Shown one piece after another: positions 1-64,000 of a stretch of DNA of 64,000 nucleotides. The notes beneath the pieces are model-generated. The model saw nothing but the letters and a program-made list of their open reading frames with translations. It searched no databases and was not told the origin of the DNA. Source of the stretch: Mugil cephalus (lineage: Eukaryota; Chordata; Actinopteri; Mugiliformes; Mugilidae); assembly GCF_022458985.1 (NCBI RefSeq), contig NC_061776.1, forward strand, positions 3,433,340 through 3,497,339. Reading direction: 5' to 3'. The translations under genes and the position numbers were made by a program. The stretch's first letter is position 1, and every line of letters starts with the position of its first letter.

Positions 1-580
1 GCCCGACCCGGGCAGAGAGGTGGGCCCCACACCTAATTGTGGAGTGTCCAACCACCCAGGCTGAAGGGACACAAGGGACGGCACCCCCACAGACAGACAG
101 GACCAGCCCCCAGCGTGGCAGGACCCCACCAGGAAACACTGGAGAATTAAAGGATGGAAACAGAAAGATGTGGAAAGAAATAGGAAATATAAATCAATAA
201 TGAATAAATATATAAATGTAATAAGTAAATGATGAAATAAATAAATAAAATAAAACAAATAACTTAAAACACTGTTCATCCAACACAAGTATTAAAGTAA
301 AAAAATAAGTAAGTACTAAGAGGAGTTGTACTTGTAAAACACCAATGACACAAATAGAGAAAGATATTTATGAAAAAAATATGATATGATGATGAATAGA
401 AGACGAAAATCAGTGAAAAGAAGAATTAAAATCAGTGATGTGATGAAAAAAAATTAAAGAGGATTAAAGTCATCTTAAAGCTGATTAAAAAGATGAGTGT
501 TGAGCCTCTATTTAAAAGTATCAACAGTCTCTGAGGCCCTGAGCTTCTCCAGCTGTTCCACAGTCGGGGCCATAATAAGA
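1..580 (-). mobile_element. LINE 3' tail (L2/CR1-like), no coding part left
   Basis: Read on the minus strand, this begins near 575 with the 'ggccccgactgtggaacagc' stretch that encodes the last residues of a LINE reverse-transcriptase ORF. It then runs through an AT-rich 3' UTR to a conserved GC-rich tail at 1-150. The same tail recurs at 14,600-15,160 (plus) and 61,576-62,090 (minus). This copy lacks the 357 bp insertion found in those two. The family assignment rests on the ORF tail seen in the fuller copies. Confidence 0.55.
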
Positions 581-599
581 ACTAACTAGAAAATTCCCT

Positions 600-830
600 C
601 TGGGAAATTTTGAAAGGGCTACGGGGGACTTGCGCGTGCATATGTGTGTTCGTGTGTGTTTGTCCTCTTTGTGTGTGTGTATCTGTAACTGTAACATAGA
701 GATACCTGTGTGTTTCTGTATAGCACGCTTACGCGTGTGTGTGTGTGTGTGTGTGTGTTTGTGTGTAACTGTAGTAACATAAAGTTACCTGTGCAGTGTG
801 TGTTGGTGTGTGTTGTTGTAACATTAATGT
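600..830. repeat. GT-rich low-complexity stretch
   Basis: Clusters of GT dinucleotides occur, the purest at about 736-768, mixed with imperfect repeats of a 'gtaacataaagttacctgtg' type sentence. No gene signal is seen. Confidence 0.6.
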
Positions 831-1619
831 ATGGGACACAGGGATCAGCTGTATCAACAGCAGAGACATCTGATTAATGAACTAGTCTCAGCTGTGGCTC
901 AGGCCTGAGGGTCAGGGGTTGCCGTGGCAACTCACAGTGGTCGTCAATGACGACGGAAGCGCATGGAGCCGGGACACAGAGAAGAGCAAGATTTCCCACA
1001 TTTTCGTTGGTCTCACATTTGGGCTTACTGTGACAAAACAGTACCTCGTATCAGAAAAACATGCAGACCGTGGGCATCGTAAGACCTTCCTGAAGACTTT
1101 GATATGTTTTTTGTCTTTGTAGAGTAAATATTTTGGACACATTCGCGAGTTAAAGACAAAGGTCCCTTCTCCTTTTCTCAGAAAATCTTTGCATTGGAGT
1201 GAATGGAGAGCAGGGAGGTACTTTACCGTGAACAGAGGCTCGCTGTTTAAATTCAGTACGTCTCACTGCTTTGCTGAGCACATTGTGAGAGACACAACAA
1301 ATTTGTCTACAACTGTGGAAAAAATCATGTGTCTAGTGTGTGAATTGTGGCTGGGACGAGCGTTCCCTCACTCTAAGTAGCAACATCCCGCAATCTTAAA
1401 CGATATTTTTTGAAAAAGATCATGGTCATTGAACAGTGATTGATCAACAATGATAAGACCTATCAGAACGAGGATTAATGCACCAGAAGGCTTGTGTCTG
1501 TGTTTTAAAGTTTAAATGAAATCTGTAGGTGAAAGTATGCCTGAGCAGTAGACCTTGAACAACTGTGTTTTTTTTTTTTTTTTTTACACTTTACTGTGAA
1601 ATAATTTGTGTTTTTAAAA
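831..1619. other. No recognisable gene
   Basis: Short open frames exist on both strands at 912-1,142 and 1,189-1,380. None shows a known domain, a plausible splice context or a copy elsewhere in the window. A T-run of about 18 lies at 1,567-1,585. Confidence 0.5.
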
Positions 1620-2005
1620 AAGAGTTTATTAAAATAAACCCCACCCACACTCCCATGATTAAAATCGTACCAGGGATTAAAAGTACAACGCAGGCGATGC
1701 ATGTTATAAACGTAAAATAATGTGTGTTTTAATTGTGGAAATTAAACAAATTACAAATGAAAAAATATATACATATATATTGCGGGCGTTAACATTAGAA
1801 TTTACATCACATCTGGGGTGTACTGTTGAATAATTTGTGTTAAATTAAAAATATTTAATAAATTAAAAAATAATGTGTGCCCCACCCACACCCCCACCAT
1901 TAAAATCGTAACGGTGATTAAAAGTACAACGCAGGCATACAAATGATACCGTTAAAACGATGTGTTTTAATTGCGGAAATTAAACGAATAGTGAATGTAA
2001 AACAA
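1620..2005. repeat. Direct duplication, period about 241 bp
   Basis: The segment from about 1,620 to 1,760 recurs at about 1,867-2,005. Shared landmarks are 'ccccacccacac' (1,639 and 1,880), 'attaaaagtacaacgcaggc' and 'ggaaattaaac'. The copies differ by substitutions and small indels, so the duplication is not recent. Confidence 0.7.
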
Positions 2006-2141
2006 TGTGTGTAACATTCCCCAAAGACGTTTGGTCCAGAAAGCTCTTTCAACCGGCGGGGCTTCCGGTATCTCAGCCTCTGTGTCAGCACCAATGGTCG
2101 GTAATGACACAGAGGCTGACTCGCCACCTGCAGTGATCTGA

Positions 2142-2316
2142 TTCACTTGGAGAACGAATCACTAACTGATCCGTTCACGTACTGGTGCTTCACTTGGAGA
2201 ACGAATCACTAACTGATCTGTTCACGTACTGGTGCTTCACTTGGAGAACGAATCACTAACTGATCCGTTCACGTACTGGTGCTTCACTTGGAGAACGAAT
2301 CACTAACTGATCCGTT
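2142..2316. repeat. 47-bp tandem repeat, about 3.7 copies
   Basis: Units begin at 2,142, 2,189, 2,236 and 2,283 with 'ttcacttggagaacgaatca'. The first three units are nearly identical and the fourth diverges after 'actgatccgttt'. The motif 'gaacgaatca' also recurs near the hAT exon at 3,255-3,330, so these may be subterminal repeats of the same transposon. Confidence 0.8.
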
Positions 2317-2450
2317 TGCGAACAGACTCGAGTCAGTGACGCAACGCGAATCAGTAGATCAGTGGCATTCACTGACCGGATCCCTCTCCTCAGTCATTGA
2401 CTATATTCCTCCATCTGCTGCAATACAGGCTTAAGACCCAACACTAGGAG

Positions 2451-2895
2451 TGTCAAGGTTCCATGTCTGTCCATGTCATGTTGTGTTTCCTGTTTTATTT
2501 TGTTAAGCTCTGGTGTTCCTGTCCGTGTTCCTTGTTTGTCTCTTGATTGGTTATTTGTCTCACCTGCGTTGATTGCCCTCATGTGTCTCACCTGTGTCTT
2601 GTCATCCCTCAGTCCTCATGTGTATATATAACTCTGCCTTTCGCTTTGTTCCTGGTCGTGTCGTTAATGTTAGTTTAACGTCTCCACGCCATGTTCCACG
2701 TTTCCTCGTCCTTGTACCACGTCTTGTTGCCATGTTTGACGATTCTTTTGTATTTTTGGTTTTCCTGCCGTGTGCAGCGCTTTTTGTTCATTATTAAATA
2801 CCTTTTTGTTTTGGAGATCCTGCCTCATCAATAGTCCTGCATCTGGGCCCTCACCTACATCCTACAACCTCCAACTCCCCCTCCCCGTCTTGACA
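2451..2895. mobile_element. Solo LTR, 445 bp, with 5-bp target duplication
   Basis: The element starts TGTCAAG and ends CTTGACA, giving TG...CA ends in short inverted repeats. It is flanked by AGGAG on both sides (2,446-2,450 and 2,896-2,900). It contains a TATATAA box near 2,624 and an ATTAAATA poly(A)-like signal near 2,795. No internal retroelement genes are present, so this is a solo LTR left by LTR-LTR recombination. The superfamily (Ty3/gypsy or other) cannot be fixed from an LTR alone. A related copy lies at 28,250-28,642. Confidence 0.75.
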
Positions 2896-3388
2896 AGGAG
2901 ATGCGTTTACAGCCTTTCAAATAAACAAAGTGCAGCCTTTGTTACTGTCTATGCTTTATTCCACTGACATTAATACAAAAAATATGAAAGTGGAAAATAA
3001 ATATAAAGCAAAATGATAAACAAACATTATTGTATATTTTAACATATTAACACATTTTTAATGACCAAAAATAAAAATAGGCCTCGTTCAGTGTAAAAAA
3101 CAAATATATCAATTACAAGAAAATGCCATAAAAAATTAAAGATATGGAACCTGCATTAAAAATATAAGAGAACAATATAAACTTAAATAGGCTTAAATAT
3201 GCAATAGAAAATAAAATAAATAGCTTAAAAATATACTGAGCGGGAACTGAGAGAAGAACGAATCAGTTCATAAAGTGATTCGATACATTTCGTTCACTCA
3301 AAAGAACCGTTCTTTCGAACGAATCATTCGTGAAAGACCCAACACCAGCCACGCTCTCAACTGCGTTTGTCAACACGGAACCGCAACA

Positions 3389-3682
3389 ATGGCTGCGTCA
3401 GGAGAAGAGTCTGATCATGAGCCGGAGGAACTTTCACAAAATCCTTGGCCGTATCTAAACTCAATGATTGAGTTTGACCGAGCAAAGAAGAACGTGGACA
3501 CAGACAAACGACAGACATTTATTTTTAAATGTTTATTGTGTCTGCCGAAGCAGAACTTCCTCTCTGCCTTTAACAACTCAACGTCCAACTTAAAGCAACA
3601 CGTTGAACAGACTTTCAGCATGTTGTTTTCTATTTGTCTAGGTCAATTTGTGAAATGTGTTAAATTATATTTGTTTTTTTAA
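3389..3682 (+). mobile_element. hAT transposase N-terminal fragment (BED-type zinc finger)
   Basis: An ATG at 3,389 opens a frame that runs to a stop at 3,682. Residues about 45-75 read FKCLLCLPK...SNLKQHVE, a C-x2-C ... H arrangement typical of the BED finger at the N-terminus of hAT-family transposases. Upstream lie AT-rich sequence and the palindrome-like 'gaacgaatca...tgattcg' motifs. The rest of a transposase (catalytic core, hAT dimerisation domain) is absent, and after the finger the frame runs into sequence with no further homology that I can see. A truncated, inactive copy, or a first exon whose partners are lost. Confidence 0.5.
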
Positions 3683-4129
3683 AGCAGTTGCCTACCATTT
3701 TCTATTAATCTTTTCATGCCAATCACGACAATTTTAACTAAGTTTACTTTGTCTTTTTGCAGAGGTGTCATGAATCACACAAGAGGAAATACGCAATACT
3801 GACTTCATGATCAGCTTCATTGACTGGATAGTATTGAAGACAAGCTACAATCCAGGAAGAGCATGAGGACATATGTTCTGTTAGTGTCCAGATGTACCAG
3901 TGTGGAGTGAAACACCAGGAGAGGACCACCTCTCATCCACGGACCTGCTGCAGCCATAGGCAAACTGTGTCTGAGAACACAGAGTTTATGGAATGAAGAA
4001 TGGTAAAGCTGCAGATGTGAACAGCTACAGTGGTAATGAACAATCAGCTGACACCAGAATGACTCTGTTTGTCCAGAACTTGGTGGATGTTCTGCGTCCA
4101 GAGCTCACAGCTGTTTCTCTCAAACATTG

Positions 4130-4260
4130 TCTGGATGCTTTTGTACTTCCAGGGACTCACCACTGGATGGCGCTGCTTCTCTTTGCTTCTTCATTTCAAA
4201 ATGATCAGAGCTGATCAGGTCTGTGTTTATCAAACATGTCAGAGCAGTAAAGACTGTTAA
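4130..4260 (+). repeat. Cassette-boundary repeat, copy 1
   Basis: About 100 bp containing 'ggatggcgctgcttctcttt' and 'tgatcaggtctgtgtttatc'. The same repeat occurs at 15,620-15,745 (+), 29,670-29,790 (+), 13,470-13,575 (-), 26,290-26,420 (-) and 60,955-61,060 (-). It marks the outer edge of the gamma cassettes; this copy is the 3' edge of cassette A. Confidence 0.7.
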
Positions 4261-4671
4261 AAAGTATCATCCAGAGGTTTGATGAGTCAGTGCTGATGTT
4301 TGAATGTTGATCAAATGAAGGATGTGTTTCATTAACAGTCATGAAATAGTTTCATTAGCAGCAGGTCAGTGTGTCAGTGGAAACTCAACTGTTTGAGAGC
4401 TGAACACTGAAAGTTCATGGTCCTCTAACTGGACCTGTTAGTGGATGAATCCTAATCAGTCATTAATTACAGAGGTTTCTGGTGAATAAATAACATTTAA
4501 TTCATGCACTTAGTGATTATTTCAAACTGTAAAGTCCATCTTTATTCATGAAACCCTATAAATACCCTGAACATGACACCAGCTTCAGGTGGTGATTGGA
4601 CTCAGTTCATCTCTGTGTGGGTGGAGGCTCAGAGGAGCAAAGGTTTACAGAAAACAAGAGAAAGGGAGGGG

Positions 4672-4860
4672 AGGTGATGAGTGTGTTCAGCAGCCGATAT
4701 CAATCTGTTCTCAGTGGTTATTAGGACAGAAAACAAACTGCTGACAGCCAATCAGACTTCCTTCCTGCAGCAGACGGGCTGTGTGGGTTTGTGCTCTGCA
4801 GCCTCCACACCGTTAGCTGTGGCTTTTCACTTTAATGACAGTTTCAACCACCAGCTCTGG
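4672..4860. promoter_or_regulatory. Conserved block 3' of TRGC A, candidate gamma enhancer
   Basis: This block lies about 1.0-1.2 kb downstream of the cassette A transmembrane exon and is nearly identical in all four cassettes. It contains a Myb consensus (CCGTTA, reverse TAACGG, 4,810-4,815) two bases before a RUNX-like TGTGGC (4,818-4,823), an inverted CCAAT-type box (agccaatcag) and GGAAGG/CTTCC Ets-like cores. Mammalian TRG enhancers use adjacent Myb and RUNX sites (established knowledge); activity here is inference. An open frame covers it but has no gene features. Confidence 0.45.
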
Positions 4861-5578
4861 TTAAAGAATCTTTAAAGGAAGCACCTGTGTTCTTCATCTG
4901 AGAGAGAAACACATTTACATGATTGTGATTATTTTATTGTGTTGTGTTTAAAATCTTCCATCCTCTCATAAATGTCTCCTCTCTGATAAATAGAACTTTA
5001 AAGAAGTTTAAAGTTTTTACCTGTAAAGTGTTTAAATTGATCCTGTGAGAGGATTTTCAGCTTCTATTAGAAACAATAATGCTTCCTGTTGTTGTGTTGT
5101 CATTAATCAGAACAGAACACAAGCCTCAGTGAGACAGAGACACAAACCCATGAGACAAACAAGTCATGCTGTTGTTGTGAAGCAGGCGTCCATGTTGGTT
5201 CACCTCCAGTCTCATTAGTTCACTGAGTTCTAGTTGGAAGAAAAAGTCTGAACGTCCCAATCACTTTAAATGTATCATGAGTTGACCTCATTAACCACTG
5301 AGACACATTTCTCATGGAAATTCTCTTCAAGCTTCATTTTCTCTCAGTGCATCAGTCTGTGCTTCATTCACAGGGTTCATAGACGTCACATCCAGGAACT
5401 GGAAGCAGCTTGTTACTTTATTCACTGACGTCCAAACTCTAAAGTTCAAGTGTTTGACTTGTTTTGTTAAGACACATAAAAATCAGTTGATGAAAACCAG
5501 ACTCTGGGATTGTGTCGGTTTCTCGTGTTTATTGAGTGTGTTCCAGTGAAACTAAAGAGCAGCCTGGTGGAGTCTGCA

Positions 5579-5584
5579 TTTATT
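5579..5584 (-). terminator. Poly(A) signal of TRGC A
   Basis: AATAAA on the minus strand, about 305 bp past the stop codon, inside a 3' UTR conserved with the other three cassettes (signals at 17,012-17,017, 34,517-34,522 and 59,810-59,815). Confidence 0.6.
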
Positions 5585-5888
5585 AGAAAGAAACACAAGA
5601 GCAGAAGAAACAGCTGGAAACTGATGATGATTCAGCTTCATTTTCATTATTATACAAGTCCCAGTTAAAAGTGGAAATAAACTAGACGACTAGAGAATGA
5701 ACACGTTCTAAGAGCAGATTTCTATGTGAATATATGTGTTTCTATTTACAGGACGACAATCAACACGTGAATGAACAGATACAGATTACAAAGAAGAACA
5801 TTTCAACAACATTTCTGAAGACTGATCAAAGTGATGAATGAGATGAAGTGATGAGATGTGATGGAGAGAAAAGAGGAGCAGAAAACAG

Positions 5889-6436
5889 TCAGTCAGCATG
5901 TGTGGAGCTGGTGGACGGTCCCTTGTTTCTGAGGATCATCAGCAGAGAGAGTCCACAGCAGTACACCAGACTCTTCACTATCAGCACTGTGTACTGCAGA
6001 CAGAGCAGCTTCACTTTGTACTGAGAGACATGAGGAACCTCTGAAACAGAAAAGGAGTCAAATGTTTAGAGCTGCAGTGAGAGATTGTCTGCATCACTGC
6101 TGGACACAGTCACAGAGTTCTCATTACCTTGTAGTGCTTTGGCCTCCACTGTGCCTCCCTCGTGCTCCACGGAGCAGGTGTATTTATATGTGTAGTAATC
6201 ATCTCTATCCACCAGCTTGATGGAGGCTCTGCGTCCCGACTCTCTGAGCTCCAGCTGATCTCCCTCAGCAGGGGTCAGCTCCTCCAGAGAGCCGCCCTCC
6301 TTCTGTCTTTTCCAGGAGAACTTGACCTCAGGAGGAAACATGTGTGAGGCCAGACACAGCAGAGAGCTCTTCCCCTCCAGGTGGGCTCTGGAAGCTGCTG
6401 GGTACACGCTCACCACGGGCTTCACTACCTGCTCAT
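5889..6436 (-). CDS. TRGC: T-cell receptor gamma constant region, cassette A (two exons)
   Basis: Exon 1 (6,436-6,128, 309 bp) follows a TTCAG acceptor and ends at a GTAATG donor. It encodes one Ig-C1 domain starting DEQVVKPVVSVYPAAS, with Cys28, Trp42 (FSWKRQK) and Cys88 (YTCSVEHE) forming the Ig fold. After an 87 bp intron, exon 2 (6,040-5,889, 152 bp) encodes EVPHVSQYKVK, a membrane helix containing VLIVKSLVYCCGLSLL with the intramembrane Lys expected for CD3 contact, and a short tail ending STHAD. The J splices in with phase 1 (g|at). There is no separate connecting-peptide exon, and the membrane-proximal Cys present in cassettes B and C (SQC) is Tyr here, so an interchain disulfide is unlikely. 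No frameshift or stop is seen. The transmembrane segment excludes an Ig light chain. Confidence 0.9.
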
Positions 6437-8407
6437 CTGAAGTTTGACAGCACACACACATTCACACAGTCAACAGCAGCTTCCAGCTCTGCTCTGGATT
6501 CAGTCTGATCCTGGAAACTACATGGATCATTTCAACTTTTAATGGAAAGACATTATTTTCTGGTTCTGAACTTGAAGCCAACAACACGTTTCAAAGAAGT
6601 TGAACAGAAACATGTGGACTGTGTTTCATCACGTCTTCTTTTATCAACTCACTGCTGTTGTAGTTTAGAAAGAGAAATATTTTCCATGATGACTTGATAG
6701 AAGCTTTGGTTTTTCAGGGCCTCCTTAGTTTTTCTTCTTGTTTTTTGATCATAATGCACCAACTGTTTTCAGGTCAGTTCTCAGTCTTTTACTACGGAGC
6801 CTTGCTGGTGGAAAACGTGCAGAATGCACTTTGACATTGTCTTGGTGAAATAAGAAAGGCCTTCCACAATAAGACGTCATCTGGATAGCAGCATTTGTTT
6901 CTCCACAACCTGAACACATGGTTCATCATTAACGGTGCATTCACTGGTTAATGAAGATCAGCCTGAACATCATCTACATTCAACACTGCTTTTCATTGTA
7001 GGATATTATGGACTGTAGATCACATGTGTCAAACTCAAGGCTGAATGTGTCCTGACACATCATTTTATTTGACCCACCACAACTTAACACACATATGGTC
7101 GTCAACATATGCATGAGGAGTAATTCTCAATATTAATGATCTGATAATTATTCTAATAAAGTGTTTATCATTAACTATATCTCCCATAATGTACGTCAAT
7201 GTTGTGACCTGATGTGGTGATTGGAAATATCAACAGTTAATCCCAAAATGTCCAAGAAGAGAAAAACTGACTCAGAAGGAAGGAAATTTAAGAAAAGATG
7301 GGAAAGTGAATGTTGGTGCTTCAAGGAAAAAAAACATGATGAAGGAGTAAAATCTACGTCGTCATTTTGACGCCAGACATGGAGATAAGTCTGTTAAATG
7401 TAGCCTCCAAGAAAAACAACAAATGGTTCAAGAATTAAAAGTCAGACTCTAATTGCAGCATGAACTGTTCACCAAAGATACAGATAAAATGATATTTTTC
7501 ATTTTTCATTGAGAGCTTTTAAATCCAAACTGAGAGGACATGAGGCCGACTCCACAATATTCACTAGTTTTTATAACCTGCTTGTAAATTGAATCATCTT
7601 CTTTTCATTTGTCTTTTCTTTGTCTTTTAACTGTGTCATTTTCTAACTGTGTTTTGTATTTGCTGCTGTCTATTTTCACCAGGACTCCCTTTAAAAAGAG
7701 CTTCTCAGTCTCAGTGGGTTCATTCTGGTTAAAGGAATAAATTATTTACATCATTTCCAAATCCCTGAATTGTGTTTTTCAGTTGTTCATTTGTTATTTC
7801 AGTGATTACAATATGTATTGAATATGACACATTTAAGAGCACAGACTTTAATCACTAATAAAACACATCAACATGTTAGTTTGTGTCAGTCATGTTCAAA
7901 TGTTTAAATACTTTATGCTGATGATGGTGATAAAACTTCATTTAATTTAACATCACATTCACTTTGTGTTTTTTCTTTTTCTATTAACACATCATCAATT
8001 AAAGACACATTTACATCATATAAAATAAGTGACAGCGATTAGATCTGACAAGGTTCTAACTTTCAGAAATGATCCAATACAATCGATAGACACTTGAAAA
8101 GAATGTGAAATAGTTGAACATCAAATATCATCTTGTTTTCAACAGAATTACTGAGACGATCAAATCCTAAATGTTTGTAACGTCACTAATTTTTACAGAA
8201 AGAAAGAATGACTTTAGTTGTTCTGTCACATTTCAACATGTTTTCAGAAATGATTGAGCTTTTCTTATGGAACAATGGCTGCAGGATGAATTCTCTACTA
8301 ATGAGGAAAAAACTAACATGTAAAGCCTGAAGCAGCACAAACTGACTTTAAACACATTTCAGCTTCTACAATAAAACAAGTGAAGGAAAAGAAATGTTTG
8401 TTCTTAC
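6437..8407 (-). other. J-C intron of cassette A, about 1.97 kb, with hAT fossil
   Basis: Intron between J and C exon 1, very similar in cassettes B and D. It holds a decayed hAT transposase start (separate entry). A run of unremarkable AT-rich sequence fills the rest. Confidence 0.7.
7248..7500 (+). mobile_element. Fossil hAT transposase N-terminus (GTF2IRD2-like type)
   Basis: On the plus strand, opposite to TRGC, an ATG at 7,248 opens MSKKRKTDSEGRKFKKRW. After small frameshifts, a HGDKS...QELK-type stretch follows near 7,378-7,440. That order (MSKKRK start, R/K-rich helix, finger ending in an H-x-K region, Q-rich linker) resembles the N-terminus of hAT transposases related to GTF2IRD2 and ZMYM-type proteins. 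Stops and frameshifts show it is dead. Copies lie at 18,869 (cassette B) and 58,154 (minus, cassette D), so insertion predates cassette duplication. Confidence 0.5.
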
Positions 8408-8463
8408 CTGTTACATACAGTTTAGTTCCAGAGCCAAAGATGCCGTAGCCCTTGCCGCTGCCA
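8408..8463 (-). CDS. TRGJ: TRG joining segment, cassette A
   Basis: A 56 bp J that reads GSGKGYGIFGSGTKLYVT in the frame set by the FGSG motif, the J bulge required for Ig V folding. It ends in ACAG|GTAAG, a good splice donor with phase 1 that matches the g|at start of TRGC. A 12-spacer recombination signal abuts its 5' end. The J lies about 2 kb from C and 4 kb from the V of the same cassette. It looks usable. Confidence 0.9.
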
Positions 8464-8491
8464 CACAGTGAAAAAGACTAATACAAAAACC
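8464..8491 (-). other. 12-bp-spacer recombination signal of J (cassette A)
   Basis: On the minus strand: nonamer GGTTTTTGT (8,491-8,483), 12 bp spacer (8,482-8,471), heptamer CACTGTG (8,470-8,464). Both elements match the consensus. Confidence 0.9.
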
Positions 8492-9960
8492 TGTGTGCTG
8501 CTGAGAGAGTCAGCTGAGGGGAAGGAGTCACATGAGGAGGAAGGATCATATTTCAGCTCCTTGATGTGTTTCTCTGATGTTCACATCTACATGACTGTCT
8601 CTTCTTCTCCTTTCTTTTAGCCTCACTAGCAGCATGGCTCTGATGTTAATGTCAGTGGTTGGTCAGTCCACTACTTTAGTCTTAGTCATGGACTGGATCT
8701 GGACTAAAGGATGGATGATGGACTCACATCAACATTTCTACACATTCTTGGTCTCAGAGGATCAACTTCATTAACTGACTGTTGATTTGGACTTTTTATC
8801 TAGCGCCACCAGCAGGTCAACATCTGTTTTGGTCATCAGATTTTCTGTTGGACATTCAGTGTCCAGTAGCATCATTACATAGAAACACATATGAGACATG
8901 TTTAAGTTATGACATAAATATGTAATAATGTGAATAAATATATAGAATAGTATCAGTAATGACCACAGTCCAGTTGGTTCCTCACAGGGAGGCGCTGTAG
9001 AGTCTTATGTCCTGAAGGACAAACGTCCTCCTCAACGTGTCCATGGAGCAGGACAGAGACAGCAGCCTGTCCCTGAACCAGCTTCTCTGTCTGACTATGG
9101 TGTCATTTATTTATTTATTTAAAAAAAAAACGTATTCATTTATTTTCATTTATAGCACGCAAGTAAAATGTATATCGAGCAGATCAATATCATTGCAAAG
9201 CACATACATTGAGAAGAGAAAATAATGTGAAGTTTGAGGTGGGAATGCGCAGGAGGAAACAAAAGACCCTATATGCGCTTGTCAGGTGGCCCTCCTAAAC
9301 AAAATTCAGCTTTAACAATCAATGCAATAGCAGCCACATAAAAAAGGACAAGTGATAAAGAAAAAGGATACATATGTAGCCAAGCTAAACTGAACCAGCA
9401 CAGGACACAGAAATATCTTCTGGGGTCTTTATTTCTGAACAGAAGAATATGGTGTTTAGATGAAATCAATGATGCAAGTTTAGAACTAAAACTGACTGAG
9501 AGTCTTCAACTGTGTCTACAGTACTAGTCAAAAACAAAAATCAGCGACACCACACTGTGCCTGGTACACTGGGACGCTTACTGTAACTCTGTTTAGTCTA
9601 GTTTAGTCTTGAGTAATTATCCTATTACAACAGAGTATTAAAATATGTCCTACAGTCCAGTACAGACTGCTAGAGTGTAACAAAATGTCCTTATAGGCAA
9701 CAACAGAGTACAAAGAATTAACTACAGTGGCTTGACCCTAAACCACAAAGGGCCCACAAATTCACAGCAAACACACATTCACAGGTCAGAACTTCACAAT
9801 GAAAGCTGAATGTAGAGTTGTAATACATAACGTTATTAACTTGTGCATTTTTCCCGTAGCACAAACAGCATTGACGACGTCCTGCTACTTGACAACCGTT
9901 GGGTGTCTCATCGTCTGTTTCTCTGCCAACCGCTAACACATACACATTTCAGTAAATGAC
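8492..9960. other. J-upstream conserved region and AT-rich spacer, no gene
   Basis: The first 590 bp (8,492-9,080) upstream of J is conserved in cassettes A, B and D (mirror copies at 20,113-20,615 and 56,290-56,912) and could hold a germline-transcript promoter. From 9,100 to 9,960 an AT-rich stretch recurs, inverted and corrupted, at 54,200-55,170. No coding feature is seen. Confidence 0.5.
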
Positions 9961-9989
9961 TTCAGTCTGTAAACATGCATTACTCTTTA

Positions 9990-10790
9990 GATATTTCATG
10001 TAAACAGCCACATTTGTACTATATTTACCCTCATAAACCTCTGAAAACCGTGGTGTGGTCGCACCGCTGTGGACGACCTCCGGTATCTGTTTAACAGTTT
10101 TTTCAACCAGTTCACCAAACTAAGAACGTCCAATTTGGTGGCGTTAGTGAGTAGTTGCACTGCATTTTCCCAGATAAAATTAAATATTATGGAAATGGAT
10201 GGATTACGAATTTGTATTTGCAAAATTGGTCCAATAAAAGATGTATTGTTTGCTTCTTGAATGTGCACTGTTACTTTCTCTAATGGGAGCTGGTAAGGAG
10301 TTCTAATAATGGGGACCCCTGTATCTTAATGAAAATTGTGAGTTCTAAAAATAAAATTTAAAAAAAGTATCGATGTATTTGGGAATTGAACTGGTATGTA
10401 GAGTGAAAACAGGTTGGAAGTAGCTTGTGGATGGATTGATACATGAAAACATATATTTGCAGAAAATGTACGTTGAAAATGGGCAGAATACATGGGGATT
10501 GAAACAGTGAGGTGGAGCTAGAGACTCTGTTGGAGAGTGTTATCATTTTTGCACAATGATTAATTTTATTATTCATAATTTAATACCACTGAGGGGGCTC
10601 GTAAAAGTACAAACACAAACAGCATTGTAGTATGAGATGTAAGGATAGATCATGGTTGATAAAGATTGATGAGGATTTTTCTTGATAACAGATGCCGTAT
10701 TAGAGCCCAAAATTGATCCTTGTGTCACACCACAAGAAATCAACCTGCAGACTAAAGAGTTGTTATTCCAAGATACAAATGACTTTCTTC
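9990..10790 (-). mobile_element. Non-LTR retrotransposon RT C-terminal fragment
   Basis: On the minus strand, a degenerate VTQGSILGP-type reverse-transcriptase motif is recognisable near 10,730-10,690. It is followed by a typical C-terminal region (10,576-10,358) with ILPIFNVHFLQIYVFMYQSI and FHSTYQFNSQIH, and a further stretch to about 9,996. The frame is broken by stops and shifts. A relative with the same C-terminal pattern lies at 22,254-22,475, and corrupted copies lie at 53,450-54,130 and 55,530-55,810. Confidence 0.6.
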
Positions 10791-10799
10791 ATGTCAAAT

Positions 10800-12400
10800 A
10801 ACTTTTGAACCATAACAGATTTGTGATGAAAATGCGACCGTATTTAAAGCAAGTTGTTACTGTAACCTTGTTTGTCTGTCTTTTATTTCAATTTGATAAG
10901 TTAGATCAAATCAATTCAGTAGTATAGCACCTAGATATAATAAAATAAAATAACACTGGAGAGATAAAATGAAACATTATTACACTGTAGAGTGTCATTT
11001 TAATAACTGAATTTGGAGTAAAATTATCTATAAAGTGTTATCATATTACTACAGAACAAAGCTCAGTGTTGAATATTTGTTCTCATTTCATTGTTAGTTT
11101 TGACACTGAATTGAGTAGAATTCATTCTAAAGAGTAAATTTGATCTGAAACAGAGTTAAATTCAACTCTATAAGAGTTAAATTGACACTATGTTTTTTAC
11201 TGTGTAGCATCTGCCACTGATATCAGGGACTGTCCTTACCACAGAGCCTGCCAGCAACTCTTTCCATGGAAGGTGAGACAGGGGCAGCAAAAGACTAACT
11301 TTTCTTTTTTGATTTCTTTCTTATCAGACACGTTTAGATTGTTTTAAACATAGCTGTCATACAAACACACACAAAGGCTCCAGTCAGCCTATGGATTCAA
11401 ACCCAGAACCTTCTTCCTGTCTTTAATCACTACTGACCATCACACCACTAAAAGTTCATTTCATTGGAAACATTCATTCATTTTCTGTGACCTCTTGTCC
11501 ACTGGATGGTGGCAGGGAGACTGGAGTCTATGTCCACATGCACAATTCCACTTTATTGTTTCTTTATATTTATGTTATATTGCAACATATCTTTTTCTTG
11601 TTATCGTTTTCATTTCCTATACAACAAACTTCCTCCACTCTCCCCAAATTACTGATTGTGCTCCAAAGTCTAGACTCAGAGATTTTTAAGTTTTTTATTT
11701 TTGTCCAGTGCCTTGGAGCAAATCAGAGAGGTTCACCTCTGACCCTGTGGCCTCTAAGCTGCACCTCTACTCCAGCTTTATTTCCAGCTCAAAAACTTGC
11801 ATCTCTCTCTTCCCTCTGTTGTGTTTACATGTGTGTTACTGTGGTATTAGTGAGCTGTCATCATGTGGAAAAGGAGAGTTGTCACATATGTGACGTGGAT
11901 AAAAGAAAGGTAAAATATAAAATGGGAAAAATAGTAACGGACAGTAACTAATATAAATAACTTTAATCTGATAAGTGGCTTGGAAATAGTAACACGTTAG
12001 ATAACTGGAAATAAGTGGTCAGATTAGAGTAAGACGTTACATCAAGATGTAGATGAAGCAGAGGAGCTTCATCTACATCTGGAACATTTGTCTGAAATCA
12101 TTCATTCTGTTCAATATCTATTAAATATCTTTGTGTTCTTTTGCTCTTTCATTGAATTTTTTTGATTGACTTTGTATTTTTGCTCTTTCTTCTTCTCTGT
12201 GTTCTTTTCATCTTTTTTCTAACTGTTGAAATATCTGCTAACAACATGAATAAATCTGATGTCAAATAAATAGTGATCTCAGGAAAGAAGAATCTCCCTC
12301 AGCTCAGTATGTTTGGGACTCTGTCTGAGATGGAGGTGAAATATGTGAACCTGGGCTGTGGTTTACTGCTCTCTTCCTGTCACAAACACTGTTTGACATC
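10800..12400. other. Spacer with RTE-type repeat tail, no gene
   Basis: 11,350-11,530 holds a piece of a common fish repeat tail ('gaaccttcttcctgt ... accatcacaccactaaa') related to 24,240-24,350. The sequence from 12,040 to 12,400 is conserved 3' of the V genes of A and B (compare 24,880-25,240). The open frame at 11,487-11,951 crosses repeat and unique DNA and is not a gene. Confidence 0.5.
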
Positions 12401-12412
12401 TGTTCATCTGTT

Positions 12413-12450
12413 GGTTTTTGTTCAGGCTGCTCGCATCATTTCTCACTGTG
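12413..12450 (-). other. Long-spacer recombination signal of V (cassette A)
   Basis: On the minus strand: heptamer CACAGTG (12,450-12,444), a 22 bp spacer, then nonamer ACAAAAACC (12,421-12,413). Both elements are consensus. The spacer is one base short of 23, as in B, C and the broken D copy. Confidence 0.9.
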
Positions 12451-12887
12451 GGGAACATCCTTCCAACAGGCGCAGTAGTAGGAGGCTGAATGATGGACTT
12501 TAACTTTCTTTATCTCCAACTCCCAGTTGTTCTGTTTATTCACAGTTGAGAAATCGTCTTCCTGGGGATGACCGTAACCTTTATCAATGTAACCATTGCT
12601 TTCATCAATATAAAGAATCAATCTGAATGTTTCTTTCTTCTGGTACCAGCCTATATAATCACTACCACACTGGCCAGTTCCTTCACATCTGAAGGAGACT
12701 GTTTGACCAACTCTCCTGGTCCATGTTAACTGGTCCTGGGTCAGATCTGCTGCCATGGCAACCAGGGCTGTAGAGACACAGACAGATAGATGAAGGTTAG
12801 TGAGACAGTGTTTGTTAAAGGTGGAGTTTGTTGGAAACACTCACCTGAACACAGACAGCACAGAGCAGCAGCTGGGAGGAAAAGCAT
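12451..12887 (-). CDS. TRGV: TRG variable segment, cassette A (leader plus V exon)
   Basis: Leader exon 12,887-12,845 (43 bp) encodes MLFLPAAALCCLCS, a hydrophobic signal peptide. A 77 bp intron (GTGAG...CTACAG) follows, then V exon 12,767-12,451 (317 bp). The domain starts around LTQDQLTWTRRVGQTVSFRC and has IGWYQKK (FR2 Trp), a gamma-type FR3 with KQNNWELEIKKV, and SASYYCACWKDV at the end. Besides the canonical Cys pair there is an extra Cys in CDR1 (EGTGQCGSDY) and another in germline CDR3 (CAC). The ATG at 12,887 is preferred because it begins the signal peptide conserved in cassette C. Fully open and flanked by a good recombination signal, so it is likely functional. Confidence 0.9.
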
Positions 12888-13140
12888 TTTGTGTGGTGGT
12901 GTATCCTCTGGTGAACCTGGGGAGAAGTGGAGCTCTGATGCAGCTGAGGCCCAACAAGGACGAGCTGTGACATGAGACGAGGCCACGTGGTTTCTAGCAG
13001 GTCCTCAAAGCTCCCATCAGCCCCTGCAGCCCACAGATGAGACGGCTGCTGATGATTGACAGCTCAGATCAAGCTGCTGTGTCCTTTCATGGTCTTGATT
13101 TCAATCTGACAGCAGATGAAAAAAATCTGGGTCACATGAT
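12888..13140 (-). promoter_or_regulatory. TRGV A promoter region
   Basis: About 250 bp upstream of the V start codon is almost identical in cassettes A, B and C. It includes an E-box overlapping a RUNX-type core (AACCACGTGG on the coding strand; CACGTG at 12,984-12,989). No clear TATA box is seen, so the start site is not placed. Confidence 0.45.
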
Positions 13141-13469
13141 GCAGAAAGACTAAAAAACATTCATGTTCCCACAAACACAATCAGGTTGGTGGTGACTTTA
13201 GTAAGACAGACTGTTCTCTGTAATACTCTTCTATTAAAGGACTGTTTTCCTGAAAACATTTAGTTTGTACATTTAACATTTAAAGAGATGAGACACTAAA
13301 ATCCTTCTCAGATCAGCTTTCGTGTATAATATGTAATATATATCAACATCTCTCAGGACGAACAGGAGGAGTTTGTCAAACGAAAGCAGAAGATTAAATG
13401 TTTGACTTCAACTCCTAAAAGCAGAATCAAAGCTCAGTGACTCTGAGAGATTCTGGTCAGTTAGAAGAG

Positions 13470-13575
13470 ATTTCCTGCTCTGACATGTTTGATAAACAGA
13501 CCTGATCAGCTCTGAAATGAAGCAAAGAGAAGCAGCGCCATCCTGTGGTAGAAACTGAATAGTTGTGTCTCTGAC
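13470..13575 (-). repeat. Cassette-boundary repeat, copy 2
   Basis: Minus-strand copy of the repeat at 4,130-4,260, lying upstream of TRGV A. Cassette A is therefore bracketed by this repeat in inverted orientation. Confidence 0.7.
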
Positions 13576-13639
13576 ATTTTCTTTCATTTTTAGAGAAACA
13601 ATGAAAACCATTAACAATAAGATCATAAATAAGAAGAAG

Positions 13640-15170
13640 CACTTGGGGACGTTATCAGGTGACACGGCATCAACTTCCATAGTTATGACCATGATACGCA
13701 GCTGTACATTCCTGCAGCTCAACCAGGACAAAACAGAGGTTTAAGTCATTGGTCCTGAACACCAGAGAGAGAAACTTTTACCAAAACTACAGGATTTTAA
13801 CCTTTGACAATCTGTAAAGAACCTGGGCGTGATTTTTGAGTCTGAGTTGACTTTCACTCCTCATATTAAAAACATAACAAAGATAGGTTTTTACCACCTT
13901 AAGAATACAGCCAGAGTCGCCCGTTTCTCTCTCAGGGTAACACGGAGGTGCTGATGCTTTTATCTCTTGTCGTCTGGATCATGACTGATGAGGACCAGAG
14001 GGCGGGAACACGTGACACCACTTTTAAAATCTTTGCATTGATTTTAGGGTTCTTTTAGTAGTTTTTAAATGTCTTAACGGTCTTGGGCCTTCTTATTTGT
14101 CTGACTTATTTTTACCCTTTAACCCTTGTGAACTCTGAGGTCTTCCAGCACCGGCCTTTTAACCAACCACAAGTTCTATCTAAGACACACGGGGAGGCAG
14201 CATTTAGTTATTATGGCCCCGACTGTTGTCACAGCCCTGGCTCCGAGAGCAACACAAAGGGGGAGACCACACACGTTTAAAGTAATTTAAGTGAAAATGT
14301 ATTTATAAATACAACTCAAATCATCATAATAACGATATCAGTAAGGTCAGTAATGTATGCAATGTATGTATGTAAATGAAATGTGTTGATGTTTAAAACA
14401 AAGAAACACAAACACAAACCAAGCAGGTGATCAGAGAGAGAGAGTGAGAATGAAGAGTCAGCTAAACACCCTGGGGCAGGTTGCCCAGGTGCATGTGACT
14501 TGGTTCTTCAGCTCCACCCATATACCTGCAATGAGCCTGCAGAAAAACAATCATGACGACCAGAAGAGGGAGGGGTCGTCACACTGTGGAACAGCTGGAG
14601 AAGCTCAGGGCCTCAGAGACTGTTGATACTTTTAAAAAGAGGCTCAACACTCGTCTTTTTAATCAGGCTTTTACATGACTTTATTTCTCCTTAATTCTTT
14701 TTCATTTAATCACATTACTGATTTTAATTCTTGTCAATTCTATTCATCATATTTTATCATGACTCTTTTTATTTGTGTCATTAGTGTTTTACATGGCTCA
14801 TTTTAATACTTTTATTCAACTCCTCTTGTTACTTATTTAATTACTTTTATATTTGTGTTGGATAAACAGTGTTTTAAGTCATTTACTTTATGTTATTTCA
14901 CATTTATTTAAATTTTTATTCATTTATTTTTCCTACTCCTTACCACTTGTTTCTGTTTCCGTCCTTTAATTCTCCAGTGTTTCCTGGTGGGGTCCTGCCA
15001 CGCTGGGGGCTGGTCCTGTCTGTCTGTGGGGGTGCCGTCCCTTGTGTCCCTTCAGCCTGGGTGGTTGGACACTTCACAATTAGGTGTGGGGCCCACCTCT
15101 CTGCCCGGGTCGGGCTGAGCCCTGTGGAGGCACCCCTATGGCCCACCTCCAAAGACATGGTCGTTCAGCC
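13640..15170 (+). mobile_element. LINE 3' half (L2/CR1-like RT end, ORF tail and 3' UTR)
   Basis: The 5' part encodes degenerate reverse-transcriptase thumb motifs (LNQDKTE, then LGVIFESELTFTPHIKN at about 13,820-13,870). The ORF tail follows at 14,083-14,226 (LTYFYPLTLVNSEVFQHRP, then SKTHGEAAFSYYGPDC). The tail is split by a 357 bp insertion at 14,227-14,583 and resumes with 'gtggaacagctggagaagct'. An AT-rich 3' UTR and a GC-rich end (to about 15,160) complete it. Stops and frameshifts make it inactive. Related copies: 1-580, 28,650-29,640, 61,540-62,546. Confidence 0.65.
14227..14583. mobile_element. 357-bp nested insertion with 4-bp target duplication
   Basis: Comparison with the uninterrupted LINE tails at 540-580 and 29,030-29,060 defines the insertion. 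CTGT is duplicated on both sides (14,223-14,226 and 14,584-14,587). The ends, TGTCACAGCC and GGTCGTCACA, are imperfect inverted repeats. No ORF is present. This fits a small non-autonomous DNA element. The same insertion is present in the copy at 62,080-62,450, so it predates that duplication. Confidence 0.55.
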
Positions 15171-15179
15171 AATTGGTCA

Positions 15180-15342
15180 CCCTAAACAGACCCTCGGTGT
15201 GAGTGTGAATGTGAATGGTTGTTTGTCTCCGTGTTGGCCCTGAGATAGACAGACCGATGACAGCTGGGATAGGCTCCAGCAACATCCATGACCCTAGTGA
15301 GGATAAGCAGTAGTAGAGGATGAGATGATGACATTTTTGTAC
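15180..15342. repeat. RTE-type repeat tail fragment
   Basis: Contains 'agctgggataggctccagca' and 'tcagggccaacacggagaca' (reverse strand), hallmarks of a 3' end common in fish genomes and usually assigned to RTE-clade (Expander-like) LINEs. Further copies lie at 24,080-24,350 and 61,400-61,540. Confidence 0.5.
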
Positions 15343-15538
15343 CTGTTTCCTCCATTTCCTTCACATGGTCCTTTGCTGCTGGGAGTGATTTGAACTCCTC
15401 GTACAACAGTCCATTCATCTCTAAAAGACAGTCTGTGTCTCCTTCCTGGACACGATGATGGCGCTGTGGTCCTGTGGTATGTAGTGTTATTTCTACAGAT
15501 GAACATGGTTCCTTCACCCATTTGAAAACTGCTTCCAA
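15343..15538 (-). other. Exon-like open segment of unknown identity
   Basis: A 65-codon minus-strand frame starting MEAVFKWVKEPCSS and ending KDHVKEMEETG just before a GT (ACAG|GTAC). A second copy at 61,154-61,349 keeps the same frame open with only a few substitutions (for example GLLYEEF versus GLWYEEF). I do not recognise the protein. It may be part of a mobile element, since both copies sit between the boundary repeat and the LINE tail. Confidence 0.25.
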
Positions 15539-15619
15539 ACTTTAACCAGACTTGTTGAGGTTCACAACTTCAGCACTGGACAGCTCCTCTGAATCCCCTC
15601 TACTAACAGACATACAGCG

Positions 15620-15745
15620 ACTCAATTATTTTGTACCTCCAGTAATTCACCACAGGATGGCGCTGCTTCTCTTTGCTTCTTCATTTCAAAATGATCAAAA
15701 ATCAGGTCTGTGTTTTTCAAATATGTGAGCAGAAAAGATGGATAA
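15620..15745 (+). repeat. Cassette-boundary repeat, copy 3
   Basis: Plus-strand copy at the 3' edge of cassette B ('caggatggcgctgcttctct'). Confidence 0.7.
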
Positions 15746-16159
15746 AAACTACTATCAATGATCAGTTTGATGAGTCAGTGCTGATGTTTGAATGTTGATC
15801 ACATGAAGGATGTGTTTTATTAACAGTCATGAAATAGTTTCATTAGCAGCAGGTCAGTGTGTCAGTGGAAACTCAACTGTTTGAGAGCTGAACACTGAAA
15901 GTTCATGGTCCTCTAACTGGACCTGTTAGTGGATGAATCCTAATCACTCATTAATTACAGAGGTTTCTGGTGAATAAATAACATTTAATTAATGCACTTA
16001 GTGATTATTTCAAACTGTAAAGTCCATCTTTATTCATGAAAACCTATAAATACCCTGAACATGACACCAGCTTCAGGTGGTGATTGGACTCAGTTCATCT
16101 CTGTGTGGGTGGAGGCTCAGAGGAACAAAGGTTTACAGAAAACAAGAGAAAGGGAGGGG

Positions 16160-16345
16160 AGGTGATGAGTGTGTTCAGCAGCCGATATCAATCTGTTCTC
16201 AGTGGTTATTAGGACAGAAAACAAACTGCTGACAGCCAATCAGACTTCCTTCCTGCAGCAGACGGGCTGTGTGGGTTTGTGCTCTGCAGCCTCCACACCG
16301 TTAGCTGTGGCTTTTCACTTTAATGACACAAGACAGTTTCAACCA
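16160..16345. promoter_or_regulatory. Conserved block 3' of TRGC B, candidate gamma enhancer
   Basis: Near-identical to 4,672-4,860. The Myb site CCGTTA (16,298-16,303) and TGTGGC (16,306-16,311) are intact. It lies about 1.0 kb past the TRGC B stop. Confidence 0.45.
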
Positions 16346-17011
16346 CCAGCTCTGGTTAAAGAATCTTTAAAGGAAGCACCTGTGTTCTTCATCTGAGAGA
16401 GAAACACATTTACATGATTGTGATTATTATATTGTGTTGTGTTTAAAATCTTCCATTCTCTCATAAATGTCTCCTCTCTGATAAATAGAACTTTAAAGAA
16501 GTTTTTACCTGTAAAGTGTTTAAATTGATCCTGTGAGAGGATTTTCAGCTTCTATTAGAAACAATAATGCTTCCTGTTGTTGTGTTGTCATTAATCAGAA
16601 CAGAACACAAGCCTCAGTGAGACAGAGACACAAACCCATGAGACAAACAAGTCATGCTGTTGCTGTGAAGCAGGCGTCCATGTTGGTTCACCTCCAGTCT
16701 CATTAGTTCACTGAGTTCTAGTTGGAAGAAAAAGTCTGAACGTCCCAATCACTTTAAATGTATCATGAGTTGACCTCATTAACCACTGAGACACATTTCT
16801 CATGGAAATTCTCTTCAAGCTTCATTTTCTCTCAGTGCATCAGTCTGTGCTTCATTCACAGGGTTCATAGACGTCACATCCAGGAACTGGAAGCAGCTTG
16901 TTACTTTATTCACTGACGTCCAAACTCTAAAGTTCAAGTGTTTGACTTGTTTTGTTAAGACACATAAAAATCAGTTGATGAAAACCAGACTCTGGGATTG
17001 TGTCGGTTTCA

Positions 17012-17017
17012 TTTATT
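17012..17017 (-). terminator. Poly(A) signal of TRGC B
   Basis: AATAAA on the minus strand in the conserved 3' UTR. Relative to cassette A, about 55 bp just downstream of the signal is deleted here. Confidence 0.6.
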
Positions 17018-17321
17018 AGAAAGAAACACAAGAGCAGAAGAAACAGCTGGAAACTGATGATGATTCAGCTTCTTTTTCATTGTTATACAAGTCCCAGTTA
17101 AAAGTGGAAATAAACTAGACGACTAGAGAATGAACACGTTCTAAGAGCAGATTTCTATGTGAATATATGTGTTTCTATTTACAGGACGACAATCAACACG
17201 TGAATGAACAGATACAGATTACAAAGAAGAACATTTCAACAACATTTCTGAAGACTGATCAAAGTGATGAATGAGATGAAGTGATGAGATGTGATGGAGA
17301 GAAAAGAGGAGCAGAAAACAG

Positions 17322-18057
17322 TCAGTCAGCATGTGTGGAGCTGGTGGACGGTCCCTTGTTTGTGAGGCTCATCAGCAGAGAGAGTCCACAGCAGTACACC
17401 AGACTCTTCACTATCAGCACTGTGTACTGCAGACAGAGCAGCTTCACCCTGCACTGAGACTGGAAGGACACTGACAGACACACACACACAGATATGAATT
17501 AGTGCAAGTGTCAGATTGATCCTGTAAAGTTGTTCTAGTGTCCTCATTGGACATTGGAGCTGTCCATGCAGAGAGGCAGCAGGTGATCTTACAGTGATGT
17601 TGCTGCAGAGCTGCCAGGTCTGCTGGCTCTCTCTCTGGAGGATTGGAGGCTTCTGGAACTGGAACCTCTGAAATAGAAAAGGAGTCAAATGTTTGGAGCT
17701 GCAGGGACAATTTAGCTGTATCACTGCTGGACAAAGTCAGCAAGTTCTCATTACCTTGATTGGACTCCACTGCGTCCAACTCGTGCTCAACAGAGCAGGT
17801 GTATTTATATGTGTCGAGATCATCTCTATCCACCAGCCTGATGGAGGCTCTGCGTCCCGACTCTCTGAGCTCCAGCTGCTCTCCCTCAGCAGGGGTCAGC
17901 TCCTTCAGAGAGTCGCCCTCCTTCTGTCTTTTCCAGGAGAACTTGACCTCAGGAGGAAACATGTGTGAGGCCAGACACAGCAGAGAGCTCTTCCCCTCCA
18001 GGTGGGCTCTGGATGCTGCTGGGTACACGCTCACCACGGGCTTCACTACCTGCTCAT
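17322..18057 (-). CDS. TRGC: T-cell receptor gamma constant region, cassette B (three exons)
   Basis: Exon 1 (18,057-17,755, 303 bp) encodes the Ig-C1 domain with Cys28, Trp42 and the second Cys (YTCSVEHE). It is two residues shorter than in A, ending HELDAVESNQ instead of HEGGTVEAKALQ. Exon 2 (17,667-17,593, 75 bp) encodes a connecting peptide starting EVPVPEASNPPERE. Exon 3 (17,470-17,322, 149 bp) follows a GTCAG acceptor and encodes LSFQSQCRVK, the membrane helix with VLIVKSLVYCCG, and a tail ending STHAD. All junctions keep frame (phases 1 and 1). One connecting-peptide Cys (SQC) is present, but the exon 2 position that is Cys in cassette C is Asn here. Apparently intact. Confidence 0.88.
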
Positions 18058-20031
18058 CTGAAGTTTGACAGCACACACACATTCACACAGTCAACAGCAG
18101 CTTCCAGCTCTGCTCTGGATTCAGTCTGATCCTGGAAACTACATGGATCATTTCAACTTTTAATGGAAAGACGTTATTTTCTGCTTCTGAATTTGAAGTC
18201 AACAACACGTTTCAAAGAAGTTGGACAGAAACATGTGGACTTTGTTTCATCACGTCTTCTTTTATCAACTCACTGCTGTTGTAGTTTAGAAAGAGAAATA
18301 TTTTCCATGATGACTTGATAGAAGCTTTGGTTTTTCAGGGCCTCCTTAGTTTTTCTTCTTGTTTTTTGATCATAATGCACCAACTGTTTTCAGGTCAGTT
18401 CTCAGTATTTTACTACGGAGCCTTGCTGTTGGAAAACGTGCAGAATGCACTTTGACATTGTCTTGGTGAAATAAGAAAGGCCTTCCACAATAAGACGTCA
18501 TCTGGATAGCAGCATTTGTTTCTCCACAACCTGAACACATGGTTCATCATTAACGGTGCGTTCACTGGTTAATGAAGATCAGCCTGAACATCATCTACAT
18601 TCAACACTACTTTTCATTGTAGGATATTATGGACTGTAGATCACATGTGTCAAACTCAAGGCTGAATGTGTCCTGACACATCATTTTATTTGACCCACCA
18701 CAACTTAACACACATATGGTCGTCAACATATGCATGAGGAGTAATTCTCAATATTAATGATCTGATAATTATTCTAATAAAGTGTTTATCATGAACTATA
18801 TCTCCCATAATGTACGTCAATGTTGTGACCTGATGTGGTGATTGGAAATATCAACAGTTAATCCCAAAATGTCCAAGAAGAGAAAAAGTGACTGAGAAGG
18901 AAGGAAATTTAAGAAAAGATGGGAAAGTGAATGTTGATGCTTCAAGGGAAAAAAAAACATGATGAAGGAGTAAAATCTATGTCGTCATTTTGACGCCAAA
19001 CATGGAGATAAGTCTGTTAAATGTAGCCTCCAAGAAAAACAACAAATGGTTCAAGAATTAAAAGTCAGACTCTAATTGCAGCATGAACTGTTCACCAAAG
19101 ATACAGATAAAATGATATTTTTCATTTTTCATTGAGAGCTTTTAAATCCAAACTGAGAGGACATGAGGCCGACTCCACAATATTCACTAGTTTTTATAAC
19201 CTGCTTGTAAATTGAATCATCTTCTTTTCATTTGTCTTTTCTTTGTCTTTTAACTGTGTCATTTTCTAACTGTGTTTTGTATTTGCTGCTGTCTATTTTC
19301 ACCAGGACTCCCTTTAAAAAGAGCTTCTCAGTCTCAGTGGGATCATTCTGGTTAAAGAAATAAATTATTTAGATCATTTCAATATCCCTGAATTGTGTAT
19401 TTCAGTTGTTCATTTGTCATTTCACTGATTACAATATGTATTGAATATGACACATTTAAGAGCACAGACTTTAATCACTAATAAAACACATCAACATGTT
19501 AGTTTGTGTCAGTCATGTTCAAATGTTTAAATACTTTATGCTGATGATGGTGATAAAACTTCATTTAATTTAACATCACATTCACTTGTGTGTTTTTTCT
19601 TTTTCTATTAACACATCATCAATTAAAGACACATTTACATCATATAAAATAAGTGACAGCGATGAGATCTGACAAGGTTCTAACTTTCAGAAATGATCCA
19701 ATACAATCGATAGACACTTGAAAAGAATGTGAAATAGTTGAACATCAAATATCATCTTGTTTTCAACTGAATTACTGAGACGATCAAATCCTAAATGTTT
19801 GTAACGTCACTAATATTTACAGAAAGAAAGAATGACTTTAGTTGTTCAGTCACATTTCAACATGTTTTCAGAAGTGATTGAGCTTTTCTTATGTAACAAT
19901 GGCTGCAGGATGAATTCTCTACTAATGAGGAAAAAACTAACATGTAAAGCCTGAAGCAGCATAAACTGACTTTAAACACATTTCAGCTTCTACAATAAAA
20001 CAAGTGAAGGAAAAGAAATGTTTCTTCTTAC
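18058..20031 (-). other. J-C intron of cassette B, about 1.97 kb, with hAT fossil
   Basis: Closely matches the cassette A intron along its length. The hAT fossil ATG lies at 18,869-18,871 (plus strand, MSKKRK). Confidence 0.7.
18869..19120 (+). mobile_element. Fossil hAT transposase N-terminus, second copy
   Basis: Same element, position and orientation as at 7,248, with independent small changes ('aaaaagtgactgagaagg' here). It duplicated together with the cassette. Confidence 0.5.
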
Positions 20032-20084
20032 CTGTTACATACAGTTTAGTTCCAGACCCATACATGTAGTAGTAGCTGCTGGGA
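20032..20084 (-). CDS. TRGJ: TRG joining segment, cassette B, with YGSG motif
   Basis: A 53 bp J that reads PSSYYYMYGSGTKLYVT in the frame that keeps GSGTKLYVT. The J-motif Phe (FGxG) is replaced by Tyr (TAT for TTC or TTT in the other three Js). The ACAG|GTAAG donor and the 12-spacer signal are intact, so it could recombine and splice. Whether Tyr supports folding is unknown. Confidence 0.85.
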
Positions 20085-20112
20085 CACAGTGAAAAAGACT
20101 AATACAAAAACC
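20085..20112 (-). other. 12-bp-spacer recombination signal of J (cassette B)
   Basis: Minus strand: nonamer GGTTTTTGT (20,112-20,104), 12 bp spacer, heptamer CACTGTG (20,091-20,085). Consensus. Confidence 0.9.
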
Positions 20113-21320
20113 TGTGTGCTGCTGAGAGAGTCAGCTGAGGGGAAGGAGTCACATGAGGAGGAAGGATCATATTTCAGCTCCTTGATGTGTTTCTCTGATG
20201 TTCACATCTACATGACTGTCTCTTCTTCTCCTTTCTTTTAGCCTCACTAGCAGCATGGCTCTGATTTTAATGTCAGTGGTTGGTCAGTCCACTACTTTAG
20301 TCTTAGTCATGGACTGGATCTGGACTAAAGGATGGATGATGGACTCACATCAACATTTCTACACATTCTTGGTCCCAGAGGATCAACTTCATTAACTGAC
20401 TGTTGATTTGGACTTTTTATCTAGCGCCACCAGCAGGTCAACATCTGTTTTGGTCATCAGATTTTCTGTTGGACATTCAGTGTCCAGTAGCATCATTACA
20501 TAGAAACACATATGAGACATATTTAAGTTATAATATAAATATGTAATAATGTGAATAAATATATAGAATAGTATCAGTAATGACCACAGTCCAGTTGGTT
20601 CCTCACAGGGAGGCGTGAACCTTAGGAAGAGTGTTCACAGCTTGTTGATTTCTCGGTGTAAATATCATGTATGAACTTTTCTGAATATTAATGATAATTT
20701 GCATGTCTCCAGCCAGGTATCTGCTTTACATAACCTACATCAACTTCAGCAAGATAAAACACAGGACGATGGTCAGTTAAGTCACAGAAAAGAATACCAG
20801 GTATCCCCACCACACAATAACAATTATAAAAATATTGTTGATCAGAGTTTAATTTAAAGCAGTAATTCTTGTCGCCCTTGTTATGAGGAGGAAGAAAGAT
20901 GAAGTAATAAGATGGTTAGTAAACTGAGATTAATATCACTATCACTCATTACATATCAGGTCTTTATTCATTCATAATCTTACTAACAATAGAAACAGTC
21001 AATGAAATAATTGATGTTAGAATTTAGAACCATAATGTTCTTGTTGGACAAAGGCTCAAAAAAGTCTAAAAAGAAACAGCCTCAGCTTCATCTGCCACTA
21101 CAGCAACAAGATCATTTTGAAGGGAAGATTTAATGTTCTGCTTCACAGGTATTTTATCTAGTGCCACCCAGCGTCAGATTAGAAATCCCACTTCCAGTGA
21201 AGCTGAATAAAAGCTGAATACAATGATTAGCAAATATAAATAAAGCTGAATAAACTATAAAGATTTTTTAATGAACCTTGACCCCTCAGGCTGCCCTGCA
21301 GTCAAACACCTTATTGTGTA
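20113..21320. other. J-upstream conserved region and spacer, no gene
   Basis: 20,113-20,615 matches the region upstream of J in A and D; homology stops at 'gggaggcg'. 20,620-21,320 is unique AT-rich DNA in which I see no gene. Confidence 0.5.
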
Positions 21321-21324
21321 AAGG

Positions 21325-22160
21325 ATGTTACCAGGAGGCTCAGGAACACCTCAGAAACCATGGTCACTTAACACAGTTCATAGTTCCTGGTTGAAACGCC
21401 TCTGCAACATTGCATGGACATCGGGGGCAGTGCCTCTGGAGTGGCAGACCGGGGTTCCCATCTTTAAGAAAGGTGACCAGAGGGTGTGTTCCAACTATAG
21501 GAGGATCACACTCCTCAGACTCTGCAGGAAAGTCCACGCCAGGGTGCTGGAAAAGAGGGTCGGATCGATAGTTGAACCTCAGATCGAGGAGGAACAATGC
21601 GGTTTTCGTCCCGGACGTGGAACCATGGACCAGCTCTTTACCCTCGCTAGGGTGCTGGAGGGGAGATGGAAGTTTGCCCAACCCAGTCCACATGTGTTTT
21701 GTGGATTTGAAGAAGGCCTACGACCGTGGCCCCAGGGGCATCCTGCGGGGGGTGCTCCGGGAGTATGGGGTGGATGGCCCCTTTCTAACTAGCCGGTTGT
21801 AAGTCGGACTTGTTCCCAGTAAGGGTTGGACTCCGCCAGGGCTGCTCTTTGTCACCAGTTCTGTTCATAACTTTTATGGACAGAACTTCTAGGTGCAACC
21901 GGGTGGTGGAGGGTGTCGAGTTCGGTGATCAGAGGATCTCATCCCTGCTTTTTGCAGATGATGTGATCCTCTTAGTCCTTCATTGAACGGCGACCTCCAG
22001 CTCTTGCTGGGGCGGTTGGCAGCCGAATGTGAAGCGGCTGGGATGAAGATCAGCACCTCCAAGTCTGAGGCCATGGTTCTCAGTCAGAGGGTGGATTGCT
22101 CACTTCGTGTCAGGGAGGAAGTCCTGCCTCAAGTGGAGGAGTATGTGTGTGTGTGTTAAT
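21325..22160 (+). mobile_element. LINE reverse-transcriptase fragment (endonuclease-RT type)
   Basis: Frames at 21,325-21,802 read WTSGAVPLEWQTGVPIFKKG, then VCSNYRRITLL, EEQCGFRPGRGTMDQLF and FVDLKKAYDR. The frame shifts before VGLRQGC-type and LLFADDVILL-type motifs near 21,820-21,975 and a STSKSEAMVLS motif near 22,050. These are RT fingers and palm motifs in the correct order, including the FADD catalytic box. Several frameshifts and loss of the endonuclease make it dead. Confidence 0.75.
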
Positions 22161-22239
22161 TAGTAATTCAAGAGCAACAATAGATCCATAGACAACATCT
22201 TTGAAAATATTTCACAGAGGAACAATTTTTTGATAAGTG

Positions 22240-23350
22240 GGAACTTATCAAACTTATCTTAACTTAGCACCTCTAAATCTGATTGAAAATTTACATCTGC
22301 TACTGAGACGTTTACGAGGATGAGGATTTGAAGATTGGTGTGTTGAGTACGAATGAACCTGTGAGTTTTCTTTGACATAAGTCTTGAATTGTTTTGGAAT
22401 ATTTCCTTCATTTGAAATGATCTTGTAAAGAAATACACATGTTTGAAAAATGCTGATGTCATAAATAGTTAGCATCTGAAGTTTCTGAAATAGAGGGGCA
22501 GATGAAATGTGTGACTGTGATCATGTAGCAATCCTAATGAAACAATTCTGGAGAATCAAAGTTTTGTGGAGAGTAGTAGGAAATGCACTTGCCCAAACTA
22601 TATTACAATATGAGAGATAGGGATAAATCCAACTATAATAAAGAGTAAGGAGACAGTTTGTAGTGACAAAATGACAAATCCTCCTTATAATACCAGTGGA
22701 TTTATTTATCTTTCTGATCTCTCCATTTGTAATTTTAGATAAATCCTTTCAGTGTGATTTTTTAGCCATGACAATAATATAGTTAGATTTGTTTCATATT
22801 CAATGATAATTTATGTAATCTAAATCACGGGCAGTTAAACCAGCATTTGTATCCTTAATCAAAGAGATGAATTTTGAATGAGAGAGAACCAACGTCTGCA
22901 AACATTAATGAAGAAAAGATATCAAACATTAAACAAATCATTAATATAAATAAGAAATAATTATGGCCCAAAAACGGACCCCTGTGGGACACCACAGAAG
23001 AATCTGGCTTTACTAGAGTAGTAACCTTAAAACAAACAAAGTGGTTCCTGTTGGAAACATAATTTTTATGTGGTTGTATGAAAACCATATTTATACAACT
23101 TTTCCAATAAAATATGATGACTGACTGTCTCAAATGCCTTTGACAAGTCAAGAAACATGTTACAAGTGAATTCATTCTTATCAAAAGCAGAGGTGACTTT
23201 GTCAGTCAGGTGAAGCAGTGTCATGTAAGTGGAGTGATTTTTCCGGAAACCTTACTGGTGTTATTTTTTTTTATAATATTTAAGAGAAACTTGGCAAGAT
23301 AGACATGGGATATGGGGTAATTACTAAAATAGATGCATTATGAAAATCAA
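22240..23350 (-). mobile_element. Non-LTR retrotransposon RT fragment, minus strand
   Basis: Minus-strand frames give FLDLSKAFETVSHHILLEKL (about 23,155-23,095), a GV-x-QG-type box (about 22,990) and the RT C-terminal region at 22,475-22,254 (IFQTCVFLYKIISNEGNIPK, then FSIRFRGAKL). Between them lie stops and shifts. The C-terminal pattern matches the 9,990-10,790 fragment. It sits inverted between two plus-strand LINE fragments, so insertion was nested or sequential. Confidence 0.65.
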
Positions 23351-23399
23351 GATAAAGCAATGGAGCCCGCCCTGTGGAGTAACTGAAATTCATCAAGCA

Positions 23400-24010
23400 A
23401 GAATGAGAAAGAATTCACCCACAGAGCTTCAGTGGTGAATGTGACCCTGAGAACTGGGGTCCCTCAAGGATGTGTCCTCAGCCCTCTGCTCTTCTCCCTC
23501 TACACACATGACTGTACGTCCAAGCACAGCTTCAAAACCCGCATTAAATTTGCTGATGACTCCACCATCATTGGCTTCATCACAGACGGTGATGAGTTAT
23601 TCTACAGAGAGGAGGTTAGAGATCTGTCATCATGGTGCACAGCCAATAACCTCCTGCTCAACGTCAGCTAGACCAATGAGATGATAGTGGACTACAGGAG
23701 GCTTCAGGGAGGGACACAAGCCCCATTCACCTGGAGGGAGTAGCAGTAGAAGAGTCAACTGCTTCAGGTTCCTGGGCATCAACATCAGTGAGGATCTCAG
23801 CTGGTCACGCCACACGGGCAACATCATCAAGGCAGCTAGACAGAGCCTCTTCTTCCTGAGGCGTCTGAGGAGGTTTGGCTGCAGGAGGAAGACACAACAG
23901 ATCCTCTCTGAGCCCAGACCCCCCAGATATAGACTATTTACACTCCTACTGTCTGGCTGGTGGTTCTGGAGCATCCACACATGAACCAACATGTTCAGGG
24001 ACAGTTTTTA
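23400..24010 (+). mobile_element. L2/Maui-like LINE reverse-transcriptase fragment
   Basis: The frame at 23,432-23,671 reads LRTGVPQGCVLSPLLFSLYT, then IKFADDSTIIGFI (RT catalytic FADD box), then LSSWCTANNLLLNVS. After a stop the next segment continues in other frames as TNEMIVDYRR and FRFLGINISEDLSW. The motif order is complete for the RT palm and thumb, but the frame is interrupted. Confidence 0.75.
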
Positions 24011-24360
24011 CCCACAATCCATCTCATCTCAATCCACTCATTCATTATTTGTCTGTAACTGTTTGTCCTCTGAGGGTCGTGTTGGAGCTGGAGCCTATCC
24101 CAGCTGTCATTGGGTTAGAAGTGGGGTGAAACCTGAACAGGTCTCCAGTCTATCTCAGGATTAACACAGAGAGACAGACAACAACTCACATCTACGACCA
24201 ATTTATGGAGGGTGGGAGGAAGCTGGAGAACCTGGAGAGAACCCACACAGACACAAACTCCACACAGAAAGGCTCCAGTTGGCTGAAGGATTCAAATCCA
24301 GAACCTTCTTGCTGTGTTTCATCAGTGCTGACCATCACACCACTAAACGTGTTATAATTT
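24011..24360 (+). repeat. RTE-type (Expander-like) repeat tail
   Basis: Contains 'ggagcctatcccagctgtca', 'ggagggtgggaggaagctgg', 'cctggagagaacccacacag' and 'tccacacagaaaggctccag', the well-known sentence of a fish 3' LINE end. No coding part. Confidence 0.55.
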
Positions 24361-25245
24361 AAATGGAAACATTACAGATAGAGACTGGAGTCTAAATATA
24401 TTTATGTTATTTTGACACATATCATTTTCCTTTTATGTGAACTTTTTATCATTTAATTTTATTGTTTTTACTTCTGTGAAATAGAGTGGACTCTATGCAC
24501 CAACAATTTCATTGCTGTTAATGTTGTTGAAAGTAAAGAACCTTGAAATGCTGCTGAAGTGTTGTTGTAGAGGAACGTTTGTTTCTAGAGGAAAGGTCAG
24601 GAGGTCTCCATGAATGTTAGGGTTCATCCTCTGAGAACCATGAACATCCACAGGAAACTGATGGAAATGTGTCCAACCAACATCAGCGTCCTAATGAGCT
24701 GCTGCTACAAGAACTAAGTCCTGACCTGACATCAGTCCAAGATTTGTCTTTGAAAATGGAAGAAAGTGAAATGATGTGGTGAAATCTGCTGGAAGGTGTT
24801 AAACAACAAGTGCTGCTGGAAGTGTTTTCATTAACATTGTGAAGCAGGAATGGACTTTATTCCAGCAGCAGCTCAGAGCAGAGGAGCTTCATCTACATCT
24901 GGAACATTTGTCTGAAATCATTCATTCTATTCAACTTTGACTTTTCAAAGTCTTTGAAAATATCTTTGTGTTCTTTGCTCTTTCATGAATTCTTTTGATT
25001 GACTTTGTATTTTTGCTCTTTCTTCTTCTCTGTGTTGTTTTCATCTTTTTTCTAACTGTTGAAATATCTGCCAACAACATGAATAAATCTGATGTCAAAT
25101 AAATAGTGAGAGCAGGAAAGAAGAATCTCCCTCAGCTCAGTATGTTTGGGACTCTGTCTGAGATGGAGGTGAAATATGTGAACCTGGGCTGTGGTTTACT
25201 GCTCTCTTCCTGTCACAAACACTGTTTGACATCTGTTCATCTGTT
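24361..25245. other. Spacer between repeats and TRGV B, no gene
   Basis: 24,540-24,870 is unique. 24,880-25,245 matches the region 3' of TRGV A (12,050-12,412). Confidence 0.5.
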
Positions 25246-25283
25246 GGTTTTTGTTCAGGCTGCTCGCATCATTTCTCACTGTG
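25246..25283 (-). other. Long-spacer recombination signal of V (cassette B)
   Basis: Minus strand: heptamer CACAGTG (25,283-25,277), 22 bp spacer, nonamer ACAAAAACC (25,254-25,246). Confidence 0.9.
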
Positions 25284-25727
25284 GGGAACATCCTTCCAAC
25301 AGCAGCAGTAGTAGGAGGCTGAATGATCGACTTTAACTTTCTTTATCTCCAACTCCCAAATGTTCTGTTTATACACAGCTGAGAAATCATTTACCTGAGG
25401 ATGTTTGTAGCCTTTACTAATGTAACCATTGCTTTTATCAATATGAAGTATCAGCCTGAATATTTCTGTTTGTTTCTTCTGGTACCAGAATATCCACTTA
25501 TAATCACACTGTTCAGTTCCTTCACATCTGAAGGAGACTGTTTGACCAACTCTCCTGGTCAATGTTAACTGGTCCTGGGTCAACTCTGCTGCCATGGCAA
25601 CCAGGGCTGTAGAGACAAAGACAGATAGATGAAGGTTAGTGAGACAGTGTTTGTTAAAGGTGGAGTTTGTTGGAAACACTCACCTGAACACAGACAGCAC
25701 AGAGCAGCAGCTGGGAGGAAAAAGCAT
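25284..25727 (-). CDS. TRGV: TRG variable segment, cassette B (leader frameshifted)
   Basis: V exon 25,606-25,284 (323 bp) is open: LTQDQLTLTRRVGQTVSFRC, CDR1 EGTEQCDYKW, IFWYQKKQTE, FR3 with KQNIWELEIKKV, and SASYYCCCWKDV before the signal. The leader exon (25,727-25,684, 44 bp) has one extra T after ATGCTTTT compared with A and C, so that ATG is out of frame with the V exon. An upstream ATG at 25,811-25,813 reads in frame through FFLPAAALCCLCS into the V exon, giving a leader about 28 residues longer. The extra base could also be a homopolymer sequencing error. The V exon carries extra Cys in CDR1 and CDR3. Confidence 0.8.
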
Positions 25728-25980
25728 TTTGTGTGGTGGTGTATCCTCTGGTGAACCTGGGGAGAAGTGGAGCTCTGATGCAGCTGAGGCCCAACAAGGA
25801 CGAGCTGTGACATGAGACGAGGCCACGTGGTTTCTAGCAGGTCCTCAAAGCTCCCATCAGCCCCTGCAGCCCACAGATGAGACGGCTGCTGATGATTGAC
25901 AGCTCAGATCAAGCTGCTGTGTCCTTTAATGGTCTTGATTTGAATCTGACAGCAGATGAAAAACATCTGGGTCACATGAT
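25728..25980 (-). promoter_or_regulatory. TRGV B promoter region
   Basis: Matches the cassette A promoter closely. E-box CACGTG at 25,824-25,829. Confidence 0.45.
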
Positions 25981-26289
25981 GCAGAAAGACTAAAAACATT
26001 CATGTTCCCACAAACACATTCAGGTTGGTGGTGACTTTAGTAACACAGACTGTTCTCTGTAATACTCTTCTATTAAAGGACTGTTCCTGAAAACATTTAG
26101 TTTGTACATTTAACATTTAAAGAGATGAGACACTAAAATCCGTCTCAGATCAGGTTTACTGTATAATATGTAATATATATCAACATCTCTCAGAACATAC
26201 AGGAGGAGTTTGACAAAAGAAAGCAGAAGATTAAATGTTTGACTTCAACTCCTAAAAGTAGAATCAAAGCTCAGTGACTCTGAGAGATT

Positions 26290-26420
26290 CTGGTCAGTTA
26301 GAAGAGATTTCCTGCTCTGACATGTTTGATAAACACAGACCTGATCAGCTCTGAAATGAAGCAAAGAGAAGCAGCGCCATCCTGTGGTAGAAACTGAATA
26401 GTTGTGTCTCTGACATTTTC
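26290..26420 (-). repeat. Cassette-boundary repeat, copy 4
   Basis: Minus-strand copy upstream of TRGV B, matching 13,470-13,575. Confidence 0.7.
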
Positions 26421-26461
26421 TTTCATTTTTAGAGAAACAATGAAAACCATTAACAATAAGA

Positions 26462-27310
26462 TCATAAAGTAGGAGAAGCAGTGCAAGCTATCATCCTTTT
26501 TGAGTACATCAGCCAGCTTCTGATTTTTTCTCCATTGACCAAGTGTCTGTTAAAATAGTCATGTTGACACCTTCGTCCGTCCTTTTGTTTAGGGAATGTT
26601 AAGGTGTTTTCAGTTTGAAATGGACCTCTGTGAAACAATCCTGTTCGTACCTCATCGGTAAGAGGAGATGGCCAGTCAGGGTCTATTCGTGCAGCCTTTA
26701 TTCCTGATGCTGCATCACTGGGTTCTTCTGAGGTGGAGGGCGACAGGAGGATCGCTTGATGCTGATGAAGTGGCGGTGACTGTAGATGGCCAGGATTTGC
26801 AGGATCAGGGTTTAACAGCGTATCTGAAGAGAGAACGGGAGTCAGTGACATCGTTGGGTGTTAGAGTCTAATAGTAAAAGTTTATTCTAGGAATTACTTC
26901 ACTATGCTGTACATGTATAATATACAAGGCATTTTTTTTCTGATATGCTAATTAGATTAGATTCAATCTTATTATCATTACAGTGAAATGCTAATTAGCA
27001 GAATGCAAAGAAGCAGTAAACTGCAGTAAAATATAGCACGTGGAAATGCTGAGTTATGAAGAATTAACATACATGATGTGCACTTTAACATGGATGTACA
27101 AGGGCATTGTTATTATTTAATAGGCTTTGCAATGCAGTACCATTAATGTGGGTTTAATTAGTTTAGTATAAAAATAACAATATAAATATCAGTTGCACTT
27201 TTTTTTTCTTCTCCCCATCAGCGCCCCCTGGATGGATGGTGCCCTTAGCATTTGCCCATACTGCCTATGCCACGGGCCAGGCCTGAGCTGGAATGTGGAG
27301 TAGAAATACA
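26462..27310 (-). mobile_element. hAT transposon 5' fragment with TTF-type zinc-finger start
   Basis: The minus-strand frame 26,851-26,462 contains DPDWPSPLTDEVRTGLFHRG, then FPKQKDGRRCQHDYF, LVNGEKIRSWLMYS. This is the order seen in the TTF-type zinc-finger region of ZMYM1-like hAT transposases (DP..WP..L, GP.Q, FP...GRRF, NGEK...SWL.YS). Upstream, near 27,290-27,215, the minus strand carries 'ggcataggcagtatgggcaa' and 'ccatccagggggcgct', the terminal region that I associate with such elements. The rest of the transposase is missing. A corrupted inverted copy spans about 46,320-47,130. Confidence 0.55.
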
Positions 27311-28249
27311 TCTGTAACACAGCTTGATTCTTTTCTTCTCTTGTCTTCCATGAATCATCATGTTCATCTGCTGACACTCCAGATGGACCCGATTCTTCGA
27401 CCGGTAACTAGTGCAAAAAAGTATCAGTCTGTATAGAAAGCAGTTGGAAATGGCTCCAACATTAAAATGCTGCTGAAGTTTTGATCGATCAGGATCAAAA
27501 TCGCATCATGTCACAATCAGACATCAGGAACAGTGACTACGAAACACACAGAAAACACTACCAGGTCTCTGCAGATTTACAAGTCTCAATGAACTCTATC
27601 AGATCAGTACACTGTAAATAAGAAAGATCACCCAAGCATCCTGAGAGATTGTTCAAAACTTCAGAGTTTGTCAGATTTCCTTGGGTCAAGGCCACTGACA
27701 AACCAGTTCCTCACTTCAGCACTGGACAGCTCCTCTGAACCCTCTCTACTGACAGACTCACACAAGGAGAGGTAACTTCAGCACTGGACAGCTCCTGTGA
27801 ATTCATCATATAGATACAAGCAAGAGGCCCTCACAAATGAACCCACTGTCAAAGACTGAGACCATCACCCAGTACTGCAGCTTCAAGTAAAGGACATGAG
27901 CTAGCATCACCTTTATTCACCAATCAACTGTCACAAGACAAAGACAGCTGATGAAACTGAGAAACCATCTTTGATCTAGTGACATCCTCTTCCTCATCCA
28001 CTGAGGAACACAAGTGACCAACACCAGGATCAGAAAAAAGCAGTCACTCAAATCCAATTCTTCCTTGTTCCAGTTTACACGTAGATCGAATAACAGCACA
28101 ATTTGCTGGAACTGCTGGAAACTCTTGGGCAAGTTCATCTTGAGACTGTCTAATAGAATAGAACAGACTTTAGTACAGGGACATTTCAAGTCCAGAGCAA
28201 GGTTCTGCTAATTATTTTTAAATAAATTAAATGAAATAAAATGAAATGA
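27311..28249. other. Unassigned spacer, no gene
   Basis: No domain or exon is recognised. The stretch recurs, inverted and indel-ridden, at about 45,330-46,310. 'ctcctctgaa' phrases around 27,730-27,800 form a short local duplication ('ttcagcactggacagctcct' twice). An (AAATG)n run ends the stretch at about 28,225-28,257. Confidence 0.5.
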
Positions 28250-28642
28250 AATGAAATCCTTTCAGCCCTGATGCCCCAAATCAGACTTTATTAATATAGT
28301 TCTTTTTCAAAAAGAAAAAAAAAGAAACAAGATCAAAATCAAAAAGAAGAAGAAATAAACAATCATCAACAATGTAAGGAAAAACAAGGAACGTGGCAAC
28401 ATAGAGGAGACATAAAATGACGCGACAAGGAGCAAAGGAAAGGCAGGGCTACATGTACACAAGAGGGCTGAGGGCTGACAAGACACAGGTGAAACAGATC
28501 AGGACAATGACAGCAGGTGAACCCAATGAACAATCAAGGGACACACAAGGAAGCACAAGACAGGAAATCCAGAACTTAACAAAATAAAACAGGAAACACA
28601 AAACATGATTCACAAAATAAAAGTCAGACATAAACCATGACA
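28250..28642 (-). mobile_element. LTR-like fragment related to the 2,451-2,895 solo LTR
   Basis: The minus strand starts TGTCATGGTTTATGTCTG and shares with the solo LTR the blocks 'ttcctgttttattttgttaa', 'cacctgtgtcttgtcagccc' and a terminal AATAAAG. The 3' end is not a clean CA terminus, so it is truncated or divergent. A corrupted inverted copy is at 44,870-45,320. Confidence 0.55.
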
Positions 28643-28649
28643 GACCATA

Positions 28650-29640
28650 GGGTCTCTGCCGTAAAGATCACCCCAAGATAACAGGAACCAGGATGAGGGG
28701 ACCCAACAGACGGCAGCCCCACAGTCTGACAGGAACAGGCTCCTAGAACTAAAAGACTAAAACAGTTACATGTGGTAAGGAACTAAAATAAAGAGATAAA
28801 AATAAAAGAAATATGTCCCTTTCCCAGTAAGACTAGGTTATAAATATAAAAAGTCCTGTAAAACACCAGTGACATGATTAAAAATCAACTATGATCAGGA
28901 TGAAATAAAATCATCAAATCAGATAAAACAGAGTTAGTAGGAATTCAATTCATTTTGAAGAAGAAGAATTAAAAACATTCTAGAGTCTTGAGCCTCTTTT
29001 TAAAAGTATCAACAGTCTCTGAGGCCCTGAGCTTCTCCAGCTGTTCCACAGTCGGGGCCATAATAACTGAATGCTGCCTCCCTGTGTGTCTTAGATAGAA
29101 CTTGTGGTTGGTTAAAAGGCCGGTACCAGAGGACTTCAGGGTTCATGAGGGTCGATATGGTAAAAGTAGGTCAGACAAATAAAAAGTCCATGACCATTAA
29201 GACATTTAAAAACTATTAAAAGAAACTTAAAATGATCCTGCTGAAGCGCATGGGGAGCCAATGCAAATACTTTATAAACGAGTCCTCTGTAGGTCTGGGT
29301 GAGGGGCTGACATTTGAGTCTGGCCTTCGTCACTGTTGCTCTGGTGTTTGTGGCTCAGCTCAGGTCTTCTGACACCTGAAGACAGGAACTTGTGACTGTC
29401 TGTCTGATCACTTCAGTCCCCTGGATGTTGAGAGGATGCAGAGGGGGCTTTCCTCTGGAAGTCCAGAATGAGTTCTTTTGTTTTTCTATGTTGAGAACAA
29501 GATTGTTGACCTCTCCATAGGTGGTGATGTTATTTATTTGTTCTCTGTATGAAGTCTCATCCCAGGATGGTTGTGTCTTCTGTGTATTTGATGGTGACAT
29601 TGTTTTTGCTCGTGGAGACACAGTCAGAGACAGTGTAGAG
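28650..29640 (-). mobile_element. LINE 3' half (L2/CR1-like), minus strand
   Basis: Minus-strand frames give YTEDTTILG (a degenerate YxDD-type region), NNITTYGEVNNLVLNIEKQK, PLHPLNIQGTEVIR and VSEDLS. Then come FKFLLIVFKCLNGHGLFICL and the same ORF tail as 14,083-14,226, here without the 357 bp insertion. Frameshifts separate the pieces. It lies upstream of TRGV C, and the same block is mirrored in corrupted form at 43,850-44,800. Confidence 0.65.
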
Positions 29641-29669
29641 AGTGTAGAGTCTGGAGCTGAGGCAGCAGC

Positions 29670-29790
29670 TCTGTGCGTCTGGATGCCTTTGTACTTTCAG
29701 TGACTCTCCACAGGATGGCGCTGCTTCTCTTTGCTTATTCATTTCAAAATGATCAGAGCTGATCAGGTCTCTAATTGTCAAACATGTCAA
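29670..29790 (+). repeat. Cassette-boundary repeat, copy 5
   Basis: Plus-strand copy upstream of cassette C ('caggatggcgctgcttctct'). Confidence 0.7.
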
Positions 29791-30279
29791 AATATTTGAT
29801 CTTTTTCTTTAACTTGTCAAATTCCTCCTGTATGTTCTGAGAGATATTAAAGCTGTAGAGTAATATTAGACAATAAAACCTGATCTGAGAAGGATTTTTT
29901 AATGGTTTCATCTCTTTAAATGTCAAATATACAAAATAAAATCATACAAATACATGGATTATTATATTATTATATTAATAGAGTTTTCAGTGATTAGTTC
30001 ATGATTTAAAGGCTTTTAAAGAGAATTAACTTTCATCTCAGCTGAAATAGACAGAGAGACAGAGTGGGAAAAAAATTCAAGTCACTAGAAATTAACTTCC
30101 ATTACTGAATGAAGTAAAACACATTGAAGAGTTCAGTCAGAGTTGAGGAGCTGTGTGGATTTGTGGTTTTGTATTTTCATCTCATCTCTTCAACAACAGA
30201 GAACAGTCTGTGTTACTAAAGTCACCACCAACCTGAATGTGTTTGTGGGAACATGAATGTTTTTTAGTCTTTCTGCATC

Positions 30280-30529
30280 ATGTGACCCAGATGTTTTTCA
30301 TCTGCTGTCAGATTCAGATCAAGACCATGAAAGGACACAGCAGCTTGATCTGAGCTGTCAATCATCAGCAGCCGTCTCATCTGTGGGCTGCAGGGGCTGA
30401 TGGGAGCTTTGAGGACCTGCTAGAAACCACGTGGCCTCGTCTCATGTCACAGCTCGTCCTTGTTGGGCCTCAGCTGCATCAGAGCTCCACTTCTCCCCAG
30501 GTTCACCAGAGGATACACCACCACACAAA
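30280..30529 (+). promoter_or_regulatory. TRGV C promoter region
   Basis: Conserved with A and B. AACCACGTGG (E-box at 30,428-30,433) lies about 100 bp before the start codon. No clear TATA box. Confidence 0.45.
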
Positions 30530-30967
30530 ATGCTTTTCCTCCCAGCTGCTGCTCTGTGCTGTCTGTGTTCAGGTGAGTGTTCCAACAAACTCCACCTTTA
30601 ACAACACTGTCTCACTAACCTTCATCTATCTGTCTGTGTCTCTACAGCCCTGGTTGCCATGGCAGCAGATCTGACCCAGGACCAGTTAACATTGACCAGG
30701 AGAGTTGGTCAAACAGTCTCCTTCACATGTGGAATTGACCAGTGTTATTATAACTGGATTCACTGGTACCAGAAGAAAGAAACGGAAACATTCACTTGGA
30801 TTCTTTTTATTGATAAAAGTGATGGTGAAATACGTTCAAATTCCAATCATCCTCAGAAAGATGATTTCTCACCTGTAATTAAACAGGATGTTTGTGAGTT
30901 GGAGATAAAGAAAGTTAAAGTCGATCATTCAGCCTCCTACTACTGCTCCTGTCTGAAGGTTGATCCC
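30530..30967 (+). CDS. TRGV: TRG variable segment, cassette C (leader plus V exon)
   Basis: Leader exon 30,530-30,572 encodes MLFLPAAALCCLCS. A 75 bp intron follows, then V exon 30,648-30,967 (320 bp). The domain has LTQDQLTLTRRVGQTVSFTC, CDR1 GIDQCYYNW, IHWYQKKETE, FR3 with KQDVCELEIKKV and end SASYYCSCLKVDP. It is open throughout, with standard splice sites and signal, and is the clearest plus-strand V. As in A and B there are extra Cys in CDR1 and CDR3, plus one more in FR3 where A and B have Trp. Confidence 0.92.
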
Positions 30968-31005
30968 CACAGTGAGAAATGATGTGAGCAGCCTGAACAA
31001 AAACC
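30968..31005 (+). other. Long-spacer recombination signal of V (cassette C)
   Basis: Heptamer CACAGTG (30,968-30,974), 22 bp spacer, nonamer ACAAAAACC (30,997-31,005). Confidence 0.9.
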
Positions 31006-31149
31006 AACAGAGGAACAGATGTCAAACAGTGTTTGTGACAGGAAGAGAGCAGTAAACCACAGCCCAGGTTCACATATTTCACCTCCATCTCAGACAGAGT
31101 CCCAAACATACTGAGCTTAGGGAGATTCTTCTTTCCTGCTCTCACTATT

Positions 31150-32343
31150 TATTTGACATCAGATTTATTGATGTTGTTAGCAGATATTTCAGCTGCTGGG
31201 ATAAAATTCATCCCTGCTACACAATGTTAATGTGCTCTTAATAGAAACACTTTGTGTTGTTTCACACCTTCCAGCACATTTAAATAAGGTGAATGCTAAT
31301 TTATTTTTTATTTTTATATTTATTACATTTACAAGTAAAAAACACTATAAAACAGAGAATGAAATACATACTGTTAACAGCAGCATGAGTCTGTTTGTGT
31401 TTGTTCATGGTGGTTTATTGCAGAGGGACGAAACATTTTTTAAAGAATGTTTGTCTGGGTCAGTGGAACCCTGTAGCGTTTTCCTGATGGCAGCATCTGA
31501 GAGCAGTGGTGGAGGGGGGAGATGGATCTTTTGTGATCAGGGAGGTTTTCCTGGTCACAGACCAGCTGTACCAAGAAGAGATATTGAAGGTGAGTATGGA
31601 TTCAATGAGAGACTGATGAACCAGAGTATAAACATGGATGAAGACACTGAAGTTCCTTAGCTTCCTCAGTAGGTGGAGGCGCTGTTGAGTTTGCTGGTAA
31701 ATACGAGAGGACGTTGTCCTGGTCAGGTCCCAGGTCTTAGATGAGACAACCTGTTCACCAGGTTAACCCTGGATGCTCAGTGTACAGGAAGTGTAGTAAA
31801 ATAGTCCCCAAATGTATCTTGAGTGATTTCTGTTCTCTCTCATATAATAAACGTTCATTCATTCATTCATTCATTCATTCATTTTTTGTAACCACTTCAT
31901 CTGGAGGGTTGCAGGGGGCTGCAGTCTGTCACATCTTTCACTGGGTAAGGGGTCAGACAGGTCTCCAGTCTATCTGAGGCCCAGCATGTATGAGTAGTGA
32001 ATTGATTACCCACTGAAGGAGATTGAAGGAGATGTCTGAAATATTCAGAAAAAAAGTGCAGCCCCTCTGTGTTGTGTAGAAGTCACCATTACCACAGAGT
32101 CTTTGCTACAAACGTTTGGAAAACTGTGTCATCACTTTGTTAACCTTCCTGATCTACAAATACTTCAAAGCAAAGGAGCTCTGAAGCTTTGTCTCACTAA
32201 GATCTGAAGGCGACACACTTTTAGGCGACTCTCTCACCACAGAGAGAAACAAGGGAACTCCACACAGAAAAGACCAAGACAATGGATTAGAACCTAGAAC
32301 CTTCTTGCTGTGAGACACTGATGTTAAACCAACACACTAGTGT
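31150..32343. other. V-J spacer of cassette C, repeat fragments, no gene
   Basis: Holds unassigned sequence to 31,850, an (ATTC)n run at 31,855-31,884, and RTE-type tail pieces at 31,890-31,990 and 32,230-32,320 ('gaaccttcttgctgtgagac'). Homology to the J-upstream region of other cassettes begins only at about 32,343, so this cassette's J-upstream region is truncated. Confidence 0.55.
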
Positions 32344-32440
32344 TGATGTGAACATCAGAGAAACACATCAAGGAGCTGAAATATGATCCTTCCTCCTCAT
32401 GTGACTCCTTCCCCTCAGCTGACTCTCTCAGCAGCACACA

Positions 32441-32468
32441 GGTTTTTGTATTAGTCTTTTTCACTGTG
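32441..32468 (+). other. 12-bp-spacer recombination signal of J (cassette C)
   Basis: Nonamer GGTTTTTGT (32,441-32,449), 12 bp spacer, heptamer CACTGTG (32,462-32,468). Confidence 0.9.
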
Positions 32469-32520
32469 TGACAGCGGCAACTACCCATCTTCGGCTCTGG
32501 AACTAAACTGTATGTAACAG
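32469..32520 (+). CDS. TRGJ: TRG joining segment, cassette C
   Basis: A 52 bp J with QRQLPIFGSGTKLYVT and ACAG|GTAAG donor. In the FGSG frame the first germline codon is TGA. It lies at the very edge and would be lost by normal end trimming, so the J remains usable. Confidence 0.88.
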
Positions 32521-33419
32521 GTAAGAACAAACATTTCTTTTCCTTCACTTGTTTTATTGTAGAAGCTGAAATGTGTTTAAAGTCAGTTTGTGCTGCTTCA
32601 GGCTTTACATGTTAGTTTTTTCCTCATTAGTAGAGAATTCATCCTGCAGCCATTGTTCCATAAGAAAAGCTCAATCACTTCTGAAAACATGTTGAAATGT
32701 GACTGAACAACTAAAGTCATTCTTTCTTTCTGTAAATATTAGTGACGTTACAAACATTTAGGATTTGATGGTCTCAGTAATTCTGTTGAAAACAAGATGA
32801 TATTTGATGTTTAACTATTTCACATTCTTTTCAAGTGTCTATCGATTGTATTGGATCGTTTCTGAAAGTTAGAACCTTGTCAGATCTCATCGCTGTCACT
32901 TATTTTATATGATGTAAATGTGTCTTTAATTGAGGATGTGTTAATAGAAAAAGAAAAATCACAAAGTGAATGTGATGTTAAATTAAATGAAGTTTTATCA
33001 CCATCATCAGCATAAAGTATTTAAACATTTGAACATGACTGACACAAACTAACATGTTGATGTGTTTTATTAGTGATTAAAGTCTGTGCTCTTAAATGTG
33101 TCATATTCAATACATATTGTAATCACTGAAATGACAAATGAACAACTGACAAACACGATTCAGGGATTTGGAAATGATGTAAATAATTTATTCCTTTAAC
33201 CAGAATGATCCCACTGAGACTGAGAAGCTCTTTTTAAAGGGAGTCCTGGTGAAAATAGACAGCAGCAAATACAAAACACAGTTAGAAAATGACACAGTTA
33301 AAAGACAAAGAAAAGACAAATGAAAAGAAGATGATTCAATTTACAAGCAGGTGATAAAAACTAGTGAATATTGTGGAGCTGCTGTTGACTGTGTGTGTGT
33401 GTGTGCTGTCAAACTTCAG

Positions 33420-34295
33420 ATGAGCAGGTAGTGAAGCCCGTGGTGAGTGTGTACCCAGCAGCATCCAGAGCCCACCTGGAGGGGAAGAGCTCTCTGCTGT
33501 GTCTGGCCTCACACATGTTTCTCCTGAGGTCAAGTTCTCCTGGAAAAGACAGAAGGAGGGCGGCTTCTCTGGAGGATCTGACCCCTGCTGAGGGAGAGCA
33601 GCTGGAGCTCAGAGAGTCGGGACGCAGAGCCTCCATCAAGCTGGTGGATAGAGATGATTACTACACATATAAATACAGGTGTTCCGTCGAGCACGAGGGA
33701 GGCACAGTGGAGGCCAAAGCACTACAAGGTAATGAAGGCTTGGTGACTGTGTCCAGCAGTGGTTCAGCTTCACGTGGAGACGCTGTCAACAAGATCAGAG
33801 GAGCAGAGGACTGACATTTGTCACTGCAGCTCCAAACATTTGACTCCTTTTCTGTTTCAGAGGTTCCAGCTCCAGCAGCCTCCTGTCCTCCAGAGAGAGA
33901 GCCAGCAGACCTGGCAGCTCTGCAGCAACATCACTGTAAGATCACCTGCTGCCTCTCTGCATGGATAGCTCCAATGTCCAATGAGGACACTAGAACAACT
34001 TTACAGGATCAATCTGCCACTTGCACTAATTCATATCTGTGTGTGTGTGTGTGTGTCAGTGTCCTTCCAGTCTCAGTGCAGGGTGAAGCTGCTCTGTCTG
34101 CTGTACACAGTGCTGATAGTGAAGAGTCTGGTGTACTGCTGTGGACTCTCTCTGCTGATGAGCCTCAGAAACAAGGGACCGTCCACCAGCTCCACACATG
34201 CTGGACTGACTGTTTTCTGCTCCTCTTTTCTCTCCATCACATCTCATCACTTCATCTCATTCATCACTTTGATCAGTCTTCAGAAATGTTGTTGA
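33420..34295 (+). CDS. TRGC: T-cell receptor gamma constant region, cassette C (three exons, altered)
   Basis: Exon 1 (33,420-33,728, 309 bp) keeps the Ig-C1 ends, but a one-base loss near 33,521 and a one-base gain near 33,565 shift about 15 codons. MFPPEVKFSWKRQKEGGS becomes MFLLRSSSPGKDRRRAAS and the core Trp is lost. Exon 2 (33,861-33,935, 75 bp) encodes EVPAPAASCPPERE, with an extra Cys. Exon 3 (34,060-34,295) encodes LSFQSQCRVK and the Lys-containing helix. An extra G after CATGCTG removes the usual stop (STHAD*), so the frame runs about 31 residues further to ...LISLQKCC. Splice sites are intact. The J-C intron is only 899 bp because about 1.06 kb is deleted. Either a diverging gene or consensus errors. 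Confidence 0.75.
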
Positions 34296-34516
34296 AATGT
34301 TCTTCTTTGTAATCTGTATCTGTTCATTCACGTGTTGATTGTCGTCCTGTAAATAGAAACACATATATTCACATAGAAATCTGCTCTTAGAACGTGTTCA
34401 TTCTCTAGTCGTCTAGTTTATTTCCACTTTTAACTGGGACTTGTATAATAATGAAAATGAAGCTGAATCATCATCAGTTTCCAGCTGTTTCTTCTGCTCT
34501 TGTGTTTCTTCTTTCT

Positions 34517-34522
34517 AATAAA
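34517..34522 (+). terminator. Poly(A) signal of TRGC C
   Basis: AATAAA in the conserved 3' UTR, about 220 bp after the extended stop. Confidence 0.6.
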
Positions 34523-35049
34523 AAAGAAAGAAAATGAAGCTTGAAGAGAATTCCCATGAGAAATGTGTCTCAGTGGTTAATGAGGTGAACTCATGATACA
34601 TTTAAAGTGATTGGGACGTTCAGACTTTTTCTTCCAACTAGAACTCAGTGAACTAATGAGACTGGAGGTGAACCAACATGGACGCCTGCTTCACAATAAC
34701 AGCATGACTTGTTTGTCTCATGGGTTTGTGTCTCTGTCTCACTGAGGCTTGTGTTCTGTTCTGATTAATGACAACACAACAACAGGAAGCATTATTGTAA
34801 TAGAAGCAGAAAATCCTCTCACAGGATCAATTTAAACACTTTACAGGTAAAAACTTTAAACTTCTTTAAAGTTCTATTTATCAGAGAGGAGTTATTTATG
34901 AGAGGATGGAAGATTATAAACACAACACGATAAAATAATTAGTTTTATTTAACTGTAAACACAAATGTGTTTATAATAATGAATGTAAATGTGTTTCTCT
35001 CTCAGATGAAGAACACAGGTGCTTCCTTTAAAGATTCTTTAACCAGAGC

Positions 35050-35230
35050 TGGTGGTTGAAACTGTCATTGTGTCATTAAAGTGAAAAGCCACAGCTAACG
35101 GTGTGGAGGCTGCAGAGAACAAACCCACACAGCCCGTCTGCTGCAGGAAGGAAGTCTGATTGGCTGTCAGCAGTTTGTTTTCTGTCCTAATAACCACTGA
35201 GGACAGATTGATATCGGCTGCTGAACACAT
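35050..35230. promoter_or_regulatory. Conserved block 3' of TRGC C, candidate gamma enhancer
   Basis: Reverse-orientation copy of 4,672-4,860, matching the cassette's orientation. GCCACAGCTAACGG at 35,088-35,101 preserves the RUNX-like and Myb pair. Homology to the other cassettes ends at about 35,230. Confidence 0.45.
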
Positions 35231-35239
35231 GTGTGAGCT

Positions 35240-36420
35240 CCTCTCCTCCTACCACGTAGCCTTTTATTTCCACCGAGTCGTCCGACAACAATGATTCTGA
35301 CCTACTTTTACTTTTTATTACATTTCATTAATAAATGTTCCTCCAGAGCTGTGGAGTTAAAGCAGTTTCACCCAGAAATCATCAAATCATCTGACCTAGC
35401 TCCTCTCAGTCAGCTGCGAAACAAACTGTGAATCTAATCTCAGGAAATAAAGTCGACTGAGTAACTTCATTATGTCACAGTGTAACAGATACCAAGGTCT
35501 GATTAGGACTTTACATTTATCTGGTCAACATAAAAAATATGAATGAACTGAAAACATGAACAATCTTCTGTGGAATAATGATTTCTATATTTAAAGGAGT
35601 AGTTATTGTAAATGATTATATCTAAATGATCATTAATTCATGTTTGAAACATCAAGATTTCACCTAAAGCAGAAAAAAAGAACATTTTAAAGTTATATAT
35701 ATATATATAAAGAAGTGAATTCTGGAATTAATTCTAAGCTTCTGTTGAACTTGTCATCAGAAATAAAGTGGCTCAAGTTGTTTCTTATTTCTTTTCATTA
35801 AATACTTAGTCGCCATCTGTTTTATTCATATTATTTCTTCACTTGTTTTGCAACGTTTTACAAGTTTCTCTGTAGATGAAAAGACCCCGATACTCAGATC
35901 ATAAGAAAACACTGAGATAGATTTACTTTGAGAAAAACAGAGAGAGAAATCTCAAATAATCTTGTTATTTTATTTCATTGAATAAAAACTGAGCATTGCA
36001 CAAAAAACAGGAAGAGATGATAAAAGTATTGCAGCTAAAAAAAAAAAGCCCTTTTTGCTGAAACGGCTTTTAAAGCAAAAAACACGTCAAGAGACGTTCA
36101 ACGTTTTGTTTTATTGTATATAAAATATGTCATATGTTAAAAAAGAAAAAGCTCTTTAATTACATCATATATAGTTTGATACATCAGCGTGTTGTTTCTG
36201 CGTAATGATAATTTGTTATTTTCAGCTCATTCATTCATCTGTTAACATTCAGAGTCTCAGATACAGAGTTTTACTCATCCACATTGTGAAGCTGAATTAA
36301 AGACATCAGTAAATTCTAAAAACCAGTGACCTGCTCCCTCTAATGCTGAATGGACAGATGATAGATTAGGCTATCAAGGCTGTTAGGCTTCTGTTCATGT
36401 GCTGTGAGGAACTGATTTGT
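35240..36420. other. Unique AT-rich spacer, no gene
   Basis: No domain, exon or repeat family recognised. A (TA)n run lies at 35,694-35,709. Confidence 0.5.
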
Positions 36421-36474
36421 TGATGTGTGGCTGTTTGAGCGGTTTTGTGAGGGAGAAGCTGCTGCAGAAAACAG

Positions 36475-37078
36475 TCAGTCAGCATGTGTGGAGCTGGTGG
36501 ACGGTCCCTTGTTCCTGAGGCTCATCAGCAGAGAGAGTCCACAGCAGTACACCAGACTCTTCACTATCTGCAGTGTGTAGGTGAAGCAGAAGTGCCTCTC
36601 TTTGTACCAGTGTGGGGGCAGCGGACCGGTGGAAGCAGGGTAAGTGGAACGGTGGAGGAGGTGGCACAGGCAACTTCTGTGAAAAGAATAAATTGAAAAA
36701 ATGAGTGTCAGCGACCTTAAGATTCTTTGATGCCTGAATCACACAGTCACCTAAGCCTCATTCCTTGTAGCACTTTGGCCTCCAACTGTGTCTCCCTCGT
36801 GTTCGAACGGAGCACTGGTATCTGTACTGTGCACTTCGTCCCCTTGCAGCAGCGGGATGTGGCTCTGATTCCGACTCTCTCGCTCGCTCCAGTGCTCTCC
36901 TCAGCAGGGGTCAGATCATCCAGAGAGACGCCCGCCTTCTGTTCTTTTCCAGGAGACTTGACTCAGGAGGGGGAATACATTGTCTGAGGCCCTGACTCAG
37001 CAGTGGCTCTTACCCTACTGGTGGGCTTGGATGCTGCGGGGGTACACGCTTCACCTCGGGCTTCACTACCTTGCTCAT
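36475..37078 (-). pseudogene. TRGC pseudogene (cassette E), minus strand
   Basis: The transmembrane exon remnant (36,475 to about 36,580) retains the stop region (STHAD equivalent) and the helix-coding sequence, but its 5' part and acceptor are lost. The Ig-C1 exon remnant (37,078 to about 36,766) is recognisable from 'agatgagca' after TTCAG through YPRSIQA-type sequence to the 'cactacaag' end, with a dozen or more 1-2 bp indels. The donor GTAATG has lost a base and reads GGAATG. No connecting exon is recognisable. No J with a signal is found between here and the minus-strand V remnant at 42.5-43.1 kb. Part or all of the damage may be assembly error. Confidence 0.65.
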
Positions 37079-37094
37079 CTGAAGTTTGACATCG

Positions 37095-37148
37095 GCCACA
37101 CACACACACACACACACACACACTAACACACACACACACACACACACA
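37095..37148. repeat. (CA)n microsatellite
   Basis: Interrupted CA run directly upstream of the TRGC pseudogene, where the intact genes have a short GT-rich stretch before the acceptor. Confidence 0.85.
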
Positions 37149-37743
37149 ATTACATTCACCATTTACATGGCACTAAATGTTCAGTTTCCATAAATGTTGT
37201 TGATTCTGTGAAAGTAATAAGGAGTTTTTTATATTTGTCAAAGTACAAGTTGTAACATTAAAAGAATTAAAACACTTCCGGTGACATTCAATGTGAAGTA
37301 ATGAGATTGTTTCGAGTACTGTATGAGATGATAACCTAAATTGATGTATTTAAAAACGTTTCCATTTATGAACTGTTCCTTTTACAAAACTATTCATTTT
37401 AAGTTCAACATGAGAAGCTTAAGGAAAATAAGTTCATTTTCAGTACATTTGTCTAGTGTTGATACAGCTGAGTTCTGTGTTCCTCGATGTCCACGACTCG
37501 ATGAAACAGTTGTGCTAGTGAGATCAGTTAGGAAATAATGTTGGATTTTATAGAAAAAAGTGCAGCTAATGCCTGGAATCCTGACAATATGGTGGGTGCG
37601 ATGATTTTGGCCCCCAGGCCGCATGTTTGAAGCCCCTGGTAGACTAAGCTATGTGGAGCCTAGAAAAGGCAACAATGATGAATAACTTATTCTTATTGTC
37701 TATATCTTCTTTGCTCTTCACACTGGTACACTCTGTGTTCTAT

Positions 37744-37780
<37 letters not shown>

Positions 37781-38752
37781 GTGACGTTAAAGTGAACTAT
37801 TCAGTTCAAACTGAGTCGTAACAGAAGCATTGATCTCAGGGGCTATTTCTTCTTTTATTTTTGTTCTCTTTAAACCAGTAAACGTTTTTTATTTATTTGA
37901 TATTTATTACTATTATTATTTTTAATATTATTATTATTATTACTTTGAGGTTATTCTGCCTCTTTGTCCTCGTCTTGACTTCCGGCTGCAGATTCGTCTG
38001 TCATGTTTTTACTTTAAACATGTTGAAATTATTATATTTATGAGTTTATTAGCTTCATTATTATAAAAAAACTATAATTTAAATTCGGTGTTTTGTGCTG
38101 AAACACAGAAACAAAAACGATTAAGAAAAATAAATGAAATCACGCACAAATGTCGAAGGAACAGGTTTAAATGAGCGAATGACATTTTCCGATATAGAAA
38201 ATAAGACGTCTATCATGTTAATTAATATCACGCGTGTTATATTTTTTATAACTTTTTTAAAGTTATTTATACAGACACATTGATTTTACTTAGAATTATA
38301 ATTTACAACGGTATTATTGTAAATGAGTTATAGTAAATCAGAATTTATAGCCTACATCATCTATAATAAACGGACTATCCAGAACTGCCTAATATATATT
38401 TCTTAATATTTCAATACATTCAACCAAAGTATGACATTAATCCGAATTGTACATAATCTAAATGTAAATATACGTCACAGTACACAGCTACAGTACAACA
38501 CTGAGGACACGTGTTTTTACGATCATAAAACCCTGAAATCGTATTTAACCTCGAATATCTAATGATTAAGAAGAGCACGATGCCCACAACCACCACAAAA
38601 ATGTTTAATTTCTTTCATTTAATTAAATATTACATTTTATTAGAATGGGAATTTCTGTCTGAATCTGAACCTCATGGGTCCGAATGTCATAAAATTATTT
38701 AATTAAAAAGGGAGGACTTATATCGGACGAGTAGAACGACTTCTTGTTAATT

Positions 38753-38833
38753 TATTATATTAATATAATATAATATAATATAATATAATATAATATAATA
38801 TAATATAATATAATATAATATAATATAATATAA
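38753..38833. repeat. (TAATA)n microsatellite
   Basis: About 16 pure 5-bp units. Confidence 0.95.
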
Positions 38834-38917
38834 AAGAAGAGAAGAGAAGAGAAGAGAAGAGAAGAGAAGAGAAGAGAAGAGAAGAGAAGAGAAGACAAGA
38901 GAAGACAAGAGAAGAAA
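38834..38917. repeat. (AAGAG)n microsatellite
   Basis: About 16 5-bp units directly abutting the (TAATA)n array; the last few units have a G-to-C change ('agacaag'). Confidence 0.95.
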
Positions 38918-39240
38918 CCCGGTTTAAAGATTTATTAAACTGCTGACGAGAACAAAACAGGTTTCACTCTCATCCTTAATCTTCGATGTTGTCTTACTTT
39001 TTCTTTAAAAAGTAAAATTTTATATTTAATGTGTTTTTTGTTGTGTTGTTGTTGTTGATGTTGTTTTGTTTTGTTTTTATACAAAACTGACCACTTGAAC
39101 GCAGACGGACCCGAAGAATTTAGGGTAATTTAAGACGAAATGAAACCAGAAAGGACCTCGGATTTGTACGCTGAAAACATAGAGCGTGGTTCAGAGCCAA
39201 GATGAGTTAGCTGTTGGTGTCGTTGGATCCTTCGCAACGG

Positions 39241-42200
39241 TGAATAGAACGATACAACAAAACCTGTGGCTGCTCTGCTGAGGTTCATGCTGAGGAAGCA
39301 GGATCACGTTTCATTTACCAGGAGGGGTCTGACTACAATGAGATACTTTAATAAACCACGCGTGAACTTTACTGTCGTTGTTTTCTGCATTTCTTTCGGG
39401 ATTTTTGTCGGAAGTCTTCGGTGGAAAGACAACATGTCTCCCTCCCCACGTTTGTGTCCCGCAGGGCTTTAATAAAAAACTAGAGGTATGAGACGCGTCG
39501 TTGTGTGACTGTGAAGTTTTGATCAGGTGTAAGTCCTGGTTCCCTGTGTTTAGTGTGCACATTCACGATCCTGTTTTCAGGGAAGAAATCACAGGGTTTG
39601 ATGGAGATGGTGGGGTGGGGCCAAGGGTGGTTGCCACCATGTCAAGGAAAAGGTTCCTCACAAAGATAGGAAACATTGGTGTGTGTGTGTGTGTGGTGTG
39701 TGTGTCTTGTTGTCGTGTGTCTTGTGTGTGTGTATGTAGTGTGTGGTGTGTGTGTGTGAAGAAATGGAGGTACATCGAGAATAAAGTAATCCTTGGTCTT
39801 ATCTCCCATTATAAAAAATAAATCAAATCAAATCAAAAACCAATCACACTTTTTTTATGTCGCACTTTTCTGTGCAAAAATGTAAATGCAACAAAAAGCG
39901 CTTTCTCAAATAAAAACAAAACAGACACAACAAACACTAACACCCATTATACACATGATAAGTTGTTCGGACTTTGCAGTGAGGCTAGAGGACATGGAGA
40001 CGCTTACTTTAAGGAAAAACTCTACAAACAACACACCGCAGCAGCTCAACAAACTATTAAACCGATGAATAGGTTGAGTTTGATGCTAGCAGTGTCTGTC
40101 AGGTATTGATCAGGGATTGTACAGTCAGAGTTCATTTTAGTCTTTTATTGCTTTTGGATGGAAAGTGTTTATGAGTCTGGGGGTCGTGTGCATCTATTGG
40201 TCTTGTTTATGGTACGGCCCCCAGGGTAAGCTGGCTCTTGTGGTCCCATGCCAACAAACCCTGAAGTAGTTGATGCTGGGTGGTGTTGATAGGAAGGAGG
40301 CTCAGATGGTCATGGTGTGTCCATGCTGAATCTGACCTCTGACTTGATAGAAGATGTGGTGTACTGGGACGTGTCGTTGTAAAGTAAGTGATTCTCCGCT
40401 GACAGTCTTCTCCTGCATTCAAAAATGCTTCGGTTAGGAAGAACTCATGCCAATCTGAGCAACCTCGTTCAGCCTCAAAAACACTCTCACTTATTTTATT
40501 GTTTTCTCTTTCACTAACTCCACAAACTATTAAACAAATTAAATGAATAGGGAGCTTGACCCCGTCACATCACAATTCAGTATCTGACGGTCGTCCGGGA
40601 CACGAGAGAGGATGGAAACTTCACTTGGTAAACAGTTAGGATAATGTATCCAAACAGGTTCCACGCAACCTGGGAGGTAAGTGAAGGGATGTGTTGGATT
40701 TTACAGAGCAGTTTATTATCAGTAGTAACTTTGTTTTAAGACATTTTAACCTGGTTGAGAATGAACATATTTAACAAAACCAGAAAATAAAGGAGGGATA
40801 GTGAAGAGGTTCATCAGGAGGATGTTAGAGCTGAGACGAATGAGGGGATTCTAAACTTGGTACCAGAGGCTGCCTCAGATTCAACAAGCGTTTTTGACAC
40901 TGTTCTTCTTTAATTAAAGCTGTTTTAATGTGTTTCATTTATCAGCATCAATGGACCAATGGAGTCACAGTGGAAGGAAGGGGAGATGGATCATGATGTC
41001 TTTTACATCATGCACTATGCACAGCATTATGGGGAGGAGGACATGCGGGTGGAGGCAGGTGTGGGTGGTGTTGTCGAGGACAGTGGGGTCCTTCCACTCA
41101 TGTGGTTCTTAACAAACGTGTCCAATTTCTCCATGGATGCGTTATTCCCTGATGGCTGGTTATCAGAGGTCGGGAATGACCCATGTCAAGACTGATCCAT
41201 GGAGACGTCCTGGTGCCAGATACATCAGCACAGCGGTCAGAGTCCTGATGGTGTGCCAAAGAGGGACATGCACAATAATTAAGGAGTTTGGACATGATGT
41301 TTTGGCTTGGTTATTGTACTGTATGTGGGGAACTGAGAGCTTCACGTGACAAAAATGAGTGGACCCATGTCACCAGCCTAATACTAACTTTTGGGTACTA
41401 TCAGCAGTGTGAAGCTTCACGTCGTGGTTTGTTGTCAGGTCAGAACCAGAGCTCAGTACTACGTCTCCATACTAAATGTTTGACGTATTATAAATACACA
41501 TTTACTAAAATAAATTCTATATGATTCAGGGGTGGGAAAAATTAATTGTCAACTCTTAAATTTTCATAAATGCAATGTTGATGCATTTTATTTGTCTGGG
41601 CTATATTAATATGCAATGTTTTTATTGAAATGTTCTGGGAAGGGTGGGGCGCACAGTGACAAAAATAAACGAATGTGCTGGATTCAGCGCCTTCTTCACA
41701 AAACATACTATGAGTGGCCTCCATACTTTATGTTTAGTCAGGAATAAGGAAGGAGGAGGAGGAATACAATCAATCTCTGCAGAAGAATCTGTTAAAACAG
41801 TGACGCTGGAACATCAACAAGAGAGATATGAAAACTAGATTAGACCGACTGGAACTTTCTGTTTCTTTAAAACTTAAATTCTGTAGAAGGTGTTGTTGCA
41901 TCAAATGGCAAAAAAAAAAGAAATGAAAGAAAAAGGCTCTTTTGCTGTCGCTAGTCTTTCATGTAACTACTGGAAGTGATCAGTGGGTATTTGCAGAGAT
42001 TGGTGACAATTGTGAATTGTGTGCAAATATATGTATGATTGTTGGTGAGTTCTTTATTACACAAAATCAGATGTTACAATCTCTTGTGCCAGATTTCCGG
42101 GCAATTTCAATTTACAACCCAACAGAAACTGGCGCAGGCTGACCAGCAAGAAACCAATCATGTTGACACCAGCTTATGTTTGTGTTGTTTGTTTATTGTT

Positions 42201-42430
42201 AAACCGGTTGGTCAAGTTTCCCCCTTGTTTCTGTTCTGGACTTGTTTTCTAAGAGTATATACCTTTTTTACATTTTATCCTTTGTATTTCGGTTTTTCTG
42301 TTCTGTCTAACAGTGTGATTTCAACACAGGTCATTAGCCTTAGCCTTTGTAGCTATTTCACAAACACACGCTTGTGTTGTGTCAGTCTGGAGTCCTAGTT
42401 CGTCTCTCTCTGATACACCGTCATATCAGA
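39241..42430. other. Unassigned region, no supported gene
   Basis: Open frames at 39,266-39,472 (one hydrophobic stretch VVVFCISFGIFVG) and 40,959-41,195 look protein-like by eye but have no recognised domain, splice context or second copy. GT-rich runs occur at 39,679-39,760. No TRGJ with a recombination signal was found here. Confidence 0.45.
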
Positions 42431-42534
42431 CAATTCTAATGAGGTGGTAGTGTGTGTGGTTTACTGCTGTTCCCGTCACCAGCATTTTGTTCGCCTGCGG
42501 GTTTTTTGTGCGGGTGCTCGGATCAATTTAGTGC

Positions 42535-43095
42535 TGTGGGACCTTTCCAGAAGGCACAAGTAGTTGGAGCTGACCCGCTGATCGATCGCCTGCTCTGATG
42601 GCGGCTTTGGATCTGCTCTCTCGGTGCTACCTCACAGTCGCTGCGCCACGTATTGCATTAGTAACTGGCACTCTTACCACGACTAAGCTACAACTCGCCC
42701 GCTGCCTGCGCCTCGTGACTCGGATCAGCTCAAATGTGTGTCATCTTTCCTCGCGCGCGCGGTTCATCTCTTTCACGACTCCCCCCCTAGGTCACGCCAT
42801 GGCGAAGCGTCGCGCAGCGCGCGCTACTCAGGCGTCACCGCCCCTCTTCCCAGGTACCAGTACACAAAGTTGTGTTCACATTGATCAACAACCGTGAACC
42901 CAAGAAAACAGTTTTAACCAGTTTTCCTGGTTCATCGTGGCGGTCCTGGGTGATCTGATGCTGGCAACAGGGTGTTGAGAACAAAGGAACAGATAGATGA
43001 AGGTTAGTGAGTTAGTGTTTGTTAAAGGTGGGAGTATGTTGGAAACAATTCACTGAACACAGACAGCAGAGAGAGGCTGTGGAGGAACAAGGCAT
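42535..43095 (-). pseudogene. TRGV pseudogene (cassette E), minus strand
   Basis: The leader remnant (ATG 43,095-43,093, to about 43,052) and the following intron match TRGV leaders with several indels. The V exon start is visible at about 42,990-42,900 ('tggtcctgggt' region). The end and the decayed signal (heptamer and nonamer both altered) lie at about 42,490-42,540. The middle, about 42,590-42,850, is replaced by GC-rich sequence with no resemblance to V. It faces away from the broken V at 47.9 kb, mirroring the B/C head-to-head pair. Confidence 0.55.
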
Positions 43096-43739
43096 TTTTG
43101 TGTGGTGGTGATATTCTCTGCGTGAACCCCGTGGGAGATGTGCGAGTAGATGCAGCTGAGGCCCACAAGGTCAGGTGTGAAATGAGACGAGGACACGTTG
43201 GGGGGGGTTATCTTGCAGTACTCAAAGTCCCATATGCCTGAAGCCACAGATGAGACCGGGCTGATGATGATTTAATGCTCAGATCAAGCTGGTATGTTGT
43301 CCTTTCAATGGTCTTGATTTGTATTGACAGAGATGAAAAACAAATCTGGGGTGTAATGATGCTGAAAGATCAAAAAATTCTTGTTCCCACAAAAACATTA
43401 GGATGGGTTGGGGGTGACTTTGTAAAAAGATGTTCTTGTTGTTGAAGTGTTTAGATGGAACAATTACAAAACTACAAATCCAGAAAACACTACAATATAT
43501 TAACTTATATCCGCGCCCGCCTCCTCTCTCGCCATTGAACTATAATATATAAATATATAAAAATAATAAAATGTATTTTGTGATTGATTTTTTTTTTGTT
43601 TATATTAGAATATTTTAAAGTGATGAATCATTAAAAATCCTTATCAGATAGGTTATTGTTTAATATTCATTCCAATGAAATTTTTTATCTCTCAGATTCA
43701 TAGAGGAGGAAATTTGGAAATGTTCTAAAAAAAGATAAT

Positions 43740-46700
43740 TATTTTGTATTTTGGGCTTTGGACATTAGAGACATGATCATGCTTGATAATTGTGTAGATG
43801 AATCGGCAAAGAGAAGAATCGCCATAATGGGAGAGGCTGAAAGTAAAAGGCATCGGCACACGGGCTGCTGCTCAGACCAGACTCTACGCTCTCTAACTGT
43901 TATGAACTGTGTCTCCATGAGCAAAAACAATGTCCCATAAATACACAGAAGACACAACCATCTGAGGATTGGATGGACTTCTACAGAGAACAAATAAATA
44001 ACATACATCAACGCATGGAGAGAGGAAACATCTTGTTATCAAATAGAAAAACAAAAGAATCATTCTGGTTTACTGAGGAAAGCCCCCCTCTGCATCTCTC
44101 AAATGCACGGGGACTGAAGTGGATAGCAGGAGTCGACAAGTTCTGGTCTTAAGGTGTCAGATGACTGTGCTGAGCCATAACACCAGTGCAACTAGTGACG
44201 ATGGCCAGATTCCCATTGTAAGCCCCTACACAGAACCTTAAGAGGACTCGTTTTATAAAGTATTTGCATTGGTACCATGCGATTCAGAAGGATATTTTAA
44301 GTTTCTTTTAGTAGTTTTTAAATGTCTTAATGGTCTGGGACCTTTTTATTTGTTGACCTACTTTTTTTTTACGTATCGAAACCTCATGAACCTGATGTAA
44401 TCTGGTACGGATTGTTAACCAACCTCAAGGTCTATCTAGGATTCAAAGGGTTGCAGCATTCAGTTTTATCGGAACCGACTGTGGAACAGGCTGGAGACAA
44501 GCTCAGGGCCTAAGTGGACTGTTGATACTTTAAAAAGAGGCTCAAAGACTTAGAATCTTTTTATTAATTCTTTTGTATGATTTGAACTTCCTGATAACTT
44601 TGTTTTTATCTGATTTGATGAATTTTATTTAATTGACTTTTTTTTATTATTATCACCAAGTCTTATTGGTAAGGCGACGTTTTTTTAATTTATTTCTTTA
44701 ATTTTTATAGTTTATTTTAGTTTTCTTACCAAATATTTGGTGTTTTAGTATCTTTAGTTCTAGGAGCCTGATTTCTGTCAGCTGTGGGAGGAGCGCCCCC
44801 GCTTGTTGGGTCACTCGCATCTGTTCCTGTTATCTTGGGTGTGATTTTACGGCAGAGACCCTATGGTTGTATGGTTTATGTCTGACTTTTATTTTGTGAA
44901 TATGTGTTATCGTTTCATGTTTTATTTTTGTTTAAGTTTGGAATTTCTCTGTTTTGCTCTCTCGTGTGTTAGGTCACAATCTTAATCTAACCTCACAACA
45001 ACAAATCACCCACGGTGATTCCTGTGTGTCCTTGATTGTTCATTGGGTCTCACCTGTGTCATTGCCCTGAGCGGTTTTCACTGTGTCTTGTAAGCCCTCA
45101 GCCCTTGTGTAAATGTAGCCCTGTTTCTTTGCTCACTGTGCGTTATTTTATGTCTCTTTCTGGTTTGAAAAGTTCCTGTTTTTAATTGCATTGTTGTGTG
45201 TGTGAAATGTTTTTTTCTTGTTATTTTATTTTTTTTTTTGGATATAGGAACTAATTAATAAAGAAAAAAAAAAAATAAAATTTGATTTGGGGCATCAGGG
45301 GCTGGAAAGGTTTTTTAAAAAAATTTTTCATTTTTTTATATATGTTCATTTATTTTTAAATGCCTGATGAGCGAGGAACCTTGGCTTGGCTTATAGGTCC
45401 ATGACTAAAGTTGTTCGATTACATAAGACAGTCTTAAAGATGAATTGCCAAGAGTTTCCAGAGTTCCAGCTACTTGTGTGTGTTTTTGATCTAAGTGCTA
45501 AACTCGGAAGGAAGATTTTGATGTGAGTGATGCTTTTTTCGGATCTGGTGTTGGTCACTTGTGTTCTAGTGGTATGAGGATGAGGATGTTATTTTGATTA
45601 TACGATGTTTCTTATGTTTCTCAGATGTACTTTGTCATTGTGATGTTGATTGGTGATTAAAGGTGATGTGATAGCTTATTCCTTTGAATTCGAAGATTGT
45701 GTACTGGGTGATGGTCTCAGTCTTTGGACAGTTGGGTTCATTTGTTGAGGGGGCATCTTGTTTGTATCTTATGATGAATTCACAGGAGTGTCAGTGATTG
45801 AATGTTACATTTCTTGTGTGAGTTGTAAGGAGAGAGGGTTCAGAGGAGCTGTCCAGTGATGAAGTGAGGGAATGGTTTGTCAGTGGGCCCTTGAACAAGG
45901 AAATTCTGACTAATCTGAAGTTTTTTGAACAATTTCTTAGGATGCTGTTGGTTGATCTTTCTGATTTACAGTGTACTGATTGATAGAGTTCATTGAGATT
46001 GTATCAATCTGCTGGAGACATTGGGTAGTGTTTTCTGTGTGTTTTGTACGTCAATGTTATGGCTGTTGATTGGGAATGATGGATTTTGATCCTGATCGAT
46101 CGATCAAAACTTACAGCAGATTTTTTTAATGTTGGAGCCAATTTCAACTGCTTTCTATACAGACTGTATTTTTTGCACTAGTTAACGGTTGAAGAATCGG
46201 TTCCATTGGAGGTCAGAGTGTATGAACATGTGATTCATGGAAGTAAGAGAAGGAAAAAGATAATCTTGCTGTGTTCAACAGATGTATTTCTATCCACATT
46301 CCAGCTAGCGCTGCGTGGATAGGAGTATGGGAAATGTACCAAGGGCACATACATCAGGGGGCGGAGATGGGGAGGAAGAAAAAAAAAAAAAAGTGCAATG
46401 ATCTTTATTTTGTTTTTTTATAATAAAATAATTTAAACCATACATTAATGGTATGCAGTGCAAAGCTAATTTAAATAATCAAAATTGCAATTGTACATCC
46501 ATGTAAAGTGAATATGTTACGTTAATTTTCATAACTCAGCATTTCATTTGGCTATTTTGCTGAGTTTACTGCTTCTTTGCATTTGCTCAATCAGAATTTT
46601 ACTGTTATGAAAATAAGATTGAATTAATCTAATTTGCACTTTTGTATAAATTGAATTGGTTATTATATTGTACAGCAATAGTGATGAATTCTAGAATTAA

Positions 46701-47200
46701 CTTTTAATATTGACTCTAACAACCATCGATGTCACTGACTCGTGCTCTCTTCAGATACGCTGTTTTAAACCTGTCCTGCAAATTGGGCATCTACAGGTCT
46801 CCGCACTTAATCCAGCTTCATGCGTTCTCTGTAGCTCACATCTGATGAAACCAGTGATGTGCATCATGAAATCAATGGAATGTCGTAATAGACCTGACTG
46901 GCCATCTCCTTCACTTACGATGAGGTACGAACAGGATTGTTTCTAAGGTTCCATTTCAAACTGAAATCACAAACATTCCCTAAAAAAAGAGGCACGAAGG
47001 TGGTAAATGATTTTGCTTTTTAACAGACATTGGGACAATGGAGAAAAAAATCAGAAAGCAGGGCCTGTCGATGTACTCAAAAAATGGATGATAGCTTGCA
47101 TGTTATTAATAAGTGTTTTAATGATTATATGGATTTCATTGTTTATCTATATAAATTAAAGAAATGTATAAGGTCACAGCCTATTCAGTTTCTAACAGGA
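43740..47200. repeat. Corrupted inverted copy of 26.4-29.8 kb
   Basis: Contains in order the LINE ('ggatggacttctacagagaa' onwards, then tail at 44,450-44,560), the LTR-like fragment (44,870-45,320), the spacer (45,330-46,310) and the hAT fragment (46,320-47,130), all reversed and broken by small indels. Confidence 0.7.
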
Positions 47201-47813
47201 TAGGCCGCTGCTATCTTTGCTTCAGTTCAGTGCTGATAGGTCGGTGTTTATCAAAATGTCAGAGCAGGAAATCTCTTCTAACTGAACAGAATCTCTCGAG
47301 GTCCTGGCTTGATTCTACTTTTTAGGAGTTGAAGTCAAACATTTTGATTTCTTTTCACTTGTCAATTTATATGGATTATTATCGTTTCATGAGTTCTCTG
47401 TGTTTAGTGATTACTTCTAACTTTTAAGAGTCATTGAATGATTCTGTACAAAGTAAAATGTTTTAGGAAACGTCCTTTTAATAGAAGAGTATTTACAGAG
47501 AAAACAGTCTGTGAACATAAAGTCCACCAACCTGAATGTGTTTTGTGGGAACATGATATAGTTTTTTGTATTTCTGTTCTTGTGACAAGATTTTTTTCAT
47601 TGTGTCAGATTCATAATCAAAGGTACATGGATAAGGACTCAGCAGATTGATTGAGCTGTCATCATCAGAGCCGCTCTATTGTGGGCTGCAGGGGCTGATG
47701 GGAGCTTTGGGACCCTGTAGAAGTGGCCGTCTAATGTCACAGTGTCCTTGTTGGGGGCCTCAGCTGCATCAGAGCTCCACTTTCACAGGTTCACAGAGGT
47801 TACTCCACACACA

Positions 47814-48248
47814 AATTGCTTTTCTCAGTGCTGCTCTGTGCTGTCTGTGTTAGGTGGTGTTTCCAACAAATACACCTTTAACAAAACTGTTCACTAACTT
47901 ATCTATCTGTCTGTGTCTTACAGCCTCGCGGCGCGCCATGGCAGCAGAGCTGAACCAGGACCAGTTAACATTGACCAGAGAGTTGGGTATTTCAACAGTC
48001 TCCTTCAGATGGGGATGGAAACTGTCCGGTGTTATGATAATATATATATTATTGGTACCGAAGAAGAAACATTCAGTCTGATTACTCTTATTCTTGAGGG
48101 ATAGTGGTGAATTATTGTCAGGTTACTGATATCATCAGGAATATGGATTTCTCAAGCTGTGTATAAACAGAACAGTTGGGAGTTATAGTTAAAGACAGTC
48201 AAAGTTGATAATTCGTGCTCCTACTACTGCGCTGTGTGAGAGAGTTAC
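47814..48248 (+). pseudogene. TRGV pseudogene (cassette D), plus strand
   Basis: The leader remnant (about 47,814-47,853) has lost its ATG and its donor. The V exon remnant (47,924-48,248) starts after a TTACAG acceptor with MAAELNQDQLTLTR and is soon frameshifted. Traces of 'ggtaccgaagaagaaa', 'gctgtgtataaacagaacag' and 'tcctactactgcgctgtgtg' follow the order of TRGV B, its closest match. An odd GGCGCGCC replaces the 'ggttgc' stretch before the internal ATG. Indel density suggests consensus error; the true allele may be intact. Confidence 0.65.
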
Positions 48249-48285
48249 CACATGAGAAATGATGTGAGCCGCTTGAACAAAAACC
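48249..48285 (+). other. Damaged long-spacer recombination signal (cassette D V)
   Basis: Heptamer reads CACATG (one base lost), 22 bp spacer, nonamer ACAAAAACC (48,277-48,285) intact. Confidence 0.6.
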
Positions 48286-48299
48286 AACGATTGAACAGA

Positions 48300-51200
48300 T
48301 GTTCAAAAGTGTTTGTGAAGGAAGAGGCGTTAACCAGGGTACTATTTCACCTCATCTCAGACAGAGTCCCAAAAATTTTACTGAAGCTGAGGGAGATTCT
48401 TTTTTACTGCTCTCACTATTTATTTGACATCAGATTTATTATGTTGTTAGCAGATATTTTCAACCGGTTTAGAAAAAAAGATGAAACAACAAGAGAAGAA
48501 CGAAAAGAGCAAAAAAATACAAAGTCTAATCAAAAGAATTCAATGAAAGAGCAAAAGGAACAAAAGGATAATTTTCAAAGGACTTTTGAAAGTCAAAGTT
48601 TGAATAGAATGAATGATTTCAGAACAAATTGTTCAGTGTAGATGAAGGCCCTTGCTTCATTACATTTGATGTTAGTTGTTTCTCAATCTGACCACTATCT
48701 TACTGTTAATCTAAAGTGTTACGTTTACAAGCCTCTTATCAGATTAAAGTTTTTTTATTTGTAGTTCCTGTCCGTTACTATGTTTACATTATTAGATTTT
48801 TACATTTCTTTTGTCCACGTCAAATATGTGACAACTCTCCTTTTCCGGCATGATGAAGCTATAGAATACACAGTAAAAACGTAAACACAACAGGAGGGAG
48901 GGAGAGATGCAAGTTTTTGAGTGGTAATAAAAGTGCGAGTAGTGGTGCAGTTAGAGGCCACAGGGGAGGTTAACCTTATTGATTATGCTCAGGAAAGGAC
49001 AAAAATAAAAAACTTAAAAACTTGAGTCTAGACTCCCTTGGGCGCACAATACGTGAATTGGGGAGAGTTGGGGGAGAGTTTTTTGGTTATAGGAAATGAA
49101 ACTGATTAAATGACAAAAGATATGTTGCTTTTAAACAAAATATTAAGAAAAATATATAGTGGAATTGTGCATGTGGACATAGGACTCCAGTTTCCCCTGC
49201 AAATCAGTGGGGGTACAAGAGGTAAGAAAATGATTAAATTTAAAAATTTACTCTTTAGAGTTTAAGTGTCAGGCGTGATCAATGAGTACTAGATGCAGAG
49301 ATATATTGAATAAACAAAGGTGATTTTATTGGATTCTCCGGAGATCCACCACAGAGAGACAAACAAATGGCTACAAAACCTTGCAGAAACTTGACTATGA
49401 GAAGAAAAACTTCCAAGAAGGAGGGAAAACTCAAATAAAGAAACAAATGAAAAAAAAACCACAAAAACACTGAATAGGAGGAAAACAACGGACTAAGGAT
49501 CTAAACTAAGGAAAGAAATTTAAACAACAAAAACTCTATTTCGAGAGGAATAATGGGTTACTTGGAACTTCTATGGGTTTGTAGACATTGAAAACACAGG
49601 GCGCGGGTGGTGGTGTGGACGATAACACTTGGCACAAGGACAAGGGGAACACAGATACATTTACAATGGAGGGAAAAATGGGTCTGGTGGAAACACTAAG
49701 GGCATTCAGGACTGAAGAAATGAGGTCGGGGAAGAGAGTGACCTGAGAAACGTGAGGAGATTATATTTTCAAAATAAAAAGGAAATGTCAGGAACAAAAC
49801 AAACCCAAGATCAGACACCCTCAACAGGTGAGGGTCTGTGTGTGGTGTTGTGACATTAATCTCTATCCAATCAGTGTAAAATAAAAATGAAATCGGAAAC
49901 AAAATATTAAACACTGAGCTTTGTTCTTCCTAGAGTAATTGATATAATTATTGATATTTTTTCCAATTAGTTATTTAAAATGACACTCTACAGTGTAATA
50001 GTGTTTCATTTTTATTTCTCCAGTGTTATTTTATTTTATATATGTAGGCTGCTTTATTGGAATTGATATATGTTTTTCACTATATTAAGAATAAATAGTC
50101 AGCCCAACAATGGTTACAGTAAACAAATGCTTTAATGCTCACCAGATGAAGCAATAAGGAAACATATGAGAGCTGTGCATTAATCAAATGACATGTATGT
50201 CAAAAGGCCTGGGATAAGGCAGGGTTGGTCAACATGAAAGAAAAATAACAATCTTGCTTTCTACCTTGTTACTTGTATGATGAAATGTTTTGAAAAAGTG
50301 AATGTACATAAAGGCAAATGTGAGCAGCAATAATTTTTCATGCATTTTCAGAACAGACTCAGTCTTGTTAATAGAGGGGGAATTCACATTCAACTGCACC
50401 AAAAATAAGTAAGTTAAAGTAAAATTCATTGTGTTTAGCTATTTAACCTTTAGTTTGACCTGTGTATGACGATAATTGATGGTAGATTTTCATCTTCTCA
50501 TGGACAGTGTCTTCATCAGCAGTGTTTTTAAAACAGCAGCAGCTGCTTCACGTCCTCATCAGATGAACTTTGCAGAGTGAAGAGGTTCTGGGGTTGACCT
50601 GGTCCACACTTGAGACCAAAAAAAGTTTACTTGCTCCATATAAATTAATGAGGATCACGAACTCTAGAACGAAATTCGGTGCATGTACACTTCTAATATT
50701 TTTTCCTGTTATTTCTACAAAATTGGTGCATGGTCATTGAACAACCTCACTCGCCCTACGTCATCAGTGAGGAAGCGTTATTGAGTCACATTTGATTCTG
50801 CACGTGCTGTGTGCGCTTGCACTGTTTTAGCTCCGTTAAAATCATTGTTGTAAACGTTTTTTCTGTATAAGAAATGTGTGTAACTCATGTGTTGTGTTTA
50901 CACAACCCACCTGTCCTCTGTAGACCTTGTTAATCTCACGGTTTCTTTCAGTTTAATCAGCTTTGGTGTATTTAGTGGTTAATATGGATTCTTTCTCTCC
51001 TGTGCTTCTCCTTCTCTCTCCTGCTCGTGTTGACACAGGTTTTAGTCTCCTCTGCTCTTTAGTGTTAATGGTACTGTATTTAAATGTCAGTTTATTTTTG
51101 TTTGTTTGGAGGCGAGGCTCTCTGAACTGGAAGCACGGCTCGGCTCCATGCAAATCCCAATAGTAGCCTGGCCTGTAGTGGTGTGGGTGCGAACAAGCGC

Positions 51201-53440
51201 AGCTCCCGTTGCATAGCTCATGAGTGTCCCTGCAAGCTCGTTGCAGTAGCTCCTGCTAGCTGACCCCCTGCGTCTCTATGTCTCTGTCCCTCTGTGTGTC
51301 TCTGTTCCTCTGTGTGTCTCTGTCCTCTGTGTGTCTCTGTTAACTTTGTGTGCGTGATGTGTTTGTATCTCTTCTCTCTAGGTTTATTTATACCAGAAAT
51401 TTCGCTTGTCTTTGTTTTTGAGAGACAATTTTTTCATTGACCCTGGTGTTGAAATTGGAAAGTTATTGTGCATTTTTTCTAGATGGTGAGAATAGCTTTT
51501 GTAGATAAGAGGTTGAGCCGATCTATGGACATAGTGTTCCTAATGATTGTATTTGATTTTTAAGGTAGATAACACCTCTTGACTTGATGTTGTAGTTGGT
51601 GTGGTGTGATGATGTTGTTTGAGAAGGTTAAGTTTAGTGACATTGGTTTCTCATGGTTGTTTTCTTCTTCAAAACTGATAGAGAGCAGTGCTCTTTGCAA
51701 TCTGATAACTCCTCATTATCGTAGATCAGGGAAAGTTCTGTTTTAGTCTGGTCTTGTCAATCAGGGATAGGTTCTCAACCGTGGTTTAAGACATGCTGAA
51801 TCTGGGAACTTTCTGTGTGTTGTTTGGAATAAAGTTCCTTGCAAGGAGTTGTGGCGTGATGAGGTGCTTTGTGAAAGAAAAACCTTCTTTTAGAATGGCT
51901 CATGATGTGTTAATACTATGTGATAATATAATTTTAAAATGGGCTGAAACAAAATTGGGTTTCACATGTTCACTACAATTAATGTTTAAATAGCAGTTAG
52001 ATAGTGTAATAAAAAAAAAAAAATAAATTGTGTTTTTGGTTAATGTTTATTGAATATTTGTTTTGTCAATGGACACTATACATTTGAGTTGGATACTGTA
52101 TTAAGGGGGCGAGTTTTTTTTTAGTTGTGTTTTGATTATGGTCTTGGTGTTCATGTCTGTGTGTGTAAGAATTGTAGTGTTACTCAGTGCAAATGGTGTG
52201 CTGACGCGCGCGCAGCACACAATGTTCTGTTTTCTTTAGTGGGTGGCTCTGGAAACAGGTCTCCCCTGTCATCTATCCTCAGCAATTAAGGAACAGCCTC
52301 CCTCAGATCAATACATACGTTTTTTGAGTCAGATTGTGAAATGGTTAGGGAATGTATTAACCAAGCAAAACATTTTGTTATAATTATGCGTTATAATTTT
52401 TCATTAAAAATCAAGATAAATCAATTATTTGAAGAAGATGAATATAAGATTTAAGGGCTAATATAATTCGACGCCGCTGAGAATTAAAAGCACGGTATGC
52501 TAGATAATATTGCATTTAACTTACTAATAGCCTGCATGGGTTAATGAAGCTGGGGGATTTCTGCGATTGAGAAGAATCGATCGTGTCTTTTGGAGTTGAT
52601 TATAGGAATGTCTACTGTGCATGATTTAATGGAACAAGATAGGAAAACAAACAGAAAGCTTCGTCTTCCAGCATTTCAATAGCCTCCAGCCTTTTCTTGT
52701 ATGGCATAAATGCTTCATGTTTAGGATGGTCTGGAAAACACTTCACAGGATCATTCTTGTGCTAACAGACTGGTGTTGATGCACAATGTTGAAGTTCCAA
52801 ATGTTGATGATGCACTTGGAAGTTGTAGTGCGGCCACCATTTCATCTAGCATGAGTTCCGCGCGCGCGCCGCGCGCTCCTAACGACAGCAAATACCCCAT
52901 GTGGTTTATTTTAAAAGTGATATGAGGGATGTGGGCGGTTGCTGTGATACCAGGTTAATGCGGGCATAACAGTGAATGTAGTGAGTCGTTTGCAATAGAT
53001 GTCTGTACTTTCGTGCACTCCTCCAGTGGCACCTCATCACCGATGCCCTTCATATGCATTTTTTTTCTTGTCCTCAGGAAGGATGCAGTGAAGGCTATCA
53101 AATAAGGCACTGGCTATTAAATCCACACAGCTGTTGGGTAGTGCTTTGAATTCTATTTGAAACGCCTTTGTATATTGTTCTTGTTGCGTCCATCGATGTA
53201 ATTAAGTACCAGGGATAGCTGAAGTGTGTGGAAATGTGGGTAGTTTCATCAGTTGTTACAGATAAAAACTCAGCTGCCTTTATTCATCCACCATCTGTTC
53301 TCTTAGAAATGCAGCAAAAAGGCCAGGAGCTGAGTTTGCTTTTTATAGGTCGCATTTTATCACAAGTTGTTGTGGTTCAAAAGTATGTGTCATCAGAGAA
53401 AGGTTCTTTGGTATTTTGGAATATAACTCTTTAGTCTGAG
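48300..53440. other. Corrupted spacer, no supported gene
   Basis: 48.3-50.1 kb mirrors 11.0-12.4 kb with many indels. 50.4-53.2 kb is mostly not matched elsewhere in the window; it has a (TGTGTGTC)n-like stretch at 51,270-51,350 and short GC-rich islands at 52,203-52,220 and 52,860-52,880. A minus-strand stretch at 52,770-52,630 reads protein-like (PDHPKHEAFMPYKKRLEAIE) but is short and unidentified. Confidence 0.45.
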
Positions 53441-53449
53441 GTAGATTTT

Positions 53450-54130
53450 TGTTGGTGTGAACAAGGATCAATTTTGGGTCGAATACGGCATCTGTTATCA
53501 GGAAAAATCTAATAATCTTTATGTAAATGATCTTATCCTTAATTTTACTAATTGCTGTTTGTGGGTGTGTACTTTTAGAAGCAAACTACAGTGTATTAAA
53601 TTATGGAAATTATAAAATGAATCATTGTGAAAAATGATAACATTAACAGAGTCTCTAGCTCAACCCTCACTGTTTCAATCCCATGGATTCTGCCATTTTC
53701 AAGTAATAGTCTTATGCAAATTTATGTTTTCATGTATAATCCATCCTCAAGCTACTTCCCAACATGTTTTGCTCTACATACCAGTTCTCAATTCAGATAC
53801 ATGATACTTTTTTTTTTTTAAATTTTGATTTTTTAGATCACAAACTTTCATTAAGATAAGGGGTGCCATTATTAGTAATCCTTACAGCTCCATTAGAGAA
53901 AAGTAACACTGCAATTCAGAAGCAAACAATACATTTTTATAGTACAATTTTTGTGAAATACAAATTCGTATCAATCGCCCCTCCCCCGCTCGCACTCGCC
54001 ATACATTTAAATTTTATCTGGGATAAATGTAGTGGAACTACTCAATAAAGCCACAGAATGGCATTTCTAGTTTGGTGAACTGGTTTTTGAAAAAACTCGT
54101 TAAATAGATTGGAGGTGTCCACAGGGTGCG
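53450..54130 (+). mobile_element. Corrupted copy of the 9,990-10,790 LINE fragment
   Basis: Inverted copy: 'gatcaattttgggtcgaata', 'gttatcaggaaaaatct', 'ttatgttttcatgtataatc' and 'ggataaatgtagtggaacta' follow the order of the minus strand of 10,730-10,060, with indels and a GC-rich intrusion at 53,980. Confidence 0.6.
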
Positions 54131-55529
54131 ACAATCACCACGGTTTTTTTAGAGGTTTCATGAGGGTAATATTAGTACAAATGTGGATGTTTAATGTAAT
54201 ATGTAAAAGAGTAAATGCTTGTTTAAGGACTGAAGTCATTTACTGAAATGAGTATGTGTTAGGGTTGGGGTTTGAGAGCAGAAATAGACGATGAGTCACC
54301 AACGGTTGTAAGTATTGCAGGACGTCGTCAATGCCTTGGGCTGTTTGTGCTACGGGGCAAATAATGCAAAGTTAGTAACGTTATGTATTAAAATCTACAT
54401 TCAGCTTTATTGTCTGTCGTTTGACCTGTGATTGTGTGTTTATGTGAACTTTGTGGGCATTTGTGGGTTTAGGGTCAAACCATGTAGTTAATTCTTTGTA
54501 CTCTGTTGTTGCTATAAGGAGATTTTGGTACAATCTGCAGTCTGTATGGGATGTAGGACATAATTTATACTTGTTGAATAGGTAATAACTCAAGACTAAC
54601 TAGACTAAACAGAGTTAAGTAAGTGTCCCAGTGTACCATGCAAGTGTCGGTGTCGCTGATTTTTTTTTTTGACTAGTATGTAGACACTGTTGAAGACTCC
54701 TAGTCAGTTTACCCCCCTATTTTATTTTACACCACAAAATTCTAAACTTGCTTATTGATTCTGCTTTTTAAAACCTTATGATTGCTGTTTAGACAAATAA
54801 AGACAAAGATTGATATTTCTGTTGTCTGTGTGGATGTTCAGTTTAGCTTGGTAATATGTATCCTTTCTTTTATCAGTTGTCCTTTTTTTTGTGCTGTTGA
54901 CTGCTATTTGCATTGATTGTTTTAAAAGCTGAATTTTGTTTAGGGAGGACACCTGGACATGCGCAGATAAGGGTCTTTTCGTTTCCTTCTGCAACATTCC
55001 ACCTCAACTTTGATTATGTTCACTTATCATGTTTGTTGTTTGTATGATATTGATTGGCTCGATATACTTTTTATTGCGTGCTGTTAAATGAAAATAAATG
55101 ATATGGGTTTTTTTTTAAAATAAATAAATTAAATCACACCAGGGTCAGTTAGAGAGGTAGGTCTAGGGATGGCTGCTGATCTTGTCCTGCTCCATGGACA
55201 CGTTGAGGAGGAGTCTGTCCTTCAGGGACATAAGAATTAACAAAGCATCACTGTTTGATGAACCAACTGTGACTGTGTGTCATTACTGATAATATTTATT
55301 ATTTATTCCACATCATTACTATATATGTTATAACTAAATATGTTTATATGTGTTTCTATGTAATGATGCTACTGGACACTGAATGTCCAACAGAAAATCT
55401 GATGACCAAAACAGATGTTGACCTGCTGGTGGCGCTAGATAAAAAGTCCAAATCAACAGTCAGTTAATGAAGTTGATCCTCTGGGACCAAGAATGTGTAG
55501 AAAGGCTCTCAATAGACTCCAACATACTG

Positions 55530-55810
55530 CTATGTTGTTTGGACGAGTACTTTAAAGAACCACCTCAATGGTATTTTCATCCTGCAAAAACGTTTCATCA
55601 AAATCAACTTAAATTATGAATAATAACATTAATTATTACGCAGAAATGACAACACTCTCCAACAGACTCTGTAGCTCCACCTCACTGTTTCATCTCTATG
55701 TATTCTGCCCATTTTCAACGGAGACTTTCTGAAAATTTTCTTTCTTTTCATGTATCAATCCATCCAGAAGCTACTTCTGACCTGTTTTCACTCTACATTT
55801 CAGTTCAATT
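55530..55810 (+). mobile_element. Short third copy of the LINE C-terminal fragment
   Basis: 'ctccaacagactctgtagct' onwards matches the minus strand of 10,580-10,400. It splits two copies of the J-upstream region (55,170-55,500 and 56,280-56,912). Confidence 0.5.
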
Positions 55811-55833
55811 CCTAAATACATACACACATAGAT

Positions 55834-55834
<1 letters not shown>

Positions 55835-55880
<46 letters not shown>
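55835..55880. repeat. (GT)n microsatellite
   Basis: About 23 pure GT units. Confidence 0.95.
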
Positions 55881-55883
<3 letters not shown>

Positions 55884-56912
55884 ATACCATCAGATCGAGG
55901 ACATTTGTGTAAAGTGAGGACATTTTGTCCGGTCCTCACTTTCTGACTGTTTTGAAGGTTAAAACTCAGTTTTAGGGTAAAGGTTAAATTAGATTATGGT
56001 TAGGGTTAGGGTAAGGGGCTAGGGAATGCATTATGCCCATGAGTGTCCTCATAGATGGCCATACAATAATCTGTGTGTGTGTGTTAGTTCATGTATTGTT
56101 TGTGCTGAATGTTTGTCATCTCGGAGGGACACCTGACAAGCTCCTGTGGGTTTTTATTGGTCTCAAACTTCCTATATTTTTCTCTTCTTCATGTACTATG
56201 TGCTTTGTTATGGTGTTGATCTGTTCACTATTCTTTTTATTTATGTGCTGATGGATAAATAAAAAAGAAAAGAGAAAACAATGTCCACCACCCTCTACAT
56301 GACACCATAGTCAGACAGAGAAGCTGGTTCAGGGACAGGCTGCTGTCTCTGTCCTGCTCCATGGACACGTTGAGGAGGACGTTTGTCCTTCAGGACATAA
56401 GACTCTACAGCGCCTCCCTGTGAGGAACCAACTGGACTGTGGTCATTACTGATACTATTCTATATATTTATTCACATTATTACATATTTATGTTATAACT
56501 TAAATATGTTTCATATGTGTTTCTATGTAATGATGCTACTGGACACTAAATGTCCAACAGAAAATCTGAGGACCAAAACAGATGTTGACCTGCTGGTGGC
56601 GCTAGATAAAAAGTCCAAATCAACAGTCAGTTAATGAAGTTGATCCTCTGGGACCAAGAATGTGTAGAAATGTTGATGTGAGTCCATCATCCATCCTTTA
56701 GTCCAGATCCAGTCCATGACTAAGACTAAAGTAGTGGACTGACCAACCACTGACATTAACATCAGAGCCATGCTGCTAGTGAGGCTAAAAGAAAGGAGAA
56801 GAAGAGACAGTCATGTAGATGTGAACATCAGAGAACACATCAAGGAGCTGAAATATGATCCTTCCTCCTCATGTGACTCCTTCCCCTCAGCTGACTCTCT
56901 CAGCAGCACACA

Positions 56913-56940
56913 GGTTTTTGTATTAGTCTTTTTCACTGTG
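56913..56940 (+). other. 12-bp-spacer recombination signal of J (cassette D)
   Basis: Nonamer GGTTTTTGT (56,913-56,921), 12 bp spacer, heptamer CACTGTG (56,934-56,940). Confidence 0.9.
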
Positions 56941-56995
56941 TGGCAGCGGCAGGGCTACGACATCTTTGGCTCTGGAACTAAACTGTATGTAACAG
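56941..56995 (+). CDS. TRGJ: TRG joining segment, cassette D
   Basis: A 55 bp J reading WQRQGYDIFGSGTKLYVT with ACAG|GTAAG donor. Closest to cassette A J (GYGIFGSG). Intact. Confidence 0.9.
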
Positions 56996-58952
56996 GTAAG
57001 AACAAACATTTCTTTTCCTTCACTTGTTTTATTGTAGAAGCTGAAATGTGATTTTAAAGTCAGTTTGTGCTGCTTCAGGCTTTACATGTTAGTTTTTTCC
57101 TCATTAGTAGAGAATTCATCCTGCAGCCATTGTTCCATAAGAAAAGCTCAATCATTTCTGAAAACATGTTGAAATGTGACTGAACAACTAAAGTCATTCT
57201 TTCTTTCTGTAAATGTTAGTGACTTCACAAACATTTAGGATTTGATCGTCTCAGTAACTCTGTTGAAAACAAGATGATATTTCATGTTCAACTATTTCAC
57301 ATTCTTTTCAAGTGTCTATCGATTGTATTGGATCATTTCTGAAAGTTAGAACCTTGTCAGATCTAATCGCTGTCACTTATTTTATATGATGGTAAATGTG
57401 TCTTTAATGATGATGTGTTAATAGGAAAAGAAAAAACACAAAGTGATGTGATGTTAAATTAAATGAAGTTTTTATCACCATCATCAGCATAAAGTATTTA
57501 AACATTTGAACATGACTGACACAAACTAACATGTTGATGTGTTTTATTAGTGATTAAAGTCTGTGCTCTTAAATGTGTCATATTCAATACATATTGTAAT
57601 CACTGAAATGACAAATGAACAACTGAAAAACACAATTCAGGGATTTGGAAATGATGTAAATAATTTATTTCTTTAACCAGAATGATCCCACTGAGACTGA
57701 GAAGCTCTTTTTAAGGGAGTCCTGGTGAAAATAGACAGCAGCAAATACAAAACACAGTTAGAAAATGACACAGTTAAAAGACAAAGAAAAGACAAATGAA
57801 AAGAAGATGATTCAATTTACAAGCAGGTTATAAAAACTAGTGAATATTGTGGAGTCGGCCTCATGTCCTCTCAGTTTGGATTTAAAAGCTCTCAATGAAA
57901 AATGAAAAATATCATTTTATCTGTATCTTTGGTGAACAGTTCATGCTGCAATTAGAGTCTGACTTTTAATTCTTGAACCATTTGTTATTTTCTTGGAGGC
58001 TACATTTAACAGACTTATCTCCATTGTTTGGCGTCAAAATGACGACGTAGATTTTACTCCTTCATCGTGTTTTTTTCCTTGAAGACCAACATTCACTTTC
58101 CCATCTTTTCTTAAATTTCCTTCCTTCTGAGTCAGTTTTTCTCTTCTTGGACATTTTGGGATTAACTGTTGATATTTCCAATCAAAACATCAGGTCACGA
58201 CATTGACGTACATTATGGGAGAATAGTTCATGATAAACACTTTATTAGAATAATTATCAGATCATTAATATTGAGAATTACTCCTCATGCATATGTTGAC
58301 GACCATATGTGTGTTAAGTTGTGGTGGGTCAAATTAAAATGAGTGTCAGGACACTTCAGCCTTGAGTTTGACACATGTGTTCTACAGTCCATAATATCCT
58401 ACAATGAAAAGCAGTGTTGAATGTAGATGATGTTCAGGCTGATCTTCATTAACCAGTGAACGCACCGTTAATGATGAACCATGTGTTCAGGTTGTGGAGA
58501 AACAAATGCTGCTATCCAGATGATGTCTTATTCTTCTTATTTCACCAAGACAATGTCAAAGTGCATTCTGCACGTTTTCCACCAGCAAGGCTCCCTAGTA
58601 AAAGACTGAGAACTGACCTGAAAACAGTTGGTGCATTATGATCAAAAATCAACAAGAAAAACTAAGGAGGCCCTGAAAAACCAAAGCTTCTATCAAGTCA
58701 TCATGGAAAATATTTCTCTTTCTAAACTACAACAGCAGTGAGTTGATAAAAGAAGACGTGATGAAACACAGTCCACATGTTTTGTCCAACTTCTTTGAAA
58801 CGTGTTGTTGGCTTCAAATTCAGAAGCAGAAAATAACGTCTTTCCATTAAAAGTTGAAATGATCCATGTAGTTTCCAGGATCAGACTGAATCCAGAGCAG
58901 AGCTGGAAGCTGCTGTTGACTGTGTGAATGTGTGTGTGCTGTCAAACTTCAG
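56996..58952 (+). other. J-C intron of cassette D, about 1.96 kb, with hAT fossil
   Basis: Matches the A and B introns in full. The hAT fossil is on the minus strand with its ATG at 58,154-58,152, so its orientation relative to TRGC is the same as in A and B. Confidence 0.7.
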
Positions 58953-59504
58953 ATGAGCAGGTAGTGAAGCCCGTGGTGAGCGTGTACCAGGCAGCATCCA
59001 GAGCCCACCTGGAGGGGAAGAGCTCTCTGCTGTGTCTGGCCTCACACATGTTTCCTTCTGAGGTCAAGTTCTCCTGGAAAAGACAGAAGGAGGGCGGCTC
59101 TCTGGAGGAGCTGTGACCCCTTGCTGAAGGGAGAGCAGCTGGAGCTCAGAGAGTCGGGACGCAGAGCCTCCATCAGGCTGGTGGATAGAGATGATCTCTA
59201 CACATATGAATACATCTGCTCCGTCGAGCATGAGGGAGGCACAGTGGAGGCCAAAGCACTACAAGGTAATGAAAACTCTGTGACTGTGTCCAGCAGTGAT
59301 ACAGATAATCTCTCACTGCACCTCTAATCATTTGAATCCTTTTCTGTTTCAGAGTTTCCTCATGTCTCTGAGTACAAAGTGAAGCTGCTCTGTCTGCAGT
59401 ACACAGTGCTGATAGTGAAGAGTCTGGTGTACTGCTGTGGACTCTCTCTGCTGATGAGCCTCAGAAACAAGGGACCATCCACCAGCTCCACACATGCTGA
59501 CTGA
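58953..59504 (+). pseudogene. TRGC: T-cell receptor gamma constant region, cassette D (exon 1 frameshifted)
   Basis: Exon 1 (58,953-59,265, 313 bp) is four bases longer than in A. Insertions of TG, T and A within 59,112-59,131 create a TGA at 59,114-59,116 right after GGSLEEL and shift the rest. The remaining Ig-C1 sequence (LVDRDDLYTYEYICSVEHE) is otherwise preserved. Exon 2 (59,353-59,504, 152 bp) is intact: EFPHVSEYKVK, helix with VLIVKSLVYCCG, tail STHAD. Like A it lacks the connecting exon and has Tyr in place of the membrane-proximal Cys. J, splice sites and 3' UTR are all sound, so either the gene died recently or the insertions are assembly errors near the noisy block. Confidence 0.8.
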
Positions 59505-59809
59505 CTGTTTTCTGCTCCTCTTTTCTCTCCATCACATCTCATCACTTCATCTCATTCATCACTTTGATCAGTCTTCAGAAATGTTGTTGAAATGTTCTTC
59601 TTGTAATCTGTATCTGTTCATTCACGTGTTGATTGTCGTCCTGTAAATAGAAACACATTATTCACATAGAAATCTGCTCTTAGAACGTGTTCATTCTCTA
59701 GTCGTCTAGTTTATTTCCACTTTTAACTGGGACTTGTATAATAATGAAAATGAAGCTGAATCATCATCAGTTTCCAGCTGTTTCTTCTGCTCTTGTGTTT
59801 CTTCTTTCT

Positions 59810-59815
59810 AATAAA
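59810..59815 (+). terminator. Poly(A) signal of TRGC D
   Basis: AATAAA about 305 bp past the stop, matching cassette A. Confidence 0.6.
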
Positions 59816-60349
59816 GGAAAGAAAATGAAGCTTGAAGAGAATTTCCATAGAGAAATGTGTCTCAGTGGTTAATGAGGTCAACTCATGATACATTTAAAGT
59901 GATTGGGACGTTCAGACTTTTTCTTCCAACTAGAACTCAGTGAACTAATGAGACTGGAGGTGAACCAACATGGACGCCTGCTTCACAACAACAGCATGAC
60001 TTGTTTGTCTCATGGGTTTGTGTCTCTGTCTCACTGAGGCTTGTGTTCTGTTCTGATTAATGAGGACACAACAACAGGAAGCATTATTGTTTCTAATAGA
60101 AGCTGAAAATCCTCTCACAGGATCAATTTAAACACTTTACAGGTAAGAACTTTAAACTTCTTTAAAGTTCTATTTATCAGAGAGGAGACATTTATGAGAG
60201 GATGGAAGATTTTAAACACAACACAATAAAATAATCAGTTTTATTTAACTGTAAACACAAATGTGTTTATAATATTAAATGTAAATGTGTTTCTCTCTCA
60301 GATGAAGAACACAGGTGCTTCCTTTAAAGATTCTTTAACCAGAGCTGGT

Positions 60350-60540
60350 GGTTGAAACTGTCATTGTGCCATTAAAGTGAAAAGCCACAGCTAACGGTGT
60401 GGAGGCTGCAGAGCACAAACCCACACAGCCCGTCTGCTGCAGGAAGGAAGTCTGATTGGCTGTCAGCAGTTTGTTTTCTGTCCTAATAACCACTGAGAAC
60501 AGATTGATATCGGCTGCTGAACACACTCATCACCTCCCCT
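60350..60540. promoter_or_regulatory. Conserved block 3' of TRGC D, candidate gamma enhancer
   Basis: Reverse-orientation copy of 4,672-4,860. GCCACAGCTAACGG at 60,384-60,397. Confidence 0.45.
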
Positions 60541-60954
60541 CCCTTTCTCTTGTTTTCTGTAAACCTTTGTTCCTCTGAGCCTCCACCCACACAGAGATGA
60601 ACTGAGTCCAATCACCACCTGAAGCTGGTGTCATGTTCAGGGTATTTATAGGTTTTCATGAATAAAGATGGACTTTACACTTTGAAATAATCACTAAGTG
60701 CATTAATTAAATGTTATTTTATTCACCAGAATCCTCTGTAATTAATGAGTGATTAGGATTCATCCACTAACAGGTCCAGTTAGAGGACCATGAACTTTCA
60801 GTGTTCAGCTCTCAAACAGTTGAGTTTCCACTGACACACTGACCTGCTGCTAATGAAACTATTTCATGACTGTTAATGAAACACATCCTTCATTTGATCA
60901 ACATTCAAACATCAGCACTGACTCATCAAACTGATCATTTATAGTAGCTTTTAT

Positions 60955-61060
60955 CCATCTTTTCTGCTCACATATTTGAAAAATACAGACCTGATTTTTG
61001 ATTATTTTGAAATGAAGAAGCAACGAGAAGCAGCGCCATCCTGTGGTGAGTTACTGGAAG
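60955..61060 (-). repeat. Cassette-boundary repeat, copy 6
   Basis: Minus-strand copy at the 3' edge of cassette D ('agaagcagcgccatcctgtg'). Confidence 0.7.
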
Positions 61061-61153
61061 TACAAAAGCATTTCAGTCGCTGTATGTCTGGTTGTAGAGA
61101 GGATTCAGAGGAGCTGTCCAGTGCTTGTGAAACTCTACAAGTGTGGTTAAAGC

Positions 61154-61349
61154 TTGGAAGCAGTTTTCAAATGGGTGAAGGAACCATGTTCATCTGTAGA
61201 AATAATACTACATACCACAGGACCACAGCGCCATCATCGTGTCCAGGAAGGAGACACAGACTGTCTTTTAGAGATGAACGGACTGTGGTACGAGGAGTTC
61301 AAATCACTCCCAGCAGCAAAGGACCATGTGAAGGAAATAGAGGAAACAG
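61154..61349 (+). other. Exon-like open segment of unknown identity, second copy
   Basis: Counterpart of 15,343-15,538; starts MEAVFKWVKEPCSS and ends KDHVKEIEETG before ACAG|GTAT. Both copies are open across the whole stretch. Not recognised. Confidence 0.25.
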
Positions 61350-61399
61350 GTATAAAATGTCATCATCTCATCCTCTACTACTGCTTATCCTCACTAGGG

Positions 61400-61540
61400 T
61401 CATGGATGTTGCTGGAGCCTATCCCAGCTGTCATCGGTCTGTCTATCTCAGGGCCAACACGGAGACAAACAACCATTCACACTCACACTCACACCGAGGG
61501 TCTGTTTAGGGTGACCAATTGGCTGAACGACCATGTCTTT
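61400..61540. repeat. RTE-type repeat tail fragment
   Basis: Mirror of 15,180-15,342 ('ggagcctatcccagctgtca'). Confidence 0.5.
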
Positions 61541-62546
61541 GGAGGTGGGCCATAGGGGTGCCTCCACAGGGCTCAGCCCGACCCGGGCAGAGAGGTGGGC
61601 CCCACACCTAATTGTGGAGTGTCCAACCACCCAGGCTGAAGGGACACAAGGGACGGCACCCCCACAGACAGACAGGACCAGCCCCCAGCGTGGCAGGACC
61701 CACCAGGAAACACTGGAGAATTAAAGGACGGAAACAGAAAGATGTGGAAAGAAATAGGAAAAATAAATGAATAAAAATAAAAATAAATATTAAATAACAT
61801 AAAGTAAATGACTTTAAACACTGTTTATCCAACACAAATATAAAAGTAAATAAATAAGTACTAAGAGGAGTTGAATAAAAGTATTAAAATGACACAAACA
61901 AAAATATTCATGATAAAATATGATGAATAGAATTGACAAGAATTAAAATCAGTAATGTGATAAAATGAAAAAGCATTAAGGAGAAATAAAGTCATGTAAA
62001 AGCCTGATTAAAAAGATGAGTGTTGAGCCTCTATTTAAAAGTATCAACAGTCTCTGAGGCCCTGAGCTTCTCCAGCTGTTCCACAGTGTGACGACCCCTC
62101 CCTCTTCTGGTCGTCATGATTGTTTTTCTGCAGGCTCATTGCAGGTATATGGGTGGAGCTGAAGAACCAAGTCACATGCACCTGGACAACCTGCCCCAGG
62201 GTGTTTAGCTGACTCTTCATTCTCACTCTCTCTCTCTGATCACCTGCTTGGTTTGTGTTTGTGTTTCTTTGTTTTAAACATCAACACATTTCATTTACAT
62301 ACATTGTTGCATACATTACTGACCTTACTGATATCGTTATTATGATGATTTGAGTTGTATTTATAAATACATTTTCAGTTAAATTACTTTAAATTTGTGT
62401 TCTCCCCCTTTGTGTTGCTCTCGGAGCCAGGGCTGTGACAACAGTCGGGGCCATAATAACTAAATGCTGCCTCCCCGTGTGTCTTAGATAGAACTTGTGG
62501 TTGGTTAAAAGGCCGGTGCTGGAAGACCTCAGAGTTCACGAGGGTT
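61541..62546 (-). mobile_element. LINE 3' tail with nested insertion, cut by the gap
   Basis: Minus-strand mirror of 13,990-15,170: GC-rich end, AT-rich 3' UTR, ORF tail, and the 357 bp insertion at about 62,086-62,442 flanked by ACAG (CTGT reversed). The remainder runs into the gap. Confidence 0.6.
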
Positions 62547-63046
62547 NNNNNNNNNNNNNNNNNNNNNNNNNNNNNNNNNNNNNNNNNNNNNNNNNNNNNN
62601 NNNNNNNNNNNNNNNNNNNNNNNNNNNNNNNNNNNNNNNNNNNNNNNNNNNNNNNNNNNNNNNNNNNNNNNNNNNNNNNNNNNNNNNNNNNNNNNNNNNN
62701 NNNNNNNNNNNNNNNNNNNNNNNNNNNNNNNNNNNNNNNNNNNNNNNNNNNNNNNNNNNNNNNNNNNNNNNNNNNNNNNNNNNNNNNNNNNNNNNNNNNN
62801 NNNNNNNNNNNNNNNNNNNNNNNNNNNNNNNNNNNNNNNNNNNNNNNNNNNNNNNNNNNNNNNNNNNNNNNNNNNNNNNNNNNNNNNNNNNNNNNNNNNN
62901 NNNNNNNNNNNNNNNNNNNNNNNNNNNNNNNNNNNNNNNNNNNNNNNNNNNNNNNNNNNNNNNNNNNNNNNNNNNNNNNNNNNNNNNNNNNNNNNNNNNN
63001 NNNNNNNNNNNNNNNNNNNNNNNNNNNNNNNNNNNNNNNNNNNNNN
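62547..63046. other. Assembly gap, exactly 500 N
   Basis: The round length suggests a placeholder of unknown true size. Open frames through it are meaningless. Confidence 0.98.
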
Positions 63047-63048
63047 AA

Positions 63049-63443
63049 AAGTGCGACTACGAGGAAGCCAGAGAGATTTTCCAGACCAGAGAAGCGACGG
63101 TAAGATGAGTCTCTGTGTCACCTTCTTCACATAAAACAAACTGTATCTACTCTGCTCACAGATGACGACTCAGTTACATCATGTCATTAGATTTTAGCCA
63201 CTTTGCAGCTTGACGCCTTTGTCAGTATAAAAAAGCTAATGGACTTCATTGCACATTCTGTTAAACTAGATGGAAAACTCCTCCTGCCGGGGTCAGTGTG
63301 ATCCCGGATCCTCTGGCTCTTCTTCACGTTGAGGTCCAGTCTTCATCTCTGACTCTTTGTCTTTTGTGTGTTTACAGCTGGAGTTCTGGACAGTGTACAC
63401 GGGTGAGGCGAGTCTGTTCGATGCTCTTAAAAGGTTTATCTAG
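63049..63443 (+). other. Two exon-like segments of an unrecognised gene
   Basis: 63,049-63,099 reads KCDYEEAREIFQTREAT up to a GTAAGA donor. 63,378-63,443 follows a TTTACAG acceptor and reads LEFWTVYTGEASLFDALKRF plus one Ile before TAG. The two join in phase 0 to an uninterrupted frame. Upstream exons would be in or beyond the gap. The composition and splice signals look genuine, but I recognise no family, and the second segment could instead end at GGGTGAGG (63,401) and splice on. Confidence 0.3.
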
Positions 63444-63449
63444 CTGAAT

Positions 63450-64000
63450 GTAAAAGCAGCTCTCACACTCCTGCAGAACGAAACTGAGACGATCTCTGCT
63501 GAATGAGAATCTACACAGGAGGTCGGAAGGTTTTTCTGTAAAGCAGAAAGTTTGACAAAGCAAAGTAGCTACAGAACAGTTCCTAATATAAAACTGTCAT
63601 CAAATGGATAATGGTACGGAGGAGATGATTGACGGGAAAGACAAAAACCTTAAGCCCTGTTAAGCCCCTCCCCCAAAGGATCTGATTGGTCTGGCAGATC
63701 TTAGCTGGAGCAGAAACAGTTAACAACGGAGAGAATACAGAACAATTTCTTTCCACCAAACAAACTGTAAGTGAGGAAGTTGGTTTTCCTTCCAGGCCAG
63801 TGTGGTTTAACCTTAGTGCTACTTTGCCATTGACACCATAGTGACGTCTTAACCCTTACGTACAGTTAAACACGGTAATGCATTTGACAGCAGAGAAAAA
63901 AAATAATTAAATTATTTTCATGCTAATTTGTTCAGGCACTTTACATATTTCTGGAGTGAGGCTCACCTGCCTTTAGTGAAGTGGTTTTTAAGGAAAATTT
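63450..64000. other. No recognisable gene
   Basis: Ordinary sequence after the exon-like segment; no repeat family, ORF or RNA gene identified. Confidence 0.5.

What the first reader, a model, noticed from the sequence alone, without database searches (positions are those of the whole stretch)
4130..61060. TRG locus made of complete V-J-C cassettes in opposite orientations
Two cassettes read leftwards (A, B) and two rightwards (C, D) from a head-to-head V pair. Each has its own V, single J and C. Joining within a cassette would be deletional. Joining a V of one arm to a J of the other would have to invert the DNA between them. Mammalian TRG loci also use repeated cassettes (for example mouse), but a divergent, near-palindromic arrangement is unusual and could allow both arms to rearrange independently on one chromosome.
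Basis: partly seen in the sequence, partly recalled or inferred. Interest (0 to 1): 0.8.

Follow-up and report, generated by a model that had tools for sequence, protein, structure and literature searches.

The report
Fish T-cell receptor gamma array, mixed orientation
This is a stretch of a grey mullet's gamma T-cell receptor genes, repeated as small V-J-C sets that point both ways; sets that point the other way are already known in mouse, cat and cod, and over a quarter of the stretch looks like low-quality sequence, so it is mostly ordinary.

Summary
The window is part of the TCR-gamma (TRG) locus of Mugil cephalus or a very near relative. Clean sequence holds three complete V-J-C cassettes, A(-), B(-) and C(+), with a head-to-head V pair (B/C), plus the J and C of a fourth, D(+). 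Seven recombination signals are perfect consensus (12-bp spacers at J, 22-bp at V).

The finding needs three corrections. (1) About 36.7-55.3 kb looks like unpolished long-read sequence: 54-70 small gaps per kb in self-alignments, against 1-15 between clean parts. V_D lies wholly inside it. (2) A fifth cassette, E(-), was missed: C_E (36.5-37.1 kb) is tail-to-tail with C_C, V_E (42.5-43.1 kb) head-to-head with V_D. Orientation is therefore - - + - +, not two arms. (3) The right side ends at a 500-N gap, and 11 of 12 listed mullet TRG models match no intact cassette here.

Within-cassette joining should be deletional and cross-orientation joining inversional; that is inferred, no repertoire was seen. 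Inverted TRG cassettes are in print (mouse TRGC2, cat cassettes 4-5, one partial cod mini-cluster), and inversional joining between clusters is shown for zebrafish IgL. New member of a known kind, interest 0.3.

The parts
12845..12887 (-). V_A leader exon, 43 nt, open
12451..12767 (-). V_A exon, open, Pfam V-set 2.6e-08
12413..12450 (-). V_A RSS, CACAGTG-22-ACAAAAACC
8464..8491 (-). J_A RSS, 12-bp spacer
   Evidence: motif reads on + strand; J codes on -
8408..8463 (-). J_A, FGSGTKL
6128..6436 (-). C_A exon 1, open, Pfam C1-set 2.5e-07
5889..6040 (-). C_A exon 2: short connecting piece and transmembrane with lysine, stop
25684..25727 (-). V_B leader exon, one T longer than A and C (44 nt), frame broken as written
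25284..25606 (-). V_B exon, open
25246..25283 (-). V_B RSS, 22-bp spacer
20085..20112 (-). J_B RSS, 12-bp spacer
20032..20084 (-). J_B, YGSG in place of FGSG
17755..18057 (-). C_B exon 1, open
17322..17667 (-). C_B exons 2 (17593-17667, longer hinge) and 3 (17322-17470, transmembrane), open to the stop
30530..30967 (+). V_C leader and V exon (30648-30967), open
30968..31005 (+). V_C RSS, 22-bp spacer
32441..32468 (+). J_C RSS, 12-bp spacer
32469..32520 (+). J_C; first codon after the heptamer is TGA, removable by end trimming
33420..34209 (+). C_C exons 1 (33420-33728), 2 (33861-33935) and 3 (34060-34209); exon 1 has a one-base loss then a one-base gain, and one extra base stands before the usual stop
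36478..36600 (-). C_E transmembrane exon, clean: 101-102 of 105 bases as in A-D, no gap against A, B, D
36741..37106 (-). C_E exon 1, noisy: 260 of 299 bases as in A, in 23 ungapped blocks
39167..39268 (-). tentative J_E (score 56 vs best of five shuffles 50); 2.06 kb from C_E exon 1, near the 1.96-1.98 kb of A, B, D
42488..43128 (-). V_E leader, exon and RSS, noisy
47788..48300 (+). V_D leader, exon and RSS, noisy, frame broken
36650..55260 (.). stretch with raw-read-like error profile (ends approximate; 37.5-42.9 and 50.1-53.3 kb have no self-alignment, so there it rests on composition and position)
56913..56940 (+). J_D RSS, 12-bp spacer
56941..56995 (+). J_D, FGSGTKL
58953..59504 (+). C_D exon 1 (58953-59265, small insertions break the frame) and exon 2 (59353-59504)
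62547..63046 (.). 500-N gap

Best explanation
A segment of the TRG locus of Mugil cephalus (or a very near relative), built by duplication and inversion of V-J-C cassettes into an array of mixed orientation, at least A(-) B(-) C(+) E(-) D(+) here. Shown from sequence: identity of the gene segments, perfect 12/22 RSSs, orientations of A, B, C and of J-C of D, and the head-to-head V_B/V_C pair. Inferred: RAG joins V and J within a cassette by deletion; V and J of opposite orientation can join by inverting the DNA between them; J and C are then spliced to give a gamma chain. D's V and most of E lie in a stretch that is probably unpolished long-read consensus, so their coding state is unknown, though their presence and orientation are probably real.
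For: RSS scan: 7 perfect sites of 9 above threshold, all 7 at V or J ends, 0.01 expected. Cassette A translated from the window is identical to M. cephalus P0001 over the first 118 of 120 V residues and the last 167 residues (J-C); they differ only at the V-J junction, where P0001 is itself a gene model. Sea bass 'T-cell receptor gamma chain precursor' P0045 is 64% identical over the full query. CX6PX6WX45C and transmembrane Y and K six apart match the sea bass TRG description (spacing counted by hand). The noisy stretch repeats the head-to-head V pair with its spacer: 24.88-30.71 kb is collinear with 48.66-42.91 kb. V_D and the C_D tail are each nearest to the same mullet model, P0002, of 12.
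Against: No reads, transcripts or second assembly were available; the genome search did not complete. The D/patch junction is odd: about 0.5 kb corresponding to A 8735-9241 is represented twice in direct order (55.0-55.5 and 56.16-56.67 kb). Clean D has more gaps against A and B (27 and 23 openings) than A against B (4). C_C, C_D and the V_B leader have frame-disrupting indels, which could be real pseudogenization. No model equal to B was listed among the best 120 of 967 (best 81%). J_E is weak.
Confidence: 0.82

Rival explanations
1. The inverted right side is an assembly artefact: the other haplotype, or a fold-back (missed-adapter) read, placed in reverse.
For: The low-quality stretch starts at about 36.65 kb, close to the centre of the palindrome. 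The right contig ends at a 500-N gap. The D junction repeats a roughly 0.5-kb piece. The published M. cephalus assembly used PacBio subreads, wtdbg2 and Illumina polishing. Mullet model P0002 resembles D in both V and C, so D could be an allele of a cassette that lies elsewhere.
Against: Clean D differs from A by 102 substitutions in 3678 columns and from B by 85 in 2973, as much as A from B (76 in 2964) on the same clean contig, so it is paralog-like. In the patch V_D carries the B-specific state at 5 of 16 sites and V_E the C-specific state at 8 of 32 (V_E alignment poor). The patch has a 3.2-kb insert absent from A, with a likely 8-bp repeat at its ends. C_E's clean exon is not a copy of C_C (102/105 with a gap). 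None of this touches A, B, C, which are clean.
Confidence: 0.13
2. The 36.7-55.3 kb stretch is an old, decayed duplicate (true pseudogenes V_D, V_E, C_E) and not sequencing noise.
For: Patch deletions outnumber insertions (146 to 104 in the longest pair), whereas raw PacBio reads usually have more insertions (recalled). V_E's exon centre is almost unalignable. E's J-C intron gave no self-alignment to the others.
Against: Gap openings are 54-70/kb in 12 of 12 patch pairs whatever the partner, against 1-15/kb in 20 of 20 clean pairs. ts/tv is 0.38-0.61 in 7 of 7 patch pairs vs 0.63-1.67 in 9 of 9 clean pairs examined. CpG o/e is 0.525 against 0.297 and 0.253. One-base deletions are not enriched in homopolymers (for example 11 of 116, background 0.20). 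The change is a step within one gene: C_E transmembrane exon 101-102/105 with at most one gap, exon 1 about 140 bp away 260/299 in 23 blocks.
Confidence: 0.15
3. These are immunoglobulin light-chain genes, as the automatic names of many of the nearest database proteins say.
For: Many of the listed matches are named 'immunoglobulin lambda-1 light chain-like'.
Against: The C gene ends in a membrane-spanning exon with lysine (YTVLIVKSLVYCCGLSLLM), which light chains lack (recalled). Sea bass TRG precursor matches over the full length, and a published sea bass C-gamma primer matches C_C exactly.
Confidence: 0.02

Closest known systems
Mouse TRG locus (TRGC2 cassette inverted)
   Same: V-J-C cassettes, one J per cassette, one whole cassette inverted (passages of PMC7349638)
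   Different: One of four inverted there; here three against two of five, with head-to-head V pairs
Cat TRG locus (cassettes 4 and 5 inverted)
   Same: Multi-cassette, two inverted; intra-cassette joins preferred over inter-cassette (passages of PMC6945721)
   Different: V-J-(J)-C units with several J; mammalian hinge exons
Atlantic cod TRG locus
   Same: Teleost; single V, J, C mini-clusters of about 4 kb; one reversed (one section of PMC13149839)
   Different: Six complete mini-clusters all forward; only a partial one, without C, is reversed, and the inversely oriented TRGV1-7 is used infrequently
Zebrafish IgL clusters
   Same: V-J-C clusters with mixed polarity; inversional joins between clusters shown in cDNA (passages of PMC3014032)
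   Different: Light-chain genes; V often opposed to its own J and C
Channel catfish TRG locus
   Same: Teleost, four V-J-C cassettes over 151 kb (passages of PMC8656973)
   Different: Several V or J in some cassettes; the words inverted and inversion do not occur in the paper's main text

Membership tests
TCR gamma (TRG) locus | V with 23-type RSS, J with 12-type RSS | tested here: met
   3 V-RSS with 22-bp and 4 J-RSS with 12-bp spacers, all perfect
TCR gamma (TRG) locus | No D segment (no element with RSS on both sides) | tested here: met
   All 7 perfect sites belong to a V or a J; the 2 weaker hits lie apart at 42.3 and 59.2 kb; the noisy stretch could hide one
TCR gamma (TRG) locus | J motif FGXG | tested here: met
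   3 of 4 J; J_B has YGSG
TCR gamma (TRG) locus | C domain CX6PX6WX45C and transmembrane lysine | tested here: met
   Counted by hand on cassette A
TCR gamma (TRG) locus | Full-length similarity to a cloned teleost TRG chain | tested here: met
   P0045, sea bass TRG precursor, 64% over the full query
TCR gamma (TRG) locus | Flanked by AMPH and STARD3NL | not tested
   The window was not searched for these two genes; the whole-genome search did not complete
TRG cassettes in inverted orientation (mouse, cat kind) | Whole V-J-C cassettes on both strands of one locus | tested here: met
   A, B (-) vs C (+) in clean sequence
Inversional inter-cluster rearrangement (zebrafish IgL kind) | cDNA joining V of one cluster to J-C of an oppositely oriented cluster | not testable with these tools
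   No transcripts available
Immunoglobulin light chain | C gene without membrane exon (recalled) | tested here: not met
   Transmembrane exon present in A, B, C, D, E

The most novel reading that the evidence does not exclude
The mullet TRG array is a large imperfect palindrome in which inversional joins between oppositely oriented cassettes are frequent in gamma-delta T cells, keeping V, J and C segments on the chromosome for a second round of joining (receptor editing). Between V-J-C clusters this has been shown, in what I read, only for zebrafish IgL.
Probability: 0.2. Interest if true: 0.5.

Novelty: new member of a known kind. Interest (0 to 1): 0.3.

Why it matters
If confirmed by accurate reads, it adds a percomorph fish to the TRG loci with inverted cassettes and gives a natural test of whether gamma chains use inversional joining between cassettes. 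It is also a warning: over a quarter of the window is probably unpolished sequence inside a genome assembly, so pseudogene and cassette counts from it are unsafe, and many public gene models of this family are named as Ig light chains.

Tried and rejected
IgL identity: rejected on the membrane exon and the TRG match. Simple allelic inverted duplicate: judged unlikely because D is as far from A and B as they are from each other. Fold-back of the left arm: judged unlikely. Nanopore origin of the noise: considered because deletions exceed insertions; dropped because one-base deletions are not enriched in homopolymers and the published mullet assembly used PacBio. Which mullet assembly the window is from was not established. 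Positive selection as the cause of fast exon divergence: not supported; pS and pN are about equal (0.057/0.057 in C exon 1 A-B; 0.145-0.176/0.111-0.168 in V). A fuzzy-pattern search timed out and was replaced by local alignment. Searches whose listings gave nothing used: assembler consensus errors, mullet with TRG words. Passages of PMC8559430, PMC10322711, PMC12698447 and PMC2904447 were seen and not used. No promoter or enhancer search was done and no structure was predicted.
Full report
WHAT IT IS. The window holds TCR-gamma gene segments of a percomorph fish. Cassette A, translated from its exons, is identical to the M. cephalus database protein P0001 over the first 118 of 120 V residues and over the last 167 residues (J and C); the two differ only at the V-J junction, where P0001 is itself a gene model. 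Sea bass 'T-cell receptor gamma chain precursor' (P0045) is 64% identical over the full query. The C domain has CX6PX6WX45C and the transmembrane segment has Y and K six residues apart, as described for sea bass TRG (section 5 of PMC3485050; spacing counted by hand on the sequence). Of 10 published sea bass primers tried with up to 3 substitutions, one (CG3, C-gamma) matched: exactly in C_C at 33873-33895 and with 3 substitutions in C_B. Many of the listed database relatives carry the automatic name 'immunoglobulin lambda-1 light chain-like'; the membrane exon argues against that.

SEGMENTS AND SIGNALS. A scan for RSSs found 9 sites above threshold. The 7 perfect ones are the 12-spacer signals of J_A, J_B (-), J_C, J_D (+) and the 22-spacer signals of V_A, V_B (-), V_C (+). 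A first-order simulation expects 0.01 perfect sites per sequence (200 runs). V exons A, B and C are open and hit Pfam V-set; C exon 1 of A and B hit C1-set. As written, the V_B leader is one base too long, C_C exon 1 has a loss followed by a gain and one extra base stands before its usual stop, and C_D exon 1 has small insertions and an in-frame stop. J_B has YGSG; J_C starts with an in-frame TGA that end trimming could remove.

ORIENTATION IN CLEAN SEQUENCE. A and B read left, C reads right, and V_B and V_C lie head-to-head about 4.8 kb apart. C_C is followed at 36.5 kb by the clean transmembrane exon of another C gene, C_E, on the minus strand, tail-to-tail (101-102 of 105 bases as in A-D). 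This fifth cassette was not in the finding.

THE LOW-QUALITY STRETCH. Of 35 self-alignments of at least 300 columns, the 20 between clean parts have 1-15 gap openings per kb. Two involving a repeat at 1-564 have 20 and 23. The 12 that involve 36.7-55.3 kb have 54-70, and one at the right boundary has 37. In 500-base bins of the stretch that have a self-alignment the rate is 53-76 (42 in the last bin); 37.5-42.9 and about 50.1-53.3 kb have none, so there the case rests on composition and position. ts/tv is 0.38-0.61 in 7 of 7 such pairs and 0.63-1.67 in 9 of 9 clean pairs examined. CpG observed/expected is 0.525 inside, 0.297 to the left and 0.253 to the right, and homopolymer runs of five or more are 9.3 against 5.7 and 4.9 per kb; however, 1-4 kb also has high CpG. 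The left edge falls inside C_E: its transmembrane exon is clean and its exon 1, about 140 bp away, is 260/299 in 23 blocks against A. The published M. cephalus assembly used wtdbg2 on PacBio subreads, Illumina polishing with POLCA and 3D-DNA scaffolding (parts 1 and 2 of 3 of PMC9247318). A low-depth consensus stretch would fit; that 3D-DNA writes 500-N gaps is recalled. Against a plain raw PacBio read, deletions outnumber insertions (146 to 104). I give 0.15 to genuine decay instead.

WHAT THE STRETCH HOLDS. 24877-30713 (V_B, spacer, V_C upstream) is collinear in reverse with 48656-42913. V_D (47.8-48.3 kb, +) and V_E (42.5-43.1 kb, -) are recognisable down to their RSSs (scores 117 and 74, best of five shuffles 36), and J_E is tentative (56 against 50). 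So the two head-to-head V pairs B/C and E/D are mirror images about a centre near 35-38 kb, and the order is A- B- C+ E- D+. V_D is nearest to mullet model P0002 among 12 mullet and 3 window V genes, 62 of 98 residues with 11 frameshifts, and the C_D tail is also nearest to P0002 among the 12 (43/44), which supports V_D and C_D being one cassette. The right junction is unresolved: about 0.5 kb corresponding to A 8735-9241 appears twice (55.0-55.5 kb and 56.16-56.67 kb), and over the last 250 bases the patch is equally close to A, B and D (232/246, 234/246, 233/247).

ARTEFACT OR REAL. Clean D differs from A by 102 substitutions in 3678 columns and from B by 85 in 2973, while A and B differ by 76 in 2964, so D behaves as a paralog and not as an allele of A or B. 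It has more gap openings against A and B (27, 23) than they have between them (4), so it too may hold uncorrected errors. V_D has the B-specific base at 5 of 16 sites and V_E the C-specific base at 8 of 32 (the V_E exon aligns poorly), and the patch has a 3.2-kb insert absent from A, so it is not a fold-back copy of the left arm. Still, the linkage of D to the rest depends on this stretch, and the right contig ends at a 500-N gap.

EXTENT. Twelve M. cephalus models were in the best 120 (of 999), all listed with a contig of 29.17 Mb. P0001 is cassette A. The other 11 match no intact window V exactly; their best V identity to V_A, V_B or V_C runs from about 72% to 86%. P0002 could be D's allele or sister. 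The window is thus probably part of a larger array. Other percomorphs also have many models: Sarotherodon galilaeus shows 12 with locus tags between 013356 and 013390.

HOW IT LIKELY WORKS. Geometry gives deletion for V_A-J_A (3.9 kb), V_B-J_B (5.1 kb) and V_C-J_C (1.4 kb); deletion across cassettes for V_B-J_A and V_C-J_D; inversion for V_A or V_B with J_C or J_D and for V_C with J_A or J_B; and loss of the coding joint on a circle for V_A-J_B. Cat TRG shows a preference for joins within a cassette, and cod uses its inversely oriented TRGV1-7 infrequently, so I expect mainly within-cassette joins. No transcripts were seen.

KNOWN OR NEW. Inverted TRG cassettes are in print for mouse and cat and a reversed partial one for cod. 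Inversional joins between V-J-C clusters are shown for zebrafish IgL. None of the listed titles of the searches describes a mullet TRG locus; these cover open-licence papers, only part of each result is listed, and only named the mullet. New member of a known kind.

Noticed in passing
window V exons and C exon 1 versus flanks: V exons differ by 12-17% between A, B and C while their upstream 320 bp differ by 0.6-1.6%; C exon 1 differs by 3-9% while the J-C intron differs by 1.3-2.0% and the 3' part by under 1%. pS is about equal to pN, so flanks seem homogenised, or exons exchanged, rather than simple positive selection.
   Followed up: partly
5889-6040, 59353-59504 versus 17322-17667, 33861-34209: Two C types: A and D have a short hinge in two C exons, B and C a longer hinge with an extra exon.
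   Followed up: partly
50136-53336: 3.2-kb insert in the noisy copy, absent from A, with a likely 8-bp repeat (TTAAAGCA) at both ends, perhaps a hAT-like element.
   Followed up: partly
21322-23984: Reverse-transcriptase fragments (Pfam RVT_1, one of two hits above the cut-off) in the V_B-J_B spacer.
   Followed up: no
1-564, 14583-15115, 61576-62087: A repeat about 80% identical at three places, one inverted.
   Followed up: no
38001-39000: Very A+T-rich (27% GC) yet CpG observed/expected 1.35, the highest of the 1-kb bins.
   Followed up: no
database proteins listed: Many percomorph TRG-like chains are named as immunoglobulin light chains in public gene models.
   Followed up: no
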